DNA of 64,000 bases from an uncultured Eubacteriales bacterium (GTDB lineage Bacteria; Bacillota; Clostridia; Christensenellales; Aristaeellaceae): NCBI GenBank assembly GCA_902799045.1, contig CADBZH010000003.1, forward strand, positions 62,001 to 126,000. Direction: 5' to 3'. The translations under genes were made by a program, and so were the position numbers. The notes under the pieces are model-generated. The model ran no database searches, was not told the origin of the DNA, and saw only the letters and a program-made list of their open reading frames with translations. Below are positions 1 to 64,000 of the stretch, piece after piece. The first letter of the stretch is position 1, and every line of letters starts with the position of its first letter.

Positions 1-1816
1 CGAAGTACAGCTTGTCGCTGGTCTTGTAGTCGGTGGAGACGGTCTCCGGGTTGTTGTTGATGATGATGGCCTCGTAGCCGTTGCGGCGGATGGTCTGCAC
101 CGCGTGGACGGTGGAGTAGTCGAATTCCACGCCCTGGCCGATGCGGATCGGGCCCGCGCCCAGCACGACGATCTTCTTCTTGTCGGTGCGGATGCTCCTG
201 TTCTCGCCGCGGTAGGAGGAGTACAGGTAGGGGATGTAGGCGCCGGTGTGCAGCGTGTCCACCATCGGGAAGTTCGGCGTGATGCCGTTTTCCTTGCGCA
301 GCCGGCAGACGGACAGCTCGTCCGTGTGCCACAGCTCGGCGATGGTCAGATCGGCAAAGCCCATGGACTTGGCGGCGGCCAGGGCCTTCACGTCTCCGGG
401 CTTGGCCTTCAGGATCTCCTCCATGTCGGTGATGCGCTTGATGCTCTCCAGGAACAGCGGCGTGATCATCGTGATTGCGTGCAGCTTGTCCATCGGCGCG
501 CCGCGGCGGATCAGCTCCGTGACGGCGAAGATGCCGTCGGAGCGGAAGTCCTTGATGTAGCGCCAGAGGCCGTCGTCGTCCATGTCCGCGAACTTCTTGA
601 GGCTCAGGTGGTGCGCGCCGTTTTCCAGCGAGCGCACGGATTTCAGCATGCACTCCTCCAGGCTCGCGCCGATGCCCATCACCTCGCCGGTGGCCTTCAT
701 CTGGGTGCCCAGCAGGTTCGGCGCGGAGGCGAACTTGTCAAAGGGGAAGCGGGGGAACTTGGCCACCACGTAGTCCAGGCTCGGCTCGATGGCGGCGGTG
801 CCGCCGGCCACGGGGATGTCCTCCAGGGCCATGCCCAGGGCGATCTTGGCCGTCACCGAGGCGATGGGGTAGCCAGAGGCCTTGCTGGCCAGCGCCGACG
901 AGCGGCTGACGCGGGGGTTGACCTCGATCAGGTAGTATTCGCTGGTTTCGGGATGCAGCGCGAACTGCACGTTGCAGCCGCCCTCGATCTTGAGCTCCCG
1001 GATGATCCTGATGGCGCTGTCGTTGAGCATCTTCAAATCGTGGTCGTTCAGCGACAGGATGGGGGCCACCACGATGCTGTCGCCGGTGTGCACGCCCACG
1101 GGGTCCACGTTCTCCATGCCGCAGATGGTGATGGCGTGGTCGTTGGAGTCGCGCATGACCTCGAACTCGATCTCCTTGAAGCCCTTGACGCTCTTCTCCA
1201 CCAGCACCTGGTGGACGGGGGACAGCTTGAAGCCGTTGGTGCCGACCTCAATGAGTTCCTCCTCATTGTAGGCGAAGCCGCCGCCGGTGCCGCCCAGGGT
1301 GAAGGCGGGGCGCAGCACCACGGGATAGCCGATGCGCCGGGCCGCTGCCTTGGCCTCCTCCAAATCGTAGGTGATCTCCGAGGGAATGACCGGCTCGCCG
1401 ATCGACTGGCACATCTCCTTGAAAAGCTCCCGGTCCTCGGCCCGCTCGATGGAGGTGAACGGCGTGCCCAGCAGCTCCACCTGGCACTCCCGCAGCACGC
1501 CCTTCTTTTCCAGCTGCATGGCCAGGTTCAGGCCCGTCTGGCCGCCGATGCCGGGCACGATGGCGTCCGGGCGCTCGTAGCGCAGGATCCTGGCGATGTA
1601 CTCCAGGGTCAGCGGCTCCATGTACACCTTGTCGGCGATGGACGTGTCCGTCATGATGGTGGCGGGGTTGGAGTTGCAGAGGATGACCTCGTAGCCCTCC
1701 TCCTTCAGCGCCAGACACGCCTGGGTGCCCGCGTAGTCAAATTCCGCCGCCTGGCCGATCACGATGGGGCCGGAGCCGATGATGAGAACCTTCTTGATGT
1801 CCGTGCGCTTTGCCAT
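1..1816 (-). CDS. carB: Carbamoyl-phosphate synthase large subunit, partial (N-terminal part)
   Basis: Makes carbamoyl phosphate from ammonia (supplied by the CarA glutaminase), bicarbonate and two ATP, for pyrimidines and arginine. About 605 N-terminal residues of a protein that is usually near 1070 are present; the rest lies beyond base 1. The first ATP-grasp half is visible: the start [20 protein letters not shown], the loop [12 protein letters not shown], and the metal/ATP-site stretch [20 protein letters not shown]. The second half begins near the edge with [20 protein letters not shown]. The ATG at 1814-1816 follows a strong GGAGG eight bases upstream. pyrC lies upstream on the same strand, so this is a pyrimidine locus. 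Identity is very secure; whether it is the pyrimidine or arginine copy is inferred from pyrC. Confidence 0.96.
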
Positions 1817-1853
1817 GTGTGTTTACCTCCGTAATGTGTTCGATTCGGCAGCC

Positions 1854-1859
1854 ATTATA
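1854..1859 (-). promoter_or_regulatory. Candidate -10 box for carB
   Basis: TATAAT on the minus strand, 38 bases before the carB start. I see no good -35 box at 17 bases, so this may be a weak or activated promoter. Confidence 0.35.
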
Positions 1860-1907
1860 ACAAACGGGTTATTTATACCGTGGATATTCTGGCATTAAAT
1901 CAATCAA

Positions 1908-2045
1908 TCATATTCCTTTGAAAATATTACCCTTTTTTGTGAGCATGGCGGATGCCACGCTTCCCACCCACATTCTATTTGAAACATCATGAGGATTCAA
2001 AACGCTCATAGCTTCCTCATATAGTCTTTCCCATTCTTTGTCCAT
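1908..2045 (-). pseudogene. Truncated cytidine deaminase-like remnant
   Basis: A 45-codon open frame with its own ribosome binding site (GGGGAG before ATG) reads MDKEWERLYEEAMSVLNP at the start and VASAMLTKKGNIFKGI at the end. That end matches the N-terminal substrate-binding stretch of small cytidine deaminase-like proteins (pattern VASALLTKKGNIYTGVCIDT). The frame then stops exactly where the CID motif should come; dropping into the next frame briefly gives ATT GAT (I-D), as if one base had been lost. The zinc-binding HAE and PCxxC motifs are absent, so it cannot be active. Base composition is clearly AT-richer than the genes on either side, which suggests a foreign gene decaying between pyrC and carB. 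The family call is by eye. Confidence 0.6.
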
Positions 2046-2076
2046 CGTTTTCTCCCCTTAATGAATCCCAAGCGGC

Positions 2077-3324
2077 TTATGCCCTGCGCCAGACGGTGTT
2101 GCCCTTATACAGCGTTTCCACGCACGCCCCGTTGACCTTCCAGCCCGCAAAGGGCGTGGCGCGGCCCTGCGAGAGGAAGTCGGCGGGGTCGATTTCGTAA
2201 TCGGCGTTCAAATCCCAGAGGGCCAGGTTCGCGTCCGCGCCGACCCGGATGCCAGAATCCAGCCCGAACCGCTTCGCCGGGGCGTCCGACATCAGCGCAA
2301 CCAGCTTTTCCAGCGCAATGACGCCCTTTTTCACCAGATAGGTGTACAGCAGCGGGAAGGCGGTCTCCAGCCCCACGATGCCCATGGCGCTGCCGCGCAG
2401 CCCCTTCGCCTTTTCCTCGGCGGCGTGGGGGGCGTGGTCGGTGGCGATCATGTCGATGGTGCCGTCCCTGAGCCCTTCGATCAGCGCGGCCTTATCCTCC
2501 GCGGCGCGCACCGGCGGGTTCATCTTGAAGCGGCCCTCGTCCTGCAAATCCATGTCCGTGAGCAGCAGGTAGTGGGGCGCGGTCTCGCAGGAAATGTTCA
2601 CGCCCTCGGCCTTGGCGCGGCGGATGATTTCGACGCTCTCCTTCGTGGAGATGTGGCACACGTGATAGCCGCAGCCGGTTTCCCGCGCCAGCTCCACATC
2701 CCGGGCGATGGGCCCCCATTCGCTCTCGGAGCAGATGCCGGGAAGGCCATGGGCCTTCGCGTATTCACCGTCGTGGATGCAGCCGCCGTGAAGCAGCGCA
2801 TTGTCCTCGCAATGGGCGGCGATCAGCCTTCCCAGGTCCCTGGCCTTGGCCATGGCCGCCTTCATCATGTCGGGGTCCTGTACGCCGTGGCCGTCGTCGG
2901 AGAAGGCGACCACATCGCCCGCCATGCCCGCGAGGTCGGAGAGCTCCTTTCCCTCCTCGTTCACCGTGATGGTGCCGTAGGGGAGGACCTCGATCACCGC
3001 GTCCCGGCGAATGATGGAAAGCTCCTCTTGCAGATGTTCTACGCTGTCCGGCGCGGGCTTCAGATTCGGCATGGCGCACACGCGGGTGTAGCCCCCGCGG
3101 GCCGCGGCCTTTGTGCCGGTGGCGATGGTCTCCTTATAGGAAAAGCCCGGCTCTCGCAGATGCACATGCACATCTGTGAAACCGGGCAGACAATACAGGG
3201 GATGATCGGAAAGGGGCGCTTTGGCGGGCGCGATGGAAACAATTTTCCCGCCCTCCACGGTGATGTCCGACGGGGTGAAACGCCCGTCCACCAAGGCCAT
3301 GACGCCGCTGATCGTTCTGCGCAA
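2077..3324 (-). CDS. pyrC: Dihydroorotase
   Basis: Zinc amidohydrolase that closes carbamoyl-aspartate to dihydroorotate, the third step of pyrimidine synthesis. The metal-binding start of the barrel, GFTDVHVHLREPG, is at about residues 48-60, and the late ATDHAPH motif is present. I choose a TTG start at 3324 because GGGAGG lies seven bases upstream and the product (M)RRTISGVMALVDGRFTP fits the family N-terminus; length is then 415 residues. An ATG at 3393 is in frame but would translate a GC hairpin and add an unlikely 23-residue leader. It has its own promoter about 150 bases upstream and is followed by the deaminase remnant and carB. Confidence 0.95.
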   Translation of the reverse strand: MRRTISGVMALVDGRFTPSDITVEGGKIVSIAPAKAPLSDHPLYCLPGFTDVHVHLREPGFSYKETIATGTKAAARGGYTRVCAMPNLKPAPDSVEHLQEELSIIRRDAVIEVLPYGTITVNEEGKELSDLAGMAGDVVAFSDDGHGVQDPDMMKAAMAKARDLGRLIAAHCEDNALLHGGCIHDGEYAKAHGLPGICSESEWGPIARDVELARETGCGYHVCHISTKESVEIIRRAKAEGVNISCETAPHYLLLTDMDLQDEGRFKMNPPVRAAEDKAALIEGLRDGTIDMIATDHAPHAAEEKAKGLRGSAMGIVGLETAFPLLYTYLVKKGVIALEKLVALMSDAPAKRFGLDSGIRVGADANLALWDLNADYEIDPADFLSQGRATPFAGWKVNGACVETLYKGNTVWRRA

Positions 3325-3351
3325 GGGGCTGCCTCCCATCCCGGATGCGGC

Positions 3352-3376
3352 GGCGGGCCACAAAAAAACCCGCCCT
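3352..3376 (-). promoter_or_regulatory. GC hairpin in the pyrC leader
   Basis: On the minus strand GGCGGG, a T-rich loop, then CCCGCC. It lies in the pyrC 5' leader just upstream of the ribosome binding site. It could be an attenuation or mRNA-stability element. No T-tract follows the stem and I found no clear PyrR-binding consensus. Confidence 0.35.
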
Positions 3377-3479
3377 TCCGGCAGGACAAGCATCGCGGCG
3401 CGAAACCTTTTTCGCCCCGAATATGGCCCAATCTTGCCGGTATCCCGTACCGAATTAAAGATCAGATTTATTGTCAGAT

Positions 3480-3508
3480 ATTTTACCCGGTTTCACCGCG
3501 AATGTCAA
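3480..3508 (-). promoter_or_regulatory. SigA-type promoter of pyrC
   Basis: TTGACA (3503-3508), 17-base spacer, TAAAAT (3480-3485) on the minus strand; close to consensus. It predicts a leader of about 150 bases before the TTG start of pyrC. Confidence 0.8.
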
Positions 3509-3566
3509 TTATGGGTGTGTGAATCATGTAATTTTAAACGTCCGCCGGCGGTGGGCGCATTTCTTC

Positions 3567-3595
3567 TTGACGCGCCCGCTTAAACTGGATATAAT
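3567..3595 (+). promoter_or_regulatory. SigA-type promoter of the tandem-repeat protein
   Basis: TTGACG (3567-3572), 17-base spacer, TATAAT (3590-3595). It is divergent from the pyrC promoter, about 60 bases away. Confidence 0.85.
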
Positions 3596-3651
3596 AGGAA
3601 CGAACCGGCGCGGGAGAGTCCGCGCCAGCGGATGAAAGGAGAGCGCGGAAC

Positions 3652-4080
3652 ATGAGCGAGGAGCTGAACAAGGCCGTCGAGGAGATCAAGGACGAGGCCG
3701 TGGAGACCACCGAAGCCGCCAAGGACGAGGCCGTCGAGACCCTGAAGGGCCTGAAGGCCAAGGCACAGGAACTGCTGGACAAGACCGACGTGGACGAGAA
3801 GATCGTCGAGGCCGCCAAGGGCCTGAAGGCCAAGGCGCAGGAGTTGCTGGACAAGACCGACGTGGACGAGAAGGTCATCGAGGCCGCCAAGGGCCTGAAG
3901 GACAAGGCCCAGGGCCTGCTGGACAAGACCGACGTGGACGAGAAGATCGTCGGCGCCGTGAAGGGCGTTCCCGGCAAGGTGCAGGAGCTGCTGGACAAGA
4001 CCGACGTGGACGAGAAGATCGTCGACGGCGCGAAGGGCCTCATCAACAAGATCGGCGGCCTGTTCAAGGGCGATAAGTAA
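3652..4080 (+). CDS. Small amphipathic tandem-repeat protein
   Basis: A 142-residue soluble, highly charged protein with no signal peptide or membrane segment. After an acidic N-terminus, four copies of a 24-residue unit run from about residue 32 to 127; the core reads QELLDKTDVDEKIVEAAKG. The first three are nearly identical and the fourth diverges (KGVPGKV...). A hydrophobic tail (GLINKIGGLFKGDK) follows. The repeats are also near identical as DNA (72-base period), so they arose recently or are kept alike by recombination. The pattern resembles LEA-like or apolipoprotein-like helices that bind membranes or protect against stress; that is inference. It has a strong promoter, an AAAGGAGAG binding site and its own terminator, so it is a monocistronic, probably well-expressed gene. 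Confidence 0.85.
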   Translation: MSEELNKAVEEIKDEAVETTEAAKDEAVETLKGLKAKAQELLDKTDVDEKIVEAAKGLKAKAQELLDKTDVDEKVIEAAKGLKDKAQGLLDKTDVDEKIVGAVKGVPGKVQELLDKTDVDEKIVDGAKGLINKIGGLFKGDK

Positions 4081-4095
4081 TACGAAGATCTGCAG

Positions 4096-4129
4096 CGGAG
4101 CCGCTTCCGACGGGAAGCGGCTCCGTTTT
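4096..4129 (+). terminator. Rho-independent terminator
   Basis: A perfect 13-base GC-rich stem (CGGAGCCGCTTCC / GGAAGCGGCTCCG) with a 4-base loop and TTTT, 15 bases after the repeat-protein stop. It also separates that gene from the convergent proA. Confidence 0.9.
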
Positions 4130-4190
4130 CATGAATGCCTGGGGAATGAGACGAGGCGGCTTGCAGGTTTCCGCGATAAACCCCAAAGAC

Positions 4191-5447
4191 CTACCGCACC
4201 TGGCCGTCGCCGCGGATGACGTACTTGTAGCTGGTCAGCTCCTCCAGCCCCATCGGGCCGCGGGCGTGCAGCTTCTGGGTGGAGATGCCCATCTCGCAGC
4301 CCAGGCCGAACTCGCCGCCGTCGGTGAAGCGGGTGGAGCAGTTCAGGTACACTGCCGCGCTGTCCACGCCGCGCTCGAATTGACGCAGGGCTTGCGCGTC
4401 GCGGGAGACGATGGCCTCGCTGTGGCCGGTGGAATGGGCGGCGATGTGGGCGATGGCCGCGTCCACGCCGTCCACGAGCTTCACCGCCAGGATGTAGTCC
4501 AGGAACTCGGTGTCGAAGTCCTTCTCGCCCGCCGGGGTGCCGGGGATGATCCGGGCGGCGGCTTCGTCCAGGCGCAGCTCCACCGGCTCAAGCCCCCGGG
4601 CCGCGCGGTCGTCCACCAGCCGCTGCCTGAGCCTCGGCAGGAACGCTTCGGCCACGGCCTCGTGCACCAGCAGCACCTCTTCGGCGTTGCACACCGACGG
4701 GCGGCTGGTCTTGGCGTTGTCGATGATGTTCAGCGCCATGTCCAAATCGGCGGCGGCGTCCACGTAGACGTGGCAGATGCCGGTGCCGGTCTGGATGCAG
4801 GGCACCTTTGCGTTCTCCGTCACGGCGCGGATCAGCCCCGCGCCGCCGCGGGGGATCAACAGATCCACCAGGCCTACTGCGGTCATCAGATCGCTGGCGC
4901 TCTGGCGCGTGGTGTCCTGCACCAGCTGCACCAGCGCCGCCGGCAGGCCCGCCGCCTCGAGCCCCGCCTGCATGGCCTTCACGATGGCCTGCGCCGAATG
5001 GAAGGCCTCCTTGCCGCCCCGCAGCACGCACGCGCTGCCCGCCTTGATGGTCAGCGCCGCGGCGTCGCTGGTGACGTTCGGCCGGCTCTCGTAGATGATG
5101 GCGATCACGCCCATGGCCACCCGGGTGCGCTCGATCACCAGGCCGTTGGGGCGCTCCGTGCGATGAATCACCGCGCCCACCGGGTCCGCAAGCGCCGCCA
5201 CCTCGCGGATGCCCTGGGCCATGCCCGCGATGCGCTCCTCCGTCAGCTTCAGCCGGTCCAGCATCACCTCGCTGATGCGGCCCTTCGCCGAGGCCATGTC
5301 GACGGCGTTCGCCGACAGGATCTCCGCCTGGTTTGCCAGCAGCGCGTCCGCCATGGCGTTCAGCGCCGCATCCTTTGCGGCCGTGTCCGCCGCCTGCAGC
5401 GCGGGCCAGGCCGCGCGGGCTGATTTGAGGATTTCAGTAGTCGTCAT
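4191..5447 (-). CDS. proA: Glutamate-5-semialdehyde dehydrogenase (gamma-glutamyl phosphate reductase)
   Basis: NADPH-dependent reduction of glutamyl-5-phosphate to glutamate semialdehyde, the second step of proline synthesis. The 418-residue length is normal. The nucleophile Cys is in [13 protein letters not shown] (Cys253); other family stretches are [14 protein letters not shown] and [10 protein letters not shown]. The ATG at 5447 is chosen because GGGAGG lies just upstream; the frame is open further but only through a heptamer repeat tract. proB lies upstream on the same strand, as in most bacteria, but 77 bases holding that repeat separate them. Confidence 0.95.
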
Positions 5448-5479
5448 GTTGAACCTCCCGTGGAAGTGGGTGTGGGTGA

Positions 5480-5514
5480 GGAGTGAGGAGTGTGGAGTCA
5501 GGAGTGTGGAGTTG
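5480..5514 (+). repeat. Heptanucleotide tract (GGAGTNN)5 between proB and proA
   Basis: Five head-to-tail heptamers: GGAGTGA, GGAGTGT, GGAGTCA, GGAGTGT, GGAGTTG. It ends 10 bases from the proB stop, in the gap of a co-directional operon. The same unit recurs at many gaps in this window. Confidence 0.8.
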
Positions 5515-5524
5515 CGGCTTCCAT

Positions 5525-6301
5525 TCACGCCTCGCTCTTTGCTCCAATGAACCGCGTTCCGACTTTCTTTCCTTCAATGATGTCGTAGATCAGCTCCGGG
5601 CTGGCGCCGTTGGCGATCACCATGTCGATGCCGCGTTCTCCGGCGATGCGGGCGGCGCGCAGCTTCGTGACCATGCCGCCCGTGCCGAGGGACGTGCCGT
5701 TGCCGCCGGCCAGGGCCTCGATCTCCGGGGTGATGGCCGTGACCACGTCGATCAGCCGGGCGCTCGCATCGGTGCGGGGGTCGGCGGTGTACAGGCCGTC
5801 GATGTCGCTCAGCAGCACCAGCAGGTCGGCCTGGACGGTGCTGGCCACGATGGCGCTCAGCGTGTCGTTGTCGCCGATCACGATCTCGTCGGTGGCGATG
5901 GTGTCGTTCTCGTTGATGACGGGCAGCGCGCCCAGCTCCAGCAGCCGGTAGAGCGTGTTGTGGAAGTGGCTCCTGCGGCCCTCGTCCTCCACGTCGCTGC
6001 CGGTCACCAGCAGCTGCGCCACCGTGTGGTTGTATTCGGAAAACAGCCGGTCGTAGGTGTACATCAGCTCGCACTGGCCCACGGCGGCGGCGGCCTGCTT
6101 CGTGGGGATGTCGGACGGGCGCTCGCTGAGACTGAGCTTGCCCACGCCCATGCCGATGGCGCCGGAGGACACCAGAATCACCTCGTGGCCGGCGTTCTTC
6201 ACGTCGGAGAGCACCTTGCACAGCGCCTCCACCCGCCGGATGTTCATGCGGCCGGTGGCGTGGGCCAGCGTGGACGTGCCCACCTTGACGACGATTCGCA
6301 T
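5525..6301 (-). CDS. proB: Glutamate 5-kinase
   Basis: Phosphorylates glutamate with ATP to start proline synthesis; forms a channelling pair with ProA. The amino-acid-kinase fold is complete: VVKVGTSTL at the N-terminus, VSSGAIGMG, the glutamate-binding loop INENDTIA, and DNDTLSA. The protein is 258 residues long and stops after the kinase domain, so it lacks the C-terminal PUA domain of the longer form (about 370 residues); short forms are common. Feedback inhibition by proline resides in the kinase domain and cannot be judged here. It starts 18 bases after the DUF3592-like gene and precedes proA. Confidence 0.95.
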
Positions 6302-6319
6302 ATCAGGTCACCTCATGGT

Positions 6320-6781
6320 TCATTGAATCTGGAAGCCCCGGGAGAACAGCCGGATGCCCAGCCCCGCGACGATGCCGATGGCGATGCAGCCCAGGCCGAC
6401 GGCCAGGAAGATCCGCCCCAGCAGCCGGGTGACGCTGAAGCCCTCCAGCCGGAAGCAGCCGGGGTCGTCCGGGTCGTAGAGCACCTCCACGGACTGGCCC
6501 TCGTAGAAGCGCTTCCGCCCGCCGCCCTCGTCGTATTCCAGCGAGATCGCGCGGCCGTCCGCCTCGAATTCCACGATGGGATACCAGCTGGCGCTGGCGC
6601 CGTCGGAGCTGTGGCTCACCCGGCGCACCACCTCCGTCACCGTGCCCGTCGCCCGGGCGCGCAGCCGCTCCTCCTTGCGCAGGAAGGCGCGGCGCAGGCC
6701 GATGCCCACGCAGGTGAATATCACGCCCACCAGGCACCAGATGCCGGTGAACACTAGGGTGAACAGGTTGATGTCGGTCAT
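6320..6781 (-). CDS. DUF3592-like membrane protein
   Basis: A 153-residue protein with two membrane segments (residues about 5-25, ending ...VGVIFTCVGIGL, and about 125-148) flanking a soluble middle. The middle (RARATGTVTEVVRR ... YPIVEFEADGR ... YDEGGGRKRFYEGQSVEVLYDPDDPGCF) matches the DUF3592 pattern, a small beta domain in membrane proteins of unknown role. ATG at 6781 follows GGGAGG; an upstream ATG in the open frame has no binding site. It is the first gene of the run with proB and proA, 18 bases from proB, and has a TGTGCTATAAT promoter. A link to proline synthesis is only positional. Confidence 0.75.
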   Translation of the reverse strand: MTDINLFTLVFTGIWCLVGVIFTCVGIGLRRAFLRKEERLRARATGTVTEVVRRVSHSSDGASASWYPIVEFEADGRAISLEYDEGGGRKRFYEGQSVEVLYDPDDPGCFRLEGFSVTRLLGRIFLAVGLGCIAIGIVAGLGIRLFSRGFQIQ

Positions 6782-6814
6782 GCGCTCATGCCTCCCAAGG
6801 GTCGATCTGCATTC

Positions 6815-6820
6815 ATTATA
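6815..6820 (-). promoter_or_regulatory. Extended -10 promoter, DUF3592-proB-proA
   Basis: TGTGCTATAAT on the minus strand, 34 bases before the first start. The -35 region is poor, as is usual for extended -10 promoters. Confidence 0.6.
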
Positions 6821-6947
6821 GCACACAAACGCCAACGGCGCCAGCGCCATGCCGCCAGGCTGGCGATCTTGCCGATATTTTAACACATCACCGCGCTAAA
6901 AGACGATCGGCGCGGGCGGCGTCACACCGCCGCCATGAAAAGGTCGT

Positions 6948-6976
6948 TTGTCAGGCGGGGCGCGCTGTGCTATAAT
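6948..6976 (+). promoter_or_regulatory. SigA-type promoter of the small secreted protein
   Basis: TTGTCA (6948-6953), 17-base spacer ending TGTGC, then TATAAT (6971-6976). Confidence 0.85.
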
Positions 6977-7014
6977 CAGGAAAAAGGGAGCGGGGACATA
7001 CGGAGGTGGAGCCC

Positions 7015-7464
7015 ATGAAGAGAATGCTGATAACGGTACTGATCGTCAGCCTGTTGACGACCTGCGCCCTGGCCGAGGGCGGCGCGTTCACCCTGCGCTT
7101 TGACGAGGGCTTTCGCCTGTCGCTGCCCGAGGGATGGGTCAGCTATCCTTCGGGCGGGGGCGCGATCCGCTATGCCCTGGGCGACGGCGCGGGCCGGTAC
7201 ATGTACATCCTTTTTGAGGAAACGGCGCTGGAGGACTTCGACGCCCTGCGCCAGGCCATCGACGATCACGACGGCTGGGGCAAAAGCAGCCCGCTGGATC
7301 TGAACGGGCAGCCCTTTGCGGCCTTTGTCGCGAAGGACCTGAACGCCAGCGGCTGCGCGACGCTGCTGGACGGCGAGGCGCTGATCTTCCTGTTCACCCC
7401 CCAGGACGATTCCGACTACATGCTCACCGTGGCCCGGATCATGGCGAGCTGGACAAGGCGGTGA
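7015..7464 (+). CDS. Small secreted protein of unknown function
   Basis: 149 residues starting with a clear signal peptide (MKRMLITVLIVSLLTTCALAEG), cleavage likely after CALA. A Cys sits near the cleavage site but without a good lipobox. The mature part (FTLRFDEGFRLSLPEGWVSY ... YILFEETALEDFDALRQAI ... DYMLTVARIMASW) looks like the short beta domain found in proteins that begin with a 'LxLPEGW' segment in Clostridia; I cannot name the family. The start is the ATG at 7015, eight bases after GGAGG; a GTG at 7006 overlaps that site and is rejected. It is transcribed alone toward glyS. Confidence 0.75.
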   Translation: MKRMLITVLIVSLLTTCALAEGGAFTLRFDEGFRLSLPEGWVSYPSGGGAIRYALGDGAGRYMYILFEETALEDFDALRQAIDDHDGWGKSSPLDLNGQPFAAFVAKDLNASGCATLLDGEALIFLFTPQDDSDYMLTVARIMASWTRR

Positions 7465-7536
7465 AGCGACCAGGTCCTTTGCCTGCCCTTCGTTGATTCC
7501 ACAACCATCCGTGAAGAAACAGGGGCTTTCCATAAG

Positions 7537-7588
7537 GAAAACCGGATTGCCGTGTCGGCCTGAGGGCACGACGGGCGATCCGGTTTTC
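7537..7588 (+). repeat. Inverted repeat unit, AACCGGAT type (single hairpin)
   Basis: GAAAACCGGATTGCC pairs with GGCGATCCGGTTTTC across a 20-base middle. It is a short variant of the AACCGGATTGCCACGTC family and lies in the gap between two convergent genes, where it could end transcripts from either side. Confidence 0.75.
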
Positions 7589-7658
7589 GATGTCAGGCGA
7601 TCCTGCCGCCGCGCCATGCGGCGTTACGCACTTCAGCCCGCCCTGCCTCGCGGGGCGA

Positions 7659-9038
7659 TCAGAAGTCGCACTTGGCCTCCAGCCAGGCGGGGAGGTCCTT
7701 GATGGCGACGATCTCCTGCTGCATGGTGTCGCGGTCGCGGACGGTGACGTTGCCGGTCTCGGCGGTGTCAAAGTCCACGCAGATGCAGTAGGGGATGCCC
7801 GCCTCGTCGGCGCGGCGATAGCGCTTGCCGATGGAGCCGGTCTCGTCGTAATCGCACATGAACTTCCTGGAAAGCTGCGCGTAGAGCTCGCGGGCCTGGT
7901 CGCCCAGCTTGTTCTTCTGAAGCGGCATGACGCTCACCTTGTAGGGGGCCAGCGCCGGATGCAGGTGCAGCACGACGCGCGTGTCGCCGCCCTCCAGCTC
8001 CTCCTCGTCATAGGCGTTGCACAGGAAGGCAAGCACAGCGCGATCCACGCCCAGCGAGGGCTCCACGCAGTAGGGGATGAACTTCTCGTTCGTGGTGGGA
8101 TCGAGGTATTCCATGCTCTTGCCGGAATGCTCCTGGTGCTGCTTCAGGTCGTAGTCCGTGCGGTCCGCGATGCCCCAGAGCTCGCCCCAGCCGAAGGGGA
8201 ACAGAAACTCAAAGTCCGTGGTGGCCTTGGAATAGAAGGCCAGCTTCTCCGGCTCGTGGTCGCGCAGCCGCAGGCTGTCCTCCTTGATGCCCAGGGAAAG
8301 CAGCCAGTTCTTGCAGAATGTGCGCCAGTAGTTGAACCACTCCAGGTCCTCGCCGGGCTTGCAGAAGAATTCCAGCTCCATCTGCTCGAATTCGCGCACG
8401 CGGAAGATGAAGTTGCCGGGGGTGATCTCGTTGCGGAAGCTCTTTCCGATCTGGGCGATGCCCGCGGGCAGCTTCTTGCGGGTGGTGCGCATGGCGTTCT
8501 GGAAGTTCACGAAGATGCCCTGGGCCGTCTCCGGGCGCAGGTAGATCTCCGCGGCGGAATCCTCGTTCACGCCCTGGAAGGTCTTGAACATCAGGTTGAA
8601 TTGACGGATGCCGGTGAACTCCTTCTTGCCGCAGACGGGGCAGACGATGTCATGCTCGGCGATGAAGCTCTCCAGCTCGCCGTTGGTCCAGCCGTCGCCG
8701 GTCTCCTCGCCCTTGGTGAAGTCCTCGATCAGCTTGTCGGCGCGGAAGCGGGCCTTGCAGGCGCGGCAGTCCATCAGCGGGTCATTGAAGCCGCCCACGT
8801 GGCCGGAGGCCACCCACACCTCGCGGTTCATCAGGATCGCGCAGTCCAGGCCCGTGTTGTAGGGGCTCTCCTGCACGAACTTGCGCCACCAGGCCTTCTT
8901 CACGTTGTTCTTGAATTCCACGCCCAGCGGGCCGTAGTCCCAGGTGTTCGCCAGGCCGCCGTAGATCTCGGAGCCCGCGAAGATGTAGCCGCGGTTCTTG
9001 CACAGTGCGACCAGCTTGTCCATCGTCAGCTTTGCCAT
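7659..9038 (-). CDS. glyS: Glycine--tRNA ligase, single-chain homodimeric type
   Basis: Charges tRNA-Gly with glycine. This is the eukaryotic-like class II form made of one chain (459 residues), not the alpha2beta2 GlyQ/GlyS enzyme. Motifs seen: [15 protein letters not shown] near the start, the class II motif 2 stretch [25 protein letters not shown], motif 3 with [15 protein letters not shown], and a C-terminal anticodon-binding domain ([15 protein letters not shown]). Zinc-type Cys pairs ([15 protein letters not shown]) are present. ATG at 9038 has GAAGG upstream. I saw no T-box in the 100-base leader. Confidence 0.96.
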
Positions 9039-9138
9039 ACCATTAACCTTCTTTGTACTTTATTCGGCGTTGCCGCTCGTTTCCCATAAAGGTTAACAGA
9101 TTTTGGCGCGGCTTGCAAGGTATAATTGTAAAATCTGC

Positions 9139-10185
9139 TCACGACAGACCGATGTCCAGCACCCAATAGCCCGCGGCGTTCCAGACGTAGTCGTCCAGGC
9201 CGGCCGGCGGCTCGGGGGCGTAGACGCCCGGAAGGGCATATCGGATGCCGGCGATCCGGCCCTCCTCCGTCCGCAGGCCGACGAGGCAATCCCCGGCGGA
9301 GGCGGGCAGGGCGGTGGCGATGTAGGTGTAGCCGTCCCCAAAGGGCGCGTCGGCGGGGGCCTGGGTGGCGAACAGCCGCCGCAGCGGCTCCGCCGGTTCG
9401 CTCCAGGGGGCCGTGATGTCCAGGCCGAGGAGCTGCGCGGCGGTCCGGGGCGCGTCCATGGCGTCGCAGGGCGCTTCCTCCGTTTCAGAGTATTCCGCCA
9501 GCACCGCCTCCGGCGACGGCAGCGGCGTCGGCGACGCTTCGACGGGCGCGGGTTCCGCGTTGACGGGGATCGCGTCGGCGGGCGCTTCGACGGGCGCGGG
9601 TTCCGCGTTGACGGGGATCGTGTCGGCGGGCGCTTCGACGGGCGCGGGTTCCGCGTTGACGGGGATCGCGTCGGCGGGCGCTTCGACGGCGCGGGCGCGG
9701 ACGCTGCGATAGATCTTCACGTCGCTGTCGGCGGTCTCGTCGGGCGCGGGCAGCTCCGCGGCGGGGGCGGGCGCGGGGGCGAACAGGCGGCACACGGCCT
9801 CCTCCAACGCGGCGGGGTTCACCTCCCGGGAGCCGTTCACGTTGCCAGTGAGCACCACGGCGCAGCCGTCGTCCCCGGCGTCCGCCACCGCTGCCCAGGC
9901 GTAGGCCTCCAGGGGGCGACCGTCGATGTCCCGCGGGTCAAACGGCCATGCCAGCGTCAGCTGTCCCCGTCGGTCGCGCGTGAAGGCCCCCAGCGGCGCG
10001 GCGTAGTACTGGTCGCCCTGGCGGCCCACCAGCGCCGCCGACAGCGGCCCGGCGCCCTCCGGCGCGGTGACGATGAAGTACAGGCTGCCGGTGAGCGTGC
10101 GGCGCTCCAGCCGCGCGTGGCCGCCATAGCCCGCCGCCGCCGGGCGCAGCATGATGAACGCGCGGCGATAATCATTCTTCTGCAT
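9139..10185 (-). CDS. Unknown protein with a PAEP-type tandem repeat linker
   Basis: 348 residues, not recognised. An N-terminal domain of about 140 residues (MQKNDYRRAFIMLRPAAAGY ... GSLYFIVTAPEGAGPLSAAL ... VLTGNVNGSRE) is joined by an Ala/Pro/Glu-rich linker to a C-terminal domain of about 110 residues (QLLGLDITAPWSEPAEPLRR ... GYTYIATALPA ... VLDIGLS). The linker holds three exact-length copies of VEAPADAIPVNAEPAP, a 48-base DNA repeat. No signal peptide or membrane segment. A GAGGAGGG binding site supports the start. It follows the small protein at 10255-10548 by 69 bases on the same strand, so the two probably form a unit. Confidence 0.7.
   Translation of the reverse strand: MQKNDYRRAFIMLRPAAAGYGGHARLERRTLTGSLYFIVTAPEGAGPLSAALVGRQGDQYYAAPLGAFTRDRRGQLTLAWPFDPRDIDGRPLEAYAWAAVADAGDDGCAVVLTGNVNGSREVNPAALEEAVCRLFAPAPAPAAELPAPDETADSDVKIYRSVRARAVEAPADAIPVNAEPAPVEAPADTIPVNAEPAPVEAPADAIPVNAEPAPVEASPTPLPSPEAVLAEYSETEEAPCDAMDAPRTAAQLLGLDITAPWSEPAEPLRRLFATQAPADAPFGDGYTYIATALPASAGDCLVGLRTEEGRIAGIRYALPGVYAPEPPAGLDDYVWNAAGYWVLDIGLS
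9535..9680 (+). repeat. 48-base coding tandem repeat (three units)
   Basis: Near-identical 48-base units that encode the VEAPADAIPVNAEPAP linker of the protein at 9139-10185. Differences are single bases, so copy number probably varies between strains. Confidence 0.85.
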
Positions 10186-10254
10186 ACCATCCCTCCTCGT
10201 TCATGGGTATGCGGGGCCTTCCGCGGGCATGATTCGGAAATCATGGGAGAGGAC

Positions 10255-10548
10255 TCACGGCTTCAGGTGCCTCGTCCCCATGCGGTCATGGCTGCGCATC
10301 ACCTCGCTGTAGAGGGCGTGGCCGCCAACGGGGCGGGGGACGGGCTGCGAAACCTTCGGCACCGGTGCGACCGGTGCGGCCGGTGCGACCGGTGCGGCCG
10401 GTGCGACCGGTGCGGCCGGTGCGACCGGCGCGGCGGACTGGGTCGGCGAGGCCGGCGCCGTGGGCGCGGGCACAACCGGCGCGCCCGTCATGTCACGCCG
10501 GATGCGCTGCCGCCGCGCCCGGTTCAGGATCTCCCTCGGATGGCTCAT
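10255..10548 (-). CDS. Small Pro/Ala-repeat protein
   Basis: 97 residues, not recognised. A basic N-terminus (MSHPREILNRARRQRIRRDM) is followed by an APVAPA repeat tract of about 45 residues and a conserved-looking tail, GGHALYSEVMRSHDRMGTRH. GGAGG seven bases before the ATG supports translation. It lies directly upstream of the linker protein at 9139. The low-complexity middle is coded by a near-perfect 18-base DNA repeat on the plus strand (10360-10435). The basic ends suggest binding to a nucleic acid or acidic partner; that is only a guess. Confidence 0.6.
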   Translation of the reverse strand: MSHPREILNRARRQRIRRDMTGAPVVPAPTAPASPTQSAAPVAPAAPVAPAAPVAPAAPVAPVPKVSQPVPRPVGGHALYSEVMRSHDRMGTRHLKP

Positions 10549-10657
10549 GGAAATCGCCTCCTTGCTCGAAATTCGATTTAATTGTATGCAAAATCAGACG
10601 GCGTTGACCATTTCAGGGGCCATTCGTAAATATTTTTAGTCATCTGTGGCCCTCCTC

Positions 10658-10686
10658 TTGCCACGGGCGGAAATGTTCGATATAAT
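10658..10686 (+). promoter_or_regulatory. SigA-type promoter of the acidic membrane protein
   Basis: TTGCCA (10658-10663), 17-base spacer, TATAAT (10681-10686), about 60 bases before the start. Confidence 0.85.
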
Positions 10687-10747
10687 AGAACCGTATAGTT
10701 ATGCCTGATTTACGTTTTTACTGGCATGGATGAGAGGCGGTAACGCT

Positions 10748-12970
10748 ATGAGCAACAAACGGGATATGGAACCTTCCCTGGATTTTTTCGAGCTGCGCAG
10801 GCGGCACGAGGCATACAAGAACAACCAGCGCCAGGCCAAGCCCACCGAGGCGGCGCAGGAGGCGGAGGAGGTCGCGCAGGACGCGGCGGACTCCGCGATT
10901 GAGACGGCGAAGGAGACGGTCCGTGCCGTGACCGGCGCGGCAGAAGCCGCCGCCGAGCCCGCGGACGTCGAGGTGGAGGACACCGTTCCCGCCGCGAGCG
11001 CGGAGCTGGAGCTGGAGGACAGCGCTGAGGACGCGCCGCTGGACGACGATTATGAGGACGACGGGGACGAGGCCGGGGCCTCGGACAACCCCAACCCCTT
11101 CGATCCCTTCATTCACGCCTTCAAGGGCTTCCGCAACCGCCTGGGCAAGCGATTTGGCCGCGGCGGCGAGGAGGAGGACTACGAGGACGGGGATTACGAC
11201 GACGAGGACTATGAGGACGGGGAGGACGTCGATGCAGGCGTTGCGGAGCCGGACGACACGGCCCCCGACGCGGCCCGGCCGGTGATCGCGCCCGTGGCAG
11301 CGGTGGAGGAAGCGCCCGCCGCGGCGGCGTTTGACGTGGACGAGGCCGACGTGCCCGCCCGCCCGACCATCGCCCGCCCGGCTGCCGAAGCGGACGACGC
11401 GGACCCGGATGACGAGGACCTTGATGACGAGGACCTGGACGATGAAGAGGAAGCGGACGGCGGGCCCAGCGGCTTCAAGAAGTTCCTGAGGCTGTTTGTC
11501 GTGCCCGTCGACGAGGATGAGCTCGCCGCCGACGAGGCCGATGACGAGGACTTTGACGACGAGGACATCGACGACGAGGACGATTCCGACGACGAGGAAG
11601 AGGTCGTGAAGCCGCGCAGGGGTCTGTTCAGCCGCTTCAGGGGCGCCTCCGACGACGATGAGGATGAAGATGAGGACGACGGGGACGAGGCCTGGGCCGA
11701 CATTCCCGAGGGCGACGCCGCGCCGGCGGACGACGCGGTTGAGCACGCCGTCCCGACCGCGACGGATGACAGTGAAGGAGGACCTGACATGAGCGATCTG
11801 AACAACGTGAACGCGGAGCTGACGAACCAGCTGGCCGCCGAACTGGAAACCTCCGGCATGTCCCGCCGCGAGCGCCGCGAGCTGGCCCTGCGCCAGGCCG
11901 CCGAGAAGGCTGCCGCCGAGGCCGCCGCCGCTGAAACCGCCGCTGCTGAAACCGCCGCCGAGGCGAAGGACGCCGCGGTGGAGGCCGCGCAGGTCGTCGA
12001 AGAGAAGGTCGAGGCCGTCGAGGAGAAGGCCGAGACCCTGGAGGCCGACGTGATCGAGGACGTGTCCGCGGGCATCGTGAACATCGCCGAAGAGAAGCAG
12101 GCGGAGCTCGACACCGACCTGGACGAGCCGACCCGCGAGTGGAAGCCCGTTTCGAAGCAGGCCTTCGATGAGCTCGTGGAAGAGGGCAAGTCCGATTCCG
12201 ACGACGAGGATGAGGACGACGAGGACGAGGAAGAGGAAAAGCCCGTCCGCCGCGGCCTGTTCGGGCGTCGCAAGCGCGTCGAGGAGGACGAGGACGACGA
12301 GGATGACGACGAGGACGAGGACGACGAGGACGAGGAAGAGGAGAAGCCCGTCCGCCGCGGCCTGTTCGGGCGTCGCAAGCGCGTCGAGGACGACGAGGAC
12401 GAGGATGACGACGATGAGGACGATGAGGACGATGACGACGAGGACGACGAGGACGAGCGTCCGGCCCGCCGCCGTCGCCGCTATGACGAGGACGACGAGG
12501 ACGATTACGACGACTACGACGAGGATGACGACTACGACGATTACGACGACTATGACGACGAGGACGGCACGTCCTTCGGCCACGTGCTGCTGGGCATCCT
12601 GAAGGGCTTCCTCACCGCCGTGATGGTGCTGCTGTTCGTCGTGGTGGTGCTGAACGTGCTGAACATCTTCAACGTCATCTCGCTGAAGGGCTTCGCGGAT
12701 CGCCTGCCCACCCGGATGGCGAATGTGTTCCTGCCCAGCGAGGGCATGAAGCAGCGCCTGAACGTGGAGGCCGAAGCCGAGGCCGAGCCAGTGGTCACGG
12801 CGGAGCCGGTCTTTGAGGAGGCCGCGCCGGAGCTGCCCGCCGAGGAGGAGTCCGCGCCCGTCGTCGAAGCCCCGGAGGTCGAGGCCCCCGCGGAGGAAGC
12901 CCCCGTTGAGGAGGAGGCTCCCGTCGAGGAGGAAGCGCCCGAGGAGACCGGCACCGTGTCCGTGGGCTGA
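10748..12970 (+). CDS. Very acidic single-pass membrane protein with internal start
   Basis: 740 residues, not recognised. Asp and Glu dominate, with long DDEDDED runs broken by basic modules such as KPRRGLFSRFRG and two copies of KPVRRGLFGRRKRVE. An Ala/Glu coiled-coil-like stretch lies around residues 380-440. One membrane helix (about residues 612-636, ...LTAVMVLLFVVVVLNVLNIF) leaves about 600 acidic residues on the N-terminal side, presumably cytoplasmic, and an Ala/Pro/Glu-rich tail outside. The ATG at 10748 has AGAGGCGG upstream. Inside, AAGGAGG precedes an in-frame ATG at 11789 that would give a 393-residue form. It has its own promoter and terminator. Function unknown; the basic modules could bind acidic surfaces or nucleic acid. 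Confidence 0.8.
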   Translation: MSNKRDMEPSLDFFELRRRHEAYKNNQRQAKPTEAAQEAEEVAQDAADSAIETAKETVRAVTGAAEAAAEPADVEVEDTVPAASAELELEDSAEDAPLDDDYEDDGDEAGASDNPNPFDPFIHAFKGFRNRLGKRFGRGGEEEDYEDGDYDDEDYEDGEDVDAGVAEPDDTAPDAARPVIAPVAAVEEAPAAAAFDVDEADVPARPTIARPAAEADDADPDDEDLDDEDLDDEEEADGGPSGFKKFLRLFVVPVDEDELAADEADDEDFDDEDIDDEDDSDDEEEVVKPRRGLFSRFRGASDDDEDEDEDDGDEAWADIPEGDAAPADDAVEHAVPTATDDSEGGPDMSDLNNVNAELTNQLAAELETSGMSRRERRELALRQAAEKAAAEAAAAETAAAETAAEAKDAAVEAAQVVEEKVEAVEEKAETLEADVIEDVSAGIVNIAEEKQAELDTDLDEPTREWKPVSKQAFDELVEEGKSDSDDEDEDDEDEEEEKPVRRGLFGRRKRVEEDEDDEDDDEDEDDEDEEEEKPVRRGLFGRRKRVEDDEDEDDDDEDDEDDDDEDDEDERPARRRRRYDEDDEDDYDDYDEDDDYDDYDDYDDEDGTSFGHVLLGILKGFLTAVMVLLFVVVVLNVLNIFNVISLKGFADRLPTRMANVFLPSEGMKQRLNVEAEAEAEPVVTAEPVFEEAAPELPAEEESAPVVEAPEVEAPAEEAPVEEEAPVEEEAPEETGTVSVG
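11774..11791 (+). promoter_or_regulatory. Internal ribosome binding site and start
   Basis: GAAGGAGGACCTGACATG: a strong SD eight bases before an in-frame ATG (11789). Translation from here gives MSDLNNVNAELTNQLAAELE and keeps the membrane helix. Confidence 0.6.
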
Positions 12971-12990
12971 TATCGCGCAATGAACATCAG

Positions 12991-13020
12991 GCGGACTGCC
13001 ACTCAGGCAGTCCGCTTTTA
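12991..13020 (+). terminator. Rho-independent terminator
   Basis: GCGGACTGCC, 5-base loop, GGCAGTCCGC, then TTTTA. It follows the acidic membrane protein by 20 bases and separates it from glpK. Confidence 0.9.
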
Positions 13021-13043
13021 TCAGACGCAATGGAGGAATGACC

Positions 13044-14534
13044 ATGAAGTATATCGTCGCTCTGGACCAGGGAACCACCTCGTCCCGCGCCGTGGTGTTC
13101 GACGACCAGGCGCGCATCGTGGCGGCCCACAACATCGAGTTCCAGCAGATCTATCCCCATCCCGGCTGGGTGGAGCACCGGCCGCAGGACATCCTGTCCA
13201 GCCAGATCGACTCGCTGAAGCTGGCCGTGCGCAAGGCCGGGATCGACGTGGCGGATATCCTCGCCATCGGCATCACCAACCAGCGCGAAACCACGCTGCT
13301 GTGGGACAGGGCCACCGGCGAGCCGCTGTGCAACGCCATCGTGTGGCAGTGCCGCCGCACCGCGCCGCTGGTGGAGCGCCTGAAGCGGGACGGCCTGGGC
13401 AATGTGCTGCGCGACCGCACCGGCCTGGTGCCGGACGCCTATTTCTCCGGCACGAAGCTGCAATGGATGCTGGACACCGTGCCCGGCGCGCGGGAGCGGG
13501 CCGAGAAGGGCGAGCTGTGCTTCGGCACCGTGGATTGCTTCCTGGCCTGGCATCTGACGGCCAACCACGTGCACGTGACCGACGCCACCAACGCCGCCCG
13601 CACGATGCTCTACAACATCTACGAGCAGCGCTGGGACGAGACCCTGCTGAAGGCCATGGACATCCCCGCGCCGCTGCTGCCCCGGGTGGTGGATTCCAGC
13701 CAGGTGGTGGGCATGCTGGACAGCGCCATCCTGGGCCGGGAGATCCCCATTGCCGCCATGGCCGGCGACCAGCACGCCGCGCTGTTCGGCCAGGGGTGCT
13801 TCGCCCCAGGCATGTGCAAGAACACCTACGGCACCGGCTGCTTCGTGCTGATGAACACCGGCGTGAACCCGGTCAAATCCACCCACAACCTGATCACCAC
13901 CATCGGCTGGCGCGTGGACGGCAAGCCCAGCTATGCCCTGGAGGGCAGCGTGTTCGTGGGCGGCGCGGTGGTTCAGTGGCTGCGGGATGAGATCAAGCTG
14001 GTGTCCACCGCCGCCGAAACCGAGCCCGTGGCCACCTCCGTGCCGGACAACAACGGCGTGTACTTCGTGCCGGCCTTCACCGGCCTGGGCGCGCCCCACT
14101 GGGACATGTATTCCCGGGGCACGATGGTGGGCCTCACCCGCGGCGCGAACCGGGCGCACATCGTCCGGGCGGCGCTGGAATCCATCGTCTACCAGTCCAC
14201 CGACGTGATCGCCGCCATGGAGAACGACGCCGGCATGAAGACCGCCATGCTCCGCGTGGACGGCGGCGCCAGCGCGAACAACTTCCTGATGCAGTTCCAG
14301 GCGGACATCCTGAACACCACCGTGCTGCGCCCGCAGGTGATCGAGACCACCGCCATGGGCGCGGCGATGCTGGCCGGACGCGCCGTGGGCCAGTGGACCG
14401 ACGCCGACCTGATGCGCCTGCAGGCCACCGACCGGGAGTTCACCCCGCAGATGGGCGAGGTGGAGCGCCGCCACCTGACGCACATGTGGCGCAAGGCCGT
14501 GGAGCGCAGCAAGGCCTGGGCCGAGGAGGAGTGA
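13044..14534 (+). CDS. glpK: Glycerol kinase
   Basis: Phosphorylates glycerol to glycerol-3-phosphate with ATP, in the cytoplasm; entry to glycolysis and lipid synthesis. FGGY-family features are complete: MKYIVALDQGTTSSRAV at the N-terminus, NQRETTLLWD, the hinge GDQHAALFGQ, GTGCFVLMNTG, and the C-terminal DGGASANNFLMQFQADIL. 496 residues is typical. The ATG at 13044 sits seven bases after GGAGG; the ATG six bases earlier is too close to it. No glpF or glpD is adjacent, and no promoter stands out between the terminator and the start, so partial read-through from upstream is possible. Confidence 0.96.
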   Translation: MKYIVALDQGTTSSRAVVFDDQARIVAAHNIEFQQIYPHPGWVEHRPQDILSSQIDSLKLAVRKAGIDVADILAIGITNQRETTLLWDRATGEPLCNAIVWQCRRTAPLVERLKRDGLGNVLRDRTGLVPDAYFSGTKLQWMLDTVPGARERAEKGELCFGTVDCFLAWHLTANHVHVTDATNAARTMLYNIYEQRWDETLLKAMDIPAPLLPRVVDSSQVVGMLDSAILGREIPIAAMAGDQHAALFGQGCFAPGMCKNTYGTGCFVLMNTGVNPVKSTHNLITTIGWRVDGKPSYALEGSVFVGGAVVQWLRDEIKLVSTAAETEPVATSVPDNNGVYFVPAFTGLGAPHWDMYSRGTMVGLTRGANRAHIVRAALESIVYQSTDVIAAMENDAGMKTAMLRVDGGASANNFLMQFQADILNTTVLRPQVIETTAMGAAMLAGRAVGQWTDADLMRLQATDREFTPQMGEVERRHLTHMWRKAVERSKAWAEEE

Positions 14535-14548
14535 GGCGCGTGGAAACA

Positions 14549-14583
14549 GGAGTGAGGAGTTAGGAGTGAGGAGTTAGGAGTGA
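14549..14583 (+). repeat. Heptanucleotide tract (GGAGTGA/GGAGTTA)5
   Basis: Five perfect alternating units, GGAGTGA and GGAGTTA, starting 14 bases after the glpK stop. A fragment of the GCGAAGGATCTGTGCATT family (14628-14645) follows in the same gap. Confidence 0.85.
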
Positions 14584-14684
14584 GGCGTTTTGAGTGCCGT
14601 TGACGCAGAATCGGTGAACCGCGCCGTGCGAAGGATCTGTGCATTGTGAACAAGGAGGACGAATCGCGATGCAGGAAGCCATTC

Positions 14685-16100
14685 CTACTGCCTGCTCCCT
14701 GCTTCCTTATCCAGATACACCTCGTATCCCGCGCGGTCCAGCAGCCGCCGGGAGAAGGACGTGAACAGCGTGACGGCCGTGACGCAGCACAGCACGTCGG
14801 CGATGGGCGTGGCCCAGACGATGCCGTAGACCGGCAGCGGGCGCAGCAGCAGAAACATCATCGGGATGTCCAGCACGCCCTTGCGCAGGATCGCCAGCAG
14901 GAACGACTTGCGGCTCTCGCCCACGGCCTGGAAGAAGGAGATGATGGCGTAGGCGAAGGCCGAGAACGGCCCGCCGAGGCACAGGATGCGCAAAAAGCGC
15001 GCGCCGTAGGCCACCGATTCGGATTCATGTTGGATGAACAGGCCGACCAGCGGCTGGCTGAAGGCGAGGCTCGCAGCCATCCACAGCGCCGACAGCGCCA
15101 CCGAGATGCCGGTGGAGATGCGCACAGCCCGCTTCATGCGCCGGTGGTTGCCCGCGCCATAGTTGTAGCCGATCAGCGGCAGCACGCCCTGGGCCATGCC
15201 CCGGGCCATGCAGTGGGCCAGCATGTTCACCTTCTTGGCCACGCCCAGCCCCGCCTGCATGACCGTGCCGGAGAGGCCCATCAGGTTGTCCAGCACGGCG
15301 TAGCTGATGTTTTCGCACAGCGTCATCAGGCAGGCCGGAAGGCCGGTGGACAGCACCTCGCCCGGGATGCCCCCGCGCAGGGCTGCGCGCTCCGGGCGCA
15401 GCGACAGCACCGAGCGACGCCGGTTGTGCCGGATGACGGCCAGGAAGTAGAGCGCGGCGATCAGGTTGGACAGGCTGGTGGCCACCGCCGCGCCCTCCAC
15501 CTCGCGTCCCTTCGGCAGCAGCACGAACATGAACAGCGGGTCCAGCGCGATGTTCAGCGCGCCGCCCAGGGCGATGCCGAAGCCCGCCTGCACCGAGCGC
15601 CCCTCCGAGCGCACCAGGTGGCCCAGCAGCGCGTTCAGCGCCGTGGCCAGGCCGCCCAGCGCCACCGTCCAGCACAGGTAGCGGCAGGCGTCCGCGTGCA
15701 CGGCCGGGTCGCTGCCGCCCAGCAGGTTCACGAACGGATGGATCAACAGCCGCGCGCCCACGGAATACGCCAGCGTCACCGCCGCGCAGCCCCAGAAGGC
15801 AAACGCCCCGGCGCGCCGGGCGCGCTCCGCGTCGGAAGCGCCCAGGGCGCGGGCGATCACGCTGGCCCCGCCCACGCCGAACAGGTTGGAGATGGCGGAG
15901 AGGAACATGAACGCCGGCATGCACACCGTCACGGCGGTGATCTTCGCGTCGCTGCCGGCCAGGCCGATGAAGAAGGTGTCGGCCATGTTGTAGACCACCA
16001 GGATCACCTGGCTGATGACCGTGGGGATTGCCAGCGCCAGCACTGCGCGGACGATGGGGGCCTGCGCGAACAGGCGCGTTTCCGCGGCGCGATCCTTCAT
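14685..16100 (-). CDS. MATE family efflux transporter (copy 1)
   Basis: Twelve-helix multidrug/toxin exporter driven by Na+ or H+. 471 residues of hydrophobic helices; family stretches include IPTVISQVILVVYNMADTFF in helix 1 and GMAQGVLPLIGYNYGAGNHR in the second half. The start is the ATG at 16100 after a GGGGGG site; an upstream ATG in the frame would read through a hairpin. It is transcribed away from a second MATE gene (16480-17895), with a shared 380-base gap. Substrate cannot be predicted. The stop is near a heptamer tract and a repeat fragment from the convergent glpK side. Confidence 0.92.
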   Translation of the reverse strand: MKDRAAETRLFAQAPIVRAVLALAIPTVISQVILVVYNMADTFFIGLAGSDAKITAVTVCMPAFMFLSAISNLFGVGGASVIARALGASDAERARRAGAFAFWGCAAVTLAYSVGARLLIHPFVNLLGGSDPAVHADACRYLCWTVALGGLATALNALLGHLVRSEGRSVQAGFGIALGGALNIALDPLFMFVLLPKGREVEGAAVATSLSNLIAALYFLAVIRHNRRRSVLSLRPERAALRGGIPGEVLSTGLPACLMTLCENISYAVLDNLMGLSGTVMQAGLGVAKKVNMLAHCMARGMAQGVLPLIGYNYGAGNHRRMKRAVRISTGISVALSALWMAASLAFSQPLVGLFIQHESESVAYGARFLRILCLGGPFSAFAYAIISFFQAVGESRKSFLLAILRKGVLDIPMMFLLLRPLPVYGIVWATPIADVLCCVTAVTLFTSFSRRLLDRAGYEVYLDKEAGSRQ

Positions 16101-16127
16101 GCGGCGTCCCCCCTTCCTCAATAGCAA

Positions 16128-16152
16128 GACGGCCACCGTCGCGCTGGCCGTC
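16128..16152 (-). promoter_or_regulatory. Leader hairpin of MATE copy 1
   Basis: GACGGCCA pairs with TGGCCGTC in the mRNA leader, about 30 bases before the start. A short T-containing stretch follows on the minus strand, so attenuation is possible but not clear. Confidence 0.4.
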
Positions 16153-16195
16153 TGCGGTTTGCCCACCTGACATATTGTGTTTTTTATGATTTTTG

Positions 16196-16224
16196 ATTGT
16201 ATTCCCGTAAAATGATAAAGTCAA
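16196..16224 (-). promoter_or_regulatory. SigA-type promoter of MATE copy 1
   Basis: TTGACT (16219-16224), 17-base spacer, TACAAT (16196-16201) on the minus strand. The leader would be about 90 bases. Confidence 0.85.
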
Positions 16225-16370
16225 GCTATAAACGCTTAACCGGTGATAACGGGTGCTTATCGTTTCGCGCGCCGGGGCGCTGGCGGTGCGCTTCGCTCCA
16301 GAATATGCCCCGGGAGGCCGAATCAGAACCCAGAGGGCGGACGTGGCTTATCATACATTTAACAGATGAT

Positions 16371-16385
16371 ATAACAAATTGTTAT
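16371..16385. promoter_or_regulatory. Perfect dyad ATAACAA-A-TTGTTAT, candidate operator
   Basis: A 7-1-7 perfect inverted repeat in the AT-rich part of the gap between the two divergent MATE genes. The form fits MarR- or TetR-type operators. No regulator gene is next to it. Confidence 0.45.
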
Positions 16386-16414
16386 CGCACAGGGGCCGAT
16401 TCGCCGCCGGAAGC

Positions 16415-16445
16415 GTTGCAATATTAACGGCGGATATGCTACATT
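16415..16445 (+). promoter_or_regulatory. Weak candidate promoter of MATE copy 2
   Basis: TTGCAA, 18-base spacer ending in TGC, then TACATT. The -10 is a poor match. It lies about 35 bases after the dyad, so a regulator bound there could reach it. Confidence 0.35.
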
Positions 16446-16479
16446 TGAGTCAGATGAAAGACACTGGGAGGATGCGCGC

Positions 16480-17895
16480 ATGCACTGGATGAGCCGCGTA
16501 AAGGAATTCTTCGGCGTGCAGGATATGACCACCGGCAAGCCGATGAGCAAGCTGATACAGTTTTCGCTGCCGCTTCTGATCGGCAACCTCGCCCAGCAGC
16601 TGTACAACACGGTGGACAGCATCGTCGTCGGCAAGTACATCGGCGACACCGCCCTGGCCGCGGTGGGCACGGCGGGCCCGATCCTGAACCTGCTGCTGGT
16701 GCTGTTCATGGGCGTCGCCACCGGTGCGAGCATCATGGCCAGCCAGTATTTCGGCGCGAAGGAGCGCGAGAGCCTGAGCCGCGTGGTGGGCAGCACGATC
16801 ATGCTGACCCTGTTCAGCGGCCTGCTGATGACGGTGGTGGGCTACTTTGCCTCGCCGCTGCTGATCGGCCTGGTCGCCCCGCCGGCGGACGTGGCCGAGG
16901 GCGCGGTCACCTATCTGCAGATCATCTTCCTGGGCATGGTGGGCGGCGGCGCCTACAACATCCTCTCCGGCGTGCTGCGCGGCATCGGCGACAGCTTCTG
17001 GCCGCTGGTGTATCTGATCATCGCCTGCCTGCTGAACATCGTGCTGGACATCCTGTTCGTCGCCCGGTTCAACATGGGCATCGCGGGCGTGGCCTGGGCC
17101 ACGATCCTCGCGCAGGCCATTTCCGGCGCGCTGTGCCTGATCCGCCTGGTGCGCATGAAGGACATCATCGACATCAACCGCAGGACCCTGGTGCCCGACG
17201 GCCCGATCACGCGCCGGCTGTGCATGCTGGGCCTGCCCGCGGGCATCACCCAGGCGCTCTTTTCCATGTCCGCCATCGTGGTGCAGGGTCTGACCAACAG
17301 CCTGGGCACGGCGGTGATCGCCGCGAACGTGGCCATCATGCGCGTGGACGGCTTTGCCATGATGCCGAACTTCACCTTTGGCACGGCCTCCACCACCTTC
17401 GTGGGCCAGAACATCGGCGCGCGGCGCATCGATCGGGTGCGCAAGGGCGTGAAGGACCTGACCAAGCTGGCGCTGGCCACGTCCGGCGTGCTGGTGGCCT
17501 GCATCCTGCTGTTCGGCCACGGGCTGATCGGCATGTTCTCCGACACCGAGGACGTCATCACCATCGGCATCCACGGCCTGCGCTGGCTCTCGGTGGGCTA
17601 CATCGCCTTCGCCGTCAGCCAGGTGCTGCAGGGCGCAATGCGCGGCGCGGGCGAGACCATGGTGCCCATGTGGATCTCCATCATCACCACCATCGTCATC
17701 CGCCTGCCGCTGGCCTACCTGCTGGCGTTCCTCACGCGCTCGGAGACCTGGCCCAAGGGCAATCCGGAAGCCCTGTTCGCCTCGCTGCTGATCTCCTGGC
17801 TGCTGGGCATGGCCATGACCGTGTTCACCTACAGGCGCGGCGCCTGGAAGCGCCGCCTGCCCCAGGATTTGCTGATGGAAAGCGAGTCGTACTAG
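16480..17895 (+). CDS. MATE family efflux transporter (copy 2)
   Basis: A second MATE exporter, also 471 residues but from another branch: FGVQDMTTGKPMSKLIQFSL and LIGNLAQQLYNTVDSIVVGK at the N-terminus are typical of the DinF/NorM-like clostridial group that carries 'MTxGxxxkkLxxFxxPl'. The twelve helices are evident. ATG at 16480 follows GGGAGG by eight bases. It is divergent from copy 1, with a dyad between, and ends at a bidirectional terminator shared with the MBL gene. Two exporters back to back suggest a shared drug or toxin response, but this is inference. Confidence 0.93.
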   Translation: MHWMSRVKEFFGVQDMTTGKPMSKLIQFSLPLLIGNLAQQLYNTVDSIVVGKYIGDTALAAVGTAGPILNLLLVLFMGVATGASIMASQYFGAKERESLSRVVGSTIMLTLFSGLLMTVVGYFASPLLIGLVAPPADVAEGAVTYLQIIFLGMVGGGAYNILSGVLRGIGDSFWPLVYLIIACLLNIVLDILFVARFNMGIAGVAWATILAQAISGALCLIRLVRMKDIIDINRRTLVPDGPITRRLCMLGLPAGITQALFSMSAIVVQGLTNSLGTAVIAANVAIMRVDGFAMMPNFTFGTASTTFVGQNIGARRIDRVRKGVKDLTKLALATSGVLVACILLFGHGLIGMFSDTEDVITIGIHGLRWLSVGYIAFAVSQVLQGAMRGAGETMVPMWISIITTIVIRLPLAYLLAFLTRSETWPKGNPEALFASLLISWLLGMAMTVFTYRRGAWKRRLPQDLLMESESY

Positions 17896-18000
17896 AGTGT
17901 GTTTCTAAAACCCCCGAAGCGCATTTTCGGCGGATTTGGCTACATTTCTGCGTTGCTTTTCCTTGATTTACCGCCATCCCCGGGTTTCCGTACAGAGTCC
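17896..18000 (+). repeat. Possible dispersed-repeat fragment
   Basis: A sequence starting GTGTGTTTCTAAAACCCC, with its own style of composition and a 'translatable' frame running into the terminator. It looks like a fragment of a clostridial dispersed repeat, but only one copy is in this window. Confidence 0.25.
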
Positions 18001-18001
18001 C

Positions 18002-18033
18002 AAAAAGCCTTCCCCAGGGGGGGAAGGTTTTTT
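18002..18033. terminator. Bidirectional rho-independent terminator
   Basis: CCTTCCCC (18008-18015) pairs with GGGGAAGG (18020-18027). TTTTTT follows on the plus strand and AAAAA precedes it, giving a T-tract on the minus strand too. It serves the convergent MATE copy 2 and MBL genes. Confidence 0.85.
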
Positions 18034-18041
18034 GGCTCTTC

Positions 18042-18665
18042 TCAATACGTCATCACGCAGCAGCCCGACGGGCTGTCCCTTGTGATCTCGATTGCCTTCG
18101 GCAGGCGCTTTGCCCCGGTCAGGCGTACGAACTCCGACTCGTCGGAGATGGGGAAGTGGCACCAGTCGTTGGCAAAGTGCATGGCGATGGCGCAGCGGGG
18201 CTTGCAATTATGAATGATCTGCACCGCCGCGGGGGTGTCGATGGTGAAGAAGCCGCCGATGGGGATCAGCAGCACGTCCAGGTCCTTCAGCGCCGCCTTC
18301 TGCGCCTCCGTCTCCGGCAGGTGGCCCAGGTCGCCCAGGTGGGCGATCTTCAGGCCGTCCGCCTCGATCACGAAGATCAGGTTCGCGCCGCGCTTGCCGC
18401 CGCGCGCGTCGTCGTGGAAGGCCGGCACGCCGGTGATCCTCGCGCCGCAGACCTCGTGTGTGCCCTCGGTGTTCACGATCACCGGGTCGCCCTCCAGGGC
18501 GTCGAAATAGTTGTGGTCGTGGTGGCCGTGACTGGAGAGGGCCGCGTCCGCCCGCGCCTTCAGCGGGGGATAGCCCACGGACGGGTCGTAGGGGTCGGTT
18601 ACCAGCACCTTGCCGTTGTCGAGCGTCAGCTCAAAGCAGGAATGTCCAAGCCATCTGAGTTTCAT
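18042..18665 (-). CDS. Metallo-beta-lactamase fold hydrolase (UPF0173-like)
   Basis: 207 residues of the UlaG-like/UPF0173 group. The metal motif is SHGHHDHN (about residues 45-52, the HxHxDH signature with an extra His); further ligands are likely in VPAFHD, HLGDLGH and AMHFANDW. It starts MKLRWLGHSCFEL, the usual start of the family. Such enzymes act on phosphodiester or ester-type substrates, but most lack a known substrate. Its ATG overlaps the stop of the unknown gene upstream (ATGA), so it is the last gene of the acpS-nnr operon. Confidence 0.88.
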   Translation of the reverse strand: MKLRWLGHSCFELTLDNGKVLVTDPYDPSVGYPPLKARADAALSSHGHHDHNYFDALEGDPVIVNTEGTHEVCGARITGVPAFHDDARGGKRGANLIFVIEADGLKIAHLGDLGHLPETEAQKAALKDLDVLLIPIGGFFTIDTPAAVQIIHNCKPRCAIAMHFANDWCHFPISDESEFVRLTGAKRLPKAIEITRDSPSGCCVMTY

Positions 18666-19153
18666 GAATCTGCCTCCTCGATCAGGGTTTTAAGCAGCGC
18701 GCAGGCGTAGAGCCCGCCGCCGCGGACGGTCGATGGGATTTGGTTCAGCCGCAGGCACACCGCGGCCCGCTGGCGCAGGCGTCGCTCAAAGCGCGCGCGA
18801 TCGTCCGAGCCGTCCAGCGCCCGCGCCCCCAGCGCGAACAGCGCCAGGCTCTCCGCTTCCGGCGTCCGCCCGGCAAAGCGAAGGAAGCCCGCGCAGAAGG
18901 CATCCGGCGGCTGGGGATGCCCGGCCTCCAGCCGGATCAGCCATGCCGGGGCGGGGGAGAGCCGCGCGAGGCCGTCCGATTCCGCGACCGTGAAGCCCGC
19001 GTCCGACAGGGCCGTGTGCCAGTCGCCGCCCGGGCACCGCCTCGGCGCGTCGGTGACGAACAGGCCGTCCTCCCGGGCCCGCTTCAGGAAAGCGCCCTCC
19101 GGCAGCGCGGCCCGGGCCGCCGCGCGGAGGCTTGCGGCCAGGTCAGCCTTCAT
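18662..19153 (-). CDS. Unknown small protein in the acpS-nnr operon
   Basis: 163 residues, not recognised: MKADLAASLRAAARAALPEG at the start, a GGDWHTALSDAGF stretch, and an all-helical C-terminal half ending GGGLYACALLKTLIEEADS. No signal peptide or membrane helix. Its start lies inside the last codons of nnr and its stop overlaps the MBL start by ATGA, so translation is coupled at both ends. The frame is open upstream within nnr but without a binding site. The tight coupling suggests a stable partner role, yet nothing in the sequence shows the function. Confidence 0.7.
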   Translation of the reverse strand: MKADLAASLRAAARAALPEGAFLKRAREDGLFVTDAPRRCPGGDWHTALSDAGFTVAESDGLARLSPAPAWLIRLEAGHPQPPDAFCAGFLRFAGRTPEAESLALFALGARALDGSDDRARFERRLRQRAAVCLRLNQIPSTVRGGGLYACALLKTLIEEADS

Positions 19154-20651
19154 GGCCCGCCAGCGCCCGGGGGAGCGCCTCCACGATGTCCAGGGCGCAC
19201 ATGCCCCGGGCCCCCAGCCGGCCCTGGGCGAGCTCCCCGGCCTGGCCGTGCAGCTCGCTGGCGACGGCGGCGCAGCGGGCAAGGGCTTCGCCGGTCATGG
19301 CCGCGCCCGAGGCGGCGCACTGGGCCATCAGCGATCCGGCCAGCCCGGACAGGCAGTCGCCGCTGCCGCCCTTCGCCATGCCGGCGCAGCCGCTGGCGCT
19401 GAGCCAGGCCGTTTCGCCCACGGGGATCACGGTGGTCGCGCCCTTCAAAAGCGCCTGGCAGCCCAGCTGTTTAAGGGCAAAGGCGTCGGCGATGGGGTCG
19501 GCGACTCTGCGCCCCAGCAGCCGCGCGGCCTCGCCGGGGTGGGGCGTGATCAGGTGGTGGGGCCGAAGCAGCGCCTTCAGCGATGCCTCCGCCGCGATCA
19601 GGTTCAGCCCGTCGGCGTCGAAGAGCGTCGGCACGCCGCTTTCAAGCAGCGCGCGGACCGCCTCCGCCGAGGCCCGGGTGGACAGCCCGCAGCCGCACAC
19701 CGCGGCGCTCTTGCCCCGCAGGGCTTCCGCGAGGACCGGCGCGGCGGCGTCCGAAATCGCGCCGTTTGCCTCCGGCAGCGGAACGCACATGGCGCAGGGA
19801 GCCAGCGTTTGCAGGATCGGCACCGTGGATTCCGGGCACGCCACGGTCACCAGCCCCGCGCCGCTTCTCAGCGCCGACAGGGCGCAGAGCGCCGCCGCCC
19901 CCGCCATGCCCAGCGAACCCGCGACGATCAGCAGGTGCCCGTTCATGCCCTTGTGGGCGTTCCGGGGCCGGGGCGGCAGGGCGTCCAGCGCGTCGCCCGC
20001 GTCCATCAGCCGGGCCATGGACCCGGGATGAAACCCGGCGGGGATGCCGATGTCCGCCGCCTCGATCTCCCCGCACACATCCAGCCCGTCGGCCAGATAA
20101 AGGCCGGTCTTGGCGAACTGGAACGTGAGCGTCAGGTCCGCCCGGACGCAGGGCGAAAAGGCCGCGCCGGTCGCACCGTTCAGCCCGGAGGGAATGTCCG
20201 CGGCGACCACCTTCGCGCCACCTGCGCGGTCGGCGTTCATGCGCAGGATCAGCGCCTTCGCCGCCCCCTCCGGGGCCCGGGACAGGCCCGTGCCGTAGAG
20301 GGCGTCCACCCAGAGGTCCGGCGCGGTTTCCGGCGCAAGCTCCGGGATGCCCGCCGCCACTGCCCGTCGGCGGTTCTCGACGGCGTCCGGCGTCCGGGGA
20401 GGCTCCACGGGGCACAGGGCGCAGTCGCAGCCCGCCGCCCGCAGCATCCGGGCGCAGGCATAGCCGTCGCCGCCGTTGCCGCCGGGGCCGCACGCGACGG
20501 CCACCCGCAGGCCGCTGCCCCAGCGCCTGAGGATCGCGTCCGCCAGCGCCCGGGCCGCCGCCTCCATCAGGTCGATGGAGGCCGTGCCGGTCCCGGTGAA
20601 ATAGCGCTGCTCCATGGCGCGCATCTGGGACGGTGTGATCAATGGTTTCAT
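19143..20651 (-). CDS. nnr: Bifunctional NAD(P)H-hydrate repair enzyme (epimerase + dehydratase)
   Basis: Repairs damaged NADH/NADPH hydrates. The N-terminal half (about 1-210) is the epimerase YjeF_N domain, with the loop GPGGNGGDGYACAR and the site around VDALYGTGLSR; the C-terminal half (about 215-502) is the ADP-dependent dehydratase of the ribokinase-like fold, with NAHKGMNGHLLIVAGSLGM, LITPHPGEAARLLG and the catalytic GMAKGGSGDCLSGLAGSL. The total of 502 residues is normal for the fusion. ATG at 20651 overlaps the acpS stop (ATGA). acpS next to nnr is a widespread arrangement. Confidence 0.95.
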   Translation of the reverse strand: MKPLITPSQMRAMEQRYFTGTGTASIDLMEAAARALADAILRRWGSGLRVAVACGPGGNGGDGYACARMLRAAGCDCALCPVEPPRTPDAVENRRRAVAAGIPELAPETAPDLWVDALYGTGLSRAPEGAAKALILRMNADRAGGAKVVAADIPSGLNGATGAAFSPCVRADLTLTFQFAKTGLYLADGLDVCGEIEAADIGIPAGFHPGSMARLMDAGDALDALPPRPRNAHKGMNGHLLIVAGSLGMAGAAALCALSALRSGAGLVTVACPESTVPILQTLAPCAMCVPLPEANGAISDAAAPVLAEALRGKSAAVCGCGLSTRASAEAVRALLESGVPTLFDADGLNLIAAEASLKALLRPHHLITPHPGEAARLLGRRVADPIADAFALKQLGCQALLKGATTVIPVGETAWLSASGCAGMAKGGSGDCLSGLAGSLMAQCAASGAAMTGEALARCAAVASELHGQAGELAQGRLGARGMCALDIVEALPRALAGHEG

Positions 20652-21040
20652 ATCGGATTCCCCTTTTCGATGACCGCTGTCGCCGCGGCCAGGCCGGCCT
20701 CGTGGGTGATGGTGACCCACAGCCTGAAGTCGCCCCCGGCCAGCTCCGACGCCCGCTTGAAGGCCCCGCCGGCGAGGGCACAGCGGGGGCGGCCCAGGTC
20801 GTCCGGCAGCACCTCGATGGCGTCGGGGAAGAAGCCGACGAAGCCGGTGCCCAGCGCCTTGGAGACGGCCTCCTTGCAGGCGAACAGCCCCGCGGCGATT
20901 TCTCCGCGGCGCGCGCCCTTCGCGCCCTCGATCCGCTCGCGCTCGGCGGCGGTGTAGACGCGCTCCAGAAAGCGCGGCTTCTCTATGGCCTTTTCCAGAC
21001 GGCTGATTTCGCAGAGATCCATGCCGATGCCCAGGATCAT
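20648..21040 (-). CDS. acpS: Holo-[acyl-carrier-protein] synthase
   Basis: Moves 4'-phosphopantetheine from CoA to a Ser of acyl carrier protein, switching on fatty-acid synthesis. 130 residues, as usual. The metal/CoA motifs are ILGIGMDLCEISRLE at the N-terminus and the catalytic GLFACKEAVSKALGTG. ATG at 21040 has GGGGGCGCGGAG upstream; the frame is open 16 codons further but without a site. It leads a four-gene run acpS, nnr, unknown, MBL in which every junction overlaps. Confidence 0.95.
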   Translation of the reverse strand: MILGIGMDLCEISRLEKAIEKPRFLERVYTAAERERIEGAKGARRGEIAAGLFACKEAVSKALGTGFVGFFPDAIEVLPDDLGRPRCALAGGAFKRASELAGGDFRLWVTITHEAGLAAATAVIEKGNPI

Positions 21041-21093
21041 GCTCCGCGCCCCCTTTCGCTTCAAATTGGCGGAATTGCGGCATCCCAATTAAT

Positions 21094-21099
21094 ATTATA
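21094..21099 (-). promoter_or_regulatory. Extended -10 promoter of the acpS operon
   Basis: TGTGCTATAAT on the minus strand, 54 bases before the acpS start. The -35 region (TGTCCA at 17 bases) is weak. Confidence 0.6.
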
Positions 21100-21129
21100 G
21101 CACATGATCGGCGATTTGGACAGTTTTCC

Positions 21130-21159
21130 TTGTAAACCGGCGGGAGAATATTGTATACT
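21130..21159 (+). promoter_or_regulatory. SigA-type promoter of moxR
   Basis: TTGTAA (21130-21135), 18-base spacer, TATACT (21154-21159). It is divergent from the acpS promoter. Confidence 0.6.
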
Positions 21160-21250
21160 GTCATCAGGCTGGCATGGCCTGCCGATGGAACCGGCGCGCC
21201 CCGCGTTCGGTCCAATATCAGTTGACAGACATTGAAGGAGATAAGGGAAT

Positions 21251-22204
21251 ATGCAGGTTACACAGCGTTTCGCCCAGCTGCTGACGAAGAACGTGGGCAA
21301 GGTCATCGTGGGCAAGGAGAGCGCCATCGAGCTGATGATGGTGGCCATCCTCTGCCGGGGCCACGTGCTGATCGAGGACGTGCCCGGCGTGGGCAAGACC
21401 ACGCTGGCCAGCGCCCTGGCCCGCTCGCTGGACTGCTCCTTCAAGCGCATACAGTTCACGCCGGACATCACGCCCAGCGACATCACCGGCTTTTCCATCG
21501 CCAACTTCAAGACCGGCGAGCTGGAATACCGCCCGGGCATGATCATGAGCCAGATCGTGCTGGCGGACGAGATCAACCGCACCTCGCCGAAGACCCAGTC
21601 GTCGCTGCTGGAGGTGATGGAGGAGGGCCAGGTCTCCGTGGACGGCGTGACCTACGCCATGCCCCAGCCCTTCATCGTGCTGGCGACGCAGAACCCGGTG
21701 GACTTCGTGGGCACCTATCCGCTGCCGGAGGCCCAGCTGGACCGCTTCTTCATGCGCGTGTCCATCGGCTATCCCACCCCCCAGGAGGAGGCCGACATCC
21801 TGGAGCGCTACACCACCGGCCAGCGCCCCATGGAGGAGCTGAAGCCCATCTGCACCAGCGGCGACATCATTCGCCTCCAGCAGGAGGTGGAGAAGGTGTA
21901 CGCGGCGAAGGAGCTGAGGGTCTACGTCTCCGCCATCGCCGCCGCCACCCGCAAGAGCGGCGCGCTGACGTTGGGCGTTTCCACCCGCGGGGCCATCTCG
22001 CTCCTGCGCGCGGCCCAGGCCGCGGCGCTTCTGGACGGGCGCGATTTCGTGCGGCCCGAGGACGTGCAGCGAATGGCCGAGCCGGTGCTGGCGCACAGGC
22101 TGGTGCTCTCGCCGGAGGCCCGCATGCGCAACATGACCCCCCAGCGCATCCTCTCGGGCGTGATGGGGAACGTGCAGGTGCCGGTAAAGGTCAAGGGGCA
22201 ATAG
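21251..22204 (+). CDS. MoxR-family AAA+ ATPase
   Basis: 317 residues. AAA+ chaperone-like ATPase with Walker A EDVPGVGKTTLASAL (about residues 42-56), Walker B VLADEINRTSPKTQSSLLE, and sensor stretch VLATQNPVDFVGTYPLPEAQLDRF. MoxR proteins remodel or help insert metals into partner proteins with VWA or similar domains. The next gene encodes a DUF58 protein and then a transglutaminase: the common MoxR-DUF58-TGase trio. A 237-base composite repeat gap lies between moxR and DUF58. Confidence 0.93.
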   Translation: MQVTQRFAQLLTKNVGKVIVGKESAIELMMVAILCRGHVLIEDVPGVGKTTLASALARSLDCSFKRIQFTPDITPSDITGFSIANFKTGELEYRPGMIMSQIVLADEINRTSPKTQSSLLEVMEEGQVSVDGVTYAMPQPFIVLATQNPVDFVGTYPLPEAQLDRFFMRVSIGYPTPQEEADILERYTTGQRPMEELKPICTSGDIIRLQQEVEKVYAAKELRVYVSAIAAATRKSGALTLGVSTRGAISLLRAAQAAALLDGRDFVRPEDVQRMAEPVLAHRLVLSPEARMRNMTPQRILSGVMGNVQVPVKVKGQ

Positions 22205-22209
22205 AGCGT

Positions 22210-22413
22210 GGAGTGAGGAGTTGCGGTACATATCCCTGCGGGATTTGTTTGATGAGTGGGGAATCCAGATTGCCCCGGCACTTCGTGCCTCGCAATGAAG
22301 GGGTTGGACGCAGATTCGATGGACGTCATTGCGAGGAGGCTCATGCAATGCGCCGACGTGGCAATCCGGTCCCCGGCAAACTTCAATTCCACACGCCACT
22401 CTCCACGCTCAAA
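22210..22413 (+). repeat. Composite intergenic element A (heptamer arms, inverted core)
   Basis: Left arm GGAGTGAGGAGTTG (22210-22223), a small hairpin (TATCCCTGCGGGATTTG), left core with GATTGCC...CGCAATGA (22257-22299), right core GTCATTGCGAGGAG...ACGTGGCAATCCGGT (about 22325-22371), and a decayed right arm (22387-22413). It fills the gap between moxR and the DUF58 gene and opens a spurious N-terminal extension to the latter. Confidence 0.75.
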
Positions 22414-22441
22414 ACAACAACGCGATACAAGGAACCAAACG

Positions 22442-23659
22442 ATGCAAGTTTTCAATTCCCGCCGCCTGGGCTGCGGCCTGGTGATGGCGGCGATGCTCGT
22501 CGCGGGGCTGAGCACGGGGGTGCGGTTTTACTACCTCATCTTCCTGGCGATGCTGGCGATGCTGCTGCTCGGGCTGATCGCGGCGCTGTGGACGCTGTTC
22601 ACGCTGAAGTTCGACATCAAGGGCGTGCGGGCGAGGGTGAACCGCGGCGAGCGCATGATGACGGTGTTCACCGTGCGCCACGGAAGCCTGCTGCCCGTGT
22701 CGGCCATTCGCGTGTGCCTGAACGTGCCCTCGGCCTATGCGCCCACCCAGGAGGTGAACGTCTCCTGCCCGCCCTTTGCCGAGCGCACCTTTCGCCAGGT
22801 GATCGCCTGCCCCCACCGGGGCGTGTATGAGGCGGGTGTGACCCGCATCAGCGTGGAGGATGTGTTCGGGCTGATCCGTCTGAGCCGCAACCCCGGCGCG
22901 AAGCTGGTGCGGCTGGAGGTGCTGCCGAAGGCCTGGGAGACGCCGCCGCTTCAGCTGAACAGCATCGACCAGGGGCCGGAATTCGCCAGCCGCGCGGCGG
23001 AGGACAACGCCTCGCCCTCGGACGTGTGCTCCTGGCAGGAGGGCGACGAGCTGAAGAAGGTGCACTGGAAGCTGTCCCTGCGCAAGCGGGAGCTGATGGT
23101 GCGCACCTATGAGGAGAGCGCCCGCCCCGACACGCTGATCATCCCGGACCTGGCCGAGATCACGGCCCTGCACGACCAGCAGCTGACGCTGGAGGATTGC
23201 GTGTGCGAGGCCTCCCTGTCGGCGGCACAGGCCCAGCTGAACGCCGGCTATCCGGTGCGGATGCCGCTGGTGGGGGCGCGGCCGGGGGAGATCGCCGGCC
23301 AGTTTCCCGCGGACCTTCCCGCCTTCTCCGAGGCGCTGCTGCGGGTGAAGTTCGACAGCCCCTATGGCTACGAGCAGGTGCTGACGCTGATGCTGGCCCG
23401 CTTCCAGCGCACCGGCGGCGCGGTGCTGGTGACGGCGCGGCTGACCACCCGCATCGCGGACATGGCCCTTCGGATGCAGCGCAGCGGCGTGGCGACGAAG
23501 CTGGTCTGGGTGTCCGACGACGCGCGCGACGACTCCATGGCGCTGATCGAGCGCCTGCGCATGGGCGGCGTGAAGGCCGAGCGCCTGGATCCCTGGGGAA
23601 GCGGCGGCACGGACGCCCGACGCCCCGAGGCGGTGCCTGACGATGAGTACGACGGGTGA
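22442..23659 (+). CDS. DUF58 domain-containing membrane protein
   Basis: 405 residues. Two membrane helices at the N-terminus (about 9-50), a small beta domain (RARVNRGERMMTVFTVRHGS), then the DUF58 signature CSWQEGDELKKVHWKLSLRKRELMVRTYEE (in two parts, about residues 197-226) and a VWA-like C-terminal fold (RPDTLIIPDL ... VTARLTTRIADMALRM). DUF58 proteins are the usual partners of MoxR ATPases. The ATG at 22442 with AAGGA upstream is chosen; the open frame before it is only repeat element A. Followed at 133 bases by the transglutaminase. Confidence 0.9.
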   Translation: MQVFNSRRLGCGLVMAAMLVAGLSTGVRFYYLIFLAMLAMLLLGLIAALWTLFTLKFDIKGVRARVNRGERMMTVFTVRHGSLLPVSAIRVCLNVPSAYAPTQEVNVSCPPFAERTFRQVIACPHRGVYEAGVTRISVEDVFGLIRLSRNPGAKLVRLEVLPKAWETPPLQLNSIDQGPEFASRAAEDNASPSDVCSWQEGDELKKVHWKLSLRKRELMVRTYEESARPDTLIIPDLAEITALHDQQLTLEDCVCEASLSAAQAQLNAGYPVRMPLVGARPGEIAGQFPADLPAFSEALLRVKFDSPYGYEQVLTLMLARFQRTGGAVLVTARLTTRIADMALRMQRSGVATKLVWVSDDARDDSMALIERLRMGGVKAERLDPWGSGGTDARRPEAVPDDEYDG

Positions 23660-23667
23660 GCCCCCTC

Positions 23668-23780
23668 CCCATCACCTTCGGTGACAGCGCTTCCCCTCAC
23701 GGATCGGGCCGGGCCTCTCCTTGACTCGCCCCGTGAGGGGGAGAGGTGCCCCGTGAGGGGCGGAGAGGGGGAAATCCCCT
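23668..23780 (+). repeat. GC-rich hairpin repeat (CTCCCC/GGGGAG type)
   Basis: Clustered inverted pieces between the DUF58 and transglutaminase genes, e.g. TCACCTTCGGTGA and repeats of CCCCGTGAGGGG. It resembles the CTCCCTCAG...GAGGGAG family seen again at 56565-56735. Confidence 0.55.
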
Positions 23781-23792
23781 TATCAATCAAGC

Positions 23793-26141
23793 ATGGCAAA
23801 CAAACTGACGAAAAAAGCGAAGATCACCCGTTCGGTGATTGCGGCGGTGCTGGCGATGCTGTTCGCGGGCAGCGCCGCTTCGGTGCTGGCCTCGGCCACG
23901 CGGATGGCGGCGCCTGCCGCCGGGCTGTATGTGGCGGCGGCGCTGTCGGCGGCGCTCGGGGCGCTGGGCGCGGTGTCCGGCACCGGCGCGGCCATCGCGG
24001 CGGGCGGCTTCGTGGCGCTGTCGGCGGGGTATGCCGCCAGCCACGCGGCGGGCCTTGGCGCGCTGCGGGCGCTGTTCGCGTCCTGGTCGGGCGCGGAGGC
24101 CGACGCGGCCCGGGCGGCGCTCGGTGGGCAGACGCTTCTGACGCTGGGCGCGTTCGTGCTGGGCGCGCTGTTTTTCGCGCTGCTGAACCGGCGCGAGCTG
24201 GTGACGATGGCGATCCTGCTGCTGCTGGCGGCGCTGGTGGCCTGCCACGCCTCCAGCGAGACGGCGTCCATCGCGGCGGCGGCGCCGGGCCTGATCGCGG
24301 CGGCGGCGGCGTTTGCGCTCACCGGCGGCGTTCAGCGGGACCTGTCGGCCCTGCGGGTGCTGGTCCCGGCGGCGCTGGCGGTGGCCCTGGCGCTGATCCT
24401 GCTGCCGGCGAACCGCGTCACCTGGCCGCCGCTGGAGCGCGCCGCCGAGCGGGTGCGCGCGGTGTTCGAGCAGTATTTCAGCTTCACCGAGGAGCGCGTC
24501 GCCTTTTCCATCGCCCAGGAGGGCTATGACCACGCCGGTCAGGTGGGGGAGAACGTGGTGACGATGCTGGGCGGCCCCGCCGAGCCGCACACCGACCCGG
24601 TGATGCGCGTGCAGACCCAGGCGGAGGCGCTGCTGCGCGGGGCGATCCGCACGGCCTACACCGGGTATTCCTGGGTGGACGCCGCGCCGAAGAACCGCTA
24701 TCTCTACTTTGACCTGACCCACGCCTCCATCCGCGACCGGGTGTTCAACCCGGGCTTCTCCGGGGACGGATCGGCGCTTTTGCGCACGGACGTGTCCGTC
24801 GAGATGCTGGACGCGGGCACCAGCACGCTGTTCGTGCCCTGCCGCCTGGAGCGCTTCAGCATGGACCTGTCCACTGCCGTCTACTACAACACGGCCGGAG
24901 AGATGTTCCTGACCCGGGACGTGCGGGCCGGAGACCGCTACAGCCTGCGGGCCATCCAGCCGGTGGCCGGCGACGCCCTGCGGGAGGCGGTGCTGCGCGG
25001 GGAGAGCGCCGGGGACGACCGCTACCAGGACGTGCTGGCCACGCACACCCAGCTGCCCGAGGGCATCGAGGGCGGCGTCTACGCGCTGACGATGGAGGTG
25101 ATCGCCGGGGCGGAGACCCCCTACGACCGCGCCGTGGCGATCATGGACTACCTGCGCCGGGAGATGCGCTATACCCTGGACGCCGACTATCCGCCCCAGG
25201 GGCGGGACTTTGTCTCCTGGTTCCTGCTGGACAGCCGCGAGGGCTATTGCAGCGCCTACGCCTCCGCGATGGCCGTGATGGGCCGCATCGCGGGCCTGCC
25301 GACGCGCTATGTCGAGGGCTATCTCGCCCGGCCGGGGCGGGAGGTGCTCACCGGCGAGGACGCCCACGCCTGGGTCGAGGTCTACTTCAAGGGCGTCGGC
25401 TGGGTGCCCTTTGACGCCACCGGCGGCGCGACGGGCCGCGCGAACGGCTCGGAGGATGGCCGGGACGCGCCCCGGGACGAGGACGGGCGGGAGGACGAGG
25501 CCCCTGCCGCGGGCATGGAGGGCAGCGACGTCGGCGCGGAGCCCACCCCGACGCCCAGCCCCACGCCCGAGCCGGAGGGCGGCGCCGGGGACAAGGGCGA
25601 GCCGACACCCGCGCCCGAGCCGGAGTCGCCGCCCGAGGACGAGCCGCAGCCGGAGGACCTGCCGCCGGAGGCACCGCCCGAGGATACGCGTCGCGACCAG
25701 CGATGGCTCGCCTGGCTGCTGGCCTTCGCGGTCCTGCTGGCGCTGCTTGCGCTGGCGGCGCTGTGGGTGCGGCGGCGGTTGGACGCGGCGAACCCCGCGA
25801 AGCTGGCGGGCGAGGCCGACACTGCGCGGCAGGCGGCGATGATCGTCTATCGCGCGAACCTGACGCTGCTGGCCCACATGGGGCAGACGCCCGTCAACGC
25901 CGAAACGCCGGAGGCCTTCGCCGCCCGGGTTTCCAGGCAGTTCAGGAACCCCGAATACGCCGAATTCACCCGCGCCGTGGCGGAAGCCAGCTATGGCAGG
26001 CGCGCCGTGGGCCGCGACGACATCGAGAACGGTCTGCGCGCCTACGCGGGCTTTTCCGCCGCCATGGGCCGCCGGGAAAGGCTGCGCTTCACGCTGACGC
26101 GCATCTTCCGCGGCCTGGGCGATTTTGAGCAGATCCCGTGA
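23793..26141 (+). CDS. Membrane-bound transglutaminase-like protein
   Basis: 782 residues. Several N-terminal membrane helices (about 12-210), an extracytoplasmic domain with the transglutaminase core, an acidic Pro-rich linker ([14 protein letters not shown]), one more helix near residue 640, and a cytoplasmic tail with a DUF4129-like look ([20 protein letters not shown]). The catalytic triad is visible: Cys in [14 protein letters not shown] (about 485), His in [12 protein letters not shown] (about 525) and Asp in VPFDATGG (about 540). It is the third gene of the MoxR-DUF58-TGase set, thought to act at the envelope. The ribosome binding site is weak and repeats lie upstream. Confidence 0.9.
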
Positions 26142-26144
26142 GGC

Positions 26145-26180
26145 AAAAAACGGGGACGCCGCGTTGTGCGGCGTCCCCGT
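26145..26180 (-). terminator. Rho-independent terminator of the GGDEF gene
   Basis: A perfect 13-base stem ACGGGGACGCCGC / GCGGCGTCCCCGT with a 5-base loop; six T follow on the minus strand. It lies between the convergent transglutaminase and GGDEF genes and may slow plus-strand transcripts too. Confidence 0.85.
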
Positions 26181-26196
26181 GGGATTCAACCGTCCG

Positions 26197-27258
26197 TTAT
26201 CGCCGTCTGCGATCCCGGCCCTCCTGGGCGTAGAAGTCCCGCTTGGCCTGATACATCGCCTTCTCCGCGGCGGCGGTGAGGGCGTGCATGTCCAGCTCGG
26301 ATTTCAGCTGGCTGGCGATGCCGGCGGAGATATAGTAATTCTGCCCGGCAAGGCGGGCGGCGATGTGGCCAACTCTGGCGTGCACGGTGTGCTCCGGCAC
26401 GTCCGTCGCGAAGCAGACGAACTCGTCGCCGCCGATGCGGTAGGTGTGGGCCTGGCCGAAGGCGTCCACCAGCTCCTTCGCCACGGTTTGCAGCATGACG
26501 TCGCCGGCGTGATGGCCCTTCGTGTCGTTCAGCTCGTGCAGGCCGTTCACGTCCACATAGAGGCAGGCGAGGCTGGTGCGGCAGTCCTGCGCGTAGGCGG
26601 GCAGGCGGCCTTCATAGTGGTTGCGGTTGTGCACGCCGGTGAGCAGGTCCGTCTCGCTCAGGTGCTTGATGCGGCGGCCCTGATAGAGCATGCGATATTT
26701 CGTGCGCTGCTGCAGCGTCTCCACCAGTATGGCGACCGCCCCGAAGGACACGCCGTTCCACAGGTCGTCCCAGGCGACAAAGGCGTCCTTGCAGGCAAAG
26801 GACATCGCGCTCAGCGTCGCCACGGCCAGCGCCGTCATCGCCGCCAGGCGAACGGGCCGGTCGCAGATCAGGAAGGGCAGGGCGAACAGCAGCACGATGC
26901 TGGTCACCGCGGGCAGCTCCGGGTGGATCGCCGAGATCGCCAGCGAGAACGCGTACAGCGTCCCCGTGAAGACGTACATCAGCGGCAGCGTCAGGCCCGG
27001 GCGGCCGGGCAGCAGATAATGCGCGCAGACCCAGAGGACCAGGTTGGCCCCCAGCATGATCAGATAGTACGTCTGGTTGATACTGGTCAGATCGCCCACC
27101 AGCGCGTTGGCTACCACCAGCGCCGCGAACGCCAGTACGGCCACCAGCGTATAGGTGTTCAGGTTCTTCGCGTTTTCGGCGCGGGCGTCGTCCGCCAGCG
27201 CGGCATATTCGCTTTTTGTCAGGCCCGCGTAAAGCAGCAGGTTCGCGACTTTGTCCAT
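26197..27258 (-). CDS. Membrane diguanylate cyclase (GGDEF)
   Basis: 353 residues. About six membrane helices occupy residues 35-185, then a short linker and a GGDEF domain. The active-site loop is intact, YRIGGDEFVCF (GGDEF at 276-280), as is the start DLLTGVHNRNHYE, so c-di-GMP synthesis is likely. I see no RxxD inhibitory site before the loop. The membrane part is of unknown family and would sense an unknown signal. ATG at 27258 has AAAGGAC upstream. It ends at a strong terminator. Confidence 0.9.
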   Translation of the reverse strand: MDKVANLLLYAGLTKSEYAALADDARAENAKNLNTYTLVAVLAFAALVVANALVGDLTSINQTYYLIMLGANLVLWVCAHYLLPGRPGLTLPLMYVFTGTLYAFSLAISAIHPELPAVTSIVLLFALPFLICDRPVRLAAMTALAVATLSAMSFACKDAFVAWDDLWNGVSFGAVAILVETLQQRTKYRMLYQGRRIKHLSETDLLTGVHNRNHYEGRLPAYAQDCRTSLACLYVDVNGLHELNDTKGHHAGDVMLQTVAKELVDAFGQAHTYRIGGDEFVCFATDVPEHTVHARVGHIAARLAGQNYYISAGIASQLKSELDMHALTAAAEKAMYQAKRDFYAQEGRDRRRR

Positions 27259-27404
27259 GACAGTCCTTTCGGTTTCGATCGTTCCAAACCTCCGTTGAGT
27301 TGCAAATCATTATGCCACCGGATCATTAAAGGGGAATGACGGCGGCATTAAATCGCGTGGAATTCTTCGCGCAGCCATTTAACCTTTCCGGCATCCGCGC
27401 CGTA

Positions 27405-27434
27405 TTGTCAAACGGCCGTTTTCTGTGGTATAAT
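27405..27434 (+). promoter_or_regulatory. SigA-type promoter of secA
   Basis: TTGTCA (27405-27410), 18-base spacer ending TGTGG, TATAAT (27429-27434). Confidence 0.8.
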
Positions 27435-27518
27435 ATGCGATAGGCTGTAATATGCCTGATTATGGCATTGCGCCGCCGAGCGCGTTCGGCGGCTTGCGGA
27501 TAGACTTCGGAGGTTACT

Positions 27519-30260
<2,742 letters not shown>

Positions 30261-30319
30261 GAAGCGGGGAAGGGGAAGCGGCGAGCAGGAAAGCCGGCAG
30301 GCGCGGCAGCCACTGTTCC

Positions 30320-30347
30320 TGCTCCCTGCTCCCTACTCCCTACTCCC
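30320..30347 (-). repeat. Heptanucleotide tract, GGGAGTA/GGGAGCA type (minus)
   Basis: Four units on the minus strand (plus: TGCTCCC, TGCTCCC, TACTCCC, TACTCCC) in the secA-prfB gap. It is the reverse orientation of the tract at 31483-31531 on the other side of prfB, so the two flank prfB as inverted arms. Confidence 0.8.
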
Positions 30348-30381
30348 TTATACAGACCATCAACATTCAGGATGTGATAAT

Positions 30382-31479
30382 ATGTTGGAAATGGATGCCT
30401 TCAAGCAGGATCTGAACGCGGTCCGAAAGATGCTTGAGGAGGCAGGGCAATCCCTGCAGATCGACCACCTGCGGGAGCAGCTGATCGAATACAACGAGGA
30501 TATGGGCTCCCCGGGCTTCTGGGACGACACCGAGCGCGCCCAGAAGGTCTCGGCCAAGGCCAGCGGCGTCGAGAGCCGCATCAAGCACTACGAGAGCCTG
30601 TGCACTCGCGCGGACGACATCGAGGTGCTGATGGAGCTGGCGGAGGAGGCCGACGACGAGGGAAGCGTCGAGGAGATCAGGAGCGAGTTTGAGAGCCTGA
30701 AGGCGGATCTGGAGACGCTGCGGCTCCAGACGCTGCTCACCGGCGAATACGACGGCTGCAACTGCATCCTGTCGCTGCACGCCGGGGCGGGCGGCACCGA
30801 GGCCCAGGACTGGACCCAGATGCTCTACCGCATGTACACCCGCTTTGCCGAGCGGATGGGCTTTACGGTCAAGCTGCTGGACCTGCTGGACGGCGACGAG
30901 GCGGGCATCAAGTCCGTGACCTTCGAGGTCTCCGGCGACTATGCCTACGGCTACCTGAAATCCGAGCGCGGCGTGCACCGGCTGGTGCGCATCTCGCCCT
31001 TTGACGCCAACGCCCGCAGGCACACGAGCTTCGCGTCCCTGGACGTGTCGCCCATCATCGAGGACGACGGGGACATCGAGATCCGGCCCGAGGACCTGCG
31101 CATCGACACCTACCGCGCCTCCGGCGCGGGCGGCCAGCACGTCAACCGCACCGACTCCGCCGTGCGCATCACCCACCTGCCCACCGGCATCGTGGTGCAG
31201 TGCCAGAACGAGCGAAGCCAGGTGCAGAACAAGGAGATGTGCTTCATCTGGCTGCGGGCGCGCCTGGCCGAGCTGAAGGAGCAGCAGCGCCAGGAGCAGA
31301 TGGGCGAGATCAAGGGCGAGCTCAAGAAGATCGAGTGGGGCAGCCAGATCCGCTCCTACGTGTTCCAGCCCTACACCATGGTCAAGGACCACCGCACCGG
31401 CTTCGAGGCCGGCGACGTGAACGCCGTGATGGATGGCAAGCTGGAGGGGTTTGTGACCAGCTATCTGCAAAAGCTGTGA
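30382..31479 (+). CDS. prfB: Peptide chain release factor 2, uninterrupted
   Basis: Frees finished proteins at UGA and UAA. 365 residues with the RF2 tripeptide SPF (205-207, within [15 protein letters not shown]) and the catalytic GGQ (250-252). Unusually, the gene is one continuous frame: at codons 24-26, where most prfB genes have CTT TGA and need a +1 shift, this one reads TCC CTG CAG. SD-like GAGGAGG remains upstream. So the autoregulatory frameshift appears to be lost. Translation starts at ATG 30382 with AGGATG before it. It follows secA on the same strand. Confidence 0.96.
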
Positions 31480-31482
31480 GGA

Positions 31483-31531
31483 GGGAGTAGGGAGTAGGGA
31501 GTAGGGAGTAGGGAGTAGGCAGTAGGGAGTA
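31483..31531 (+). repeat. Heptanucleotide tract (GGGAGTA)7
   Basis: Seven units, six perfect GGGAGTA and one GGCAGTA, starting four bases after the prfB stop. Confidence 0.9.
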
Positions 31532-31576
31532 GGAGAACGAGGGGACAGGTATAGCGGCGGATTTGATGGAGGGAAA

Positions 31577-32089
31577 ATGGACGACGAGAAATACATGAAA
31601 CGCTGCTACGAGCTGGCCATAAAGGCGGGAAAGAAAGGGTTTGATACCTTTGGGGCCGTGCTCGTCCATGACGGAGAAATCCTTGAAGAAGCGGAAAACA
31701 CCGCCGATTGGAGCAAGGGACTGTTCGGCCACGCGGAATTCAATTTGGTTCACAAATGCGCGAACCGATATTCCGACGCGATTCTGAAGGCGTCTACGCT
31801 CTACACCAGCTGCGCCCCGTGCGAACGCTGCCTTTGCGCCATTGCGTCCCTCGGCATTGGGAATGTTGTCTTCGGCGTTTCCTACGAAGCGTTCTCCCGG
31901 CTGACGCCGGATGACGCTGTTCCGGTGGACCGGGAGGGGCTGCTTCGAAAGCTCGGCATTTCGATGAAACTGTCCGGGCCGGTTCTCGAAGAGGAAGGCA
32001 TGCATGTATTTGAATGGTGGGGCGGGGAATACCGCCCCCTGGAAGAACTGATTGCCGAAATGGACGAGATCAAGCGGAAAAACAGATAA
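31577..32089 (+). CDS. Nucleoside deaminase (cytidine/deoxycytidylate deaminase fold)
   Basis: 170 residues of the zinc deaminase superfamily. The active site is intact: HAE in LFGHAEFNLVHK (about residue 53) and PCERC in SCAPCERCLCAI (about 79-83). The first half (MKRCYELAIKAGKKGFDTFG AVLV) is like guanine deaminase or TadA-type proteins acting on free bases or nucleosides. Start at ATG with GGAGGG. The gene looks somewhat AT-richer than secA or prfB and sits after a heptamer tract, which hints at a mobile accessory gene. A GNAT gene follows within 35 bases. The true substrate is not visible. Confidence 0.85.
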   Translation: MDDEKYMKRCYELAIKAGKKGFDTFGAVLVHDGEILEEAENTADWSKGLFGHAEFNLVHKCANRYSDAILKASTLYTSCAPCERCLCAIASLGIGNVVFGVSYEAFSRLTPDDAVPVDREGLLRKLGISMKLSGPVLEEEGMHVFEWWGGEYRPLEELIAEMDEIKRKNR

Positions 32090-32122
32090 ACCTCCATTTT
32101 GGGGATGGACGGGGTACGGACG

Positions 32123-32626
32123 ATGATCGGGATTTCTGACCTCAGCCCGCGGTATGCCATTCGCAGGCTCGGGGAGGCGGACGCGGACGACATGCTGCGC
32201 TTCTGCCAGGGTAACGCGCAATTCTATCGGTATTGCGGCGCGGAGCCCTCGAAGGCGCGGATTCTGAGCGACATGCGCGTTGCGCCGCCGGGCGTCGATC
32301 GGGCGGACAAGTACTACGTGGGGTTCTTCCGGGACGGAGAGCTGACGGCGGTGCTCGATCTCATCGACGGCTATCCCGAGCCGGACATCGCGTACATCGG
32401 CTTTTTCATGATGAACGCCGCCCTGCAGGGGAGACAGATCGGAAGCGGGATCATCCGGGACGTGTGCGCCCATCTGAAGCGGATCGGCAAGACGGCGGTC
32501 CGCCTGGCCATCGCCGAGGACAACCCGCAGGCAAACCATTTCTGGAGGAAGAACGGGTTTCGCGTCGTGAAGAAGGTCCCGATGGACGGCTGGACGGCGC
32601 TGGTCGCCGAAAAGGCGCTGATCTGA
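32123..32626 (+). CDS. GNAT family N-acetyltransferase
   Basis: 167 residues. Acetyl-CoA transferase fold; YAIRRLGEADADDMLRFCQ is the usual start, the acetyl-CoA loop is FFMMNAALQGRQIGSGIIRD, and the final part NPQANHFWRKNGFRVV is the standard strand 5 to helix 4. Substrate unknown. The start is uncertain: ATG 32123 is chosen (GGGG about eight bases upstream), but ATG 32105 is in frame. It lies between the nucleoside deaminase and the DUF1461 gene on one strand. Confidence 0.85.
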   Translation: MIGISDLSPRYAIRRLGEADADDMLRFCQGNAQFYRYCGAEPSKARILSDMRVAPPGVDRADKYYVGFFRDGELTAVLDLIDGYPEPDIAYIGFFMMNAALQGRQIGSGIIRDVCAHLKRIGKTAVRLAIAEDNPQANHFWRKNGFRVVKKVPMDGWTALVAEKALI

Positions 32627-32658
32627 TGCTATATGAAGAATAATGTTACCGTGCCGGG

Positions 32659-33471
32659 ATGGGAACGATGATCAATCGAAACAGGCGTACCTTTGGCGCG
32701 ATTGGCCTCATGCTGGGCCTGGTCGCGCTGATGCTGATACTGATCCTGACGGCGCTGCACGCCGTGGGCACGGACGCGGGGCTGTATCATGCCGAGCAGA
32801 TGAAGGCGGGTATCCTGCCGGAGGCGGGCATCTCCGAGGGCGACCTGCGCATGCTGGACGGGCGGCTGGCGGCCTATCTTTCCGGCGACGGTGCCGCGCT
32901 GAACGAGGGCGAGGGCGTGGCGATCATCCCGGTCCGGGGAGAGACGCAGCCCGCTTTCAATGAGAAGGAAATGGCCCACATGGCGGACTGCTTCCGGCTG
33001 TTTGAGCTGCTTCGCAAGGTGAGGATCCGGCTGATCCCCTGGGCGGTGCTGTTGATCGTGGGCGGGGCATACCTGCTCCAGGACCGCAAAAAGGCGCGTA
33101 GGATCGCCTGGCTGTCGCCGCTGCTCGTGCTCATTCCGCTGGGCGCGTTCGGCGTCTGGGCCGCGGTTGACTTCGACGGCGCGTTCACCTTCTTCCACCG
33201 GCTGCTGTTCACCAACGACCTGTGGCTGCTGGACCCCCGCACGGACCTGCTGATCCGCATCTGCCCGCAGAGCATGTTCGCGGGCATGGGCCTGTGCATC
33301 GCCCTCTGGTCCCTGGCGGCGCTCGTCGGCGTCCCGGCGCTGGCCACGCTGCTCACGTTCATCTGGCCCAAAAACAAGCGAGACGAGGCAAATTCATGGA
33401 ACGACAATCAAGCTATGCGGCGCGCGTCCGCGCAAAGGCCCAAGACCTTCGACTTCGGTCAGAAGCGCTGA
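32659..33471 (+). CDS. TIGR01906/DUF1461-like integral membrane protein
   Basis: 270 residues (262 or 270 depending on the ATG used; 32668 is also possible). Four membrane segments: residues about 12-37, 127-144, 152-172 and 215-238, with a large loop (about 38-125) outside. The pattern DGRLAAYLSGD and FNEKEMAHMADCFRLF matches the TIGR01906/DUF1461 family of unknown role. The last 25 codons overlap the beginning of tsaD by 76 bases in another frame, so one start or stop may be misjudged, or translation is coupled. Confidence 0.8.
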   Translation: MGTMINRNRRTFGAIGLMLGLVALMLILILTALHAVGTDAGLYHAEQMKAGILPEAGISEGDLRMLDGRLAAYLSGDGAALNEGEGVAIIPVRGETQPAFNEKEMAHMADCFRLFELLRKVRIRLIPWAVLLIVGGAYLLQDRKKARRIAWLSPLLVLIPLGAFGVWAAVDFDGAFTFFHRLLFTNDLWLLDPRTDLLIRICPQSMFAGMGLCIALWSLAALVGVPALATLLTFIWPKNKRDEANSWNDNQAMRRASAQRPKTFDFGQKR

Positions 33472-34472
33472 TCCTTTCGGTGGAATCCAGCTGCGACGAG
33501 ACGGCCATCGCCGTGGTGCGCAACGGCCGCGAGCAGCTGGCGAACGCCATCGCCAGCCAGATCGACACCCACGCCCTCTATGGCGGCGTGGTGCCGGAGA
33601 TCGCCAGCCGGATGCACGTGGAGGCCATCGACCCGCTGCTGGACGCGGCGCTGGCCGAGGCGCATATCTCGATGGACGCCGTCGACGCAGTGGCCGTCAC
33701 CTACGGGCCGGGGCTGGTCGGGGCGCTGCTCACCGGCGTCAGCTGGGCCAAGGCGCTGGCCTATGCCCGCGACCTGCCGCTGATCCCGGTGAACCACATC
33801 GAGGGCCACGTTTCCGCCAACTACATCGCCCATCCGGACCTTCAGCCGCCCTTCGTGTGCCTGGTGGCCTCCGGCGGCCACAGCCACATCCTGAACGTCA
33901 CCCGCTACGGGGAGTATGAGCTGATCGGCCAGACCACCGACGACGCGGCGGGGGAGGCCTTCGACAAGGTGGCCCGGGTGCTGGACATCCCCTATCCGGG
34001 CGGGCCGCTGCTGGATAAGCTCGCGGACACCGGCGACGACAGGGCCTACAAATTCCCGCATCCCCACACCCAGGGGAAGTATGACTTCTCCTTCTCCGGC
34101 CTCAAGACCGCCGTCATCAACCAGGCGCATCACCTGCGCCAGCAGGGCGTCGGGATCAACGCGGCCGACTTTGCCGCCTCGTTCAGGAAGAGCGTGGTGG
34201 ACCTGCTGGTGGACAAGACCCTTGCCGCGGCCCGGGACACCGGCGCGAAGCGCATCGCCGTGGCCGGCGGCGTGGCGGCGAATTCGCTGCTTCGAAGCGA
34301 GCTGCAAAGGCGCGGGGAGAGGGCCGGGCTGAAGGTGTTCATCCCGCCGAAGAACCTCTGCACCGACAACGCCGTGATGATCGGCTCCGCCGCCTTCTAC
34401 CGCCTGATGGCCGGAGAGGTGGCTGACCTCGACCTCAACGCCGTGCCTGCGCTGCGGATGATCGAGGGATGA
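33396..34472 (+). CDS. tsaD: tRNA threonylcarbamoyladenosine transferase TsaD
   Basis: Transfers threonylcarbamoyl to A37 of tRNAs that read ANN codons, with TsaB and TsaE. 358 residues. Motifs: LILSVESSCDETAIAVV, the metal site HIEGHVSANY (HxxxH), CLVASGGHSHI, and the closing GGVAANSLLR ... CTDNAVMIG. The ATG 33396 (GAGG upstream) is chosen although it overlaps DUF1461; a 25-residue N-terminal extension before the usual start is common in the group. It ends just before an inverted repeat of the GTCATCCTG family. Confidence 0.96.
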   Translation: MERQSSYAARVRAKAQDLRLRSEALILSVESSCDETAIAVVRNGREQLANAIASQIDTHALYGGVVPEIASRMHVEAIDPLLDAALAEAHISMDAVDAVAVTYGPGLVGALLTGVSWAKALAYARDLPLIPVNHIEGHVSANYIAHPDLQPPFVCLVASGGHSHILNVTRYGEYELIGQTTDDAAGEAFDKVARVLDIPYPGGPLLDKLADTGDDRAYKFPHPHTQGKYDFSFSGLKTAVINQAHHLRQQGVGINAADFAASFRKSVVDLLVDKTLAAARDTGAKRIAVAGGVAANSLLRSELQRRGERAGLKVFIPPKNLCTDNAVMIGSAAFYRLMAGEVADLDLNAVPALRMIEG

Positions 34473-34545
34473 TACCCTGCAAATGACGGAAAGAGGCCTT
34501 TTGCGGAGAATTGGGAACGAGCGAAAGGCAGTAAGCCCCAAATAC

Positions 34546-34621
34546 GTACAGATCCTTCGCCGCGCCCAGGATGACATCGAACCAATGTCCTGTCATCCTG
34601 GGCGCAGCGAAGGATCTGTAC
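34546..34621. repeat. Inverted pair of the GTCATCCTGGGCGCAGCGAA repeat
   Basis: Two 31-base arms (34546-34576 and 34591-34621), complementary with one mismatch, around a 14-base middle. It lies between the convergent tsaD and foldase genes. The same family occurs at 56782-56850 and as a fragment at 14628-14645. Confidence 0.85.
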
Positions 34622-34639
34622 ATTTTGCCGGTCGCCTCG

Positions 34640-36133
34640 TCAGTGCAGGCGCTCCGGATAGTATTTCACGTGGGCCTCCTCCAGCAGCTGCTGGCGCTGC
34701 TGGGCGTAGTATGCGGTCTGCTTTTCGCTGAGCGCGTCGTCGCGCACGGCGGCCTCGATCTCGATGAACGGCACCTCTCCGGCGGGCACGTCGCCGATGT
34801 ACTCCACCAGGTGCAGGCCGAAGCGGCTGCGCAGGGGAGAGGAGACCTGCCCCGGCTGCTCCAGCATCATCGCGCCTTGCACGTACTCCAGCGAATTGCA
34901 GTAGGAGGTGTCGGTGATGTAGAAGCCCTGGGAGCGCAGCGGCTCCTCCGCCAGCGCCTCGCTGCAGCCGTATTCGTCCATCAGGTCGGCGAAGCTCGCG
35001 CCCTCCGCCAGCTTCCGGCTGGCCTCCTCGGCCCGCTTTTCCAGCGGCGCGAACAGCGCGTCCAGCTCAGCCTGGGCTTTCTGCAGGGCGTCGGGGTCCT
35101 CGTCGATCATCTCCAGGTCGTCCAGCAGCGATTCGGCCTTGTAGCTGTCCGCCTCATTTTCGAAGGGGATCAGGATGTCGCGCACGGCGCGATAGCCCTC
35201 CGGACGCCACACCACGGCCTTGCCGGTGGTGCGGGCATATTCAAAGTCCTCCGGCGTGGCGGAGAAGTCGGCCTTCTGGTCGGCCAGCAGCGCGTCGTAG
35301 TGCGCCTGCACCTCTTCGTCGGACACGGTCACGTCCTGCACCAGGTACTCATAGAACTTCTGGGCCCACCAGCTCTGCTTCAGCTGCCCGGTGATGCTCT
35401 CCAGCGTCACACCACCCTCCTCGGCCAGGCGCTGCGCGGCGGTCTCGCGGTCGGCCTCGGGATCGACGAAGGCGACGTAGTCGTTCAGCTGGCTCTCCCA
35501 GAGCTGGGAAGCCTGGGAGTTGATGCGCTCCAGGTCCGCGTCCGTCAGTTCGGTCAGGCCCAGCGCCTCGGCGCGGGCGGCCATCACCTTGTCGCCCGCC
35601 AGCTGGACCAGCACCTCGTTCAGCGTCTCCTCGGCCACGTCCTCGGCGTTGTGGCCGGCGAAGATCCGGGTGGTCAGCATGTCGTTGTAGGCGGGGATGA
35701 CCTCGGTGCTCAGCAGCTCTCCGCCGTCAAATTCCGCTACCACCACGGGTTCGCCGTCCTCCGGCAGCACGCCGGCCAGCAGCGAATCGTCGTTCCATAC
35801 GTCGTCTTCGTCGTCGGCCCACACGTCGCTGCCGTCCAGGTCCGCCAGGGCGTTTTCCTGGATGTTGTTGTCATAGAGCCACTGCTCCGGGTCCGCCTCC
35901 GGGTCGTCCACCGGATAGCCGATCAGCGTCAGCGTGTTCTCCAGCTCCATCACCCGGTCGCGGGTCTCCTGCAGCTCGTGCACGTGGGGATCGGTCTTGC
36001 GGGCCACCGCGTAGCCCGCGAAGCCGCCCATCAGCAGCGACAGGATGATCAGCACGATCGCCAGCGACACCGATACGCCGCCGCTTCTGCGCCGACGGGG
36101 CTGCCTGTGCGCGTTGTCTGTATTGTTTGCCAT
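34640..36133 (-). CDS. PrsA/SurA-like membrane foldase
   Basis: 497 residues. A basic cytoplasmic start (MANNTDNAHRQPRRRRSGGV), one membrane helix (about residues 20-40), a coiled stretch, then an outside part. The middle (LTELTDADLERINSQASQLW ... VSDEEVQAHYDALLADQK) is like the SurA/PrsA chaperone domain, and the C-terminal part (VVWRPEGYRAVRDILIPFE ... YGCSEALAEEPLRSQGF ... LRSRFGLHLVEYIGD) has the strands of a parvulin-type peptidyl-prolyl isomerase, interrupted by a charged insertion. Helps secreted proteins fold, by family. Starts at ATG 36133 with GGGAGG; promoter TGCTATAAT upstream. Confidence 0.82.
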   Translation of the reverse strand: MANNTDNAHRQPRRRRSGGVSVSLAIVLIILSLLMGGFAGYAVARKTDPHVHELQETRDRVMELENTLTLIGYPVDDPEADPEQWLYDNNIQENALADLDGSDVWADDEDDVWNDDSLLAGVLPEDGEPVVVAEFDGGELLSTEVIPAYNDMLTTRIFAGHNAEDVAEETLNEVLVQLAGDKVMAARAEALGLTELTDADLERINSQASQLWESQLNDYVAFVDPEADRETAAQRLAEEGGVTLESITGQLKQSWWAQKFYEYLVQDVTVSDEEVQAHYDALLADQKADFSATPEDFEYARTTGKAVVWRPEGYRAVRDILIPFENEADSYKAESLLDDLEMIDEDPDALQKAQAELDALFAPLEKRAEEASRKLAEGASFADLMDEYGCSEALAEEPLRSQGFYITDTSYCNSLEYVQGAMMLEQPGQVSSPLRSRFGLHLVEYIGDVPAGEVPFIEIEAAVRDDALSEKQTAYYAQQRQQLLEEAHVKYYPERLH

Positions 36134-36169
36134 GGGTTTTTCCTCCCATAATGATAGTATCACAGCCTG

Positions 36170-36175
36170 ATTATA
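36170..36175 (-). promoter_or_regulatory. Extended -10 promoter of the foldase
   Basis: CGTGCTATAAT on the minus strand, 37 bases before the start; no clear -35 box. Confidence 0.55.
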
Positions 36176-36307
36176 GCACGAATCGCGCCCGATCCCCGGA
36201 AAACCAAGGATTTCTCATAAAAAAGGCGAATGGCTGTCACAGTTTGCCGCGCGCTCATGCCGCCGCGCTCCGGTGCATATGCTGTCTTCGGCAGGGGGGT
36301 GCTTTTT

Positions 36308-37099
36308 TTGGATTTGAAGCGGGTACGGGTGCGGCGGGAGCGGCCCACGGCGCTGGCATGGGCGCTGGCGCTGTGCGTGACGATGCTGGTGGTGTACGTG
36401 CTGACGCTGAACGCCGCGAAGCCGGACGTGGTGGAGAGCGTGGCGGCGGCGCCGCGGGTGACGCGGGAGATCGCCTTCGAGGCGCTGAGGGGCTGGTGCG
36501 TGTGCATGGCCCGCTGCGACAGCGACCAGGCGGCGCGGCTGGCGGCCTCGGCCTACAGCGCCCGCGGGGCGGGCGGCTGTGTGGCGGCGCTGGACGGCGG
36601 CTGGGCGGTGCTCGGCGCGGTGTACGATTCCGAGCGGGACGCCGACCGAATCGCTGGGCGGCTGCTCAGCGAGGCCGGCATTCCCGCCGAGGCGATTTGC
36701 CTGGAGGCGGACGCCGTGAAGCTGAGGATCACCGCGCCCCAGGCCCAGATCGACGCCATCGCCGGCGCGGACGCGCTGCTCCGCCAGCAGGGAAAGCGCC
36801 TGGGAGAGATCGCGCTGCAGGTGGACCGGGGCGAACTGCGCCCGGAGGCGGCGCGCACGCTCTGTGCCGTGGCGGCGGAGGAGGCCTCCGACCTGGCCCG
36901 GTCGCTCGCGGCCGTGCCCGGCGCGACGGACAACGCCCTGTGCGCGGGGCTGATCGAGCGGCTGAACGCCCTCGCGGACATGGAAGGCGCCCTGTCCGCA
37001 ACAAGCGAACAGGGCGCGTCGCTCTCCGGGATGATCCGCTGCGCCCAGATCGAGAGCTTTCTGGGCCAGAGGGAGATGCAGGCGGGGCTGAGGGATTGA
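36308..37099 (+). CDS. Single-pass membrane protein with a SPOR-like domain
   Basis: 263 residues from a TTG start after GGGGGG, giving (M)DLKRVRVRRERPTALAW. One membrane helix at about residues 15-35, then an outside part. GWAVLGAVYDSERDADRIAG and RLLSEAGIPAEAICLEADAV resemble SPOR repeats, which bind denuded peptidoglycan, and the remainder is helical. It is like the SPOR membrane proteins of clostridia that have no known partner. An upstream ATG (36230) in frame has no binding site. Ends 18 bases from the convergent DUF2461 gene. Confidence 0.65.
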   Translation: MDLKRVRVRRERPTALAWALALCVTMLVVYVLTLNAAKPDVVESVAAAPRVTREIAFEALRGWCVCMARCDSDQAARLAASAYSARGAGGCVAALDGGWAVLGAVYDSERDADRIAGRLLSEAGIPAEAICLEADAVKLRITAPQAQIDAIAGADALLRQQGKRLGEIALQVDRGELRPEAARTLCAVAAEEASDLARSLAAVPGATDNALCAGLIERLNALADMEGALSATSEQGASLSGMIRCAQIESFLGQREMQAGLRD

Positions 37100-37117
37100 C
37101 GAGACTTCCCGGAGGGG

Positions 37118-37798
37118 TCAGCGTCCCGCTCGCTCGATCAGCACGTCGTTCCATACGTCCCGCAGGAAGGCGTACAGGGGCATCAGGCCGGTGAAGGCCT
37201 CCACCAGCGCGTCTGGCAGAGCGGGCGTGAACATCACGCCGCCGTAGCCGTGCTCATAGCCCACGGACAGGTGCTTGCGGTTGTACCAGGGGTTGAGCAG
37301 CTCCCCGCGGTCGGCCTTGAGGCGCTTGTAGGTCGGCCCGTAGAGCACGTAGGGGCCGCGGGCCTCGATGCCCCGCACGATCCCGGTGAAGCGCTCGCTC
37401 TCCGCGTCGATGCGCTGTCGCCAGTGTTCGCCGATGTCGGCGCTGTCCTCCCAGTTGCCGCAGCCGCAGCTCCAGCCGGTGCCGCCGATCTCAAACCAGA
37501 ACATCGGCCCGAAGGCGCGGCGCTCGCCGCTCTGGAGGGAGAACCACAGGTGATCCTTGTAGGGGCCGCGGCCAAAGAGCCGGCGCGCGTCCCGATAGAT
37601 GCGGGCGATGTGCGTCTGGAACTCCTGCTCCGGGAAGGCCGCCTGCATCCGCTCCAGCGTCTCGAAGGCCAGGGCGCGGAAGGGCTGGTTGAGGTGCGCC
37701 TCATATTCCTGGCGATGCGCCTCAAACCAGGTGCGGTCGTTGTTCATCGAGAGGCTCCAGATGAAATCGCCGGTGGCCTGGGAAAAACCTTCAAACAT
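37118..37798 (-). CDS. DUF2461 family protein
   Basis: 226 residues. Starts MFEGFSQATGDFIWSLSMNN and has the family stretches NNDRTWFEAHRQEYEAHLNQ, IYRDARRLFGRGPYKDHLWF and GPTYKRLKADRGELLNPWYN. The family is widespread (also in fungi) and of unknown biochemical role. Start ATG has GAGGTC upstream. No operon partner; it faces the SPOR-like gene and follows rpmF. Confidence 0.9.
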   Translation of the reverse strand: MFEGFSQATGDFIWSLSMNNDRTWFEAHRQEYEAHLNQPFRALAFETLERMQAAFPEQEFQTHIARIYRDARRLFGRGPYKDHLWFSLQSGERRAFGPMFWFEIGGTGWSCGCGNWEDSADIGEHWRQRIDAESERFTGIVRGIEARGPYVLYGPTYKRLKADRGELLNPWYNRKHLSVGYEHGYGGVMFTPALPDALVEAFTGLMPLYAFLRDVWNDVLIERAGR

Positions 37799-37862
37799 AG
37801 TTGACCTCTTTCATGGTCGGCAGGGGAGCGAAGCGGGCTGCGCAGCCCGCCGACAATCATAC

Positions 37863-37892
37863 ACGAATAACCCGTCCGGATATCCGGACGGG
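37863..37892 (-). terminator. Terminator-like palindrome after rpmF
   Basis: A 22-base perfect palindrome CCCGTCCGGATATCCGGACG (plus GG) at 37871-37892; TTATTCGT follows on the minus strand. The T-tract is poor, so ending is likely but inefficient. Confidence 0.55.
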
Positions 37893-37919
37893 CTTCTGGC
37901 TTTTTCAAGGAAGCTCGAA

Positions 37920-38108
37920 TTACTTCGCGGCTTCTACCTTGACGATCTCCTGGCCGTCATAATAACCGCAGAACTTGCACACGCGATGGCTCAGCTTCAT
38001 CTTGGCGCAGCGGGGGCACTTCACGATGCCCGGCACAGACAGCTTCCAATGAGCGCTGCGGCGAGAATTCCTTCTAGCCTTGGAGACTTTTCCCTTGGGA
38101 GTGGCCAT
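37920..38108 (-). CDS. rpmF: 50S ribosomal protein L32
   Basis: 62 residues of a zinc-binding ribosomal protein. It begins [20 protein letters not shown], and two Cys pairs hold the zinc ([13 protein letters not shown] and VCKFCGYY), so this is the C+ form. GAGGAGG is just upstream. It follows yceD by two bases, the usual yceD-rpmF pair. Confidence 0.97.
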
Positions 38109-38110
38109 TG

Positions 38111-38623
38111 TTACACCTCCTCGTTATTAAGCACATAATCTTTCAATGCCGAAAAGGGGCCGGTAGCAACGTTGCCCTCCTGGCATGAGCAGGTTGAGTG
38201 GTTCAGGTTCGTGCCGCACACGGGGCAGAGGCCCTTGCAGTCCGGCTTGCAGAAGATCTGCAGCGGCAGCTCCAGCAGCAGCGCGTCCCTCGCGGCGTCC
38301 GTCAGCTCGATGGCGTTGCCCTCGAACGTGTAAAGATCCGGATCGTCGGGGTCCGACTCCCTGGCATAGAGCGCGTCGATCTGCGCCTCCACGGGCACCT
38401 GAACGGGTTCGAGGCATCGGCTGCAGCGGGTTTCCGCCACGGCGCGGGCATCGGCCCGCAGGCTGACGCGATGATCGCCGGTGCAGAAGAATTCGCCCTC
38501 CAGGTTCACATTCGTGAAGTGAACCGGATCGCTGAGGACCTCCATCTCCTCAAGCTCTACGCTTGACTGAAACGGATAGACCTGACCGGGGTTCTTCAAA
38601 GCCTTGCCGACATCCAGTGCCAA
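38111..38623 (-). CDS. yceD: YceD family (DUF177) protein
   Basis: 170 residues with the DUF177 Cys sites: [11 protein letters not shown] and [18 protein letters not shown], plus the tail DPRxx-like [13 protein letters not shown]. YceD affects 23S rRNA/50S assembly in bacteria and pairs with rpmF. Translation starts at TTG (38623), seven bases after GGGGG; no ATG fits. A very good promoter lies 25 bases upstream. The pta-ackA operon lies further upstream on the same strand, beyond element D. Confidence 0.93.
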
Positions 38624-38646
38624 CCCAATACCCCCTAACCCGAACT

Positions 38647-38675
38647 ATTATAATCGTTTGTACGCGGTTTGGCAA
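38647..38675 (-). promoter_or_regulatory. SigA-type promoter of yceD-rpmF
   Basis: TTGCCA (38670-38675), 17-base spacer, TATAAT (38647-38652) on the minus strand. The pair is therefore expressed apart from ackA. Confidence 0.85.
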
Positions 38676-38689
38676 GTTAATTTTGTAGG

Positions 38690-38895
38690 TGAGGAGTGAG
38701 GAGCTTGAGTTGGCCAGGGGACCGGGTTGCCACGTCAGTCCATTCATGGACTTCCCCGCAATGACATGGTTCGGGAATGGATGGCTGTACGGCATACAGG
38801 GCGCAGCGCGCTGCAGTGCCATACGACGTCATTGCGAGGCCGCAGACCGTGGCAATCCGGTTCCCCGGCCATCTGTAGCGCCTGACTCCTCACTT
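38690..38895 (+). repeat. Composite intergenic element D (heptamer arms, inverted core)
   Basis: Left arm (38690-38706, GTGAGGAGTGAGGAG), left core GGTTGCCACGTCAG...CGCAATGAC (38720-38766), a different middle, right core GTCATTGCGAGG...GTGGCAATCCGGTT (38827-38863) and right arm CTGACTCCTCACTTC (38881-38895). It lacks the ATCCC/GGGAT hairpin of A, B and C. It separates ackA from yceD. Confidence 0.8.
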
Positions 38896-38900
38896 CAAAT

Positions 38901-40151
38901 TCACTTCGTGGCCAGCTCCAGCGTGTCGCGGGCGATGGCCAGCTCCTCGTTGGTGGGGATGACCCAGACCTGCACTTTGCTGTCGTCGGTGGATATCTTC
39001 GCCTCTTCGCCGCGCACCTTGTTGCGCTCGGGGTCCAGCTTGACGCCCAGGAACTCCAGACCCTCCAGGGCACGGGCGCGTCCGGCGGCGTCGTTCTCGC
39101 CGATGCCGGCGGTGAAGATGATGGCGTCCACGCCGCCCATGGCCGCGGCGAAGGAGCCGATGTACTTGCGCAGCACATAGCCCCACATGTCGATGGCCAG
39201 GATGGCGTTGGGCTCGCCGGCCTCATAGCGGGCGGTGACATTGCGCATGTCGGAATCGCCGGCCAGGCCCAGCAGGCCGCTCTTCTTGTTCATCATGTTC
39301 AGAACCTCGGTGGGGGCCATGTTCTTGCGGTTGCAGATGAACTCCACCACGGCGGGGTCCAGCGTGCCGCAGCGGGTGCCCATCACCAGGCCGTCCAGAG
39401 GCGTGATGCCCATGGTGGTGTCCACGCACTTGCCGTCCACGCAGGCGGACAGGCTGGAGCCGTTGCCCAGGTGGCAGATGATCATCCGGTTGCCCTTGGG
39501 CAGCTTAAGCAGCTCCTGGGCGCGGGAGGCGATGTAGCGGTGGCTGGTGCCGTGGAAGCCGTACTTGCGGATGTGCAGCTCGGTGTAATACTCATTGGGG
39601 ATGGCGTAGCGGAAAGCCTTGGGGGGCATGGTCTGGTGGAAGGCGGTGTCGAACACGGCCACCTGGGGCACGTCCGGCAGCACCTCCTGGCAGGCGCGAA
39701 TGCCCATCAGGTTGGCGGGGTTGTGCAGCGGGCCCAGCGGGATGTTCTCCTCGATGGCTTCGATGCAGGCGTCGTCGATCAGGCAGGACGCCGTGAACTT
39801 TTCGCCGCCGTGCAGCACGCGATGGCCCACCGCGCCGATCTCCTTCAAATCGGCGATGACGCCGGTGCCGGTCAGGTGCGCCTTGCCGTCGTTGGCGTCG
39901 TACTCGCTGGCGGTGCAATCCTTGCCCACCAGCACGCCCAGCACGATCTCCATGGCCTTGGCGTGGGTGTCGCACTTCTTCAGCTGCTTCTGCTTGATCT
40001 TCTGGCCGTCCCACTCATAGGTCAGGTCGGTGGTGGGGTCGACGGTGCCGATGCGCTCCACGAGGCCCTTGGCGATCACGGACTCGTTGTCCATGTCGAT
40101 CAGCTGGAACTTCAGGGAGGAGGAACCGGCGTTGATGACGAGGATCTTCAT
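38901..40151 (-). CDS. ackA: Acetate kinase
   Basis: Makes ATP from acetyl phosphate, releasing acetate; a main energy route of anaerobes. 416 residues. Motifs: MKILVINAGSSSLKFQLID, FDTAFHQTMP, HLGNGSSLSA, and the second ASKHA site FTAGIGENDAA. ATG follows AGGAG by eight bases. It comes 263 bases after pta on the same strand. Its stop is six bases from composite element D. Confidence 0.97.
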   Translation of the reverse strand: MKILVINAGSSSLKFQLIDMDNESVIAKGLVERIGTVDPTTDLTYEWDGQKIKQKQLKKCDTHAKAMEIVLGVLVGKDCTASEYDANDGKAHLTGTGVIADLKEIGAVGHRVLHGGEKFTASCLIDDACIEAIEENIPLGPLHNPANLMGIRACQEVLPDVPQVAVFDTAFHQTMPPKAFRYAIPNEYYTELHIRKYGFHGTSHRYIASRAQELLKLPKGNRMIICHLGNGSSLSACVDGKCVDTTMGITPLDGLVMGTRCGTLDPAVVEFICNRKNMAPTEVLNMMNKKSGLLGLAGDSDMRNVTARYEAGEPNAILAIDMWGYVLRKYIGSFAAAMGGVDAIIFTAGIGENDAAGRARALEGLEFLGVKLDPERNKVRGEEAKISTDDSKVQVWVIPTNEELAIARDTLELATK

Positions 40152-40189
40152 AATGCATTTCTCCTTATGTTTTCGCAGGGGGACAGTGC

Positions 40190-40406
40190 GGGCGGCGCAA
40201 CGCCGCCCCTACAGCCGCCCGCTGGCTTGACGGGGGAACGGGGGCGTCAGCGCCCCGGCTTTCAATCGTTCCCGGCGGCATGTACGTTGGGAACGGGGTT
40301 TTCGCAAGAAAACCTTCCTTGCAGTTTTCGCGGCCAGACGTTTTTCGAAGAAAAACCCAAGCGAAAACTGGAGGGGGGTGGTATTGGCGGGGGAGCTTGC
40401 TCCCCC
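40190..40406. repeat. Cluster of six hairpins between pta and ackA
   Basis: In order: GGGCGGCG/CGCCGCCC (40190-40208), GGGGCG/CGCCCC (40241-40256), GGTTTTC/GAAAACC (40297-40314), an outer stem CAGTTTTCGC/GCGAAAACTG (40322-40370) enclosing GTTTTTC/GAAAAAC (40340-40356), and GGGGGAGC/GCTCCCCC (40389-40406). It likely ends or processes the pta transcript, or tunes ackA dose. Confidence 0.8.
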
Positions 40407-40414
40407 GTCCAAAC

Positions 40415-41401
40415 TTACTGTGCCTGGCAGGCCGTGATCGCGACCGTGGCCACGATGTCTTCGGCGGAGCAGCCGCGGCTCAGGTCGTTGCAGGGCTTGG
40501 CGATGCCCTGGAGGATCGGGCCGTAGGCCTCGGCGTGGGCCAGGCGCTGCACCAGCTTGTAGCCGATGTTGCCGGCGCCCAGGTCCGGGAACACCAGCGT
40601 GTTGGCGTGGCCGGCCACCTTGCTGCCGGGCGCCTTCAGCTGGCCCACCTTCTCGACCAGCGCGGCATCCAGCTGCAGTTCGCCGTCCAGGTCCAGGTTT
40701 GGGTCCATCTCATGGGCGATGCGGGTGGCTTCCTGCACCTTGGTCACGTCGTCGTGCTTGGCGCTGCCCTTGGTGGAGAAGCTCAGCATGGCCACGCGGG
40801 GCTCCATGCCGGCCAGGCTGCGGGCGGAATCCGCCGCGCCCAGGGCGATGTTCGCCAGCTGCTCGGCGTCGGGGTCCGGGATCACGCCACAGTCGGAGAA
40901 GATCATCACGCCGTCGTCGCCGAAGCTCTTGTCCTTAAGCTCCATCAGGAAGCAGCTGGACACGGTCTTCATGCCGGGCTTGGACTTGATGATCTGCAGC
41001 GCCGGGCGCAGCATATCGCCGGTGGAATGGATCGCGCCGGACACGAGGCCGTCGGCGTCGCCCATCTTCACCATCATGATGCCGTAATACATCGGGTCGG
41101 TCACCTTGTTGGCGGCCTCCTCCTCGGTCATGCCCTTGGCCTTGCGCAGGTCATACAGGGTGGCGGCGTACAGGGCCAGCTTGTCGCTGGTCGCGGGATC
41201 GATGATCTCGATGCCCGTCAGGTCCGCCCCGTCAGCCACTTCCTTCACCTTCGCCGGGTCGCCCAGCAGGGTCAGCTTCGCCAGGCCCTGGTCGCGAACC
41301 ATCAGCGCCGCCTGCACGTTGCGGATCTCCTCGCCCTCGGGCAGCACGATGTGCTTGAGGTCGGCCTTCGCCTTTGCCTTGATCTTATCGATGATTGCCA
41401 T
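40415..41401 (-). CDS. pta: Phosphate acetyltransferase
   Basis: Turns acetyl-CoA and phosphate into acetyl phosphate for AckA. 328 residues, the short form with only the PTA_PTB domain. Seen: HIVLPEGEEIRNVQAAL, ADGLVSGAIHSTGDMLRPAL, MIFSDCGVIPDPDAEQLANI, LSFSTKGSAKHDDVTKVQEA and the closing VFPDLGAGNIGYKLVQRLA. ATG 41401 is seven bases after GGAGG. First gene of the pta-ackA unit, with its own promoter. Confidence 0.97.
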   Translation of the reverse strand: MAIIDKIKAKAKADLKHIVLPEGEEIRNVQAALMVRDQGLAKLTLLGDPAKVKEVADGADLTGIEIIDPATSDKLALYAATLYDLRKAKGMTEEEAANKVTDPMYYGIMMVKMGDADGLVSGAIHSTGDMLRPALQIIKSKPGMKTVSSCFLMELKDKSFGDDGVMIFSDCGVIPDPDAEQLANIALGAADSARSLAGMEPRVAMLSFSTKGSAKHDDVTKVQEATRIAHEMDPNLDLDGELQLDAALVEKVGQLKAPGSKVAGHANTLVFPDLGAGNIGYKLVQRLAHAEAYGPILQGIAKPCNDLSRGCSAEDIVATVAITACQAQ

Positions 41402-41454
41402 GGTCATTCCTCCATTAATTGGTCTGCCTGTGGCAGATATATTCTATCTTTCAT

Positions 41455-41484
41455 ATTATACGATAAAAACGCGGGTTTGAAAAG
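41455..41484 (-). promoter_or_regulatory. Promoter of pta
   Basis: TTTTCA (41479-41484), 18-base spacer, TATAAT (41455-41460) on the minus strand. The -35 box overlaps the T-tract of the terminator of the upstream gene. Confidence 0.6.
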
Positions 41485-41517
41485 GCCTGTGTGTTAAGGT
41501 TTGGAAACACACAGGCC
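41480..41517 (-). terminator. Rho-independent terminator of the carbohydrate-binding protein gene
   Basis: GGCCTGTGTGTT / AACACACAGGCC with a 10-base loop, followed by TTTT on the minus strand. Confidence 0.85.
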
Positions 41518-41538
41518 AGTTTTATCGATTTGTCGCGC

Positions 41539-42681
41539 TCAGCCGCGATCCTCCGGCGGCTGCCTGTCGCCCTCGGGGCGCTCCGTGCCTTCCGGCGGTT
41601 CCGTGCCGTTTGCGGGGCCGAAGCCGCCCTCCGGCGGTTCCATGCCGCTGTCGGGAGCAAAGCCGCCCTCCGGGCTCATGCCGAAGCCCGTGCTGCCGAC
41701 AGAGGTCACGGTGTCGGTGATCTCAACGGCATCCGCGCCGTCGACGCTCACCGCCTCGCCATCCACATACAGCGTGTAGCTGCCGACCGCCAGCGCGTCG
41801 CTGGACACGATCAGCGTCCTGAAATCCTGGAGCGCCGTGAACCCGGCGACGGCGTTGCCGTCGGCGTCCACCAGGGAAACCTCGCTGCCCTCGGCGACGG
41901 TGTCCTCCAGCGTGAGGGCCAGCGTGAACTGGGTGGTGCCTTCGGCGGGGGTCTCGATCATGTCGGTGCCAATGGCGATGACGCTGCCGCCGGTGATGGT
42001 GTAGCCCGCGTCGGTGTCGATGCCCGCGTCGCCGCCCGCCGCGCTGCCGACCACGTAGACCGTCGCGCCCGCAAACACGGCGGAGGCGTTGGAGTCGATG
42101 CCGTCGCCCAGGGCGTTGATGGTGAACGTGCCGCCGCCAAAGGTGATGAGACCGCCCTCGTCGCCGCCCGCGTTGATGCCGTCGTCCTGGGAGGTGACGG
42201 TGTAGACGCCGTTTCCGTTGAAGGTCATGTCAGCGTCCTCGGTGCTGATGCCCTCCTGGTTGTTGCCATTCACCGCCAGCGCGCCGTCGCCGTCGAAGGT
42301 GAGGGCCACCGCGCTGTAGATGGCGGCGTCGTAGTCGTCATCGCTGCCGCCGTCCGAGACGCGGTTCTCCGTGCCCTCGGCCAGCAGGATGGTGAGGGAA
42401 TCGCCGCTGACGGCGATGATGCCCGCGGTGTCGGCGCTCTCGATGGTCGCGCCGTTCAGAATCAGCGTCACGTCGCCTTCGCCGAGGTTGACCCGCACAT
42501 GGCCCGTCAATGTGCCGGAGAGGACGTAGGTCCCGGCATCGTCGATTGCCAGCTCGCCGGAGACCTCATCCAGGTTGATCTGCGTTTCCTCGGCCCGGGC
42601 CGCGTTTTCTGCCAGCGCGCCGAGCATCATCAACATGGCCAGCAGCATGCAGAGCAAGGTCTTTATCGCGTTGTTTTTCAT
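41539..42681 (-). CDS. Secreted carbohydrate-binding domain protein (Cthe_2159-like)
   Basis: 380 residues with a signal peptide (LLCMLLAMLMMLGALAENA) and a repetitive beta-helix-like body rich in Asp, Gly and Ala: INLDEVSGELAIDDAGTYVL, VTLILNGATIESADTAGI, YDAAIYSAVALTFDGDGALA, NNQEGISTEDADMTFNGNGV. This matches the Cthe_2159 family of cellulose/pectin-binding parallel beta-helix proteins that need calcium (many Asp). The tail is rich in Gly, Pro and Glu (PEGGFGPANGTEPPEG). AAGGAGG precedes ATG 42681. The long open frame upstream of it is spurious. Role: adhesion to plant polysaccharide, by family. Confidence 0.82.
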   Translation of the reverse strand: MKNNAIKTLLCMLLAMLMMLGALAENAARAEETQINLDEVSGELAIDDAGTYVLSGTLTGHVRVNLGEGDVTLILNGATIESADTAGIIAVSGDSLTILLAEGTENRVSDGGSDDDYDAAIYSAVALTFDGDGALAVNGNNQEGISTEDADMTFNGNGVYTVTSQDDGINAGGDEGGLITFGGGTFTINALGDGIDSNASAVFAGATVYVVGSAAGGDAGIDTDAGYTITGGSVIAIGTDMIETPAEGTTQFTLALTLEDTVAEGSEVSLVDADGNAVAGFTALQDFRTLIVSSDALAVGSYTLYVDGEAVSVDGADAVEITDTVTSVGSTGFGMSPEGGFAPDSGMEPPEGGFGPANGTEPPEGTERPEGDRQPPEDRG

Positions 42682-42845
42682 CTTCAAAACCTCCTTGGGG
42701 GTCGTTGGTGTTTTTTTGTTTGCGGGGCTATTGTAGCCCGGGAACCTTGAAAGAGCCTTGAAGAAACAGAGATTGTTTGCGCGGTTCCATGCCGTCATCG
42801 GGCGCCGGCCCCTGTTGGAATCCGCGGAACGCCCGCGCTGACAGG

Positions 42846-42874
42846 TTGTGGAAAAAACCGTGATATGATATACT
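42846..42874 (+). promoter_or_regulatory. SigA-type promoter of the 4Fe-4S membrane protein
   Basis: TTGTGG (42846-42851), 17-base spacer, TATACT (42869-42874). Confidence 0.65.
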
Positions 42875-42912
42875 GGTCCCGAATCGATGACAAGATTTGT
42901 GAGGACAGAGAG

Positions 42913-43731
42913 ATGAAGAAATACGCGATGCCGGTCATTATGCTGGCTGTGTTTGAAGCGGTCGCGATCACATTGTGGCTGACAAAGGACAACCTGTTCT
43001 ATCTGTTCAATTTCAGCTATATCGGCCTGTCCATATCGCTGGGCGTCTTCCTGTTTATCAGGGAATACAGGCACGCCAGGCGCGTGGTTCAACTGCTTGT
43101 CGGCCTGTACATGCTGGTCTATCTCGGGCTGATCTGCAATGAAAACATGCAGATCGAGGGATTCTGGTACTATCTCTTCACGGGCGTGTTTGAGGCGGCC
43201 ACCATCCATTATGCCGTGGCCAAGATCTTCGGGCCGCTGATCTTCGGACGCGGATGGTGCGGGTATGCCTGCTGGACGGCCATGGTGCTGGATTTCCTGC
43301 CCTACAAAGTGCCAAGGCAGCCGCGGAGGCGATTGGGCTGGATCCGGTATATCACCTTTGCGGCCGCGCTCGTCTTTGTCGCGGCGTTGTTCCTTGCGCA
43401 TGTCGGGAACATGGAGAGGATCATGTTCTGGGCGTTTATCGTCGGCAACATCCTGTATTATGCGACGGGGATCCTCCTTGCATATGCCTTTAAGGACAAC
43501 CGGGCTTTCTGCAAATACATCTGTCCGATCGCGGTTTTCCTGAAGCCGATGAGCTATTTTTCCCTGTTTCGCGTGAAATGCGACAAGGAGAAGTGCGTCT
43601 CCTGCGGCAAATGCAGGCACGTATGCCCGATGAACGTGGACGTGACGGATAATTCAAGGAAGCGTGAAAACGGCACGGAATGCATCCTGTGCATGGAGTG
43701 TGTCAGGAACTGCCCGAAAGGCGCTCTATGA
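42913..43731 (+). CDS. NapH/NosR-like 4Fe-4S membrane protein
   Basis: 272 residues. Five or six membrane helices with cytoplasmic Cys motifs GRGWCGYACW and CKYICPIAVF, then two ferredoxin-type clusters, CDKEKCVSCGKCRHVCPMNV and ECILCMECVRNCPKGA. This is the NapH-type electron-transfer membrane protein fold, probably feeding electrons to an unknown redox partner. ATG 42913 follows GAGGACAGA; the frame is open 16 codons upstream without a binding site. No oxidoreductase gene is next to it. Codon use looks slightly AT-richer than the neighbours. Confidence 0.87.
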   Translation: MKKYAMPVIMLAVFEAVAITLWLTKDNLFYLFNFSYIGLSISLGVFLFIREYRHARRVVQLLVGLYMLVYLGLICNENMQIEGFWYYLFTGVFEAATIHYAVAKIFGPLIFGRGWCGYACWTAMVLDFLPYKVPRQPRRRLGWIRYITFAAALVFVAALFLAHVGNMERIMFWAFIVGNILYYATGILLAYAFKDNRAFCKYICPIAVFLKPMSYFSLFRVKCDKEKCVSCGKCRHVCPMNVDVTDNSRKRENGTECILCMECVRNCPKGAL

Positions 43732-43754
43732 CCACTCCGGTTTGCCGGAGCTGC

Positions 43755-43791
43755 GAGGGCGCGCCTGTCCGGGCGGTGAAGGCGCGCCCTC
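43755..43791 (+). terminator. Terminator-like hairpin
   Basis: GAGGGCGCGCC / GGCGCGCCCTC with a 15-base loop, 24 bases after the 4Fe-4S gene. No T-tract follows. Confidence 0.45.
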
Positions 43792-43830
43792 CTCTGTTCG
43801 ACCCCGTCACAAATGCGCCAACGGCGCACA

Positions 43831-43860
43831 TTGACACGGCGCGAGCGGGTGTATTATGAT
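43831..43860 (+). promoter_or_regulatory. SigA-type promoter of the Eis-like gene
   Basis: TTGACA (43831-43836), 18-base spacer, TATGAT (43855-43860), about 22 bases before the start. Confidence 0.75.
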
Positions 43861-43881
43861 ACTCCCATGGGAGGGATGGAC

Positions 43882-45093
43882 ATGATCGTACGCAAGATCC
43901 GCGAAAACGAACTGAAGCGCAGCGCGCAGCTGTCGGCGCTGGCCTTTGAATACCCGATGGAGGGCGCGGAAAAGTCGCCGGAGGCGTTCATTCGCGAGGT
44001 GCGGGAGCGCCCACGGTCGCTGGAGGACGCACGCTGGGACAGCCGCTGGGCGGCATTTGAGGACGACGATGAGACCATGATGGCCACCTTCTGCGTCCTG
44101 CCGTGGCACGCGACCTTCGACGGGCACGACGTCGTCATGGGCGGCATCGGCGGCGTGGCGACGCTGCCGCAGTACCGCCGGGGCGGGGCGATCCGCTGCT
44201 GCTTCGAGGCGGCGCTTCCGGACATGTACGCCCAGGGCATGGTGCTCTCGTATCTCTATCCGTTCTCCAACGCCTTCTACCGGCGCTTCGGCTATGAGAT
44301 CGCCTGCGACGAGGCCCGCTGGACGCTGAGGCTGGCGCTGCTGCCGTCGCTGGACGCGCCGGGGCGCTGGGCGATGCAGGAGCCGGGGCGGGATCTGACG
44401 GCCGATATCCGCGCCATCGACGAGGCCCGCAGCCGCCGCTACAACTGCGCGGTGCGGAAGGGGGACACGGAATACGACTGGACGGGGGCGGACCCGTTCG
44501 TCACCCGGAACTACACCTTCGTGTACTATGAGGACGACGCGCCGCTTGCTTACGCGACCATCCAGGCCCGGCCCCATGAGGACCTGCGGTGCCTGCGCTG
44601 CGGCTTCAACGACCGGCGGGGGCTGGAGGGGCTGCTGGCGCTGCTCAGGCGCTACGCCGCGGACCACGAGCGCGCCGTGCTGCCGATGCCCGTGGACGTC
44701 GACCCGAGGGCGACCCTGCCCGAATTCAGCCTCGGCGGCGTGGAGCGCGCCGTCGTCCAGCGCGGCATGGCGCGGGTGGTGAACGTGGAGCAGGCCCTGG
44801 CGCTGGCGAAGGCGAAGGGGGAGGGGACGCTGCGCGTTCGCGTCACCGACGGCCAGATCCCCGAAAACAACGGCGGCTTTGAGGTGCGCTTTGCTCCGGG
44901 CATGAAAAACGACGTCCGCCGAACGGACGCCGCGCCGGACGTGGCACTCACCATTCAGGATTTCAGCCGCCTGCTGCTGGGCTGCTGCGCCTTTGAGCCC
45001 GAATGGCTGCCGGGGGTGGCGCTGCACGGCGACATCGAAGGGGCCCGGAAGCTGTTCTATCCGAAGCCGAATTACATCACACAGCGCTTTTGA
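43882..45093 (+). CDS. Eis-like GNAT N-acetyltransferase with SCP2-like tail
   Basis: 403 residues in the three-part Eis layout: two GNAT folds and a C-terminal sterol-carrier-like domain. Features: MGGIGGVATLPQYRRGGAIR (the acetyl-CoA loop), SYLYPFSNAFYRRFGYEIAC, and the tail PDVALTIQDFSRLLLGCC (SCP2-like). The last residue is Phe (ITQRF), and in Eis of M. tuberculosis (402 residues) the C-terminal Phe carboxylate is the catalytic base with a Tyr; the tail and length match. Eis enzymes acetylate amines, including aminoglycosides. Starts at ATG 43882 seven bases after GGGAGGG. Confidence 0.85.
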   Translation: MIVRKIRENELKRSAQLSALAFEYPMEGAEKSPEAFIREVRERPRSLEDARWDSRWAAFEDDDETMMATFCVLPWHATFDGHDVVMGGIGGVATLPQYRRGGAIRCCFEAALPDMYAQGMVLSYLYPFSNAFYRRFGYEIACDEARWTLRLALLPSLDAPGRWAMQEPGRDLTADIRAIDEARSRRYNCAVRKGDTEYDWTGADPFVTRNYTFVYYEDDAPLAYATIQARPHEDLRCLRCGFNDRRGLEGLLALLRRYAADHERAVLPMPVDVDPRATLPEFSLGGVERAVVQRGMARVVNVEQALALAKAKGEGTLRVRVTDGQIPENNGGFEVRFAPGMKNDVRRTDAAPDVALTIQDFSRLLLGCCAFEPEWLPGVALHGDIEGARKLFYPKPNYITQRF

Positions 45094-45100
45094 GCAGAAG

Positions 45101-45152
45101 AACCGGATTGCCGCGCCGCCTCTTCGGGGAGGAATGTGGCAATCCGGTTTTA
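45101..45152 (+). terminator. Inverted repeat unit acting as a terminator (AACCGGATTGCC type)
   Basis: AACCGGATTGCC (45101-45112) pairs perfectly with GGCAATCCGGTT (45138-45149), then TT. It lies between the convergent Eis-like and proS genes. It is one unit of the dispersed family that also makes the cores of elements A-F. Confidence 0.75.
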
Positions 45153-45163
45153 CAAATACCTCT

Positions 45164-46891
45164 TTACAGCCGGCACTCCAGCTTTGCCAGCGCGTCGGTC
45201 ACGTACTTCACGACGAAATCCCCGGCCTCGTCCACGGGCAGGATCTCCTTCATGCTCTTGTCGCGGGTGGCGATCTCGATGGTGCCGTTCTTCAGGCCCT
45301 TCGGGCTGATGACCACGCGCACCGGCACGCCGAACAGGTCGGCGTCGGAGAACATGACGCCCGCGGAGACGCTGCGCTCGTCCCAGAGTACCTCCACGCC
45401 CTTCGCCGTCAGCGCGTCGTAGAGCTTCTGGCTGGCCTCCATGACCTCCGGCTGGTCGGCGCGCAGCGAGCAGATCTCAACGTGCCAGGGGGCGATGCTG
45501 ATGGGCCAGATGGGGCCGTAGTCGTCGCGGTGCGCCTCGCACACGCTGGCCGCCAGGCGGCCCACGCCGATGCCGTAGCAGCCCATGATCGGGTGCTTCA
45601 AGCTGCCGTCCTGGTCGACGTAGGTCATGTCCATGCTCTCGGTGTATTTGGTGCCCAGCTGGAAGATGTTGCCCACCTCGATGCCGCGGCTGGTGTAGAT
45701 GTGGGGCTTGCCGCAGACGGGGCAGATGCCGCCGTCGAAGGCCTTCGCCACGTCCACGTATTCCACGTCGCCGACGTCGCGGGCGATGTTGAAGCCCACG
45801 TAGTGCATGTCGTCCTCGCAGGCGCCGGTGGCGAACCACTCGATGCCCTCAAGGCTCCTGTCGTACACCACGGTCACGCCCTCGGGCAGGCCGATGGGGC
45901 CGGTGAAGCCGGCGTGGATGCCGGAAGCCTCGGTCACTACCGCGGGGTGCACCTCGGCCTTCAGGAAGTTGCGCAGCTTGGTCTCGTTCACGTCCAGATC
46001 GCCGCGGATGAACACGATCACGAAGGAATCGTCGGCGTTGCGCTGGTACATCACGGCCTTGCAGGTCTGCTTCGCGTCGATCTTCAGGAATGCGCACAGG
46101 TCCTCGATGGTCTTGCAGTTCGGGGTGGCCACCTTCTCAAGCGGCGCGATCTCGCCGGGCTCGTTGGTGAGCAGGCAGGGGGCCGCCTCCATGTTGGCGC
46201 GATAGTCGCAGTCGCGGCACAGCACGATGGTGTCCTCGCCGACGTCGGTCAGCAGCATGTATTCGTGGCTCACCTTGCCGCCCATCATGCCGGAATCCGA
46301 CGCCACGGCCACCACCTCCGGCACGCCGCAGCGGGCGTAGACGCGGTTGTAGGCCTCGTAGGCGCGGGCGTAGTATTTCTCCAGGTCCTCCTGGGAGGTG
46401 TGGAAGGAGTAGGCGTCCTTCATGGTGAACTCGCGCACGCGGATCAGGCCGCCGCGGCAGCGGGGCTCGTCGCGGAACTTGGTCTGGATCTGGTAGATCA
46501 TGAAGGGATACTGGGTGTAGGAATCGGCCACGTCGGTCATCAGGTGGACGCTGGCCTCCTCGTGGGTCATGCCCAGCACCATGTCTGCGCCGGAGCGGTC
46601 GCTGAAGCGCAGAAGCTCGCTGCCGATGCTGTCGTAGCGGCCGGACTTGCGCCACAGGTCCGCCGGCATGGTCACCGGGAAAAGCACCTCCTGGCCGTCG
46701 ATACGGTTCATCTCCTCGCGGATGATGTTTTCGATCTTGCTGGTGATGCGCTTGGTGATGGGGAACAGCGTGAAGATGCCGTTGCCCACGGGCTTGATGT
46801 AGCCGCCGCGCATCATCAGCGCCTGGGACGCGATGACGCAATCCGCCGGAGTCTCCTTGAAGCGCTTGGAAACGAGATTTCTGACCTTCAT
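45164..46891 (-). CDS. proS: Proline--tRNA ligase
   Basis: Charges tRNA-Pro. 575 residues, the bacterial form with the INS editing domain between motifs 2 and 3. Seen: VMRGGYIKPVGNGIFTLFPI-like start, motif 2 TKFRDEPRCRGGLIRVREFT, the INS stretch (KTIEDLCAFLKIDAKQTCKA), motif 3 CYGIGVGRLAASVCEAHRD and the anticodon domain. The ATG at 46891 has GGAGG eight bases upstream. It has its own promoter and a divergent patatin gene upstream. Stop is near the terminator at 45101-45152. Confidence 0.97.
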   Translation of the reverse strand: MKVRNLVSKRFKETPADCVIASQALMMRGGYIKPVGNGIFTLFPITKRITSKIENIIREEMNRIDGQEVLFPVTMPADLWRKSGRYDSIGSELLRFSDRSGADMVLGMTHEEASVHLMTDVADSYTQYPFMIYQIQTKFRDEPRCRGGLIRVREFTMKDAYSFHTSQEDLEKYYARAYEAYNRVYARCGVPEVVAVASDSGMMGGKVSHEYMLLTDVGEDTIVLCRDCDYRANMEAAPCLLTNEPGEIAPLEKVATPNCKTIEDLCAFLKIDAKQTCKAVMYQRNADDSFVIVFIRGDLDVNETKLRNFLKAEVHPAVVTEASGIHAGFTGPIGLPEGVTVVYDRSLEGIEWFATGACEDDMHYVGFNIARDVGDVEYVDVAKAFDGGICPVCGKPHIYTSRGIEVGNIFQLGTKYTESMDMTYVDQDGSLKHPIMGCYGIGVGRLAASVCEAHRDDYGPIWPISIAPWHVEICSLRADQPEVMEASQKLYDALTAKGVEVLWDERSVSAGVMFSDADLFGVPVRVVISPKGLKNGTIEIATRDKSMKEILPVDEAGDFVVKYVTDALAKLECRL

Positions 46892-46960
46892 TTGGATTTC
46901 CTCCCTGTACAATCAGCAGGCGCCCCGCCGCTTTGCAGGGGCGAGGCGCTTCATAGTTCA

Positions 46961-46988
46961 ATTATACCACAGGCATTTGATTATGCAA
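46961..46988 (-). promoter_or_regulatory. SigA-type promoter of proS
   Basis: TTGCAT (46983-46988), 16-base spacer ending TGTGG, TATAAT (46961-46966) on the minus strand. The leader of about 65 bases holds a GC hairpin. Confidence 0.7.
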
Positions 46989-47024
46989 GTGAAGTTTTTG
47001 GGAACGGGCCCTTGCATGGCGTGC

Positions 47025-47030
47025 TATAAT
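47025..47030 (+). promoter_or_regulatory. Extended -10 promoter of the patatin gene
   Basis: GCGTGCTATAAT, 22 bases before the ATG. The -35 region is poor. It is divergent from the proS promoter. Confidence 0.55.
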
Positions 47031-47051
47031 GGAGTTGAGCGAGGTGATACA

Positions 47052-48305
47052 ATGAAACGGGCGCTGGTACTGAACGGCGGCGGCAGCCGCGGAGCCTATG
47101 AGATCGGGGCCTGGCAGGCGCTGGAGGAGCTGGGCGTGCGCTTTGACGGCGTGTACGGCACGTCCATCGGCGCGCTGAACGCGGCGCTGTTCGCCCAGGG
47201 CGACCTGGACGGGGCCGTGAAGCTCTGGTCGAACATCACGGTCCGGCAGATCCTGTCCGTGGAGGACGAGGACGACTTTGCCATTGAGCGCATGATCCAC
47301 CGCAAGCGGGACGTGCTGCCCTTCCTGATGGAAAACGCCAGGCACCTGCGCATGGACATCTCCCCGCTGGAGGCGCTGGTGCGGGAGAACCTGGACGAGG
47401 GGCGCATCCGCGCCCGGGGGCTGCGGCTGGGCGTGCTCACCACCAGGGCGCCGCAGATGTCGGGCGTGGCGATGCGGCTGGATCAGATGAAGCCAGGCAG
47501 CCTGGGCGACTGGGTGATCGCCTCGGCCAGCTGCTTTCCCATCTTTCCCGCGCGTCACATCGAGGGCCAGCGCTACATCGACGGCGGCTACTATGACAAC
47601 CTGCCCATCGACATGGCCCTGGCGGACGGCATGGACGAGGTGGTGGCCGTGGAGCTGCACCCCTATCACAGCCACCCGGAATACGCCCGCATGCCCTGGC
47701 TGACGACCGTCAAGCCATTGCACGATTTGGGCGGGTTCCTGGATTTCGACCCGGCCCTGCTGCGCCGCAGCCGCCTGCTGGGCTACTATGACACGCTGAA
47801 AAAGTGGGGGCGGCTGGAGGGCTTTCTCTACAGTTTCCGCCGCGTGAACGACCTTTCGGCGGCGGAGCGCGCCCGGAGATACATGCGCCGGCTCACCGCC
47901 TTTGACGGCGAGCTGATCCGCCGCGGGGCCTCGAACCTCGGCCAGCCGGTGAACGCGCCGCTGCTGGCTGCCCTGGAGCGCGAGTGCGGGGGGAAGGCGC
48001 TGGAGTGGAAGGACGTGTGGCTGCGGGGCCTGGAGCTGTGCGCCGGGGCCATGGGCTTCCGGGTGGATGCCGTCTACGACGCCGAGGCCCTGCTGAAGCG
48101 CTGCCGGGATTTCTGCGCCGCCCAGGAGTTTGCCGAGAAGTTTGACGACGCGGGCCTGCAGGCCGTGGCGAAGCGGGGCAAGCGGGCGCTGCTGGCGTTC
48201 GTGGTTCGCCGCCTTGCCTCCGGCGAGCCCTTCCCGCCGGAGACCCTCCGCCGCCTGGCAGAGACCCCTGACGCCGTCGCCGGGGCCATGGCGCTCGTGG
48301 AGTGA
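47052..48305 (+). CDS. Patatin-like phospholipase
   Basis: 417 residues, about 290 of them in the patatin domain. Catalytic parts are complete: oxyanion loop LNGGGSRGAYEIG (residues 8-19), nucleophile Ser38 in GTSIG, and Asp near 178 in RYIDGGYYDNLP. It lacks a signal peptide, so it acts in the cytoplasm or at the inner membrane face, as YlbK/RssA-like acyl hydrolases. The C-terminal 120 residues are helical and unassigned. ATG 47052 has GAGGTG upstream. Its stop codon lies inside the first heptamer of element B. Confidence 0.9.
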   Translation: MKRALVLNGGGSRGAYEIGAWQALEELGVRFDGVYGTSIGALNAALFAQGDLDGAVKLWSNITVRQILSVEDEDDFAIERMIHRKRDVLPFLMENARHLRMDISPLEALVRENLDEGRIRARGLRLGVLTTRAPQMSGVAMRLDQMKPGSLGDWVIASASCFPIFPARHIEGQRYIDGGYYDNLPIDMALADGMDEVVAVELHPYHSHPEYARMPWLTTVKPLHDLGGFLDFDPALLRRSRLLGYYDTLKKWGRLEGFLYSFRRVNDLSAAERARRYMRRLTAFDGELIRRGASNLGQPVNAPLLAALERECGGKALEWKDVWLRGLELCAGAMGFRVDAVYDAEALLKRCRDFCAAQEFAEKFDDAGLQAVAKRGKRALLAFVVRRLASGEPFPPETLRRLAETPDAVAGAMALVE

Positions 48306-48523
48306 GGAGTGTGGAGTTGGGGTGCAGATCCCTTCGGGATCTGTTCTGATCAGGGGAGACTCGAATTGCCACGTCGCCGGAATCGCAGAGTTCCGTTCCA
48401 ATAGAAAAAACAGTCTGCGCATCGTACCACGTCATTGCGAGGAGATCCACAGGCCGACGTGGCAATCCGGTTCCCGGGCATTCTATAACTCCACACTCAT
48501 AACTCCTGATTCCTGACTCCTTC
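48299..48523 (+). repeat. Composite intergenic element B (heptamer arms, inverted core)
   Basis: Left arm GGAGTGA GGAGTGT GGAGTTG (48299-48319, carrying the patatin stop), hairpin AGATCCCTTCGGGATCT (48327-48343), left core AATTGCCACGTCGCC (48364-48378), right core GTCATTGCGAGGAG...ACGTGGCAATCCGGTT (48431-48472), right arm ACTCCAC ACTCATA ACTCCTG (48488-48523). It lies between patatin and spoIIR. Confidence 0.8.
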
Positions 48524-48535
48524 TCATCGACTTTT

Positions 48536-48565
48536 GAATAAACCGCGCAAGAATTGCCGACATTA
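48536..48565 (+). promoter_or_regulatory. Candidate SigF-type promoter of spoIIR
   Basis: GAATA (48536-48540), 15-base spacer, GCCGACATTA (48556-48565). The -10 fits the forespore pattern GgnrAnAnT well; the -35 is less good. Placement 33 bases before the start supports it. Confidence 0.4.
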
Positions 48566-48597
48566 GGAACAATTCCCAACGAAACGGAGGAATCGTT

Positions 48598-49140
48598 CTG
48601 AAACGTCGGCTTTTTTGTTGTTTTTTGCTGGTGATGCTGCTGGGCACGGCGGCGCGGGCGGAGCTCGGGCGGGAGGACGTGCCGGTGGAGGACTACATTC
48701 GATTGCACGTCGTCGCCAATGACGACGGCGACGGGGCCCAGGCCCTGAAGCTGGAGGTGCGGGACGCCTGCCTGATGTGCGCGCGGGCGCTGCTTCGGGA
48801 TTGCGTCGACGCGGACGCGGCCTGGGAAGCCGTGAACGACAACCTGAACCTCATCGAGCTCGCGGCGCTGTTGCGCGCGCGGATCTGCGGCTGGCAGGGC
48901 AGCGTGAAGGCGGAGACGGGCGTGTTCGACTTCCCGGACCGCCGCTACGGCGGGCTGCTGGTCCCGGCGGGGGAATACCGGGCGCTCCGGGTGGTGATCG
49001 GCGACGGCGAGGGCCGCAACTGGTGGTGCGTGCTGTTTCCGACGCTGTGCCTGGATGAAAGCTGCGCCCCGGACGCCCCGGTGGCCTTCCATTCCACGCT
49101 GCTGAGCTGGCTGCTGAGCGCGTTCGGAGGCGGGGCATGA
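48598..49140 (+). CDS. spoIIR: Stage II sporulation protein R, likely CTG start
   Basis: Signal sent from the forespore across the septum that triggers pro-SigE processing by SpoIIGA in the mother cell. 180 residues. The body VEDYIRLHVVANDDGDGAQA and FDFPDRRYGGLLVPAGEYRA and LRVVIGDGEGRNWWCVLFPT match the family well. A GGAGG at 48586-48590 places the start at CTG 48598, which gives a perfect signal peptide (KRRLFCCFLLVMLLGTAARA). No ATG, GTG or TTG fits as well; TTG 48625 would cut the signal peptide. sleB follows with a 4-base overlap. Confidence 0.9.
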   Translation: MKRRLFCCFLLVMLLGTAARAELGREDVPVEDYIRLHVVANDDGDGAQALKLEVRDACLMCARALLRDCVDADAAWEAVNDNLNLIELAALLRARICGWQGSVKAETGVFDFPDRRYGGLLVPAGEYRALRVVIGDGEGRNWWCVLFPTLCLDESCAPDAPVAFHSTLLSWLLSAFGGGA

Positions 49141-49808
49141 AAGCGCTTTGGCGCGCCGCGGCGCTGGCGCTGGCGGTGGTGACGCTGGCCGTGTGCCTCG
49201 CGCCGCCGGCCCTGGCGGTGCTGGAGGTGGGCTCCAGCGGCAGCGACGTGACAAAGGTGCAGAAGAAGCTGATCCAGTGGGGCTACCTCTCGGGCAGCGC
49301 CGACGGCAGATACGGCGAAAAGACCCGCCAGGCCGTCGTCGCCTTCCAGCGCAGGAACGGCCTGGCTGCCGACGGTCGCGTGGGCCCCGCCACCGCCGCC
49401 GCCATGGGCGTCACCCTCTCCGGCGGCAGCGTGACGGCGGCCTCGGCCTCGATCATCTCCGCCGACCACCGGCTGCTTTCGAAGCTGGTGTACGCCGAGG
49501 CCCGGGGCGAGACCTACAAGGGCCAGGTGGCCGTGGCGGCGGTGGTGCTGAACCGGGTGGCCAGCGCCTCCTTTCCCAACACCATCTCCGGCGTGATCTA
49601 CCAGTCCGGGGCGTTCAGCTGCGTCAGCAACGGCTCCATCAACAATACCCCCGACAGCACCGCCATCCGCGCGGCGCTGGACGCGCTGAACGGCTGGGAC
49701 CCCACCGGCGGCTGCCTCTATTACTATAACCCCAAGGCCACCGGCGACAAGTGGATCCGCACCCGCACCGTCAAGACCGTGATCGGGAACCACAGCTTCG
49801 CGGTATAG
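49137..49808 (+). CDS. sleB: Spore cortex-lytic enzyme SleB
   Basis: 223 residues. A signal peptide (LALAVVTLAVCLAPPALAVL), a peptidoglycan-binding domain (about 30-95, VGSSGSDVTKVQKKLIQWGY), and a C-terminal hydrolase_2 domain (about 115-223, LLSKLVYAEARGETYKGQVA ... GGCLYYYNPKATGDKW) that cuts cortex muramic-lactam during germination. The likely catalytic Glu is in VYAEARGE. Start overlaps the spoIIR stop (ATGA). Normally sits with ypeB, which here follows 309 bases later beyond element C. Confidence 0.95.
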   Translation: MKALWRAAALALAVVTLAVCLAPPALAVLEVGSSGSDVTKVQKKLIQWGYLSGSADGRYGEKTRQAVVAFQRRNGLAADGRVGPATAAAMGVTLSGGSVTAASASIISADHRLLSKLVYAEARGETYKGQVAVAAVVLNRVASASFPNTISGVIYQSGAFSCVSNGSINNTPDSTAIRAALDALNGWDPTGGCLYYYNPKATGDKWIRTRTVKTVIGNHSFAV

Positions 49809-49813
49809 TTTTT

Positions 49814-50088
49814 GGAGTGAGGAGTGAGGAGGCAGGAATGAGTTAGGAGTGAAGAGCTGCGGTGCAGATCCATGCGGGATTTGGCGGAATGATGGGGAAC
49901 CGGATTGCCACGTCAGCCCTGCGGGCTTCCTCGCAATGACGTTGCGATCGATCCATGTTTCATCGCTTAAGGAATGCCTTGATTCACTTCAAAACCACGT
50001 CATTGCGAGGAGCGGAGCGACGTGGCAATCCGGTTCCCGGGTATTTTATAATTCCACACTCCTAACTCGCTCCACACTCCTCACGCCC
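49814..50088 (+). repeat. Composite intergenic element C (heptamer arms, inverted core)
   Basis: Left arm of seven imperfect units (49814-49858), hairpin AGATCCATGCGGGATTTG (49866-49883), left core AACCGGATTGCCACGTCAG...CGCAATGACG (49898-49941), middle, right core CGTCATTGCGAGGAG...CGACGTGGCAATCCGGTT (49998-50036), right arm TCCACAC TCCTAAC TCGCTCC ACACTCC (50053-50086). It lies between sleB and ypeB. This is the most complete copy. Confidence 0.85.
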
Positions 50089-50117
50089 CGTTTTCCCAAC
50101 GAAAGGAGCCTTTCAAA

Positions 50118-51458
50118 ATGAATCCAACCTACTACGTTGCCCAGGTCCGCACCCGCGACTGGGCGCGCATATTGAACGTGGCGCTGGCGGCGCTGCTGGC
50201 GGGCGTGCTGGCCTATTCCACGGCCCAGACGGCGCGCCTGAACGAGGCCAACGCCCGGGTGAGCGCCATGGTGCAGAAGGCGTTTTACGAGACCTGCGAG
50301 CTGACGGAGGGCATGAGCGTGAACTTCCGTAAGCTGCTGGTGGCGGGCGAAACGGGCCAGATGCAGGCGCTTTTGAACGAGACCGCGCTGCAGACCCAGG
50401 GCGCGCTTTCCAACCTGGCGCTGCTGCCGCTCGGCCAGGAGACCGTTTCATCCACGCTGAAGTTCATCAACCAGGCGGGGGATTTCTCCACGGCGCTCTC
50501 CGCGCGGCTGGCCAACGGCGGCGGGCTGACCGCGGAGGACTACGACGCCCTGGAGCGCCTCAGCCAGACGGCGGCGGCGTTCTCGGTGCGCATGGGCCGC
50601 CTGCTGGATCGCTACGAGCGCGGCGAGGCCGTGTTCGACGCGGACGACTACGAGGCCACCGGCGAGGAGAGCCTCTATCCCCTCACCGGCGCGGCGGCGG
50701 ATTACCCGGTGCTGCTGTACGACGGCCCGTTCTCCGACGGCCGCGCGGATGGCGAGTTCAAGGGACTGGCCGGCCTTGCGGAGGTGAACGAGTCCGGCGC
50801 CCGGCAGGCGCTCTCGGCCTTCCTGGGCGGCAGCGCGGCGCTGGAATACACCGGCACGAGCTCGATCCCCGTGGACTGCTACGAATACTCGGCGCAACTG
50901 GGCGGCTACGCGCTGACGGCGGGCGTGACGAAGGCGGGCGGCCAGGTGCTGTATATGCTCTCGGACACCCCCGTGGAGGCGGTGAACCTCACCGACCGGC
51001 AGGCCGTCGACGCGGCGCGGGCGTTTCTCATGGCGCGGGGCTACGGGGAGCTGGAGCTGTCCTATTCCAGCCGCTTCGACGGCATCCTCACCGTGAACTT
51101 CGCCGCCGTGCAGAACGGCGTGGTGCTGTACCCGGACCTCATCAAGGTGCAGGTCTCGCTCGCGGACGGGACGGTGGTGGGCCTGGAGGCCGCGAACTAC
51201 CTGATGAACCACGTGCCGCGGCAGCTGGCTCTCCCGAAGCTGACGGAGCAGGACGCCACCTCGCGCATCGGCGGCGCGCTGACGCCCCTCTCGGCCCGGC
51301 TGTGCGTCATCCCCGAAAACACGTCCGAACACCTGTGCTGGGAGGTGCGCGCCAGCTCCGGCCAGGACACCTTCCTCGTCTATATCGACGCCGCCAGCGG
51401 CATCGAGCGCCGGCTGATGCAGGTGATCGAAGGGGAGAACGGAAGCCTGGTGATGTAA
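50118..51458 (+). CDS. ypeB: Germination protein YpeB
   Basis: 446 residues. Needed for SleB to be stable in the spore cortex. One N-terminal membrane anchor (about 20-38), then an extracytoplasmic body that matches the family: QALLNETALQTQGALSNLAL, LLYDGPFSDGRADGEFKGL, and the three PepSY-like repeats ending in VYIDAASGIERRLMQV. ATG follows AAAGGAGCC. Normally in an operon with sleB; the gap is filled by element C. A (GGGAGTA) tract starts six bases after the stop. Confidence 0.95.
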   Translation: MNPTYYVAQVRTRDWARILNVALAALLAGVLAYSTAQTARLNEANARVSAMVQKAFYETCELTEGMSVNFRKLLVAGETGQMQALLNETALQTQGALSNLALLPLGQETVSSTLKFINQAGDFSTALSARLANGGGLTAEDYDALERLSQTAAAFSVRMGRLLDRYERGEAVFDADDYEATGEESLYPLTGAAADYPVLLYDGPFSDGRADGEFKGLAGLAEVNESGARQALSAFLGGSAALEYTGTSSIPVDCYEYSAQLGGYALTAGVTKAGGQVLYMLSDTPVEAVNLTDRQAVDAARAFLMARGYGELELSYSSRFDGILTVNFAAVQNGVVLYPDLIKVQVSLADGTVVGLEAANYLMNHVPRQLALPKLTEQDATSRIGGALTPLSARLCVIPENTSEHLCWEVRASSGQDTFLVYIDAASGIERRLMQVIEGENGSLVM

Positions 51459-51462
51459 ACGA

Positions 51463-51504
51463 GGGAGTAGGGAGTAGGGAGTAGGGAGCAGGGAGTAGGG
51501 AGCA
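51463..51504 (+). repeat. Heptanucleotide tract (GGGAGTA/GGGAGCA)6
   Basis: Six perfect heptamers after the ypeB stop, in the same form as the tract after prfB. Confidence 0.9.
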
Positions 51505-51584
51505 GCGGCTGTCGAAGCTTTTCCCGATTCCCCGTCCCTGATCCCTCTCCTCAACAAATCAGAATTCACCCGAAGGAGCATCCT

Positions 51585-52019
51585 ATGTCCATCACGACGA
51601 CTTACACACCCGCTCGCCCCCATCCGCATAGTATGCCTCACACACTGTATGCGGAGCGTGATACTATGATTTCCCGCGGCGATCTGTTCAGCGCCTGCCT
51701 GGACCCGGTGGTGGGGTCGGAGCAGGGCGGCATCCGGCCCGTGCTGGTGATCCAGAACGACGTGGGCAACCGCCACAGCCCCACGGTGATCGTGCTGGCC
51801 ATCACCGGCCAGCTGAACAAGGCGCGCCTGCCCACCCATGTGCCCATCGCCTGCGAGGGCACGGGCCTGGCGCGGGACAGCGTGGTGCTGGCCGAGCAGA
51901 TCCGCACGCTGGACAAGCGCCGCCTGCGCGAGCGCATCGGCACCCTCCGACCCGAGGTGATGGCCCGCGTGGGCGAGGCGCTGAAGGTGTCCCTGGGCTT
52001 TTCCACCGAGACCCACTGA
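51585..52019 (+). CDS. mazF: Type II toxin MazF/PemK family (orphan)
   Basis: 144 residues. Endoribonuclease toxin that cuts mRNA at short motifs. The body is standard: MISRGDLFSACLDPVVGSEQ, GGIRPVLVIQNDVGN, VIVLAITGQ, LAEQIRTLDKRRL with the catalytic Arg and Thr. AAGGAG is eight bases before ATG 51585, which adds a 27-residue leader; the usual MazF start would be ATG 51666. An inverted repeat surrounds the second ATG. No MazE-like antitoxin is adjacent. In Bacillota an EndoAI gene normally precedes, so this is an orphan or its partner is elsewhere. Confidence 0.88.
   Translation: MSITTTYTPARPHPHSMPHTLYAERDTMISRGDLFSACLDPVVGSEQGGIRPVLVIQNDVGNRHSPTVIVLAITGQLNKARLPTHVPIACEGTGLARDSVVLAEQIRTLDKRRLRERIGTLRPEVMARVGEALKVSLGFSTETH
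51627..51668. repeat. Inverted repeat around the inner MazF start
   Basis: CATAGTAT (51627-51634) and ATACTATG (51661-51668) are perfect complements; the second holds the ATG at 51666. The stem could hide or select the start, or be an operator. Confidence 0.5.
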
Positions 52020-52033
52020 GCCCCGCCTCCCTC

Positions 52034-53002
52034 TCACAGGCGGACGGACTGGATCTGCCAGGGCCCCTGCGGGCCGCCGACGGCCTCGGCGCGGAAGTAG
52101 AGCGGGCGGACGACGGCCAGATGGGCGTTTTCGGCGCGGAGCAGCCCCACGCAGGGCCGGGCGTCCGGCAGCGCGTACTTCATCGGCACGCACAGGTCGC
52201 AGGCTTCGGCGACGGCGTCCAGCGGGCGCCCGGCGGCCAGCGCAGGGGAGAGGTAGCCCGCGGCTTCCTCGGGCAGCCCGGCCAGCATGGCCTCCACCGC
52301 CGCGATCATCGTCGCCCCGGCGGTCTGGGGCCAGCGGGGAAAGCCCTCGCTCCACGCGCTCTGGGAGGACACGCGCTTTGGCCCGCCGCCGTCCACCAGC
52401 CACTGCTCCAGCCGACCGTGGCCCACGCTGTCGCCCAGCGAGACCATGGCGCTGAACAGCCCGCCGTCCATCGGCTCGAGGACATCGGCGGCGATCAGCC
52501 CCGTGGCCTCGGTCAGGTCCTCCGACAGGGCGAGCAGGTACTGCCCGCCGCCCTCGATCCCGCCCAGCAGCGCCGCCGCGCCGGGCAGGCGGATCAGTCG
52601 CGGTACCTGCGCGCCTTCCGGCAGCTCGGCCCGAAGGCCGGGCAGGCGCAGCTCGGTGGCCTCCCCGCGGACGATCTCGGCGGGCAGGCCCTCCAGCAGG
52701 AAGGACGCGACGGCGGAAATGACGGGCGAAAACTCGATCTCCAGCGCTCCGCCCGGCCAGACCACGCAGCTCAGCCCGGAGGCCTCCGCGAGGCTCTCCG
52801 GCAGCGGCGTTCCCCCGGAGAGCACCAGCCGCCGCGCCAGCGCCATCCCCGCGCCGGTCAGCGGCTTGTATTCCAGATACAGCGCTCCCCCGGGCGCCAC
52901 GGGCAGCGCCAGCGGCTGTCCCGACCCGGCTTCCCCGGCAAATCGCCCGTTCACGCACACCATTCCCGCCTCCTGAGAAGCGCAGATGATCGTCGGCTGC
53001 AT
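52034..53002 (-). CDS. Unknown protein between mazF and gerW
   Basis: 322 residues, not recognised. No signal peptide or membrane helix; rich in Ala, Gly and Leu. The N-terminus MQPTIICASQEAGMVCVNGR looks like a beta-sandwich start; VPRLIRLPGAAALLGGIEGG and ATMIAAVEAMLAGLPEEAAG lie in the middle; the end is AENAHLAVVRPLYFRAEAVG. GAGGGGGG precedes the ATG. It converges with mazF (14-base gap). It could be a spore-envelope or regulatory protein given the neighbourhood, but that is only positional. Confidence 0.65.
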   Translation of the reverse strand: MQPTIICASQEAGMVCVNGRFAGEAGSGQPLALPVAPGGALYLEYKPLTGAGMALARRLVLSGGTPLPESLAEASGLSCVVWPGGALEIEFSPVISAVASFLLEGLPAEIVRGEATELRLPGLRAELPEGAQVPRLIRLPGAAALLGGIEGGGQYLLALSEDLTEATGLIAADVLEPMDGGLFSAMVSLGDSVGHGRLEQWLVDGGGPKRVSSQSAWSEGFPRWPQTAGATMIAAVEAMLAGLPEEAAGYLSPALAAGRPLDAVAEACDLCVPMKYALPDARPCVGLLRAENAHLAVVRPLYFRAEAVGGPQGPWQIQSVRL

Positions 53003-53124
53003 GAAATCACCCCCCTCGTCAGCGTATGACGGGGAGGGCGCGGCGAGAAGGTGTGGCGGATGAGGAATTCATCTTCTGATCCTTCGGATTTGCCGGGCGG
53101 GTATTCCACATTTTTCATTCATCG

Positions 53125-53502
53125 CTATTTCATCGCCTTTCGGATATCGCAGATCACCTGCGGGATCATCTCCAGCACACGGTCGAGGGGCTGGAAGCAC
53201 TGGGCGGGGAGCATGCGCGTCGAATCGCCGCTGGTGACGAGAAAGCCCAGCGGCTGCACGGTCACGCCCGCGCCGGTGCCGCCGGCGAAGGGATGCTCGC
53301 CCCGGCCCTCCTCGGCGCGGCCCGCGCCCTTGCCGTATTCGCCGCCCCCGGCCACGAAGCCGAAGCTGACCCGCGAGATCGGGATCACGGTGGAGCCGTC
53401 GGCGGCGGTGATCGGCTCGCCGATGACGGTGTTCACGTCGATCATGTCCCGTATGTTTTCGAGCGTCGTGGACATGATGTTTTCAATCGGGTGCTTTTCC
53501 AT
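53125..53502 (-). CDS. gerW: GerW family sporulation protein
   Basis: 125 residues matching GerW/YtfJ, which affects spore germination in Bacillus. The family stretch is ENIMSTTLENIRDMIDVNTV, VIGEPITAADGSTVIPISRVSF, then a Gly/Ala-rich loop (GKGAGRAEEGRGEHPFAGG) and GVTVQPLGFLVTSGDST. It follows the ytfI-like gene by 13 bases on the same strand, the usual ytfI-ytfJ order. Confidence 0.92.
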   Translation of the reverse strand: MEKHPIENIMSTTLENIRDMIDVNTVIGEPITAADGSTVIPISRVSFGFVAGGGEYGKGAGRAEEGRGEHPFAGGTGAGVTVQPLGFLVTSGDSTRMLPAQCFQPLDRVLEMIPQVICDIRKAMK

Positions 53503-53516
53503 GGGTCATTCCTCCG

Positions 53517-53984
53517 TCAGTCTAGATTGCTGCGCGCGGCGGCGAGTATAATTTGCCCCAGCCGGACGCGCACTATCCCCCGAAGCTCGGCGCGGGGGCC
53601 GTCGAAGGCCGGGGCGACGTCCACCGCCAGGCTGTCCACGCGCCCCCGCAGGGACGCGCCCAGCGCCGAGATCGCGCCACAGAGCAGCGCCGTGGCCGCC
53701 GCGTCCGAAAGGCCCAGCCGCCCGCGCAGGCTGAAGCGCTCGACGCGCAGATGGCGCGCCAGCTTTATCAGCCGCTTCACGGGCGGCCTGCCGCGGCGCT
53801 TCTTCGGCGTTTCCCGGCGCATGTGCGCCATGGCGCGCCGGAAAGCGGCGCCGGCGCTGAACGCTCCGACGGCCGCGCCGGCCTTCAGCCCGTCCCGGCC
53901 GCTGACGCAGAACGCCACGCACACCGGCACGGCGCTGAGGTAGCCCAGCGCTTCGAGGATGGCGACGGCATAGACGAGCGGCAT
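53517..53984 (-). CDS. ytfI: YtfI-like DUF2953 membrane protein
   Basis: 155 residues. One N-terminal membrane stretch (about residues 3-22) and a DUF2953-type end (LGASLRGRVDSLAVDVAPAF DGPRAELRG), which in B. subtilis YtfI lies next to ytfJ (gerW). The middle is basic (KRRGRPPVKRLIKLARHLRV). ATG 53984 after GGAGG is chosen. Role unknown; the partner gerW suggests sporulation. Confidence 0.8.
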   Translation of the reverse strand: MPLVYAVAILEALGYLSAVPVCVAFCVSGRDGLKAGAAVGAFSAGAAFRRAMAHMRRETPKKRRGRPPVKRLIKLARHLRVERFSLRGRLGLSDAAATALLCGAISALGASLRGRVDSLAVDVAPAFDGPRAELRGIVRVRLGQIILAAARSNLD

Positions 53985-54041
53985 GGGCACCTCCGGCGGC
54001 GATTCTACCCTCACTTTTCCCCATATTGTCCATAATTATTC

Positions 54042-54071
54042 TTTATTCGCCGATCCATTCTGTGTTATAAT
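54042..54071 (+). promoter_or_regulatory. Candidate promoter of the methyltransferase gene
   Basis: TTTATT (54042-54047), 18-base spacer ending TGTGT, TATAAT (54066-54071). The -35 is weak. Confidence 0.5.
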
Positions 54072-54117
54072 GACAGGTGGAACAGTAGATCCATCGACAG
54101 CAGGGGAGGGAACGGCC

Positions 54118-54687
54118 TTGGCGGTGATCGTGGCGGAGCTCATGGGACACCGACTGGAGCTGGAGACGGACCCCGCGCTGTTCTCGCCGGCCCATGCGGA
54201 CCGGGGGACGCTGGCGATGCTGTCCCGCGCACAGTTTTCACCGGGCATGAAGGTGCTGGACCTGGGCTGCGGCTGCGGCCTGGTGGGCATCCTGGCGGCC
54301 CGCTGCTGCGGCGAGGAAAACGTGATCCTTTCCGACATCAATCCGCTGGCGGTGGAAATCGCCCGGAGGAACGCCCTGCGCAACGGCGTGGGCGGCGTTC
54401 AGACGGTGGTGTCCGACGGTTTTTCGGCCATTGGGGAGGCGGGCTTTGACCTGATCCTCTCCAACCCGCCCTACCAGTCCGATTTTTCGGTCGCGAAGCG
54501 CTTCATCGAAAAGGGCTTCAACCGGCTGAAGGTCGGCGGGCGGATGCTGATGGTCACCAAGCGGCGCGAATGGTATCGCAACAAGCTCGTCGCCATATTC
54601 GGCGGCGTGCGGATCCACGAAACCGACGGCTATTTCGTCTTCGAGGCCGAAAAGCGGGACGCCCGCTACGCCATGAAGCGCGGCTGA
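54118..54687 (+). CDS. Class I SAM-dependent methyltransferase, RsmC-like
   Basis: 189 residues from a TTG start after GGGAGGG; an ATG at 54070 overlaps the promoter -10 and is rejected. SAM-binding motif VLDLGCGCGLVGILAAR and DINPLAVEIARRNA, then the catalytic SNPPYQSDFSVAKRF. NPPY marks N-methylation of a base or amide; the closest known group is the C-terminal half of RsmC (16S rRNA G1207). Product length fits a single-domain version. Sits between ytfI and rny on the plus strand. Confidence 0.87.
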   Translation: MAVIVAELMGHRLELETDPALFSPAHADRGTLAMLSRAQFSPGMKVLDLGCGCGLVGILAARCCGEENVILSDINPLAVEIARRNALRNGVGGVQTVVSDGFSAIGEAGFDLILSNPPYQSDFSVAKRFIEKGFNRLKVGGRMLMVTKRREWYRNKLVAIFGGVRIHETDGYFVFEAEKRDARYAMKRG

Positions 54688-54745
54688 TCCGCCGGCGAGC
54701 CGGGGAATGTATGCGATTCGTAACAGTCGGTAATGATTTCTTTTC

Positions 54746-54774
54746 TTGACATGAACTTACGGTGGGTTTAAAAT
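54746..54774 (+). promoter_or_regulatory. SigA-type promoter of rny
   Basis: TTGACA (54746-54751), 17-base spacer, TAAAAT (54769-54774). The leader is about 90 bases. Confidence 0.85.
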
Positions 54775-54868
54775 ACTTACGTTAGTCATGTAACCTGCGA
54801 CAGCTATGTGTGCATGCTGATAATTTGGAATGATCTGAGATTGTGAGAGAAAGGAGAGGAATGAAGTT

Positions 54869-56413
54869 TTGCTGAATTGGCCAATCGTCGCAATAATTGC
54901 GCTGATTGCGTTGGCCATTGGCCTGGTTGCCGGTTATTTCTACCGCAAGAACGGCATGGAAAAGAAGATCGGCCAGACGGAAGAATTCGTCGCCAATATG
55001 CTGGAGGACGCCACCCACAAGGCTGAGGAGAAGAAAAAGGAAGCCGTCCTGGAGGCCAAGGAAGAAATCATCCGCTTGAAGTCGGAGCTTGATAAAGAAG
55101 TTCGTGACCGCCGCAACGAAGTTTCGCGGCTTGAGCGCAGGGTGAACCAGCGCGAGGAAGCGTTTGACAAGAAGTTGGACAACCTGGAGGCCCGCGAGGA
55201 GGCGCTGAACGATAAGTATCGCGAAGCCGAGCGCCTGGAAGCGGAAGCCAATGAGATGCACGACCGACAGAAGCAGGAGCTGGAGCGCGTCGCCGGCATG
55301 ACCGCCGACGAAGCCAAGCAGATCCTGATCGAACGGATCCAGAAGGACGCCTACCACGACGCCGCCGTGATGGTGCGCGAGGTGGAGGCCAAGGCGAAGG
55401 AGGAGGCGGACAAGCGCGCCCGCGACATCGTGTCCCTCGCCATCCAGAAGTGCGCCGCCGACCACGTGGCCGAGACCACCGTCTCCGTGGTGGCGCTGCC
55501 CAATGACGACATGAAGGGCCGCATCATCGGCCGCGAGGGCCGCAACATCCGAACCCTCGAAACCGCCACCGGCGTCGACCTGATCATCGACGACACGCCG
55601 GAAGCCGTGATCATCTCCGCGTTTGACCCGGTCCGCCGCGAGGTGGCCCGCATCGCCCTGGAGAAGCTGATCATGGACGGCCGCATCCACCCGGCCCGCA
55701 TCGAGGAAATGGTGGAGAAGGCCAAGCGCGAGGTGGACAACCAGATTCGCGAGGCCGGCGAACAGGCCATCTTCGAGACGAACCTGCACGGCATCCATCC
55801 GGAGCTGGTGAAGCTGCTGGGCCGCATGCGCTATCGCACCTCCTACGGCCAGAACGTGCTGCGCCATTCCATCGAGGTCAGCCACCTGGCCGGCGTCATG
55901 GCCGCCGAGCTGGGCGCGGACGTCACCCTCGCCAAGCGGGCCGGCCTGCTGCATGATATCGGCAAGGCCATCGACCACGAGGTGGAGGGCACCCACGTCA
56001 CCATCGGCGCGGACCTGGCCAAGAAGTTCCGCGAGAACGACCTGGTGATCAACGCCATCGCCGCCCACCACGGCGACGTGGAGCCCAAGAGCGTCGAAGC
56101 CGTGCTGGTGCAGGCCGCCGACGCCATCTCCGCCGCCCGTCCCGGCGCGCGCCGCGAGAGCCTGGAGAACTACATCAAGCGCTTGGAGAAGCTGGAGGGC
56201 ATCGCCTACTCCTTCGACGGCGTGGAGACCTGCTATGCCATCCAGTCCGGCCGCGAGGTGCGCATCATCGTCAAGCCGGAGGACGTCAACGACGCCGGCA
56301 CCCTCATCCTCGCCCGCGAGATCGTCAAGCGGATCGAGAAGGAGATGGAGTATCCCGGACAGATCAAGGTCAACGTCATCCGCGAGACCCGCGCGGTGGA
56401 ATTCGCCAAGTAG
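54869..56413 (+). CDS. rny: Ribonuclease Y
   Basis: Membrane-anchored endoribonuclease that starts mRNA decay in Bacillota. 514 residues: N-terminal anchor (about 4-24), a long coiled coil (about 30-200), a KH domain ([20 protein letters not shown]) and an HD domain with the metal pair [16 protein letters not shown] start at 54869 is chosen: GGAGAGG is nine bases upstream, and the product [17 protein letters not shown] is right. A four-codon frame (ATG AAG TTT TGC TGA, 54861-54875) overlaps the start. Confidence 0.96.
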
Positions 56414-56451
56414 GCCGCGCCTACAGGCAATCGCTGCCGCGCCTTCGGACC

Positions 56452-56495
56452 CGACGCCTGCCCCCACAGATTCAAGGGGCAGGCGTCGGCGTTTT
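56452..56495 (+). terminator. Rho-independent terminator of rny
   Basis: CGACGCCTGCCCC / GGGGCAGGCGTCG with an 11-base loop, then GCGTTTT. Confidence 0.85.
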
Positions 56496-56499
56496 CATG

Positions 56500-56940
56500 A
56501 GTTCTTCACGGGAACCCGGGAACAAGCGCAATCATGGTTCATCACGGAAGGTTGGGGAAATCGTCAGAAAACTCCCTCAGTCACGCTTCGAGTGCCAGCT
56601 GTTTTTACTCCCTCAGTCTGGCTTCCGGCCAGCCAGCTCCCTCAGAGAGGGAGCCTAAACGGGAGCCTTTCGGCGATGAAGGTGGTCATTGAGCCTCCCT
56701 CCTTGAGGGAGGTGCCCCGCAGGGGCGGAGGGAGTTGGCATTCCCCGGTTTTCCGTAAAGAGCCGCAATCATGATGCGAAAAGATCCTTCGCTGCGCTCA
56801 GGATGACAACGAGTCGAAATCCGTGTCATCCTGAGCGCAGCGAAGGATCTGTACATTTTGCCGGTCAACGGCATCGAAAGAGACATCCTGTCAGTTGCCA
56901 CGTCTCACACGCTGCCTGTCATTCGAGCGGAAGCCCGCGC
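56500..56940. repeat. Gene-free gap with two repeat families
   Basis: About 440 bases without a gene between the convergent rny and the receptor-GGDEF gene. At 56565-56735 are several CTCCCTCAG-type units, with TCCCTCAGAGAGGGA and CTCCTTGAGGGAG as inner hairpins. At 56782-56850 is an inverted pair of AGATCCTTCGCTGCGCTCAG. The rest shows nothing I can identify. Confidence 0.75.
56782..56850. repeat. Inverted pair of the GTCATCCTGAGCGCAGCGAA repeat
   Basis: AGATCCTTCGCTGCGCTCAG... (56782-56808) and its exact complement TGTCATCCTGAGCGCAGCGA... (56824-56850). Same family as 34546-34621. Confidence 0.85.
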
Positions 56941-56941
56941 C

Positions 56942-58831
56942 TCACCGCTGCACGGCGGCCTTGCGGCGCTTCTTGTTTTCATACATCAGCGCGTCGGCGG
57001 CCTGGACGCATTCCTCGAGGCTGCGCCCGTCGCCCGCTTCCACGTCGATCACGCCCGCGCTGAGGCCCAGGCGATAGGGGTGGACGGAGTGCTCGTTGGC
57101 GGCACGGGTGGCCTCCTGGATGGCCTCCTCGAGGTTGCTTTCGCCTTTGGGCGCGATGGCGAGAAATTCGTCGCCGCCATAGCGCATCAGGAAGTCGCCC
57201 GGGGCGCAGACCCGGCGCAGCACGTCGGCGGCGGCGCGGATGGCCTCGTCGCCGATCTCGTGGCCGAACACGTCGTTCACGGGCTTCAGGTTGTCCATGT
57301 CCAGGAACACGATGCGCGCGCCGCCGCTCTGGCGCAGGAAGCCGTCGAAGGCCTGCTGGGCATGGCGCTCGAAGCCAAAGCGGTTGTACAGGCCGGTCAG
57401 CGCGTCGTGGATGTAGAGGTTGTCCAGCGTCTCGTTCAGCTGCTGGAGCAGGCACTTCTTGCGCACGTTTTCAATGGCGATCTCCAGAAAGCTGAAGATG
57501 CTCTTGTGCAGGTTCTGCTTGGCGGCGTCGCTGATGCTGTCCAGCGCCACATAGCCGATGGAATAGGTGTTGTAGTGCAGCGGATAGAACATCAGAAAGC
57601 GCTCCTTCTCCATCAGCGCCTCGGGCAGCAGCCGGCTGGTGGGGAAGCGGGTGAAGCGCAGGTGGTCTGCGGTCTCCGGCAGGTTGGTGCCGCAGGCGCA
57701 GAGCAGCATCTCGCGGTCAAAGGTATCGCAGCGCGCGGGCCACTTGTTCTTGTCATACGTGTCCCAGTAGAAGCCGTTGACGCACAGGTAGGCGCTGTCG
57801 CAGCCGAAGATCTCGTGGTTGTTCTCCACAATGCGCATCAGGTCCACCAGGCTGTCGGCCTCGAACAGCTCCTCGGCCATACGGTCCTGCAGAATGTAGA
57901 AGTTTTTCAGGAAGCTGGTCTGCTGAAAGTACATGTCGCGGATGGTGTTGGGCCGGGCGATGTTCTGGCAGCCGCAGGATTCCGAGCACACCAGCTCGTA
58001 GCCAAAGGGGATGAAATCGCGCGTGTCGGCGCCGTCGATGCGCCGGATCAGCGCGTCCAGGGCGGCGTAGTCCATCTCGGCGTAGCTGCGGTGCACGGTG
58101 GACAGGCGCGGGCTGGACAGCTTGGCGCTGTCCAGGTTGTCAAAGCCGGTGATGATGGTGTCCCGCGGCACGCGAAGGCCGTGGGCCGTCAGGATCTCCA
58201 GCACGCCCAGGGCCATTTCGTCGTTGGCGCAGACGAAGGCGTCCGGCAGGGGCTCGCCGGATGCCAGCCATTCCTCCGCCACGCGGCTTCCGTCGGTGGT
58301 GCGCCAGGTGCAGGGGATGACCCGGATGTCCGCCTCGTCCACGCCGTTGTCGCGGCAGGCGGCCAGGAAGCCGTTCAGGCGCTGCTGCGCTTCCATGCTT
58401 CCGTTGTCCAGGATGCCGGTAAGGTACGCCAGCCGCTTTGCGCCGTGCTCGCGGATCACATGGGCGGTCATGCCGTACTGGGCGCTTTCGTTGTCGATGT
58501 TCACCAGGGCGCAGCCCTCCACCGCGCTGCCGATGCTCACGGCGGGGATGCCCGCCCGGGCGATGCGGCGGCCCAGGGCGTCCCGCGCGGACTTTAGCAC
58601 GATCTGGTTGCCCTGCACCAGCGCCCCGTCGAACTGGCTCAGGTCCGCCAGGTCGTAGATGCCGTATTCGCTGTGATCCTTGGCGCTCTCCGTGTCCTTG
58701 CCGAAGCAGTCGAACACGCACAGCTGCACGTTCTCATGCTCGTCCACGTATCGCTTCAGGCCTTGCAAGGTGGCCTCCACCAGCGCGTAGTTCCAGTCTA
58801 CGGTGAAGAACGCGATTCTGTAATTCCTCAT
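56942..58831 (-). CDS. Periplasmic-binding-like receptor fused to a GGDEF domain
   Basis: 629 residues with no membrane helix or signal peptide. Residues about 1-290 are a LacI/RbsB-type receptor fold (MRNYRIAFFTVDWNYALVEA, DGALVQGNQIVLKSARDALG, CANDEMALGVLEILTAHGL, TIITGFDNLDSAKLSSPRLS) but without a DNA-binding head. A linker of 170 residues with Cys-rich pieces follows, then a GGDEF domain (about 460-629) with an intact loop (RYGGDEFLAIAPKGE) and start DALTGLYNRFGFERH. A soluble sugar- or nucleoside-sensing diguanylate cyclase seems likely. I see no RxxD site. ATG 58831 has a GGGAAG...GAGAG site; promoter TTGATT-N16-TATTAT upstream. Confidence 0.9.
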   Translation of the reverse strand: MRNYRIAFFTVDWNYALVEATLQGLKRYVDEHENVQLCVFDCFGKDTESAKDHSEYGIYDLADLSQFDGALVQGNQIVLKSARDALGRRIARAGIPAVSIGSAVEGCALVNIDNESAQYGMTAHVIREHGAKRLAYLTGILDNGSMEAQQRLNGFLAACRDNGVDEADIRVIPCTWRTTDGSRVAEEWLASGEPLPDAFVCANDEMALGVLEILTAHGLRVPRDTIITGFDNLDSAKLSSPRLSTVHRSYAEMDYAALDALIRRIDGADTRDFIPFGYELVCSESCGCQNIARPNTIRDMYFQQTSFLKNFYILQDRMAEELFEADSLVDLMRIVENNHEIFGCDSAYLCVNGFYWDTYDKNKWPARCDTFDREMLLCACGTNLPETADHLRFTRFPTSRLLPEALMEKERFLMFYPLHYNTYSIGYVALDSISDAAKQNLHKSIFSFLEIAIENVRKKCLLQQLNETLDNLYIHDALTGLYNRFGFERHAQQAFDGFLRQSGGARIVFLDMDNLKPVNDVFGHEIGDEAIRAAADVLRRVCAPGDFLMRYGGDEFLAIAPKGESNLEEAIQEATRAANEHSVHPYRLGLSAGVIDVEAGDGRSLEECVQAADALMYENKKRRKAAVQR

Positions 58832-58872
58832 GCTCTCGCTTCCCATGTCTGGTAAAATACAACTCCACTATA

Positions 58873-58900
58873 ATAATATCCGTTTGCGCCAAAAAATCAA
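58873..58900 (-). promoter_or_regulatory. Promoter of the receptor-GGDEF gene
   Basis: TTGATT (58895-58900), 16-base spacer, TATTAT (58873-58878) on the minus strand. Confidence 0.6.
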
Positions 58901-59107
58901 GTGCCTTCGAAAACTTTCGCGCTTCATGGAAAGTGGGGGGGCGTTCTGCAAATCGCTCAGCCTTCCGAGAAGAAGCGGGGTTTTGTCGTCGGCATGACGG
59001 CGATGCGATCCGCGCGGTGAAAATGTCAGGTCGATGTCATGGCCGCGTCACCAGAGTCAGCGGATAATATGCTAGAATGGCAGTATCACCGATAAGGGGG
59101 AGAGGGT

Positions 59108-60202
59108 ATGTTCAAGCGATTGCGCGCGATTCTGTCAGTGCTGCTCACACTGGCGTTTCTGCCCTGCGGCCTGGCGGAGGAGGCGGAGATTCTGGAATTG
59201 CCGGAATTCGAGCTTGTGCCGGAATGGACGGGTGAGCCGGAGACGAAGAGTGAAGCCGCGTATGCCGCCGACACCGAAATCGCAGCCCCTGCCGATGCGG
59301 GCGAGGGCGCGTGCGGGCATCTGAACGCCGCCTACGAGGTGACCGGGACCCGGTATTACAAGTACAACGACAGGCAGCACCGCAAGGGCGCGTGGGTGTC
59401 AGAGAAGATGCATTGCCCGGATTGCGGCCGGGACGTGACGGCGGAGGACCTGGACGCGCAGGCCCTCTACGACGAGGCCGCGCCGCTGGCGAAGCAGGCC
59501 GGGGAGGCGCTGGAACTGGCGAGCCAGGCGGACTTCGTCACGGAGGCGGAGATGGAAGCCTACTCGCTGATGAAGGGCCTGTACTACGCCTATCTGCGCG
59601 GCCCGGAGGCCTATGTCAACTGGGCGACCGAGGCCTCCCGGGAGCTGCTGGAGCGGGGCGAGCTGGAGCCCCACAGCTTCGGGCTGGACGGCGTCTGTGC
59701 CTGTGGCGTGAAGATCGCAGACGTGGCCCGCATGATCTCCGAAAACGACAAGCTGACCGTCAATCTGGGCGATACGGTCCAGATCGGCCTGAAGGGCGCG
59801 TCGCCCAAGGGCTGGAAGGCAAAGAACGGCAAGATCGTCGCGCTGTCGAAGGATGGGAGGATCACCGGGAAGAAGGAGGGCAAGACCACCGTCACCATCA
59901 CGCTGACGAACAAGAAGAAGTGGAAGCTGGCCGTGACCGTGGTCGATCCCTACAAGCCCACAAAGATCGGCATCAATGGGCTGAACCCCCTGGGCCTGAA
60001 GGTGGGGGAGCAGGCCCGGCTGACGACCTGGATGAAGCCCGCTTCCGCCCGGACCACTTATACCTGGAAATCCTCCAATAAGAAGGTGGCCACGGTCGAC
60101 CAGTACGGCATCGTGACGGCGAAGAAGAGGGGCTCCGCCACCATCACCGTCAAAACCGCCAACGGCAGGAAGGCCAGCATCAAGGTGATCGTGGGGAAGT
60201 AG
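59108..60202 (+). CDS. Secreted protein with Ig-like Big_2 repeats
   Basis: 364 residues. Signal peptide (LRAILSVLLTLAFLPCGLAE). A Cys-containing N-terminal domain (CGHLNAAYEVTGTRYYKYND ... HCPDCGRDVTAEDL ... CACGVKIADVARM) is followed by two Ig-like Big_2 domains: about 220-280 (KLTVNLGDTVQIGLKG, GKIVALSKDGRITGKKEGKT) and 285-364 (KPTKIGINGLNPLGLKVGEQ, NKKVATVDQYGIVTAKKRGS). Such domains bind surfaces or other cell-wall proteins. GGGGG before the ATG. A TATGCTAGAAT box lies 30 bases upstream. Confidence 0.85.
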   Translation: MFKRLRAILSVLLTLAFLPCGLAEEAEILELPEFELVPEWTGEPETKSEAAYAADTEIAAPADAGEGACGHLNAAYEVTGTRYYKYNDRQHRKGAWVSEKMHCPDCGRDVTAEDLDAQALYDEAAPLAKQAGEALELASQADFVTEAEMEAYSLMKGLYYAYLRGPEAYVNWATEASRELLERGELEPHSFGLDGVCACGVKIADVARMISENDKLTVNLGDTVQIGLKGASPKGWKAKNGKIVALSKDGRITGKKEGKTTVTITLTNKKKWKLAVTVVDPYKPTKIGINGLNPLGLKVGEQARLTTWMKPASARTTYTWKSSNKKVATVDQYGIVTAKKRGSATITVKTANGRKASIKVIVGK

Positions 60203-60276
60203 GGGGATTGGTTTGACACGGATGGTTGAGGGATTGGCGGGACGCAGTCTCTTGACGCTTTGCTTTGTTCGATCAT

Positions 60277-60397
60277 AAGAACCGGATTGTCGCGTTGGCC
60301 CCTCCGGAGCCTCCGCGCAATGACGTATTCCAAATCGCTGGCATACAGCGTCATTGCGAGGAGGACCCGAAGGGTTCGACGTGGCAATCCGGTTCTT
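60277..60397. repeat. Inverted-core unit E (AAGAACCGGATTG...)
   Basis: AAGAACCGGATTGTCGCGTT...CGCAATGACG (60277-60325) and CGTCATTGCGAGGAG...CGACGTGGCAATCCGGTTCTT (60349-60397). It is the core of elements A-D without heptamer arms, in the gap between the convergent Big_2 and tyrS genes. Confidence 0.85.
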
Positions 60398-60428
60398 CAA
60401 ATGTTTTCGCTGGTTTGAAACCGCTCCA

Positions 60429-61682
60429 TTACGCCTTCTTCACCAGCTTGTGATAGCTCTTCTTGCCCTTGCGGATGAGCAGGCCGTCGCCCTCGAGCAT
60501 TTCGGGGGTGATGCGATACTCCGCGTCGGTGACCTTCTCGTCGTTGACGGTGACGGCCCCGGCGGCGATGTTCTGGCGGGCCTCCTTGTTGCTCTTGCAG
60601 AGGCCGACCTTCGCGATCCAGGCCAGCAGGCGGTTTTCCGCCGCCAGCTCGGCGGGGTCGATTGCAGTGGTGGGCACGGAGCCGCCCGACGCGCCGCCGC
60701 CGAACAGGGCCTCGGCGGCCTGCTGGGCCTTGCGGGCCTCCTCCTCGCCGTGCACGTTCTTGGTGACCTCGTAGGCCAGCACGCGCTTGGCCTCGTTGAT
60801 GGCGCTGTCCTTGAGCGCGCCGAGGCGGCGCACCTCGTCCATCGGCAGGAACGTCAGAAGGCCCAGGCACTTCTCTACGTCCTGGTCGTCCACGTTGCGC
60901 CAGTACTGGTAGAAGTCGTAGGGGCTGCACTTGTTCGGATCGAGCCACAGCGCGCCCTTTTCGGTCTTGCCCATCTTGCGGCCGTCGTGGGTCAGCAGCA
61001 GCTGGAAGGTCAGCGCGAAGCTCTTGTGCTTTTCGGCCTCCTGGCCCTTGTAGTAGCGACGGATCAGGTCCGCGCCGGCCAGCATGTTGCTCCACTGGTC
61101 GTCGCCGCCGCACTGCAGCGACACGCCGTAGCGCTTGTCCAGCTCCAGGAAGTCATAGCTCTGCATCAGCATGTAGTTGAACTCCAGGAACGTCAGCCCC
61201 CGCTCCAGGCGCTGCTTGTAGCACTCGGCGGTGAGCATGCGGTTGACGGAGAACATCGCGCCCACGTCCCGCAGGAAGTCGATGTAGTTCAGCGTGCGCA
61301 GCCAGTCGGCGTTGTTCACGATCTGCGCGCAGTTGGGCTTGGAGGCGTCGAAGTCCAGGAAATGCTCCATCTGGGCCCTGATGTGGGCCACGTTGTTGTC
61401 GATGTCCTCCACGGTCAGCACCTTGCGCAGGTCGCTCTTGCCGCTGGGGTCGCCGATCATGCCGGTGCCGCCGCCCATCAGCGCGAAGGGCTTGTGGCCC
61501 GCCTTCTGCAGGTGCGCCATGGCCATGATCGGAATGTAGTGGCCGATGTGCAGGCTGTCCGCCGTGGGGTCGAAGCCCACGTAAAAGCTCACCATGCCCT
61601 TGTCGAAGGCCTCGTATAGCTCGTCCTCAAAGGTGATCTGCTTGACAAAGCCGCGCTCTTTCAGGAGGTCCAGTGCGTTCAT
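60429..61682 (-). CDS. tyrS: Tyrosine--tRNA ligase
   Basis: Charges tRNA-Tyr. 417 residues: HIGH-type [11 protein letters not shown] near residue 46, KMSKS-type [15 protein letters not shown], and a C-terminal S4-type RNA-binding domain ([32 protein letters not shown]). ATG 61682 follows AAAGGA by ten bases. It is 107 bases downstream of the aminotransferase on the same strand with no terminator between, so the T-box at 62995-63260 probably controls both. Confidence 0.96.
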
Positions 61683-61789
61683 ATCGGTTGCATCCTTTCT
61701 TTTCTCGTCGATGATGTTCGTGGCTTTCGATCCATGAATCCCGGAGGAATCTGAAACGCGGCTCCACACGCCGTGCTGGCCCGCCGGCA

Positions 61790-62974
61790 TCACAGGTTTG
61801 AAATGACCCCTCCGAGCCGTTCCATGCCCTCGTTGATCGTGGGGATGTCGCACATGGAGAAGTTCAAACGCAGGGTGTTCAGGTGGCCGCCGTCGGGATA
61901 GAAGTGGGTGCCGGGCACGAAGGCCACGCCCGCCTCCACGGCGCGGTTGAAGGCCTCCAGGCCGTCCGCGCCCTCCGGCAGTTCCGCCCACACGAACAGG
62001 CCGCCCTGGGGCACCGTGTGCTTCGTGCCCGCGGGGAAGCGGTCGAAGCCCGCGAGCATGGCGTTCAGCTGGCGCTTGTAATCGCCGCAGATGCGCTCGA
62101 GGTGCGCGGGCATCAGGCCCTTGCGCAGGTAGGCGTCCACGATGGCCTGGTTCAAAAGGGGCGAGTGCACGTCGGCGCTCTGCTTGCCGATGACCATCTT
62201 CCGCAGCAGCAGCGGGTTGCGCACGGCCGCCGCGCCCAGGCGCATGCCGGGGGCGATGTACTTCGAAAAGCTGGACATGTACACCACCCAGCCCTCCTCG
62301 TCGAAGGACTGGATCGGCGGCAGGGCCTCGCCGGCGTAGCGCAGGTCGCGGTAGGGGTCGTCCTCGGCGATCACCACGCCGTATCGGCTGGCCAGCGCCG
62401 CCAGCGCCTTGCGGCGCTTGAGTGCCAGCGTGATGCCGGTCGGGTTCTGGAACGTGGGGATCACGTACATCAGCTTCGGATGGTGCTTCTGGATCAGCTC
62501 CTCCGCCGCCTCGACGATCACGCCGTTTTCATCGGTGGGCATGGCGACGAGCTTGGCGTTGTATTCCCGCATGGCCTGGATCGCGCCCAGGAATGTCGGG
62601 CTTTCGCAGAGCACGACGTCGCCCGGGTCCACCAGCGCCTTCAGCAGCAGGTCGAAGGCCTGGGAGCCGCCCTGCACCGGCAGCACCTCGGCGGCCTCAC
62701 ACCGAACTCCCTCGGTGTTCAGGAAGGCCGCGGCGCTCTCGCGGAAGGGCGCAAAGCCGTCCGTCGCGCCGTATTGCAGCAGCGTCGTGCCGTACTTGTC
62801 CAGCACCTCCCGGGCCAGGTCGGAGATCACGTCCGGCTCCAGCGCCGTGTTGGAGGGGTTGCCGCCCGCGAAGGAGATCATCCCCGGCCGGGCCAGCAGC
62901 TTGAAGATCTCGCGGATGGCGCTGCCGTTGATCGGCCGCATGTGCTTCGCGAATTGTTCCTCGGTGAATTGCAT
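61790..62974 (-). CDS. PLP-dependent aminotransferase (class I/II)
   Basis: 394 residues of the fold type I group near 2-aminoadipate/aromatic aminotransferases. Seen: [60 protein letters not shown], and the PLP-binding Lys in [23 protein letters not shown] 62974 has GGGGGA six bases upstream. It is the first gene after the tyrosine T-box and lies before tyrS, so a role in making or using tyrosine (as aromatic aminotransferase) is likely but not proven. Confidence 0.92.
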
Positions 62975-62994
62975 GTTGATTCCCCCAATGCTTG

Positions 62995-63260
62995 TTCGAT
63001 ATAAAAAGCGCCTTCCCCCATGGGGAAGGCGACTGTGTATCGCGGTACCACTTCCGTTCGCCGCGACGGATCGCGGCCTCGCGTGCGCTGTCACGGGCGC
63101 GCCCGGACGGCCTACTGCGGCATGGCCGCGCGTTCAGCCGCCGGCTCCGGAATGTATTCGCCCGCGCGCCCGATGCCCCCTCTCACCGCCCGGAGGCTCT
63201 CTGGATCCGACAGTCGCGGCCTACTTGTTTCCATCATCGCCGATTGATCGATTGTAGAAA
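62995..63260 (-). promoter_or_regulatory. T-box riboswitch, tyrosine specifier (UAC)
   Basis: RNA read on the minus strand. Stem I pieces are in order: GGAAACAAGTAGG, CAGAGAGCC, GGGCGGTGAGAGG, then the specifier loop GAATACATTCCGGAG with codon TAC (63154-63156) followed by the usual A. The T-box GGAAGTGGTACCGCG (near 63042-63056) and a terminator (CCTTCCCCATGGGGGAAGG, then TTTTT) follow. Uncharged tRNA-Tyr should open the antiterminator. Controls the aminotransferase and, by read-through, tyrS. Confidence 0.9.
63002..63032 (-). terminator. T-box attenuator terminator
   Basis: GTCGCCTTCCCCATGGGGGA and its pairing partner, then TTTTT on the minus strand, just before the aminotransferase start. 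Confidence 0.85.
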
Positions 63261-63261
63261 G

Positions 63262-63290
63262 ATGATAGCATGGCGGGCGCGGGTTGTCAA
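63262..63290 (-). promoter_or_regulatory. SigA-type promoter of the T-box operon
   Basis: TTGACA (63285-63290), 17-base spacer ending TGC, TATCAT (63262-63267) on the minus strand. Confidence 0.85.
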
Positions 63291-63476
63291 GCGCGGCAGG
63301 GTAAATTTGCTGGACGAACGCATGAGTTATGTTGCCAATCCCCCATGTTGGGGTCGCAATGTGGCGCCCGCCTGAGGACGAATCGCATCGTATGGAGAGA
63401 ACGACCTCATCCGTCTTCCGACGAAATTGCAAGCGATTTCGCCGGAATCCACCTTCCCCATGGGGGAAGGCAAGGA

Positions 63477-63568
63477 CCCGGATTGCCACGTCGCTGCGCT
63501 CCTCGCAATGACGTGCTTCGCACTACGTCATTGCGAGGAGGCCTTCAGGCCGACGTGGCAATCTGGTC
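63477..63568. repeat. Inverted-core unit F
   Basis: CCCGGATTGCCACGTCGC...CGCAATGACG and CGTCATTGCGAGGAGG...CGACGTGGCAATCTGG. It lies with a CCTTCCCC/GGGGGAAGG hairpin copy (63453-63470) in the otherwise gene-free 63291-63660 stretch. Confidence 0.8.
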
Positions 63569-63661
63569 TCTTTTTTCTCCCCGGCAGGCGGCCCGCGAAG
63601 CGGGTCGGATGAGCTCGCCTCATGCGCATGAAAGCCAATGCCGCCCCCGCAAATCCGCGTT

Positions 63662-63690
63662 TGTATTTTCGGCCGATCTATGCTATCATA
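63662..63690 (+). promoter_or_regulatory. SigA-type promoter of the DnaD-like gene
   Basis: TTGTAT (63662-63667), 17-base spacer ending TGC, TATCAT (63685-63690). Confidence 0.65.
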
Positions 63691-63739
63691 TAAAATAGAA
63701 ATCCATGCACAACAACGGGGTTCGCCCAAGAGGTACGCT

Positions 63740-64000
63740 ATGGCCACTTTCAGCTTTGCCGAGGGAGGAGCGATGTTCGACTCCACGCCCATCGAGAACC
63801 TGTTCCTGTTGGAATACCTGCCCGCCGCGCCGGACGCTTTTTTGCGGGTCTATCTCTATGCGCGGATGCTGGCGCTGCACCCGGAGCTGGGCGGCGACCT
63901 GTCCCAGATGGCCCGGGCGCTGCGGCTGGACGAGGACGCCGTGTACGAGGCCTTCGCCTACTGGGAGCAGCAGGGCCTGGCGCGGCGCGTCAGCGATCAC
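63740..64000 (+). CDS. DnaD-like replication/primosome protein, partial
   Basis: 87 residues before the window edge. MATFSFAEGGAMFDSTPIEN and LFLLEYLPAAPDAFLRVYLY, then LSQMARALRLDEDAVYEAFA and YWEQQGLARRVSDH, match the N-terminal winged-helix part of DnaD-family proteins (IENLF..EY.P.AP...V.VYLY). These join DnaA, DnaB and the helicase at replication start. GAGG seven bases before ATG 63740 and a promoter upstream support the start. Confidence 0.75.
   Translation, partial: MATFSFAEGGAMFDSTPIENLFLLEYLPAAPDAFLRVYLYARMLALHPELGGDLSQMARALRLDEDAVYEAFAYWEQQGLARRVSDH

What the first reader, a model, noticed from the sequence alone, without database searches (positions are those of the whole stretch)
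22210..50088. Four composite elements: heptamer arms around an inverted GATTGCCACGTC/GTCATTGCGAGG core
At 22210-22413, 38690-38895, 48299-48523 and 49814-50088 the same order occurs: heptamer arm, (in A-C) a small GATCC/GGGAT hairpin, left core, variable middle, right core GTCATTGCGAGG...CGACGTGGCAATCCGG, then an arm in reverse (ACTCC). The flanks differ but the order does not. This looks like a MITE-sized non-coding mobile or replicated element with long terminal inverted repeats and a hypervariable middle. It has no transposase of its own here.
Basis: partly seen in the sequence, partly recalled or inferred. Interest (0 to 1): 0.72.

Follow-up and report, generated by a model that had tools for sequence, protein, structure and literature searches.

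The report
Palindromic repeats nested inside other repeats
Four gaps between genes of an uncultured bacterium hold small non-coding repeats stacked like nesting dolls: a palindromic repeat pair of a kind found in many bacteria sits inside a second, independent repeat with seven-base arms, and what moves either one is unknown.

Summary
The sequences are real but are not one MITE: two independent repeats are nested. The core is a pair of CGTC-tagged REP palindromes (121 of 138 halves CGTC, 15 TGTC). It hits 117 times in this 2.9 Mb draft genome, control 0, mostly without arms: 39 of 56 dimers are short-spaced and only 1 of these has both arms. The shell (inverted heptamer arms, often an AAATCC hairpin) is in 24 of 27 congeners, the core in 10. 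At the orthologues of C and D, 0 of 17 and 0 of 25 congeners have the core, while 3 and 4 have a two-armed shell; one encloses an unrelated GGGGACGG repeat. Between two 95%-identical congeners, all 12 resolved single-genome sites lack the core in the other. No Y1 transposase gene read is flanked by the core. Most likely both are non-autonomous palindromes mobilised in trans, cores landing inside shells (inferred). This extends Di Nocera 2013 (PMC3733652), where CGTC REPs lack a dedicated transposase; tags facing inward and interrupted stems depart from it. New variant of a known kind.

The parts
22205..22222 (+). Element A, left heptamer arm (GGAGT strand), right after the moxR-like stop codon (gene ends 22204)
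   Evidence: gene by Pfam AAA_3
22232..22244 (.). Element A, ATCCCTGCGGGAT hairpin of the shell
22268..22298 (-). Element A, left REP half, diverged (GATTGCCCCGG...CTCGCAATGA)
22325..22366 (+). Element A, right REP half GTCATTGCGAGG...GTGGCAATC; gap between halves 27 nt
22387..22410 (-). Element A, right heptamer arm (ACTCC strand)
38688..38704 (+). Element B, left heptamer arm; no AAATCC/GATCC hairpin here
38725..38764 (-). Element B, left REP half (GGTTGCCACGTC...GCAATGA)
38828..38857 (+). Element B, right REP half; gap 64 nt
38883..38896 (-). Element B, right heptamer arm, about 5 nt from the acetate kinase stop codon (38901-38903, minus strand)
48298..48318 (+). Element C, left heptamer arm; overlaps the stop codon of the patatin-like gene (ends 48305)
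48327..48341 (.). Element C, GATCCCTTCGGGATC hairpin
48364..48377 (-). Element C, truncated left REP half (GAATTGCCACGTCG only)
48431..48467 (+). Element C, right REP half
48488..48521 (-). Element C, right heptamer arm; next gene is spoIIR-like
49814..49857 (+). Element D, left heptamer arm, about 5 nt after the sleB-like stop codon (gene ends 49808)
49867..49881 (.). Element D, imperfect GATCCATGCGGGATT hairpin
49903..49940 (-). Element D, left REP half
49999..50030 (+). Element D, right REP half; gap 60 nt; DNA fold of 49893-50040 is -52.5 kcal/mol, z -10.8
50051..50084 (-). Element D, right heptamer arm, upstream of the ypeB-like gene (50118)
60285..60389 (.). REP dimer without arms (gap 27), class I; left half diverged
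63481..63563 (.). REP dimer without arms (gap 16), class I
5470..5513 (+). Heptamer array with no REP core within 250 bp
14540..14585 (+). Heptamer array with no REP core within 250 bp

Best explanation
Each element is a nested composite of two independent non-autonomous palindromic repeats. Inner part: a tail-to-tail dimer of CGTC-tagged REPs. Each half has a conserved basal stem (ATTGC/GCAAT), an interior loop and a hypervariable inner hairpin; in many copies the two halves can also pair with each other along 13-14 bp perfect stretches. Outer part (shell): an inverted-repeat element with GGAGTNN or GGAATNN heptamer arms, often with AAATCC...GGATTT hairpins, common in this genus. Shown: core and shell occur independently; inward orientation when joined; core-free orthologous sites; other cores inside the same kind of shell at orthologous sites; core presence differing between 95%-identical congeners; inner hairpins that keep pairing while varying. 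Inferred: both are copied from single-stranded hairpins by a trans-acting enzyme not encoded by the element, and REP dimers tend to land in the loop (centre) of the shell palindrome, which makes the order symmetrical. A-D abut a stop codon within about 6 nt and three of the four lie between co-directional genes, so they probably become part of mRNA 3' ends or intercistronic spacers. They are tolerated rather than needed, since the congeners compared lack the core at C and D.
For: Core: 117 exact hits, control 0. 56 inverted dimers with tags inside; within 150 bp only 5 neighbour pairs have tags outside. Tag CGTC in 121 of 138 halves, TGTC in 15. Inner hairpins: 69 unique cores, 303 of 332 Watson-Crick pairs (91%) against 75% mean and 82% maximum in 2000 same-length shuffles; central triplet GNA in 77 of 106 odd-length cores. 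Independence: core in 10 of 27 congeners, heptamers in 24 of 27. In core-free G003, G006 and G012, 28 of 28 neighbouring array pairs within 300 bp, from the part of the listing shown, are in inward +/- order. Other cores in shells: G010 at site D has heptamers, hairpins and GGGGACGG repeats; at the site of L335 G002 has arms plus a CGTC dimer, G019 has heptamer arms around another palindrome. Core-free sites: C 0 of 17, D 0 of 25 congeners. Turnover: G002 and G019 are 95% identical at sites C/D, 5 sites matched as shared among 22 and 13, and all 9 resolved G002-only and 3 resolved G019-only sites have no core tag in the other genome. Neighbour genes: moxR|DUF58-like, ackA, patatin|spoIIR, sleB|ypeB.
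Against: No mobilising enzyme was found, so copying from ssDNA is not shown. In the five G002/G019 orthologue pairs the hairpin differences I read were single-sided or in loops, none compensatory, so pairing is kept over longer times or by replacement of whole modules. Complementarity of the outermost ends is not above shuffles overall (class I positions 4-10: 137 of 273 against a mean of 124; 130 of 2000 shuffles reach it). Core-free alleles often hold other sequence, or one arm, rather than a clean join, so replacement or loss competes with insertion. The reversed control of the heptamer pattern is not empty in all genomes (e.g. G014: 77 control against 231 matches). Outward-facing arm matches exist (5 of 15 long-spaced dimers, 1 of 39 short-spaced). 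Automatic gene context for the 56 dimers was unusable (29 of 56 'inside' ORFs, probably spurious in GC-rich DNA), so stop-codon adjacency rests on A-D only. The centre-of-shell rule rests on fixed order plus the few foreign-core cases.
Confidence: 0.6

Rival explanations
1. One MITE family with heptamer terminal inverted repeats and a variable middle, moved by a DDE transposase that recognises the arms.
For: Arms are inverted on both sides in A-D; 9 of 15 long-spaced dimers have both arms and 13 of 15 at least one; inward orientation in 9 of 9 arrays near a core.
Against: 38 of 39 short-spaced dimers do not have both arms; shells without the core occur in core-free congeners; arm sequence varies (GGAGTNN, GGAATNN, AGAGTTN, GAGAATN); no target-site duplication was seen.
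Confidence: 0.12
2. A REPIN system mobilised by a RAYT that has been lost or lies in an assembly gap of this genome.
For: Dimer architecture and copy number are REPIN-like; RAYT-like genes (about 250-300 aa) occur in 7 of the 10 core-carrying congeners against 6 of 17 core-free ones; this genome is only 93% complete.
Against: The 14 RAYT-like loci held have GGGGACGG-type repeats (up to 1 substitution) on both sides; two weaker, shorter Y1 loci (L113, L114) have none and one. None of 29 Y1 loci has an exact core tag within about 1.5 kb; there are scattered matches with 1-2 substitutions, the nearest-looking one in core-free G016. G022 (133 cores) and G025 (3) show no Y1 match and G011 (104) a weak one. 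Of 30 Y1 loci from carriers in many phyla, 2 have an exact core tag within 1.5 kb (L315 on one side; L321 a 20-bit fragment) and 2 a tag with one substitution.
Confidence: 0.2
3. Functional RNA or DNA structures (terminators, mRNA 3' stabilisers) kept by selection, with repeats spreading by recombination only.
For: Strong folds (z -8.5 to -10.9 for three examples); inner hairpins keep pairing; A-D abut stop codons; a 1.8 kb block shared with G002 shows recombination.
Against: Patchy presence (10 of 27 congeners), absence from every resolved orthologue of C and D, and turnover between 95%-identical congeners fit mobility better; no Rfam match at the gathering threshold in the window; sleB-ypeB is usually co-transcribed (recalled), so a terminator at D would be awkward.
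Confidence: 0.08

Closest known systems
CGTC-tagged REPs (Di Nocera, De Gregorio, Rocco 2013, BMC Genomics 14:522, PMC3733652; abstract, sections 6, 7, 14 and passages seen), which include Neisseria dRS3 and Rickettsia RPE-4/RPE-6
   Same: Unpaired CGTC (or TGTC) tag before a stem that begins with AT; short tail after the stem; inverted dimers with spacers of tens of bp; heterodimers; no dedicated transposase. REP dimers or elements inside palindromes are reported for three families there (one of them CGTC).
   Different: Here the tags face inward (TT dimers; HH predominate there, TT are rare). The stem is 5 bp, an interior loop, then a variable hairpin, not 8-9 bp with a 4-5 nt loop. The tail is mostly CCGG, not CCA. 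The enclosing shell has tandem-heptamer arms, occurs alone and can hold another repeat class (there, host palindromes without REP were not found for A. variabilis and H. neapolitanus but were for T. roseum). The words Clostridi and Firmicutes do not occur in its main text.
REPINs with RAYT (Bertels and Rainey 2011, PMC3116915; seen only in a search listing)
   Same: Non-autonomous inverted pair of REPs, many copies, no transposase inside (general knowledge of the family recalled).
   Different: The RAYT-like loci held from this genus border a different repeat (GGGGACGG); none has this core beside it.
Cyanobacterial heptamer repeats (STRR) and small dispersed repeats of Nostoc (Elhai et al. 2008; recalled; not among the 20 of 122 and 12 of 2120 papers listed)
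   Same: Tandem heptamers that host small structured repeats, nested insertions, compensatory changes (as recalled).
   Different: Here the heptamers form inverted arms of an element in a Clostridia genus; the hosted repeat is a CGTC REP dimer. Sequences were not compared.
MITEs
   Same: About 100-280 bp, non-coding, terminal inverted repeats.
   Different: Arms are variable heptamer arrays, no target-site duplication seen, no matching transposase known.

Membership tests
CGTC-tagged REP | Unpaired CGTC (TGTC/CCTC variants) tag at one end | tested here: met
   CGTC in 121 of 138 halves, TGTC in 15, other in 2; the TC is part of the search pattern, the two bases before it are free
CGTC-tagged REP | Complementary AT at stem positions 1-2 | tested here: met
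   ATTGC/GCAAT at the stem base; part of the search pattern itself, so a weak test
CGTC-tagged REP | Stem of 8-9 bp with a 4-5 nt loop | tested here: not met
   5 bp, then interior loop GAGG(A)/(GA)CGTG, then a variable hairpin of 7-21 nt
CGTC-tagged REP | Unpaired tail, mostly CCA | tested here: inconclusive
   After GCAAT: CCGG in 112 of 138, CTGG in 20
CGTC-tagged REP | HH dimers (tags outside) predominate, TT rare | tested here: not met
   56 dimers with tags inside (TT) against 5 tags-outside neighbour pairs within 150 bp (HH/TT as defined)
CGTC-tagged REP | No transposase gene bordered by the repeat | tested here: met
   No exact core tag near 29 Y1 loci of relatives; 2 of 30 multi-phylum Y1 loci have one nearby, neither on both sides. 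Other transposase classes were not searched
REPIN/RAYT | RAYT gene flanked by the same REP | tested here: not met
   14 of 14 RAYT-like loci held flanked by GGGGACGG-type repeats; Y1 in the own genome only as fragments
REPIN/RAYT | Inverted REP pair as the unit that spreads | tested here: met
   56 dimers, gaps clustered at 25-28 (37 dimers) and 58-67 nt (15); presence/absence differences between G002 and G019. Movement itself was not observed
MITE (DDE) | Target-site duplication | tested here: not met
   None seen at A-D or in the G002/G019 alignments read; boundaries of arm arrays are fuzzy
MITE (DDE) | Transposase gene with matching ends | not tested
   Only Y1 transposases were searched; two long-distance core pairs were inspected and I saw no transposase (by reading translations)
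Nostoc SDR/STRR | Heptamer tandem repeats hosting small structured repeats | tested here: met
   Works like it: heptamer arms around cores. Sequence relation to the Nostoc families was not tested; the family features are recalled

The most novel reading that the evidence does not exclude
The heptamer-armed shell is a non-coding mobile element in its own right, with no known transposase, whose palindrome centre is a landing pad for unrelated repeats (CGTC REP dimers here, GGGGACGG RAYT-type repeats and another palindrome in congeners). Symmetrical composites are thus built by palindrome-in-palindrome insertion. If so, structure (a cruciform or hairpin tip) rather than sequence chooses the target, and the orphan CGTC REPs and heptamer repeats could share one unknown mobilisation route.
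Probability: 0.3. Interest if true: 0.72.

Novelty: new variant of a known kind. Interest (0 to 1): 0.5.

Why it matters
CGTC REPs were left in 2013 as repeats without an enzyme. This genus gives a usable test bed: 28 genomes, 11 with the core and 17 without, conserved gene order at the loci tested, and a 95%-identical pair that differs at every resolved single-genome site. Enzyme candidates, insertion preferences and the role of the host palindrome can be tested there. It also links heptamer tandem repeats, a puzzle best known from cyanobacteria (recalled), to inverted-arm elements that host REPs.

Tried and rejected
Rejected: a RAYT as partner of the core. Rejected: transposase genes between distant inverted halves; C8:94009-95642 and C19:12425-15268 hold what I read as ordinary genes (no family search was run on them). 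Rejected: Rfam families (0 matches in the window). Rejected: complementarity of the outermost ends within a copy as a general feature; not above shuffles overall. Led nowhere: the first palindrome statistic used a wrong register (35% against 34%); redone, where 130 of 137 parsed segments (of 138 halves) could be assigned a core and the rest were dropped. Led nowhere: automatic gene context. A first merge of loci used a wrong orientation and was redone. Literature: a text search for TCATTGCGAGG gave 8 papers, by their titles unrelated (none opened); dRS3 with Piv or IS110 gave 81 papers, 8 listed, none opened, and IS110-type recombinases as movers remain untested. GCGAAGC with mini-hairpin gave 13 papers, 8 listed, none opened; that d(GCGAAGC) is an unusually stable DNA mini-hairpin is recalled.

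Limits: one search listed 100 of 117 places; the stretches analysed lie around those and around heptamer hits (58 merged stretches, 280 kb), so counts over them are not whole-genome counts. Loci were read for only part of the Y1 matches (29 and 30). In one search the loose GGGGACGGT pattern also flagged five spacers without a two-armed shell (G021 at C; G014, G011, G017, G012 at D), probably chance or other palindromes; G010 was also read directly. Of the sites typed, L327, L346, L349 and L352 could not be resolved (flanks in repeats, unlinked or cut).
Full report
What is there. The four stretches are as described in outline. Each has GGAGT-type heptamers on the left, ACTCC-type on the right, and between them a left and a right core around a variable middle. 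All four lie within about 6 nt of a stop codon (C overlaps it): A after a moxR-like gene and before a DUF58-like gene, B at the 3' end of ackA, C between a patatin-like gene and spoIIR, D between sleB- and ypeB-like genes (the DUF58 match is just below its cut-off).

Genome-wide. The window is part of a 2.9 Mb, 93% complete draft genome. The pattern GTCATTGCGAGG-N0-30-GTGGCAATC hits 117 times, its reversed control 0. In 58 merged stretches (280 kb) around the listed hits, a relaxed scan finds 138 halves and 56 inverted dimers with the tags inside: 39 with gaps of 16-28 nt, 15 with 58-67 nt, and two with 130 and 150 nt. In each of the 56 dimers the two halves differ from each other. Within 150 bp there are also 5 neighbour pairs with tags outside, 2 in direct + order and 1 in direct - order.

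Anatomy of a core. Each half reads CGTC-ATTGC-GAGG-[hairpin]-CGTG-GCAAT-CCGG. The tag is CGTC in 121 of 138 and TGTC in 15. The inner hairpin is hypervariable but stays paired: 69 unique cores, 303 of 332 Watson-Crick pairs against a mean of 75% and maximum of 82% in 2000 shuffles within length classes. The central triplet is GNA in 77 of 106 odd-length cores, and AGCGAAGCGA is the commonest segment (23 of 137). Three examples fold as DNA with z-scores of -8.5 to -10.9, the two halves pairing with each other. That pairing is partly a consequence of the halves being inverted copies.

Arms and cores are separate systems. With a loose arm pattern, both arms are found in 9 of 15 long-spaced dimers and at least one in 13 of 15, but both in only 1 of 39 short-spaced dimers (element A) and at least one in 7 of 39; of the two widest dimers one has both. 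Outward-facing matches were also seen, at 5 of 15 long-spaced and 1 of 39 short-spaced dimers. Of 32 heptamer arrays in the fetched stretches, 9 lie within 250 bp of a core and all 9 point inward; 23 have no core. Across the genus the core is in 10 of 27 congeners and heptamer matches in 24 of 27, with the highest count in core-free G001 (matches overlap within arrays, some counts are as low as 1, and the reversed control is 0 to 77 per genome, highest in G014 against 231 matches). Outside the genus, 2 of 32 relatives have the core and 4 of 32 have heptamers. In the part of the listing shown for core-free G003, G006 and G012, 28 of 28 neighbouring array pairs within 300 bp are in +/- order, so the inverted-arm shell exists on its own.

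Orthologous sites. All 28 genus genomes match the C/D region, in the listed cases in syntenic pieces. Of the congeners in which both flanks could be aligned, 0 of 17 at C and 0 of 25 at D have the core; 3 of 17 and 4 of 25 have both arms, 3 of 17 and 4 of 25 one arm by a loose pattern (some one-arm calls are soft, e.g. G025 at C, G005 and G014 at D). Read directly: G022, G025 and G020 at D have -2 to 12 extra bases; G014, G002 and G019 at C have heptamers and AAATCC hairpins without the core; G010 at D has the shell around GGGGACGG repeats; G008 and G001 at D have heptamer arms around other sequence.

A close pair. G002 and G019 are 95% identical at C/D, yet by flanks only 5 sites matched as shared among 22 and 13 fetched. 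Ten G002-only and five to six G019-only sites were looked up in the other genome. Nine and three could be resolved, and in all twelve the partner has no core tag (up to 2 substitutions) between the flanks. Some partners are short (L330, L334), one keeps heptamer arms of one orientation (L323), several hold other sequence of similar length or more (L324, L328, L347, L350, L351; the partner of L350 also has one GTGGCAATC-like match). At L335 G002 has arms around a CGTC dimer whereas G019 has heptamer arms around a different palindrome. No duplication was seen in the alignments read (parts of its output were cut from view). In the five shared pairs the hairpin differences read were single-sided or in loops.

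No enzyme found. In the own genome Y1 transposases occur only as fragments that I read as broken IS200-like pieces. Among 60 genomes (own one included) 25 have a Y1 match. The 14 RAYT-like loci held have GGGGACGG-type repeats on both sides; two weaker Y1 loci do not. None of 29 Y1 loci has an exact core tag beside it, only scattered matches with 1-2 substitutions. RAYT-like genes are in 7 of 10 core carriers and 6 of 17 non-carriers, which leaves room for a weak association. In 50 core-carrying genomes of many groups 31 have a Y1 match; of the 30 loci read two have an exact core tag within 1.5 kb, neither on both sides. This agrees with Di Nocera et al. 2013 (abstract, sections and passages seen), who found no transposase gene flanked by CGTC repeats.

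Distribution. In 398 genomes drawn from the phylum, 2 have the exact pattern, one being this genome. The scan of GTDB genomes stopped at its limit with 114 stretches, from records titled Comamonadaceae, Oscillospiraceae, Bacteroidetes, Chloroflexi, Riflebacteria, Thermodesulfovibrionales, Rickettsiales, Patescibacteria, Treponema, Azoarcus and others. An 8 kb locus of a record titled uncultured Clostridiales bacterium isolate RUG311 lies wholly within a contig of congener G022; that RUG genomes come from the rumen is recalled.

Interpretation. The core works like, and in tag and stem base matches, a CGTC-tagged REP. It departs in dimer orientation (tags inside, called TT in that paper, against predominant HH) and in its interrupted stem. 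The same paper reports REP dimers or elements inside palindromes in three families; host palindromes without REPs were not found in A. variabilis and H. neapolitanus but occur in hundreds in T. roseum. Here the enclosing palindrome has heptamer arms, occurs alone and can hold other cores. The simplest reading is nested insertion of non-autonomous palindromes, REPs landing in the centre of the shell. That last step is inferred from fixed order plus a few foreign-core cases. How either part moves is not shown.

Noticed in passing
L081:2116-3916 (own genome C3:161915-163715) and L333: This 1.8 kb stretch is 96.7% identical to G002 although sites C/D are about 84-85% identical between the two genomes; it suggests recombination or transfer between species, carrying a REP dimer along.
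   Followed up: partly
window 34541-34626 and 56824-56859: A second repeat, TGTCATCCTGAGCGCAGCGAAGGATCTGTACA, as an inverted pair and a further copy; similar layout (GTCA tag, GCGCAGC-type loop) but another stem.
   Followed up: no
window 7536-7590 and 45098-45151: Palindromes that look like the outer stem of the core alone (AACCGGATTGCC...GGCAATCCGGTTTT or similar), possibly central-deletion derivatives working as terminators.
   Followed up: no
window 31481-31533, 51461-51505, 30318-30348: TAGGGAG-type heptamer arrays; 13 of 18 pure TAGGGAG arrays in the fetched stretches have no core within 250 bp.
   Followed up: partly
L064 (C20, about 12480-12812) and L032 (C10:8478): Fragments that look like broken IS200-like transposase genes, the only Y1 matches in this genome.
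   Followed up: partly
Y1 loci L102-L108, L110-L112, L117-L120: RAYT-like genes of the genus and family are bordered on both sides by GGGGACGG-type repeats, 14 of 14 loci held.
   Followed up: yes
L366 against L335: At one orthologous site two 95%-identical congeners have heptamer arms around different cores.
   Followed up: partly
window 3656-4087 and 11042-12571: 72-bp tandem repeats and a long repeat region rich in GAC/GAG triplets.
   Followed up: no
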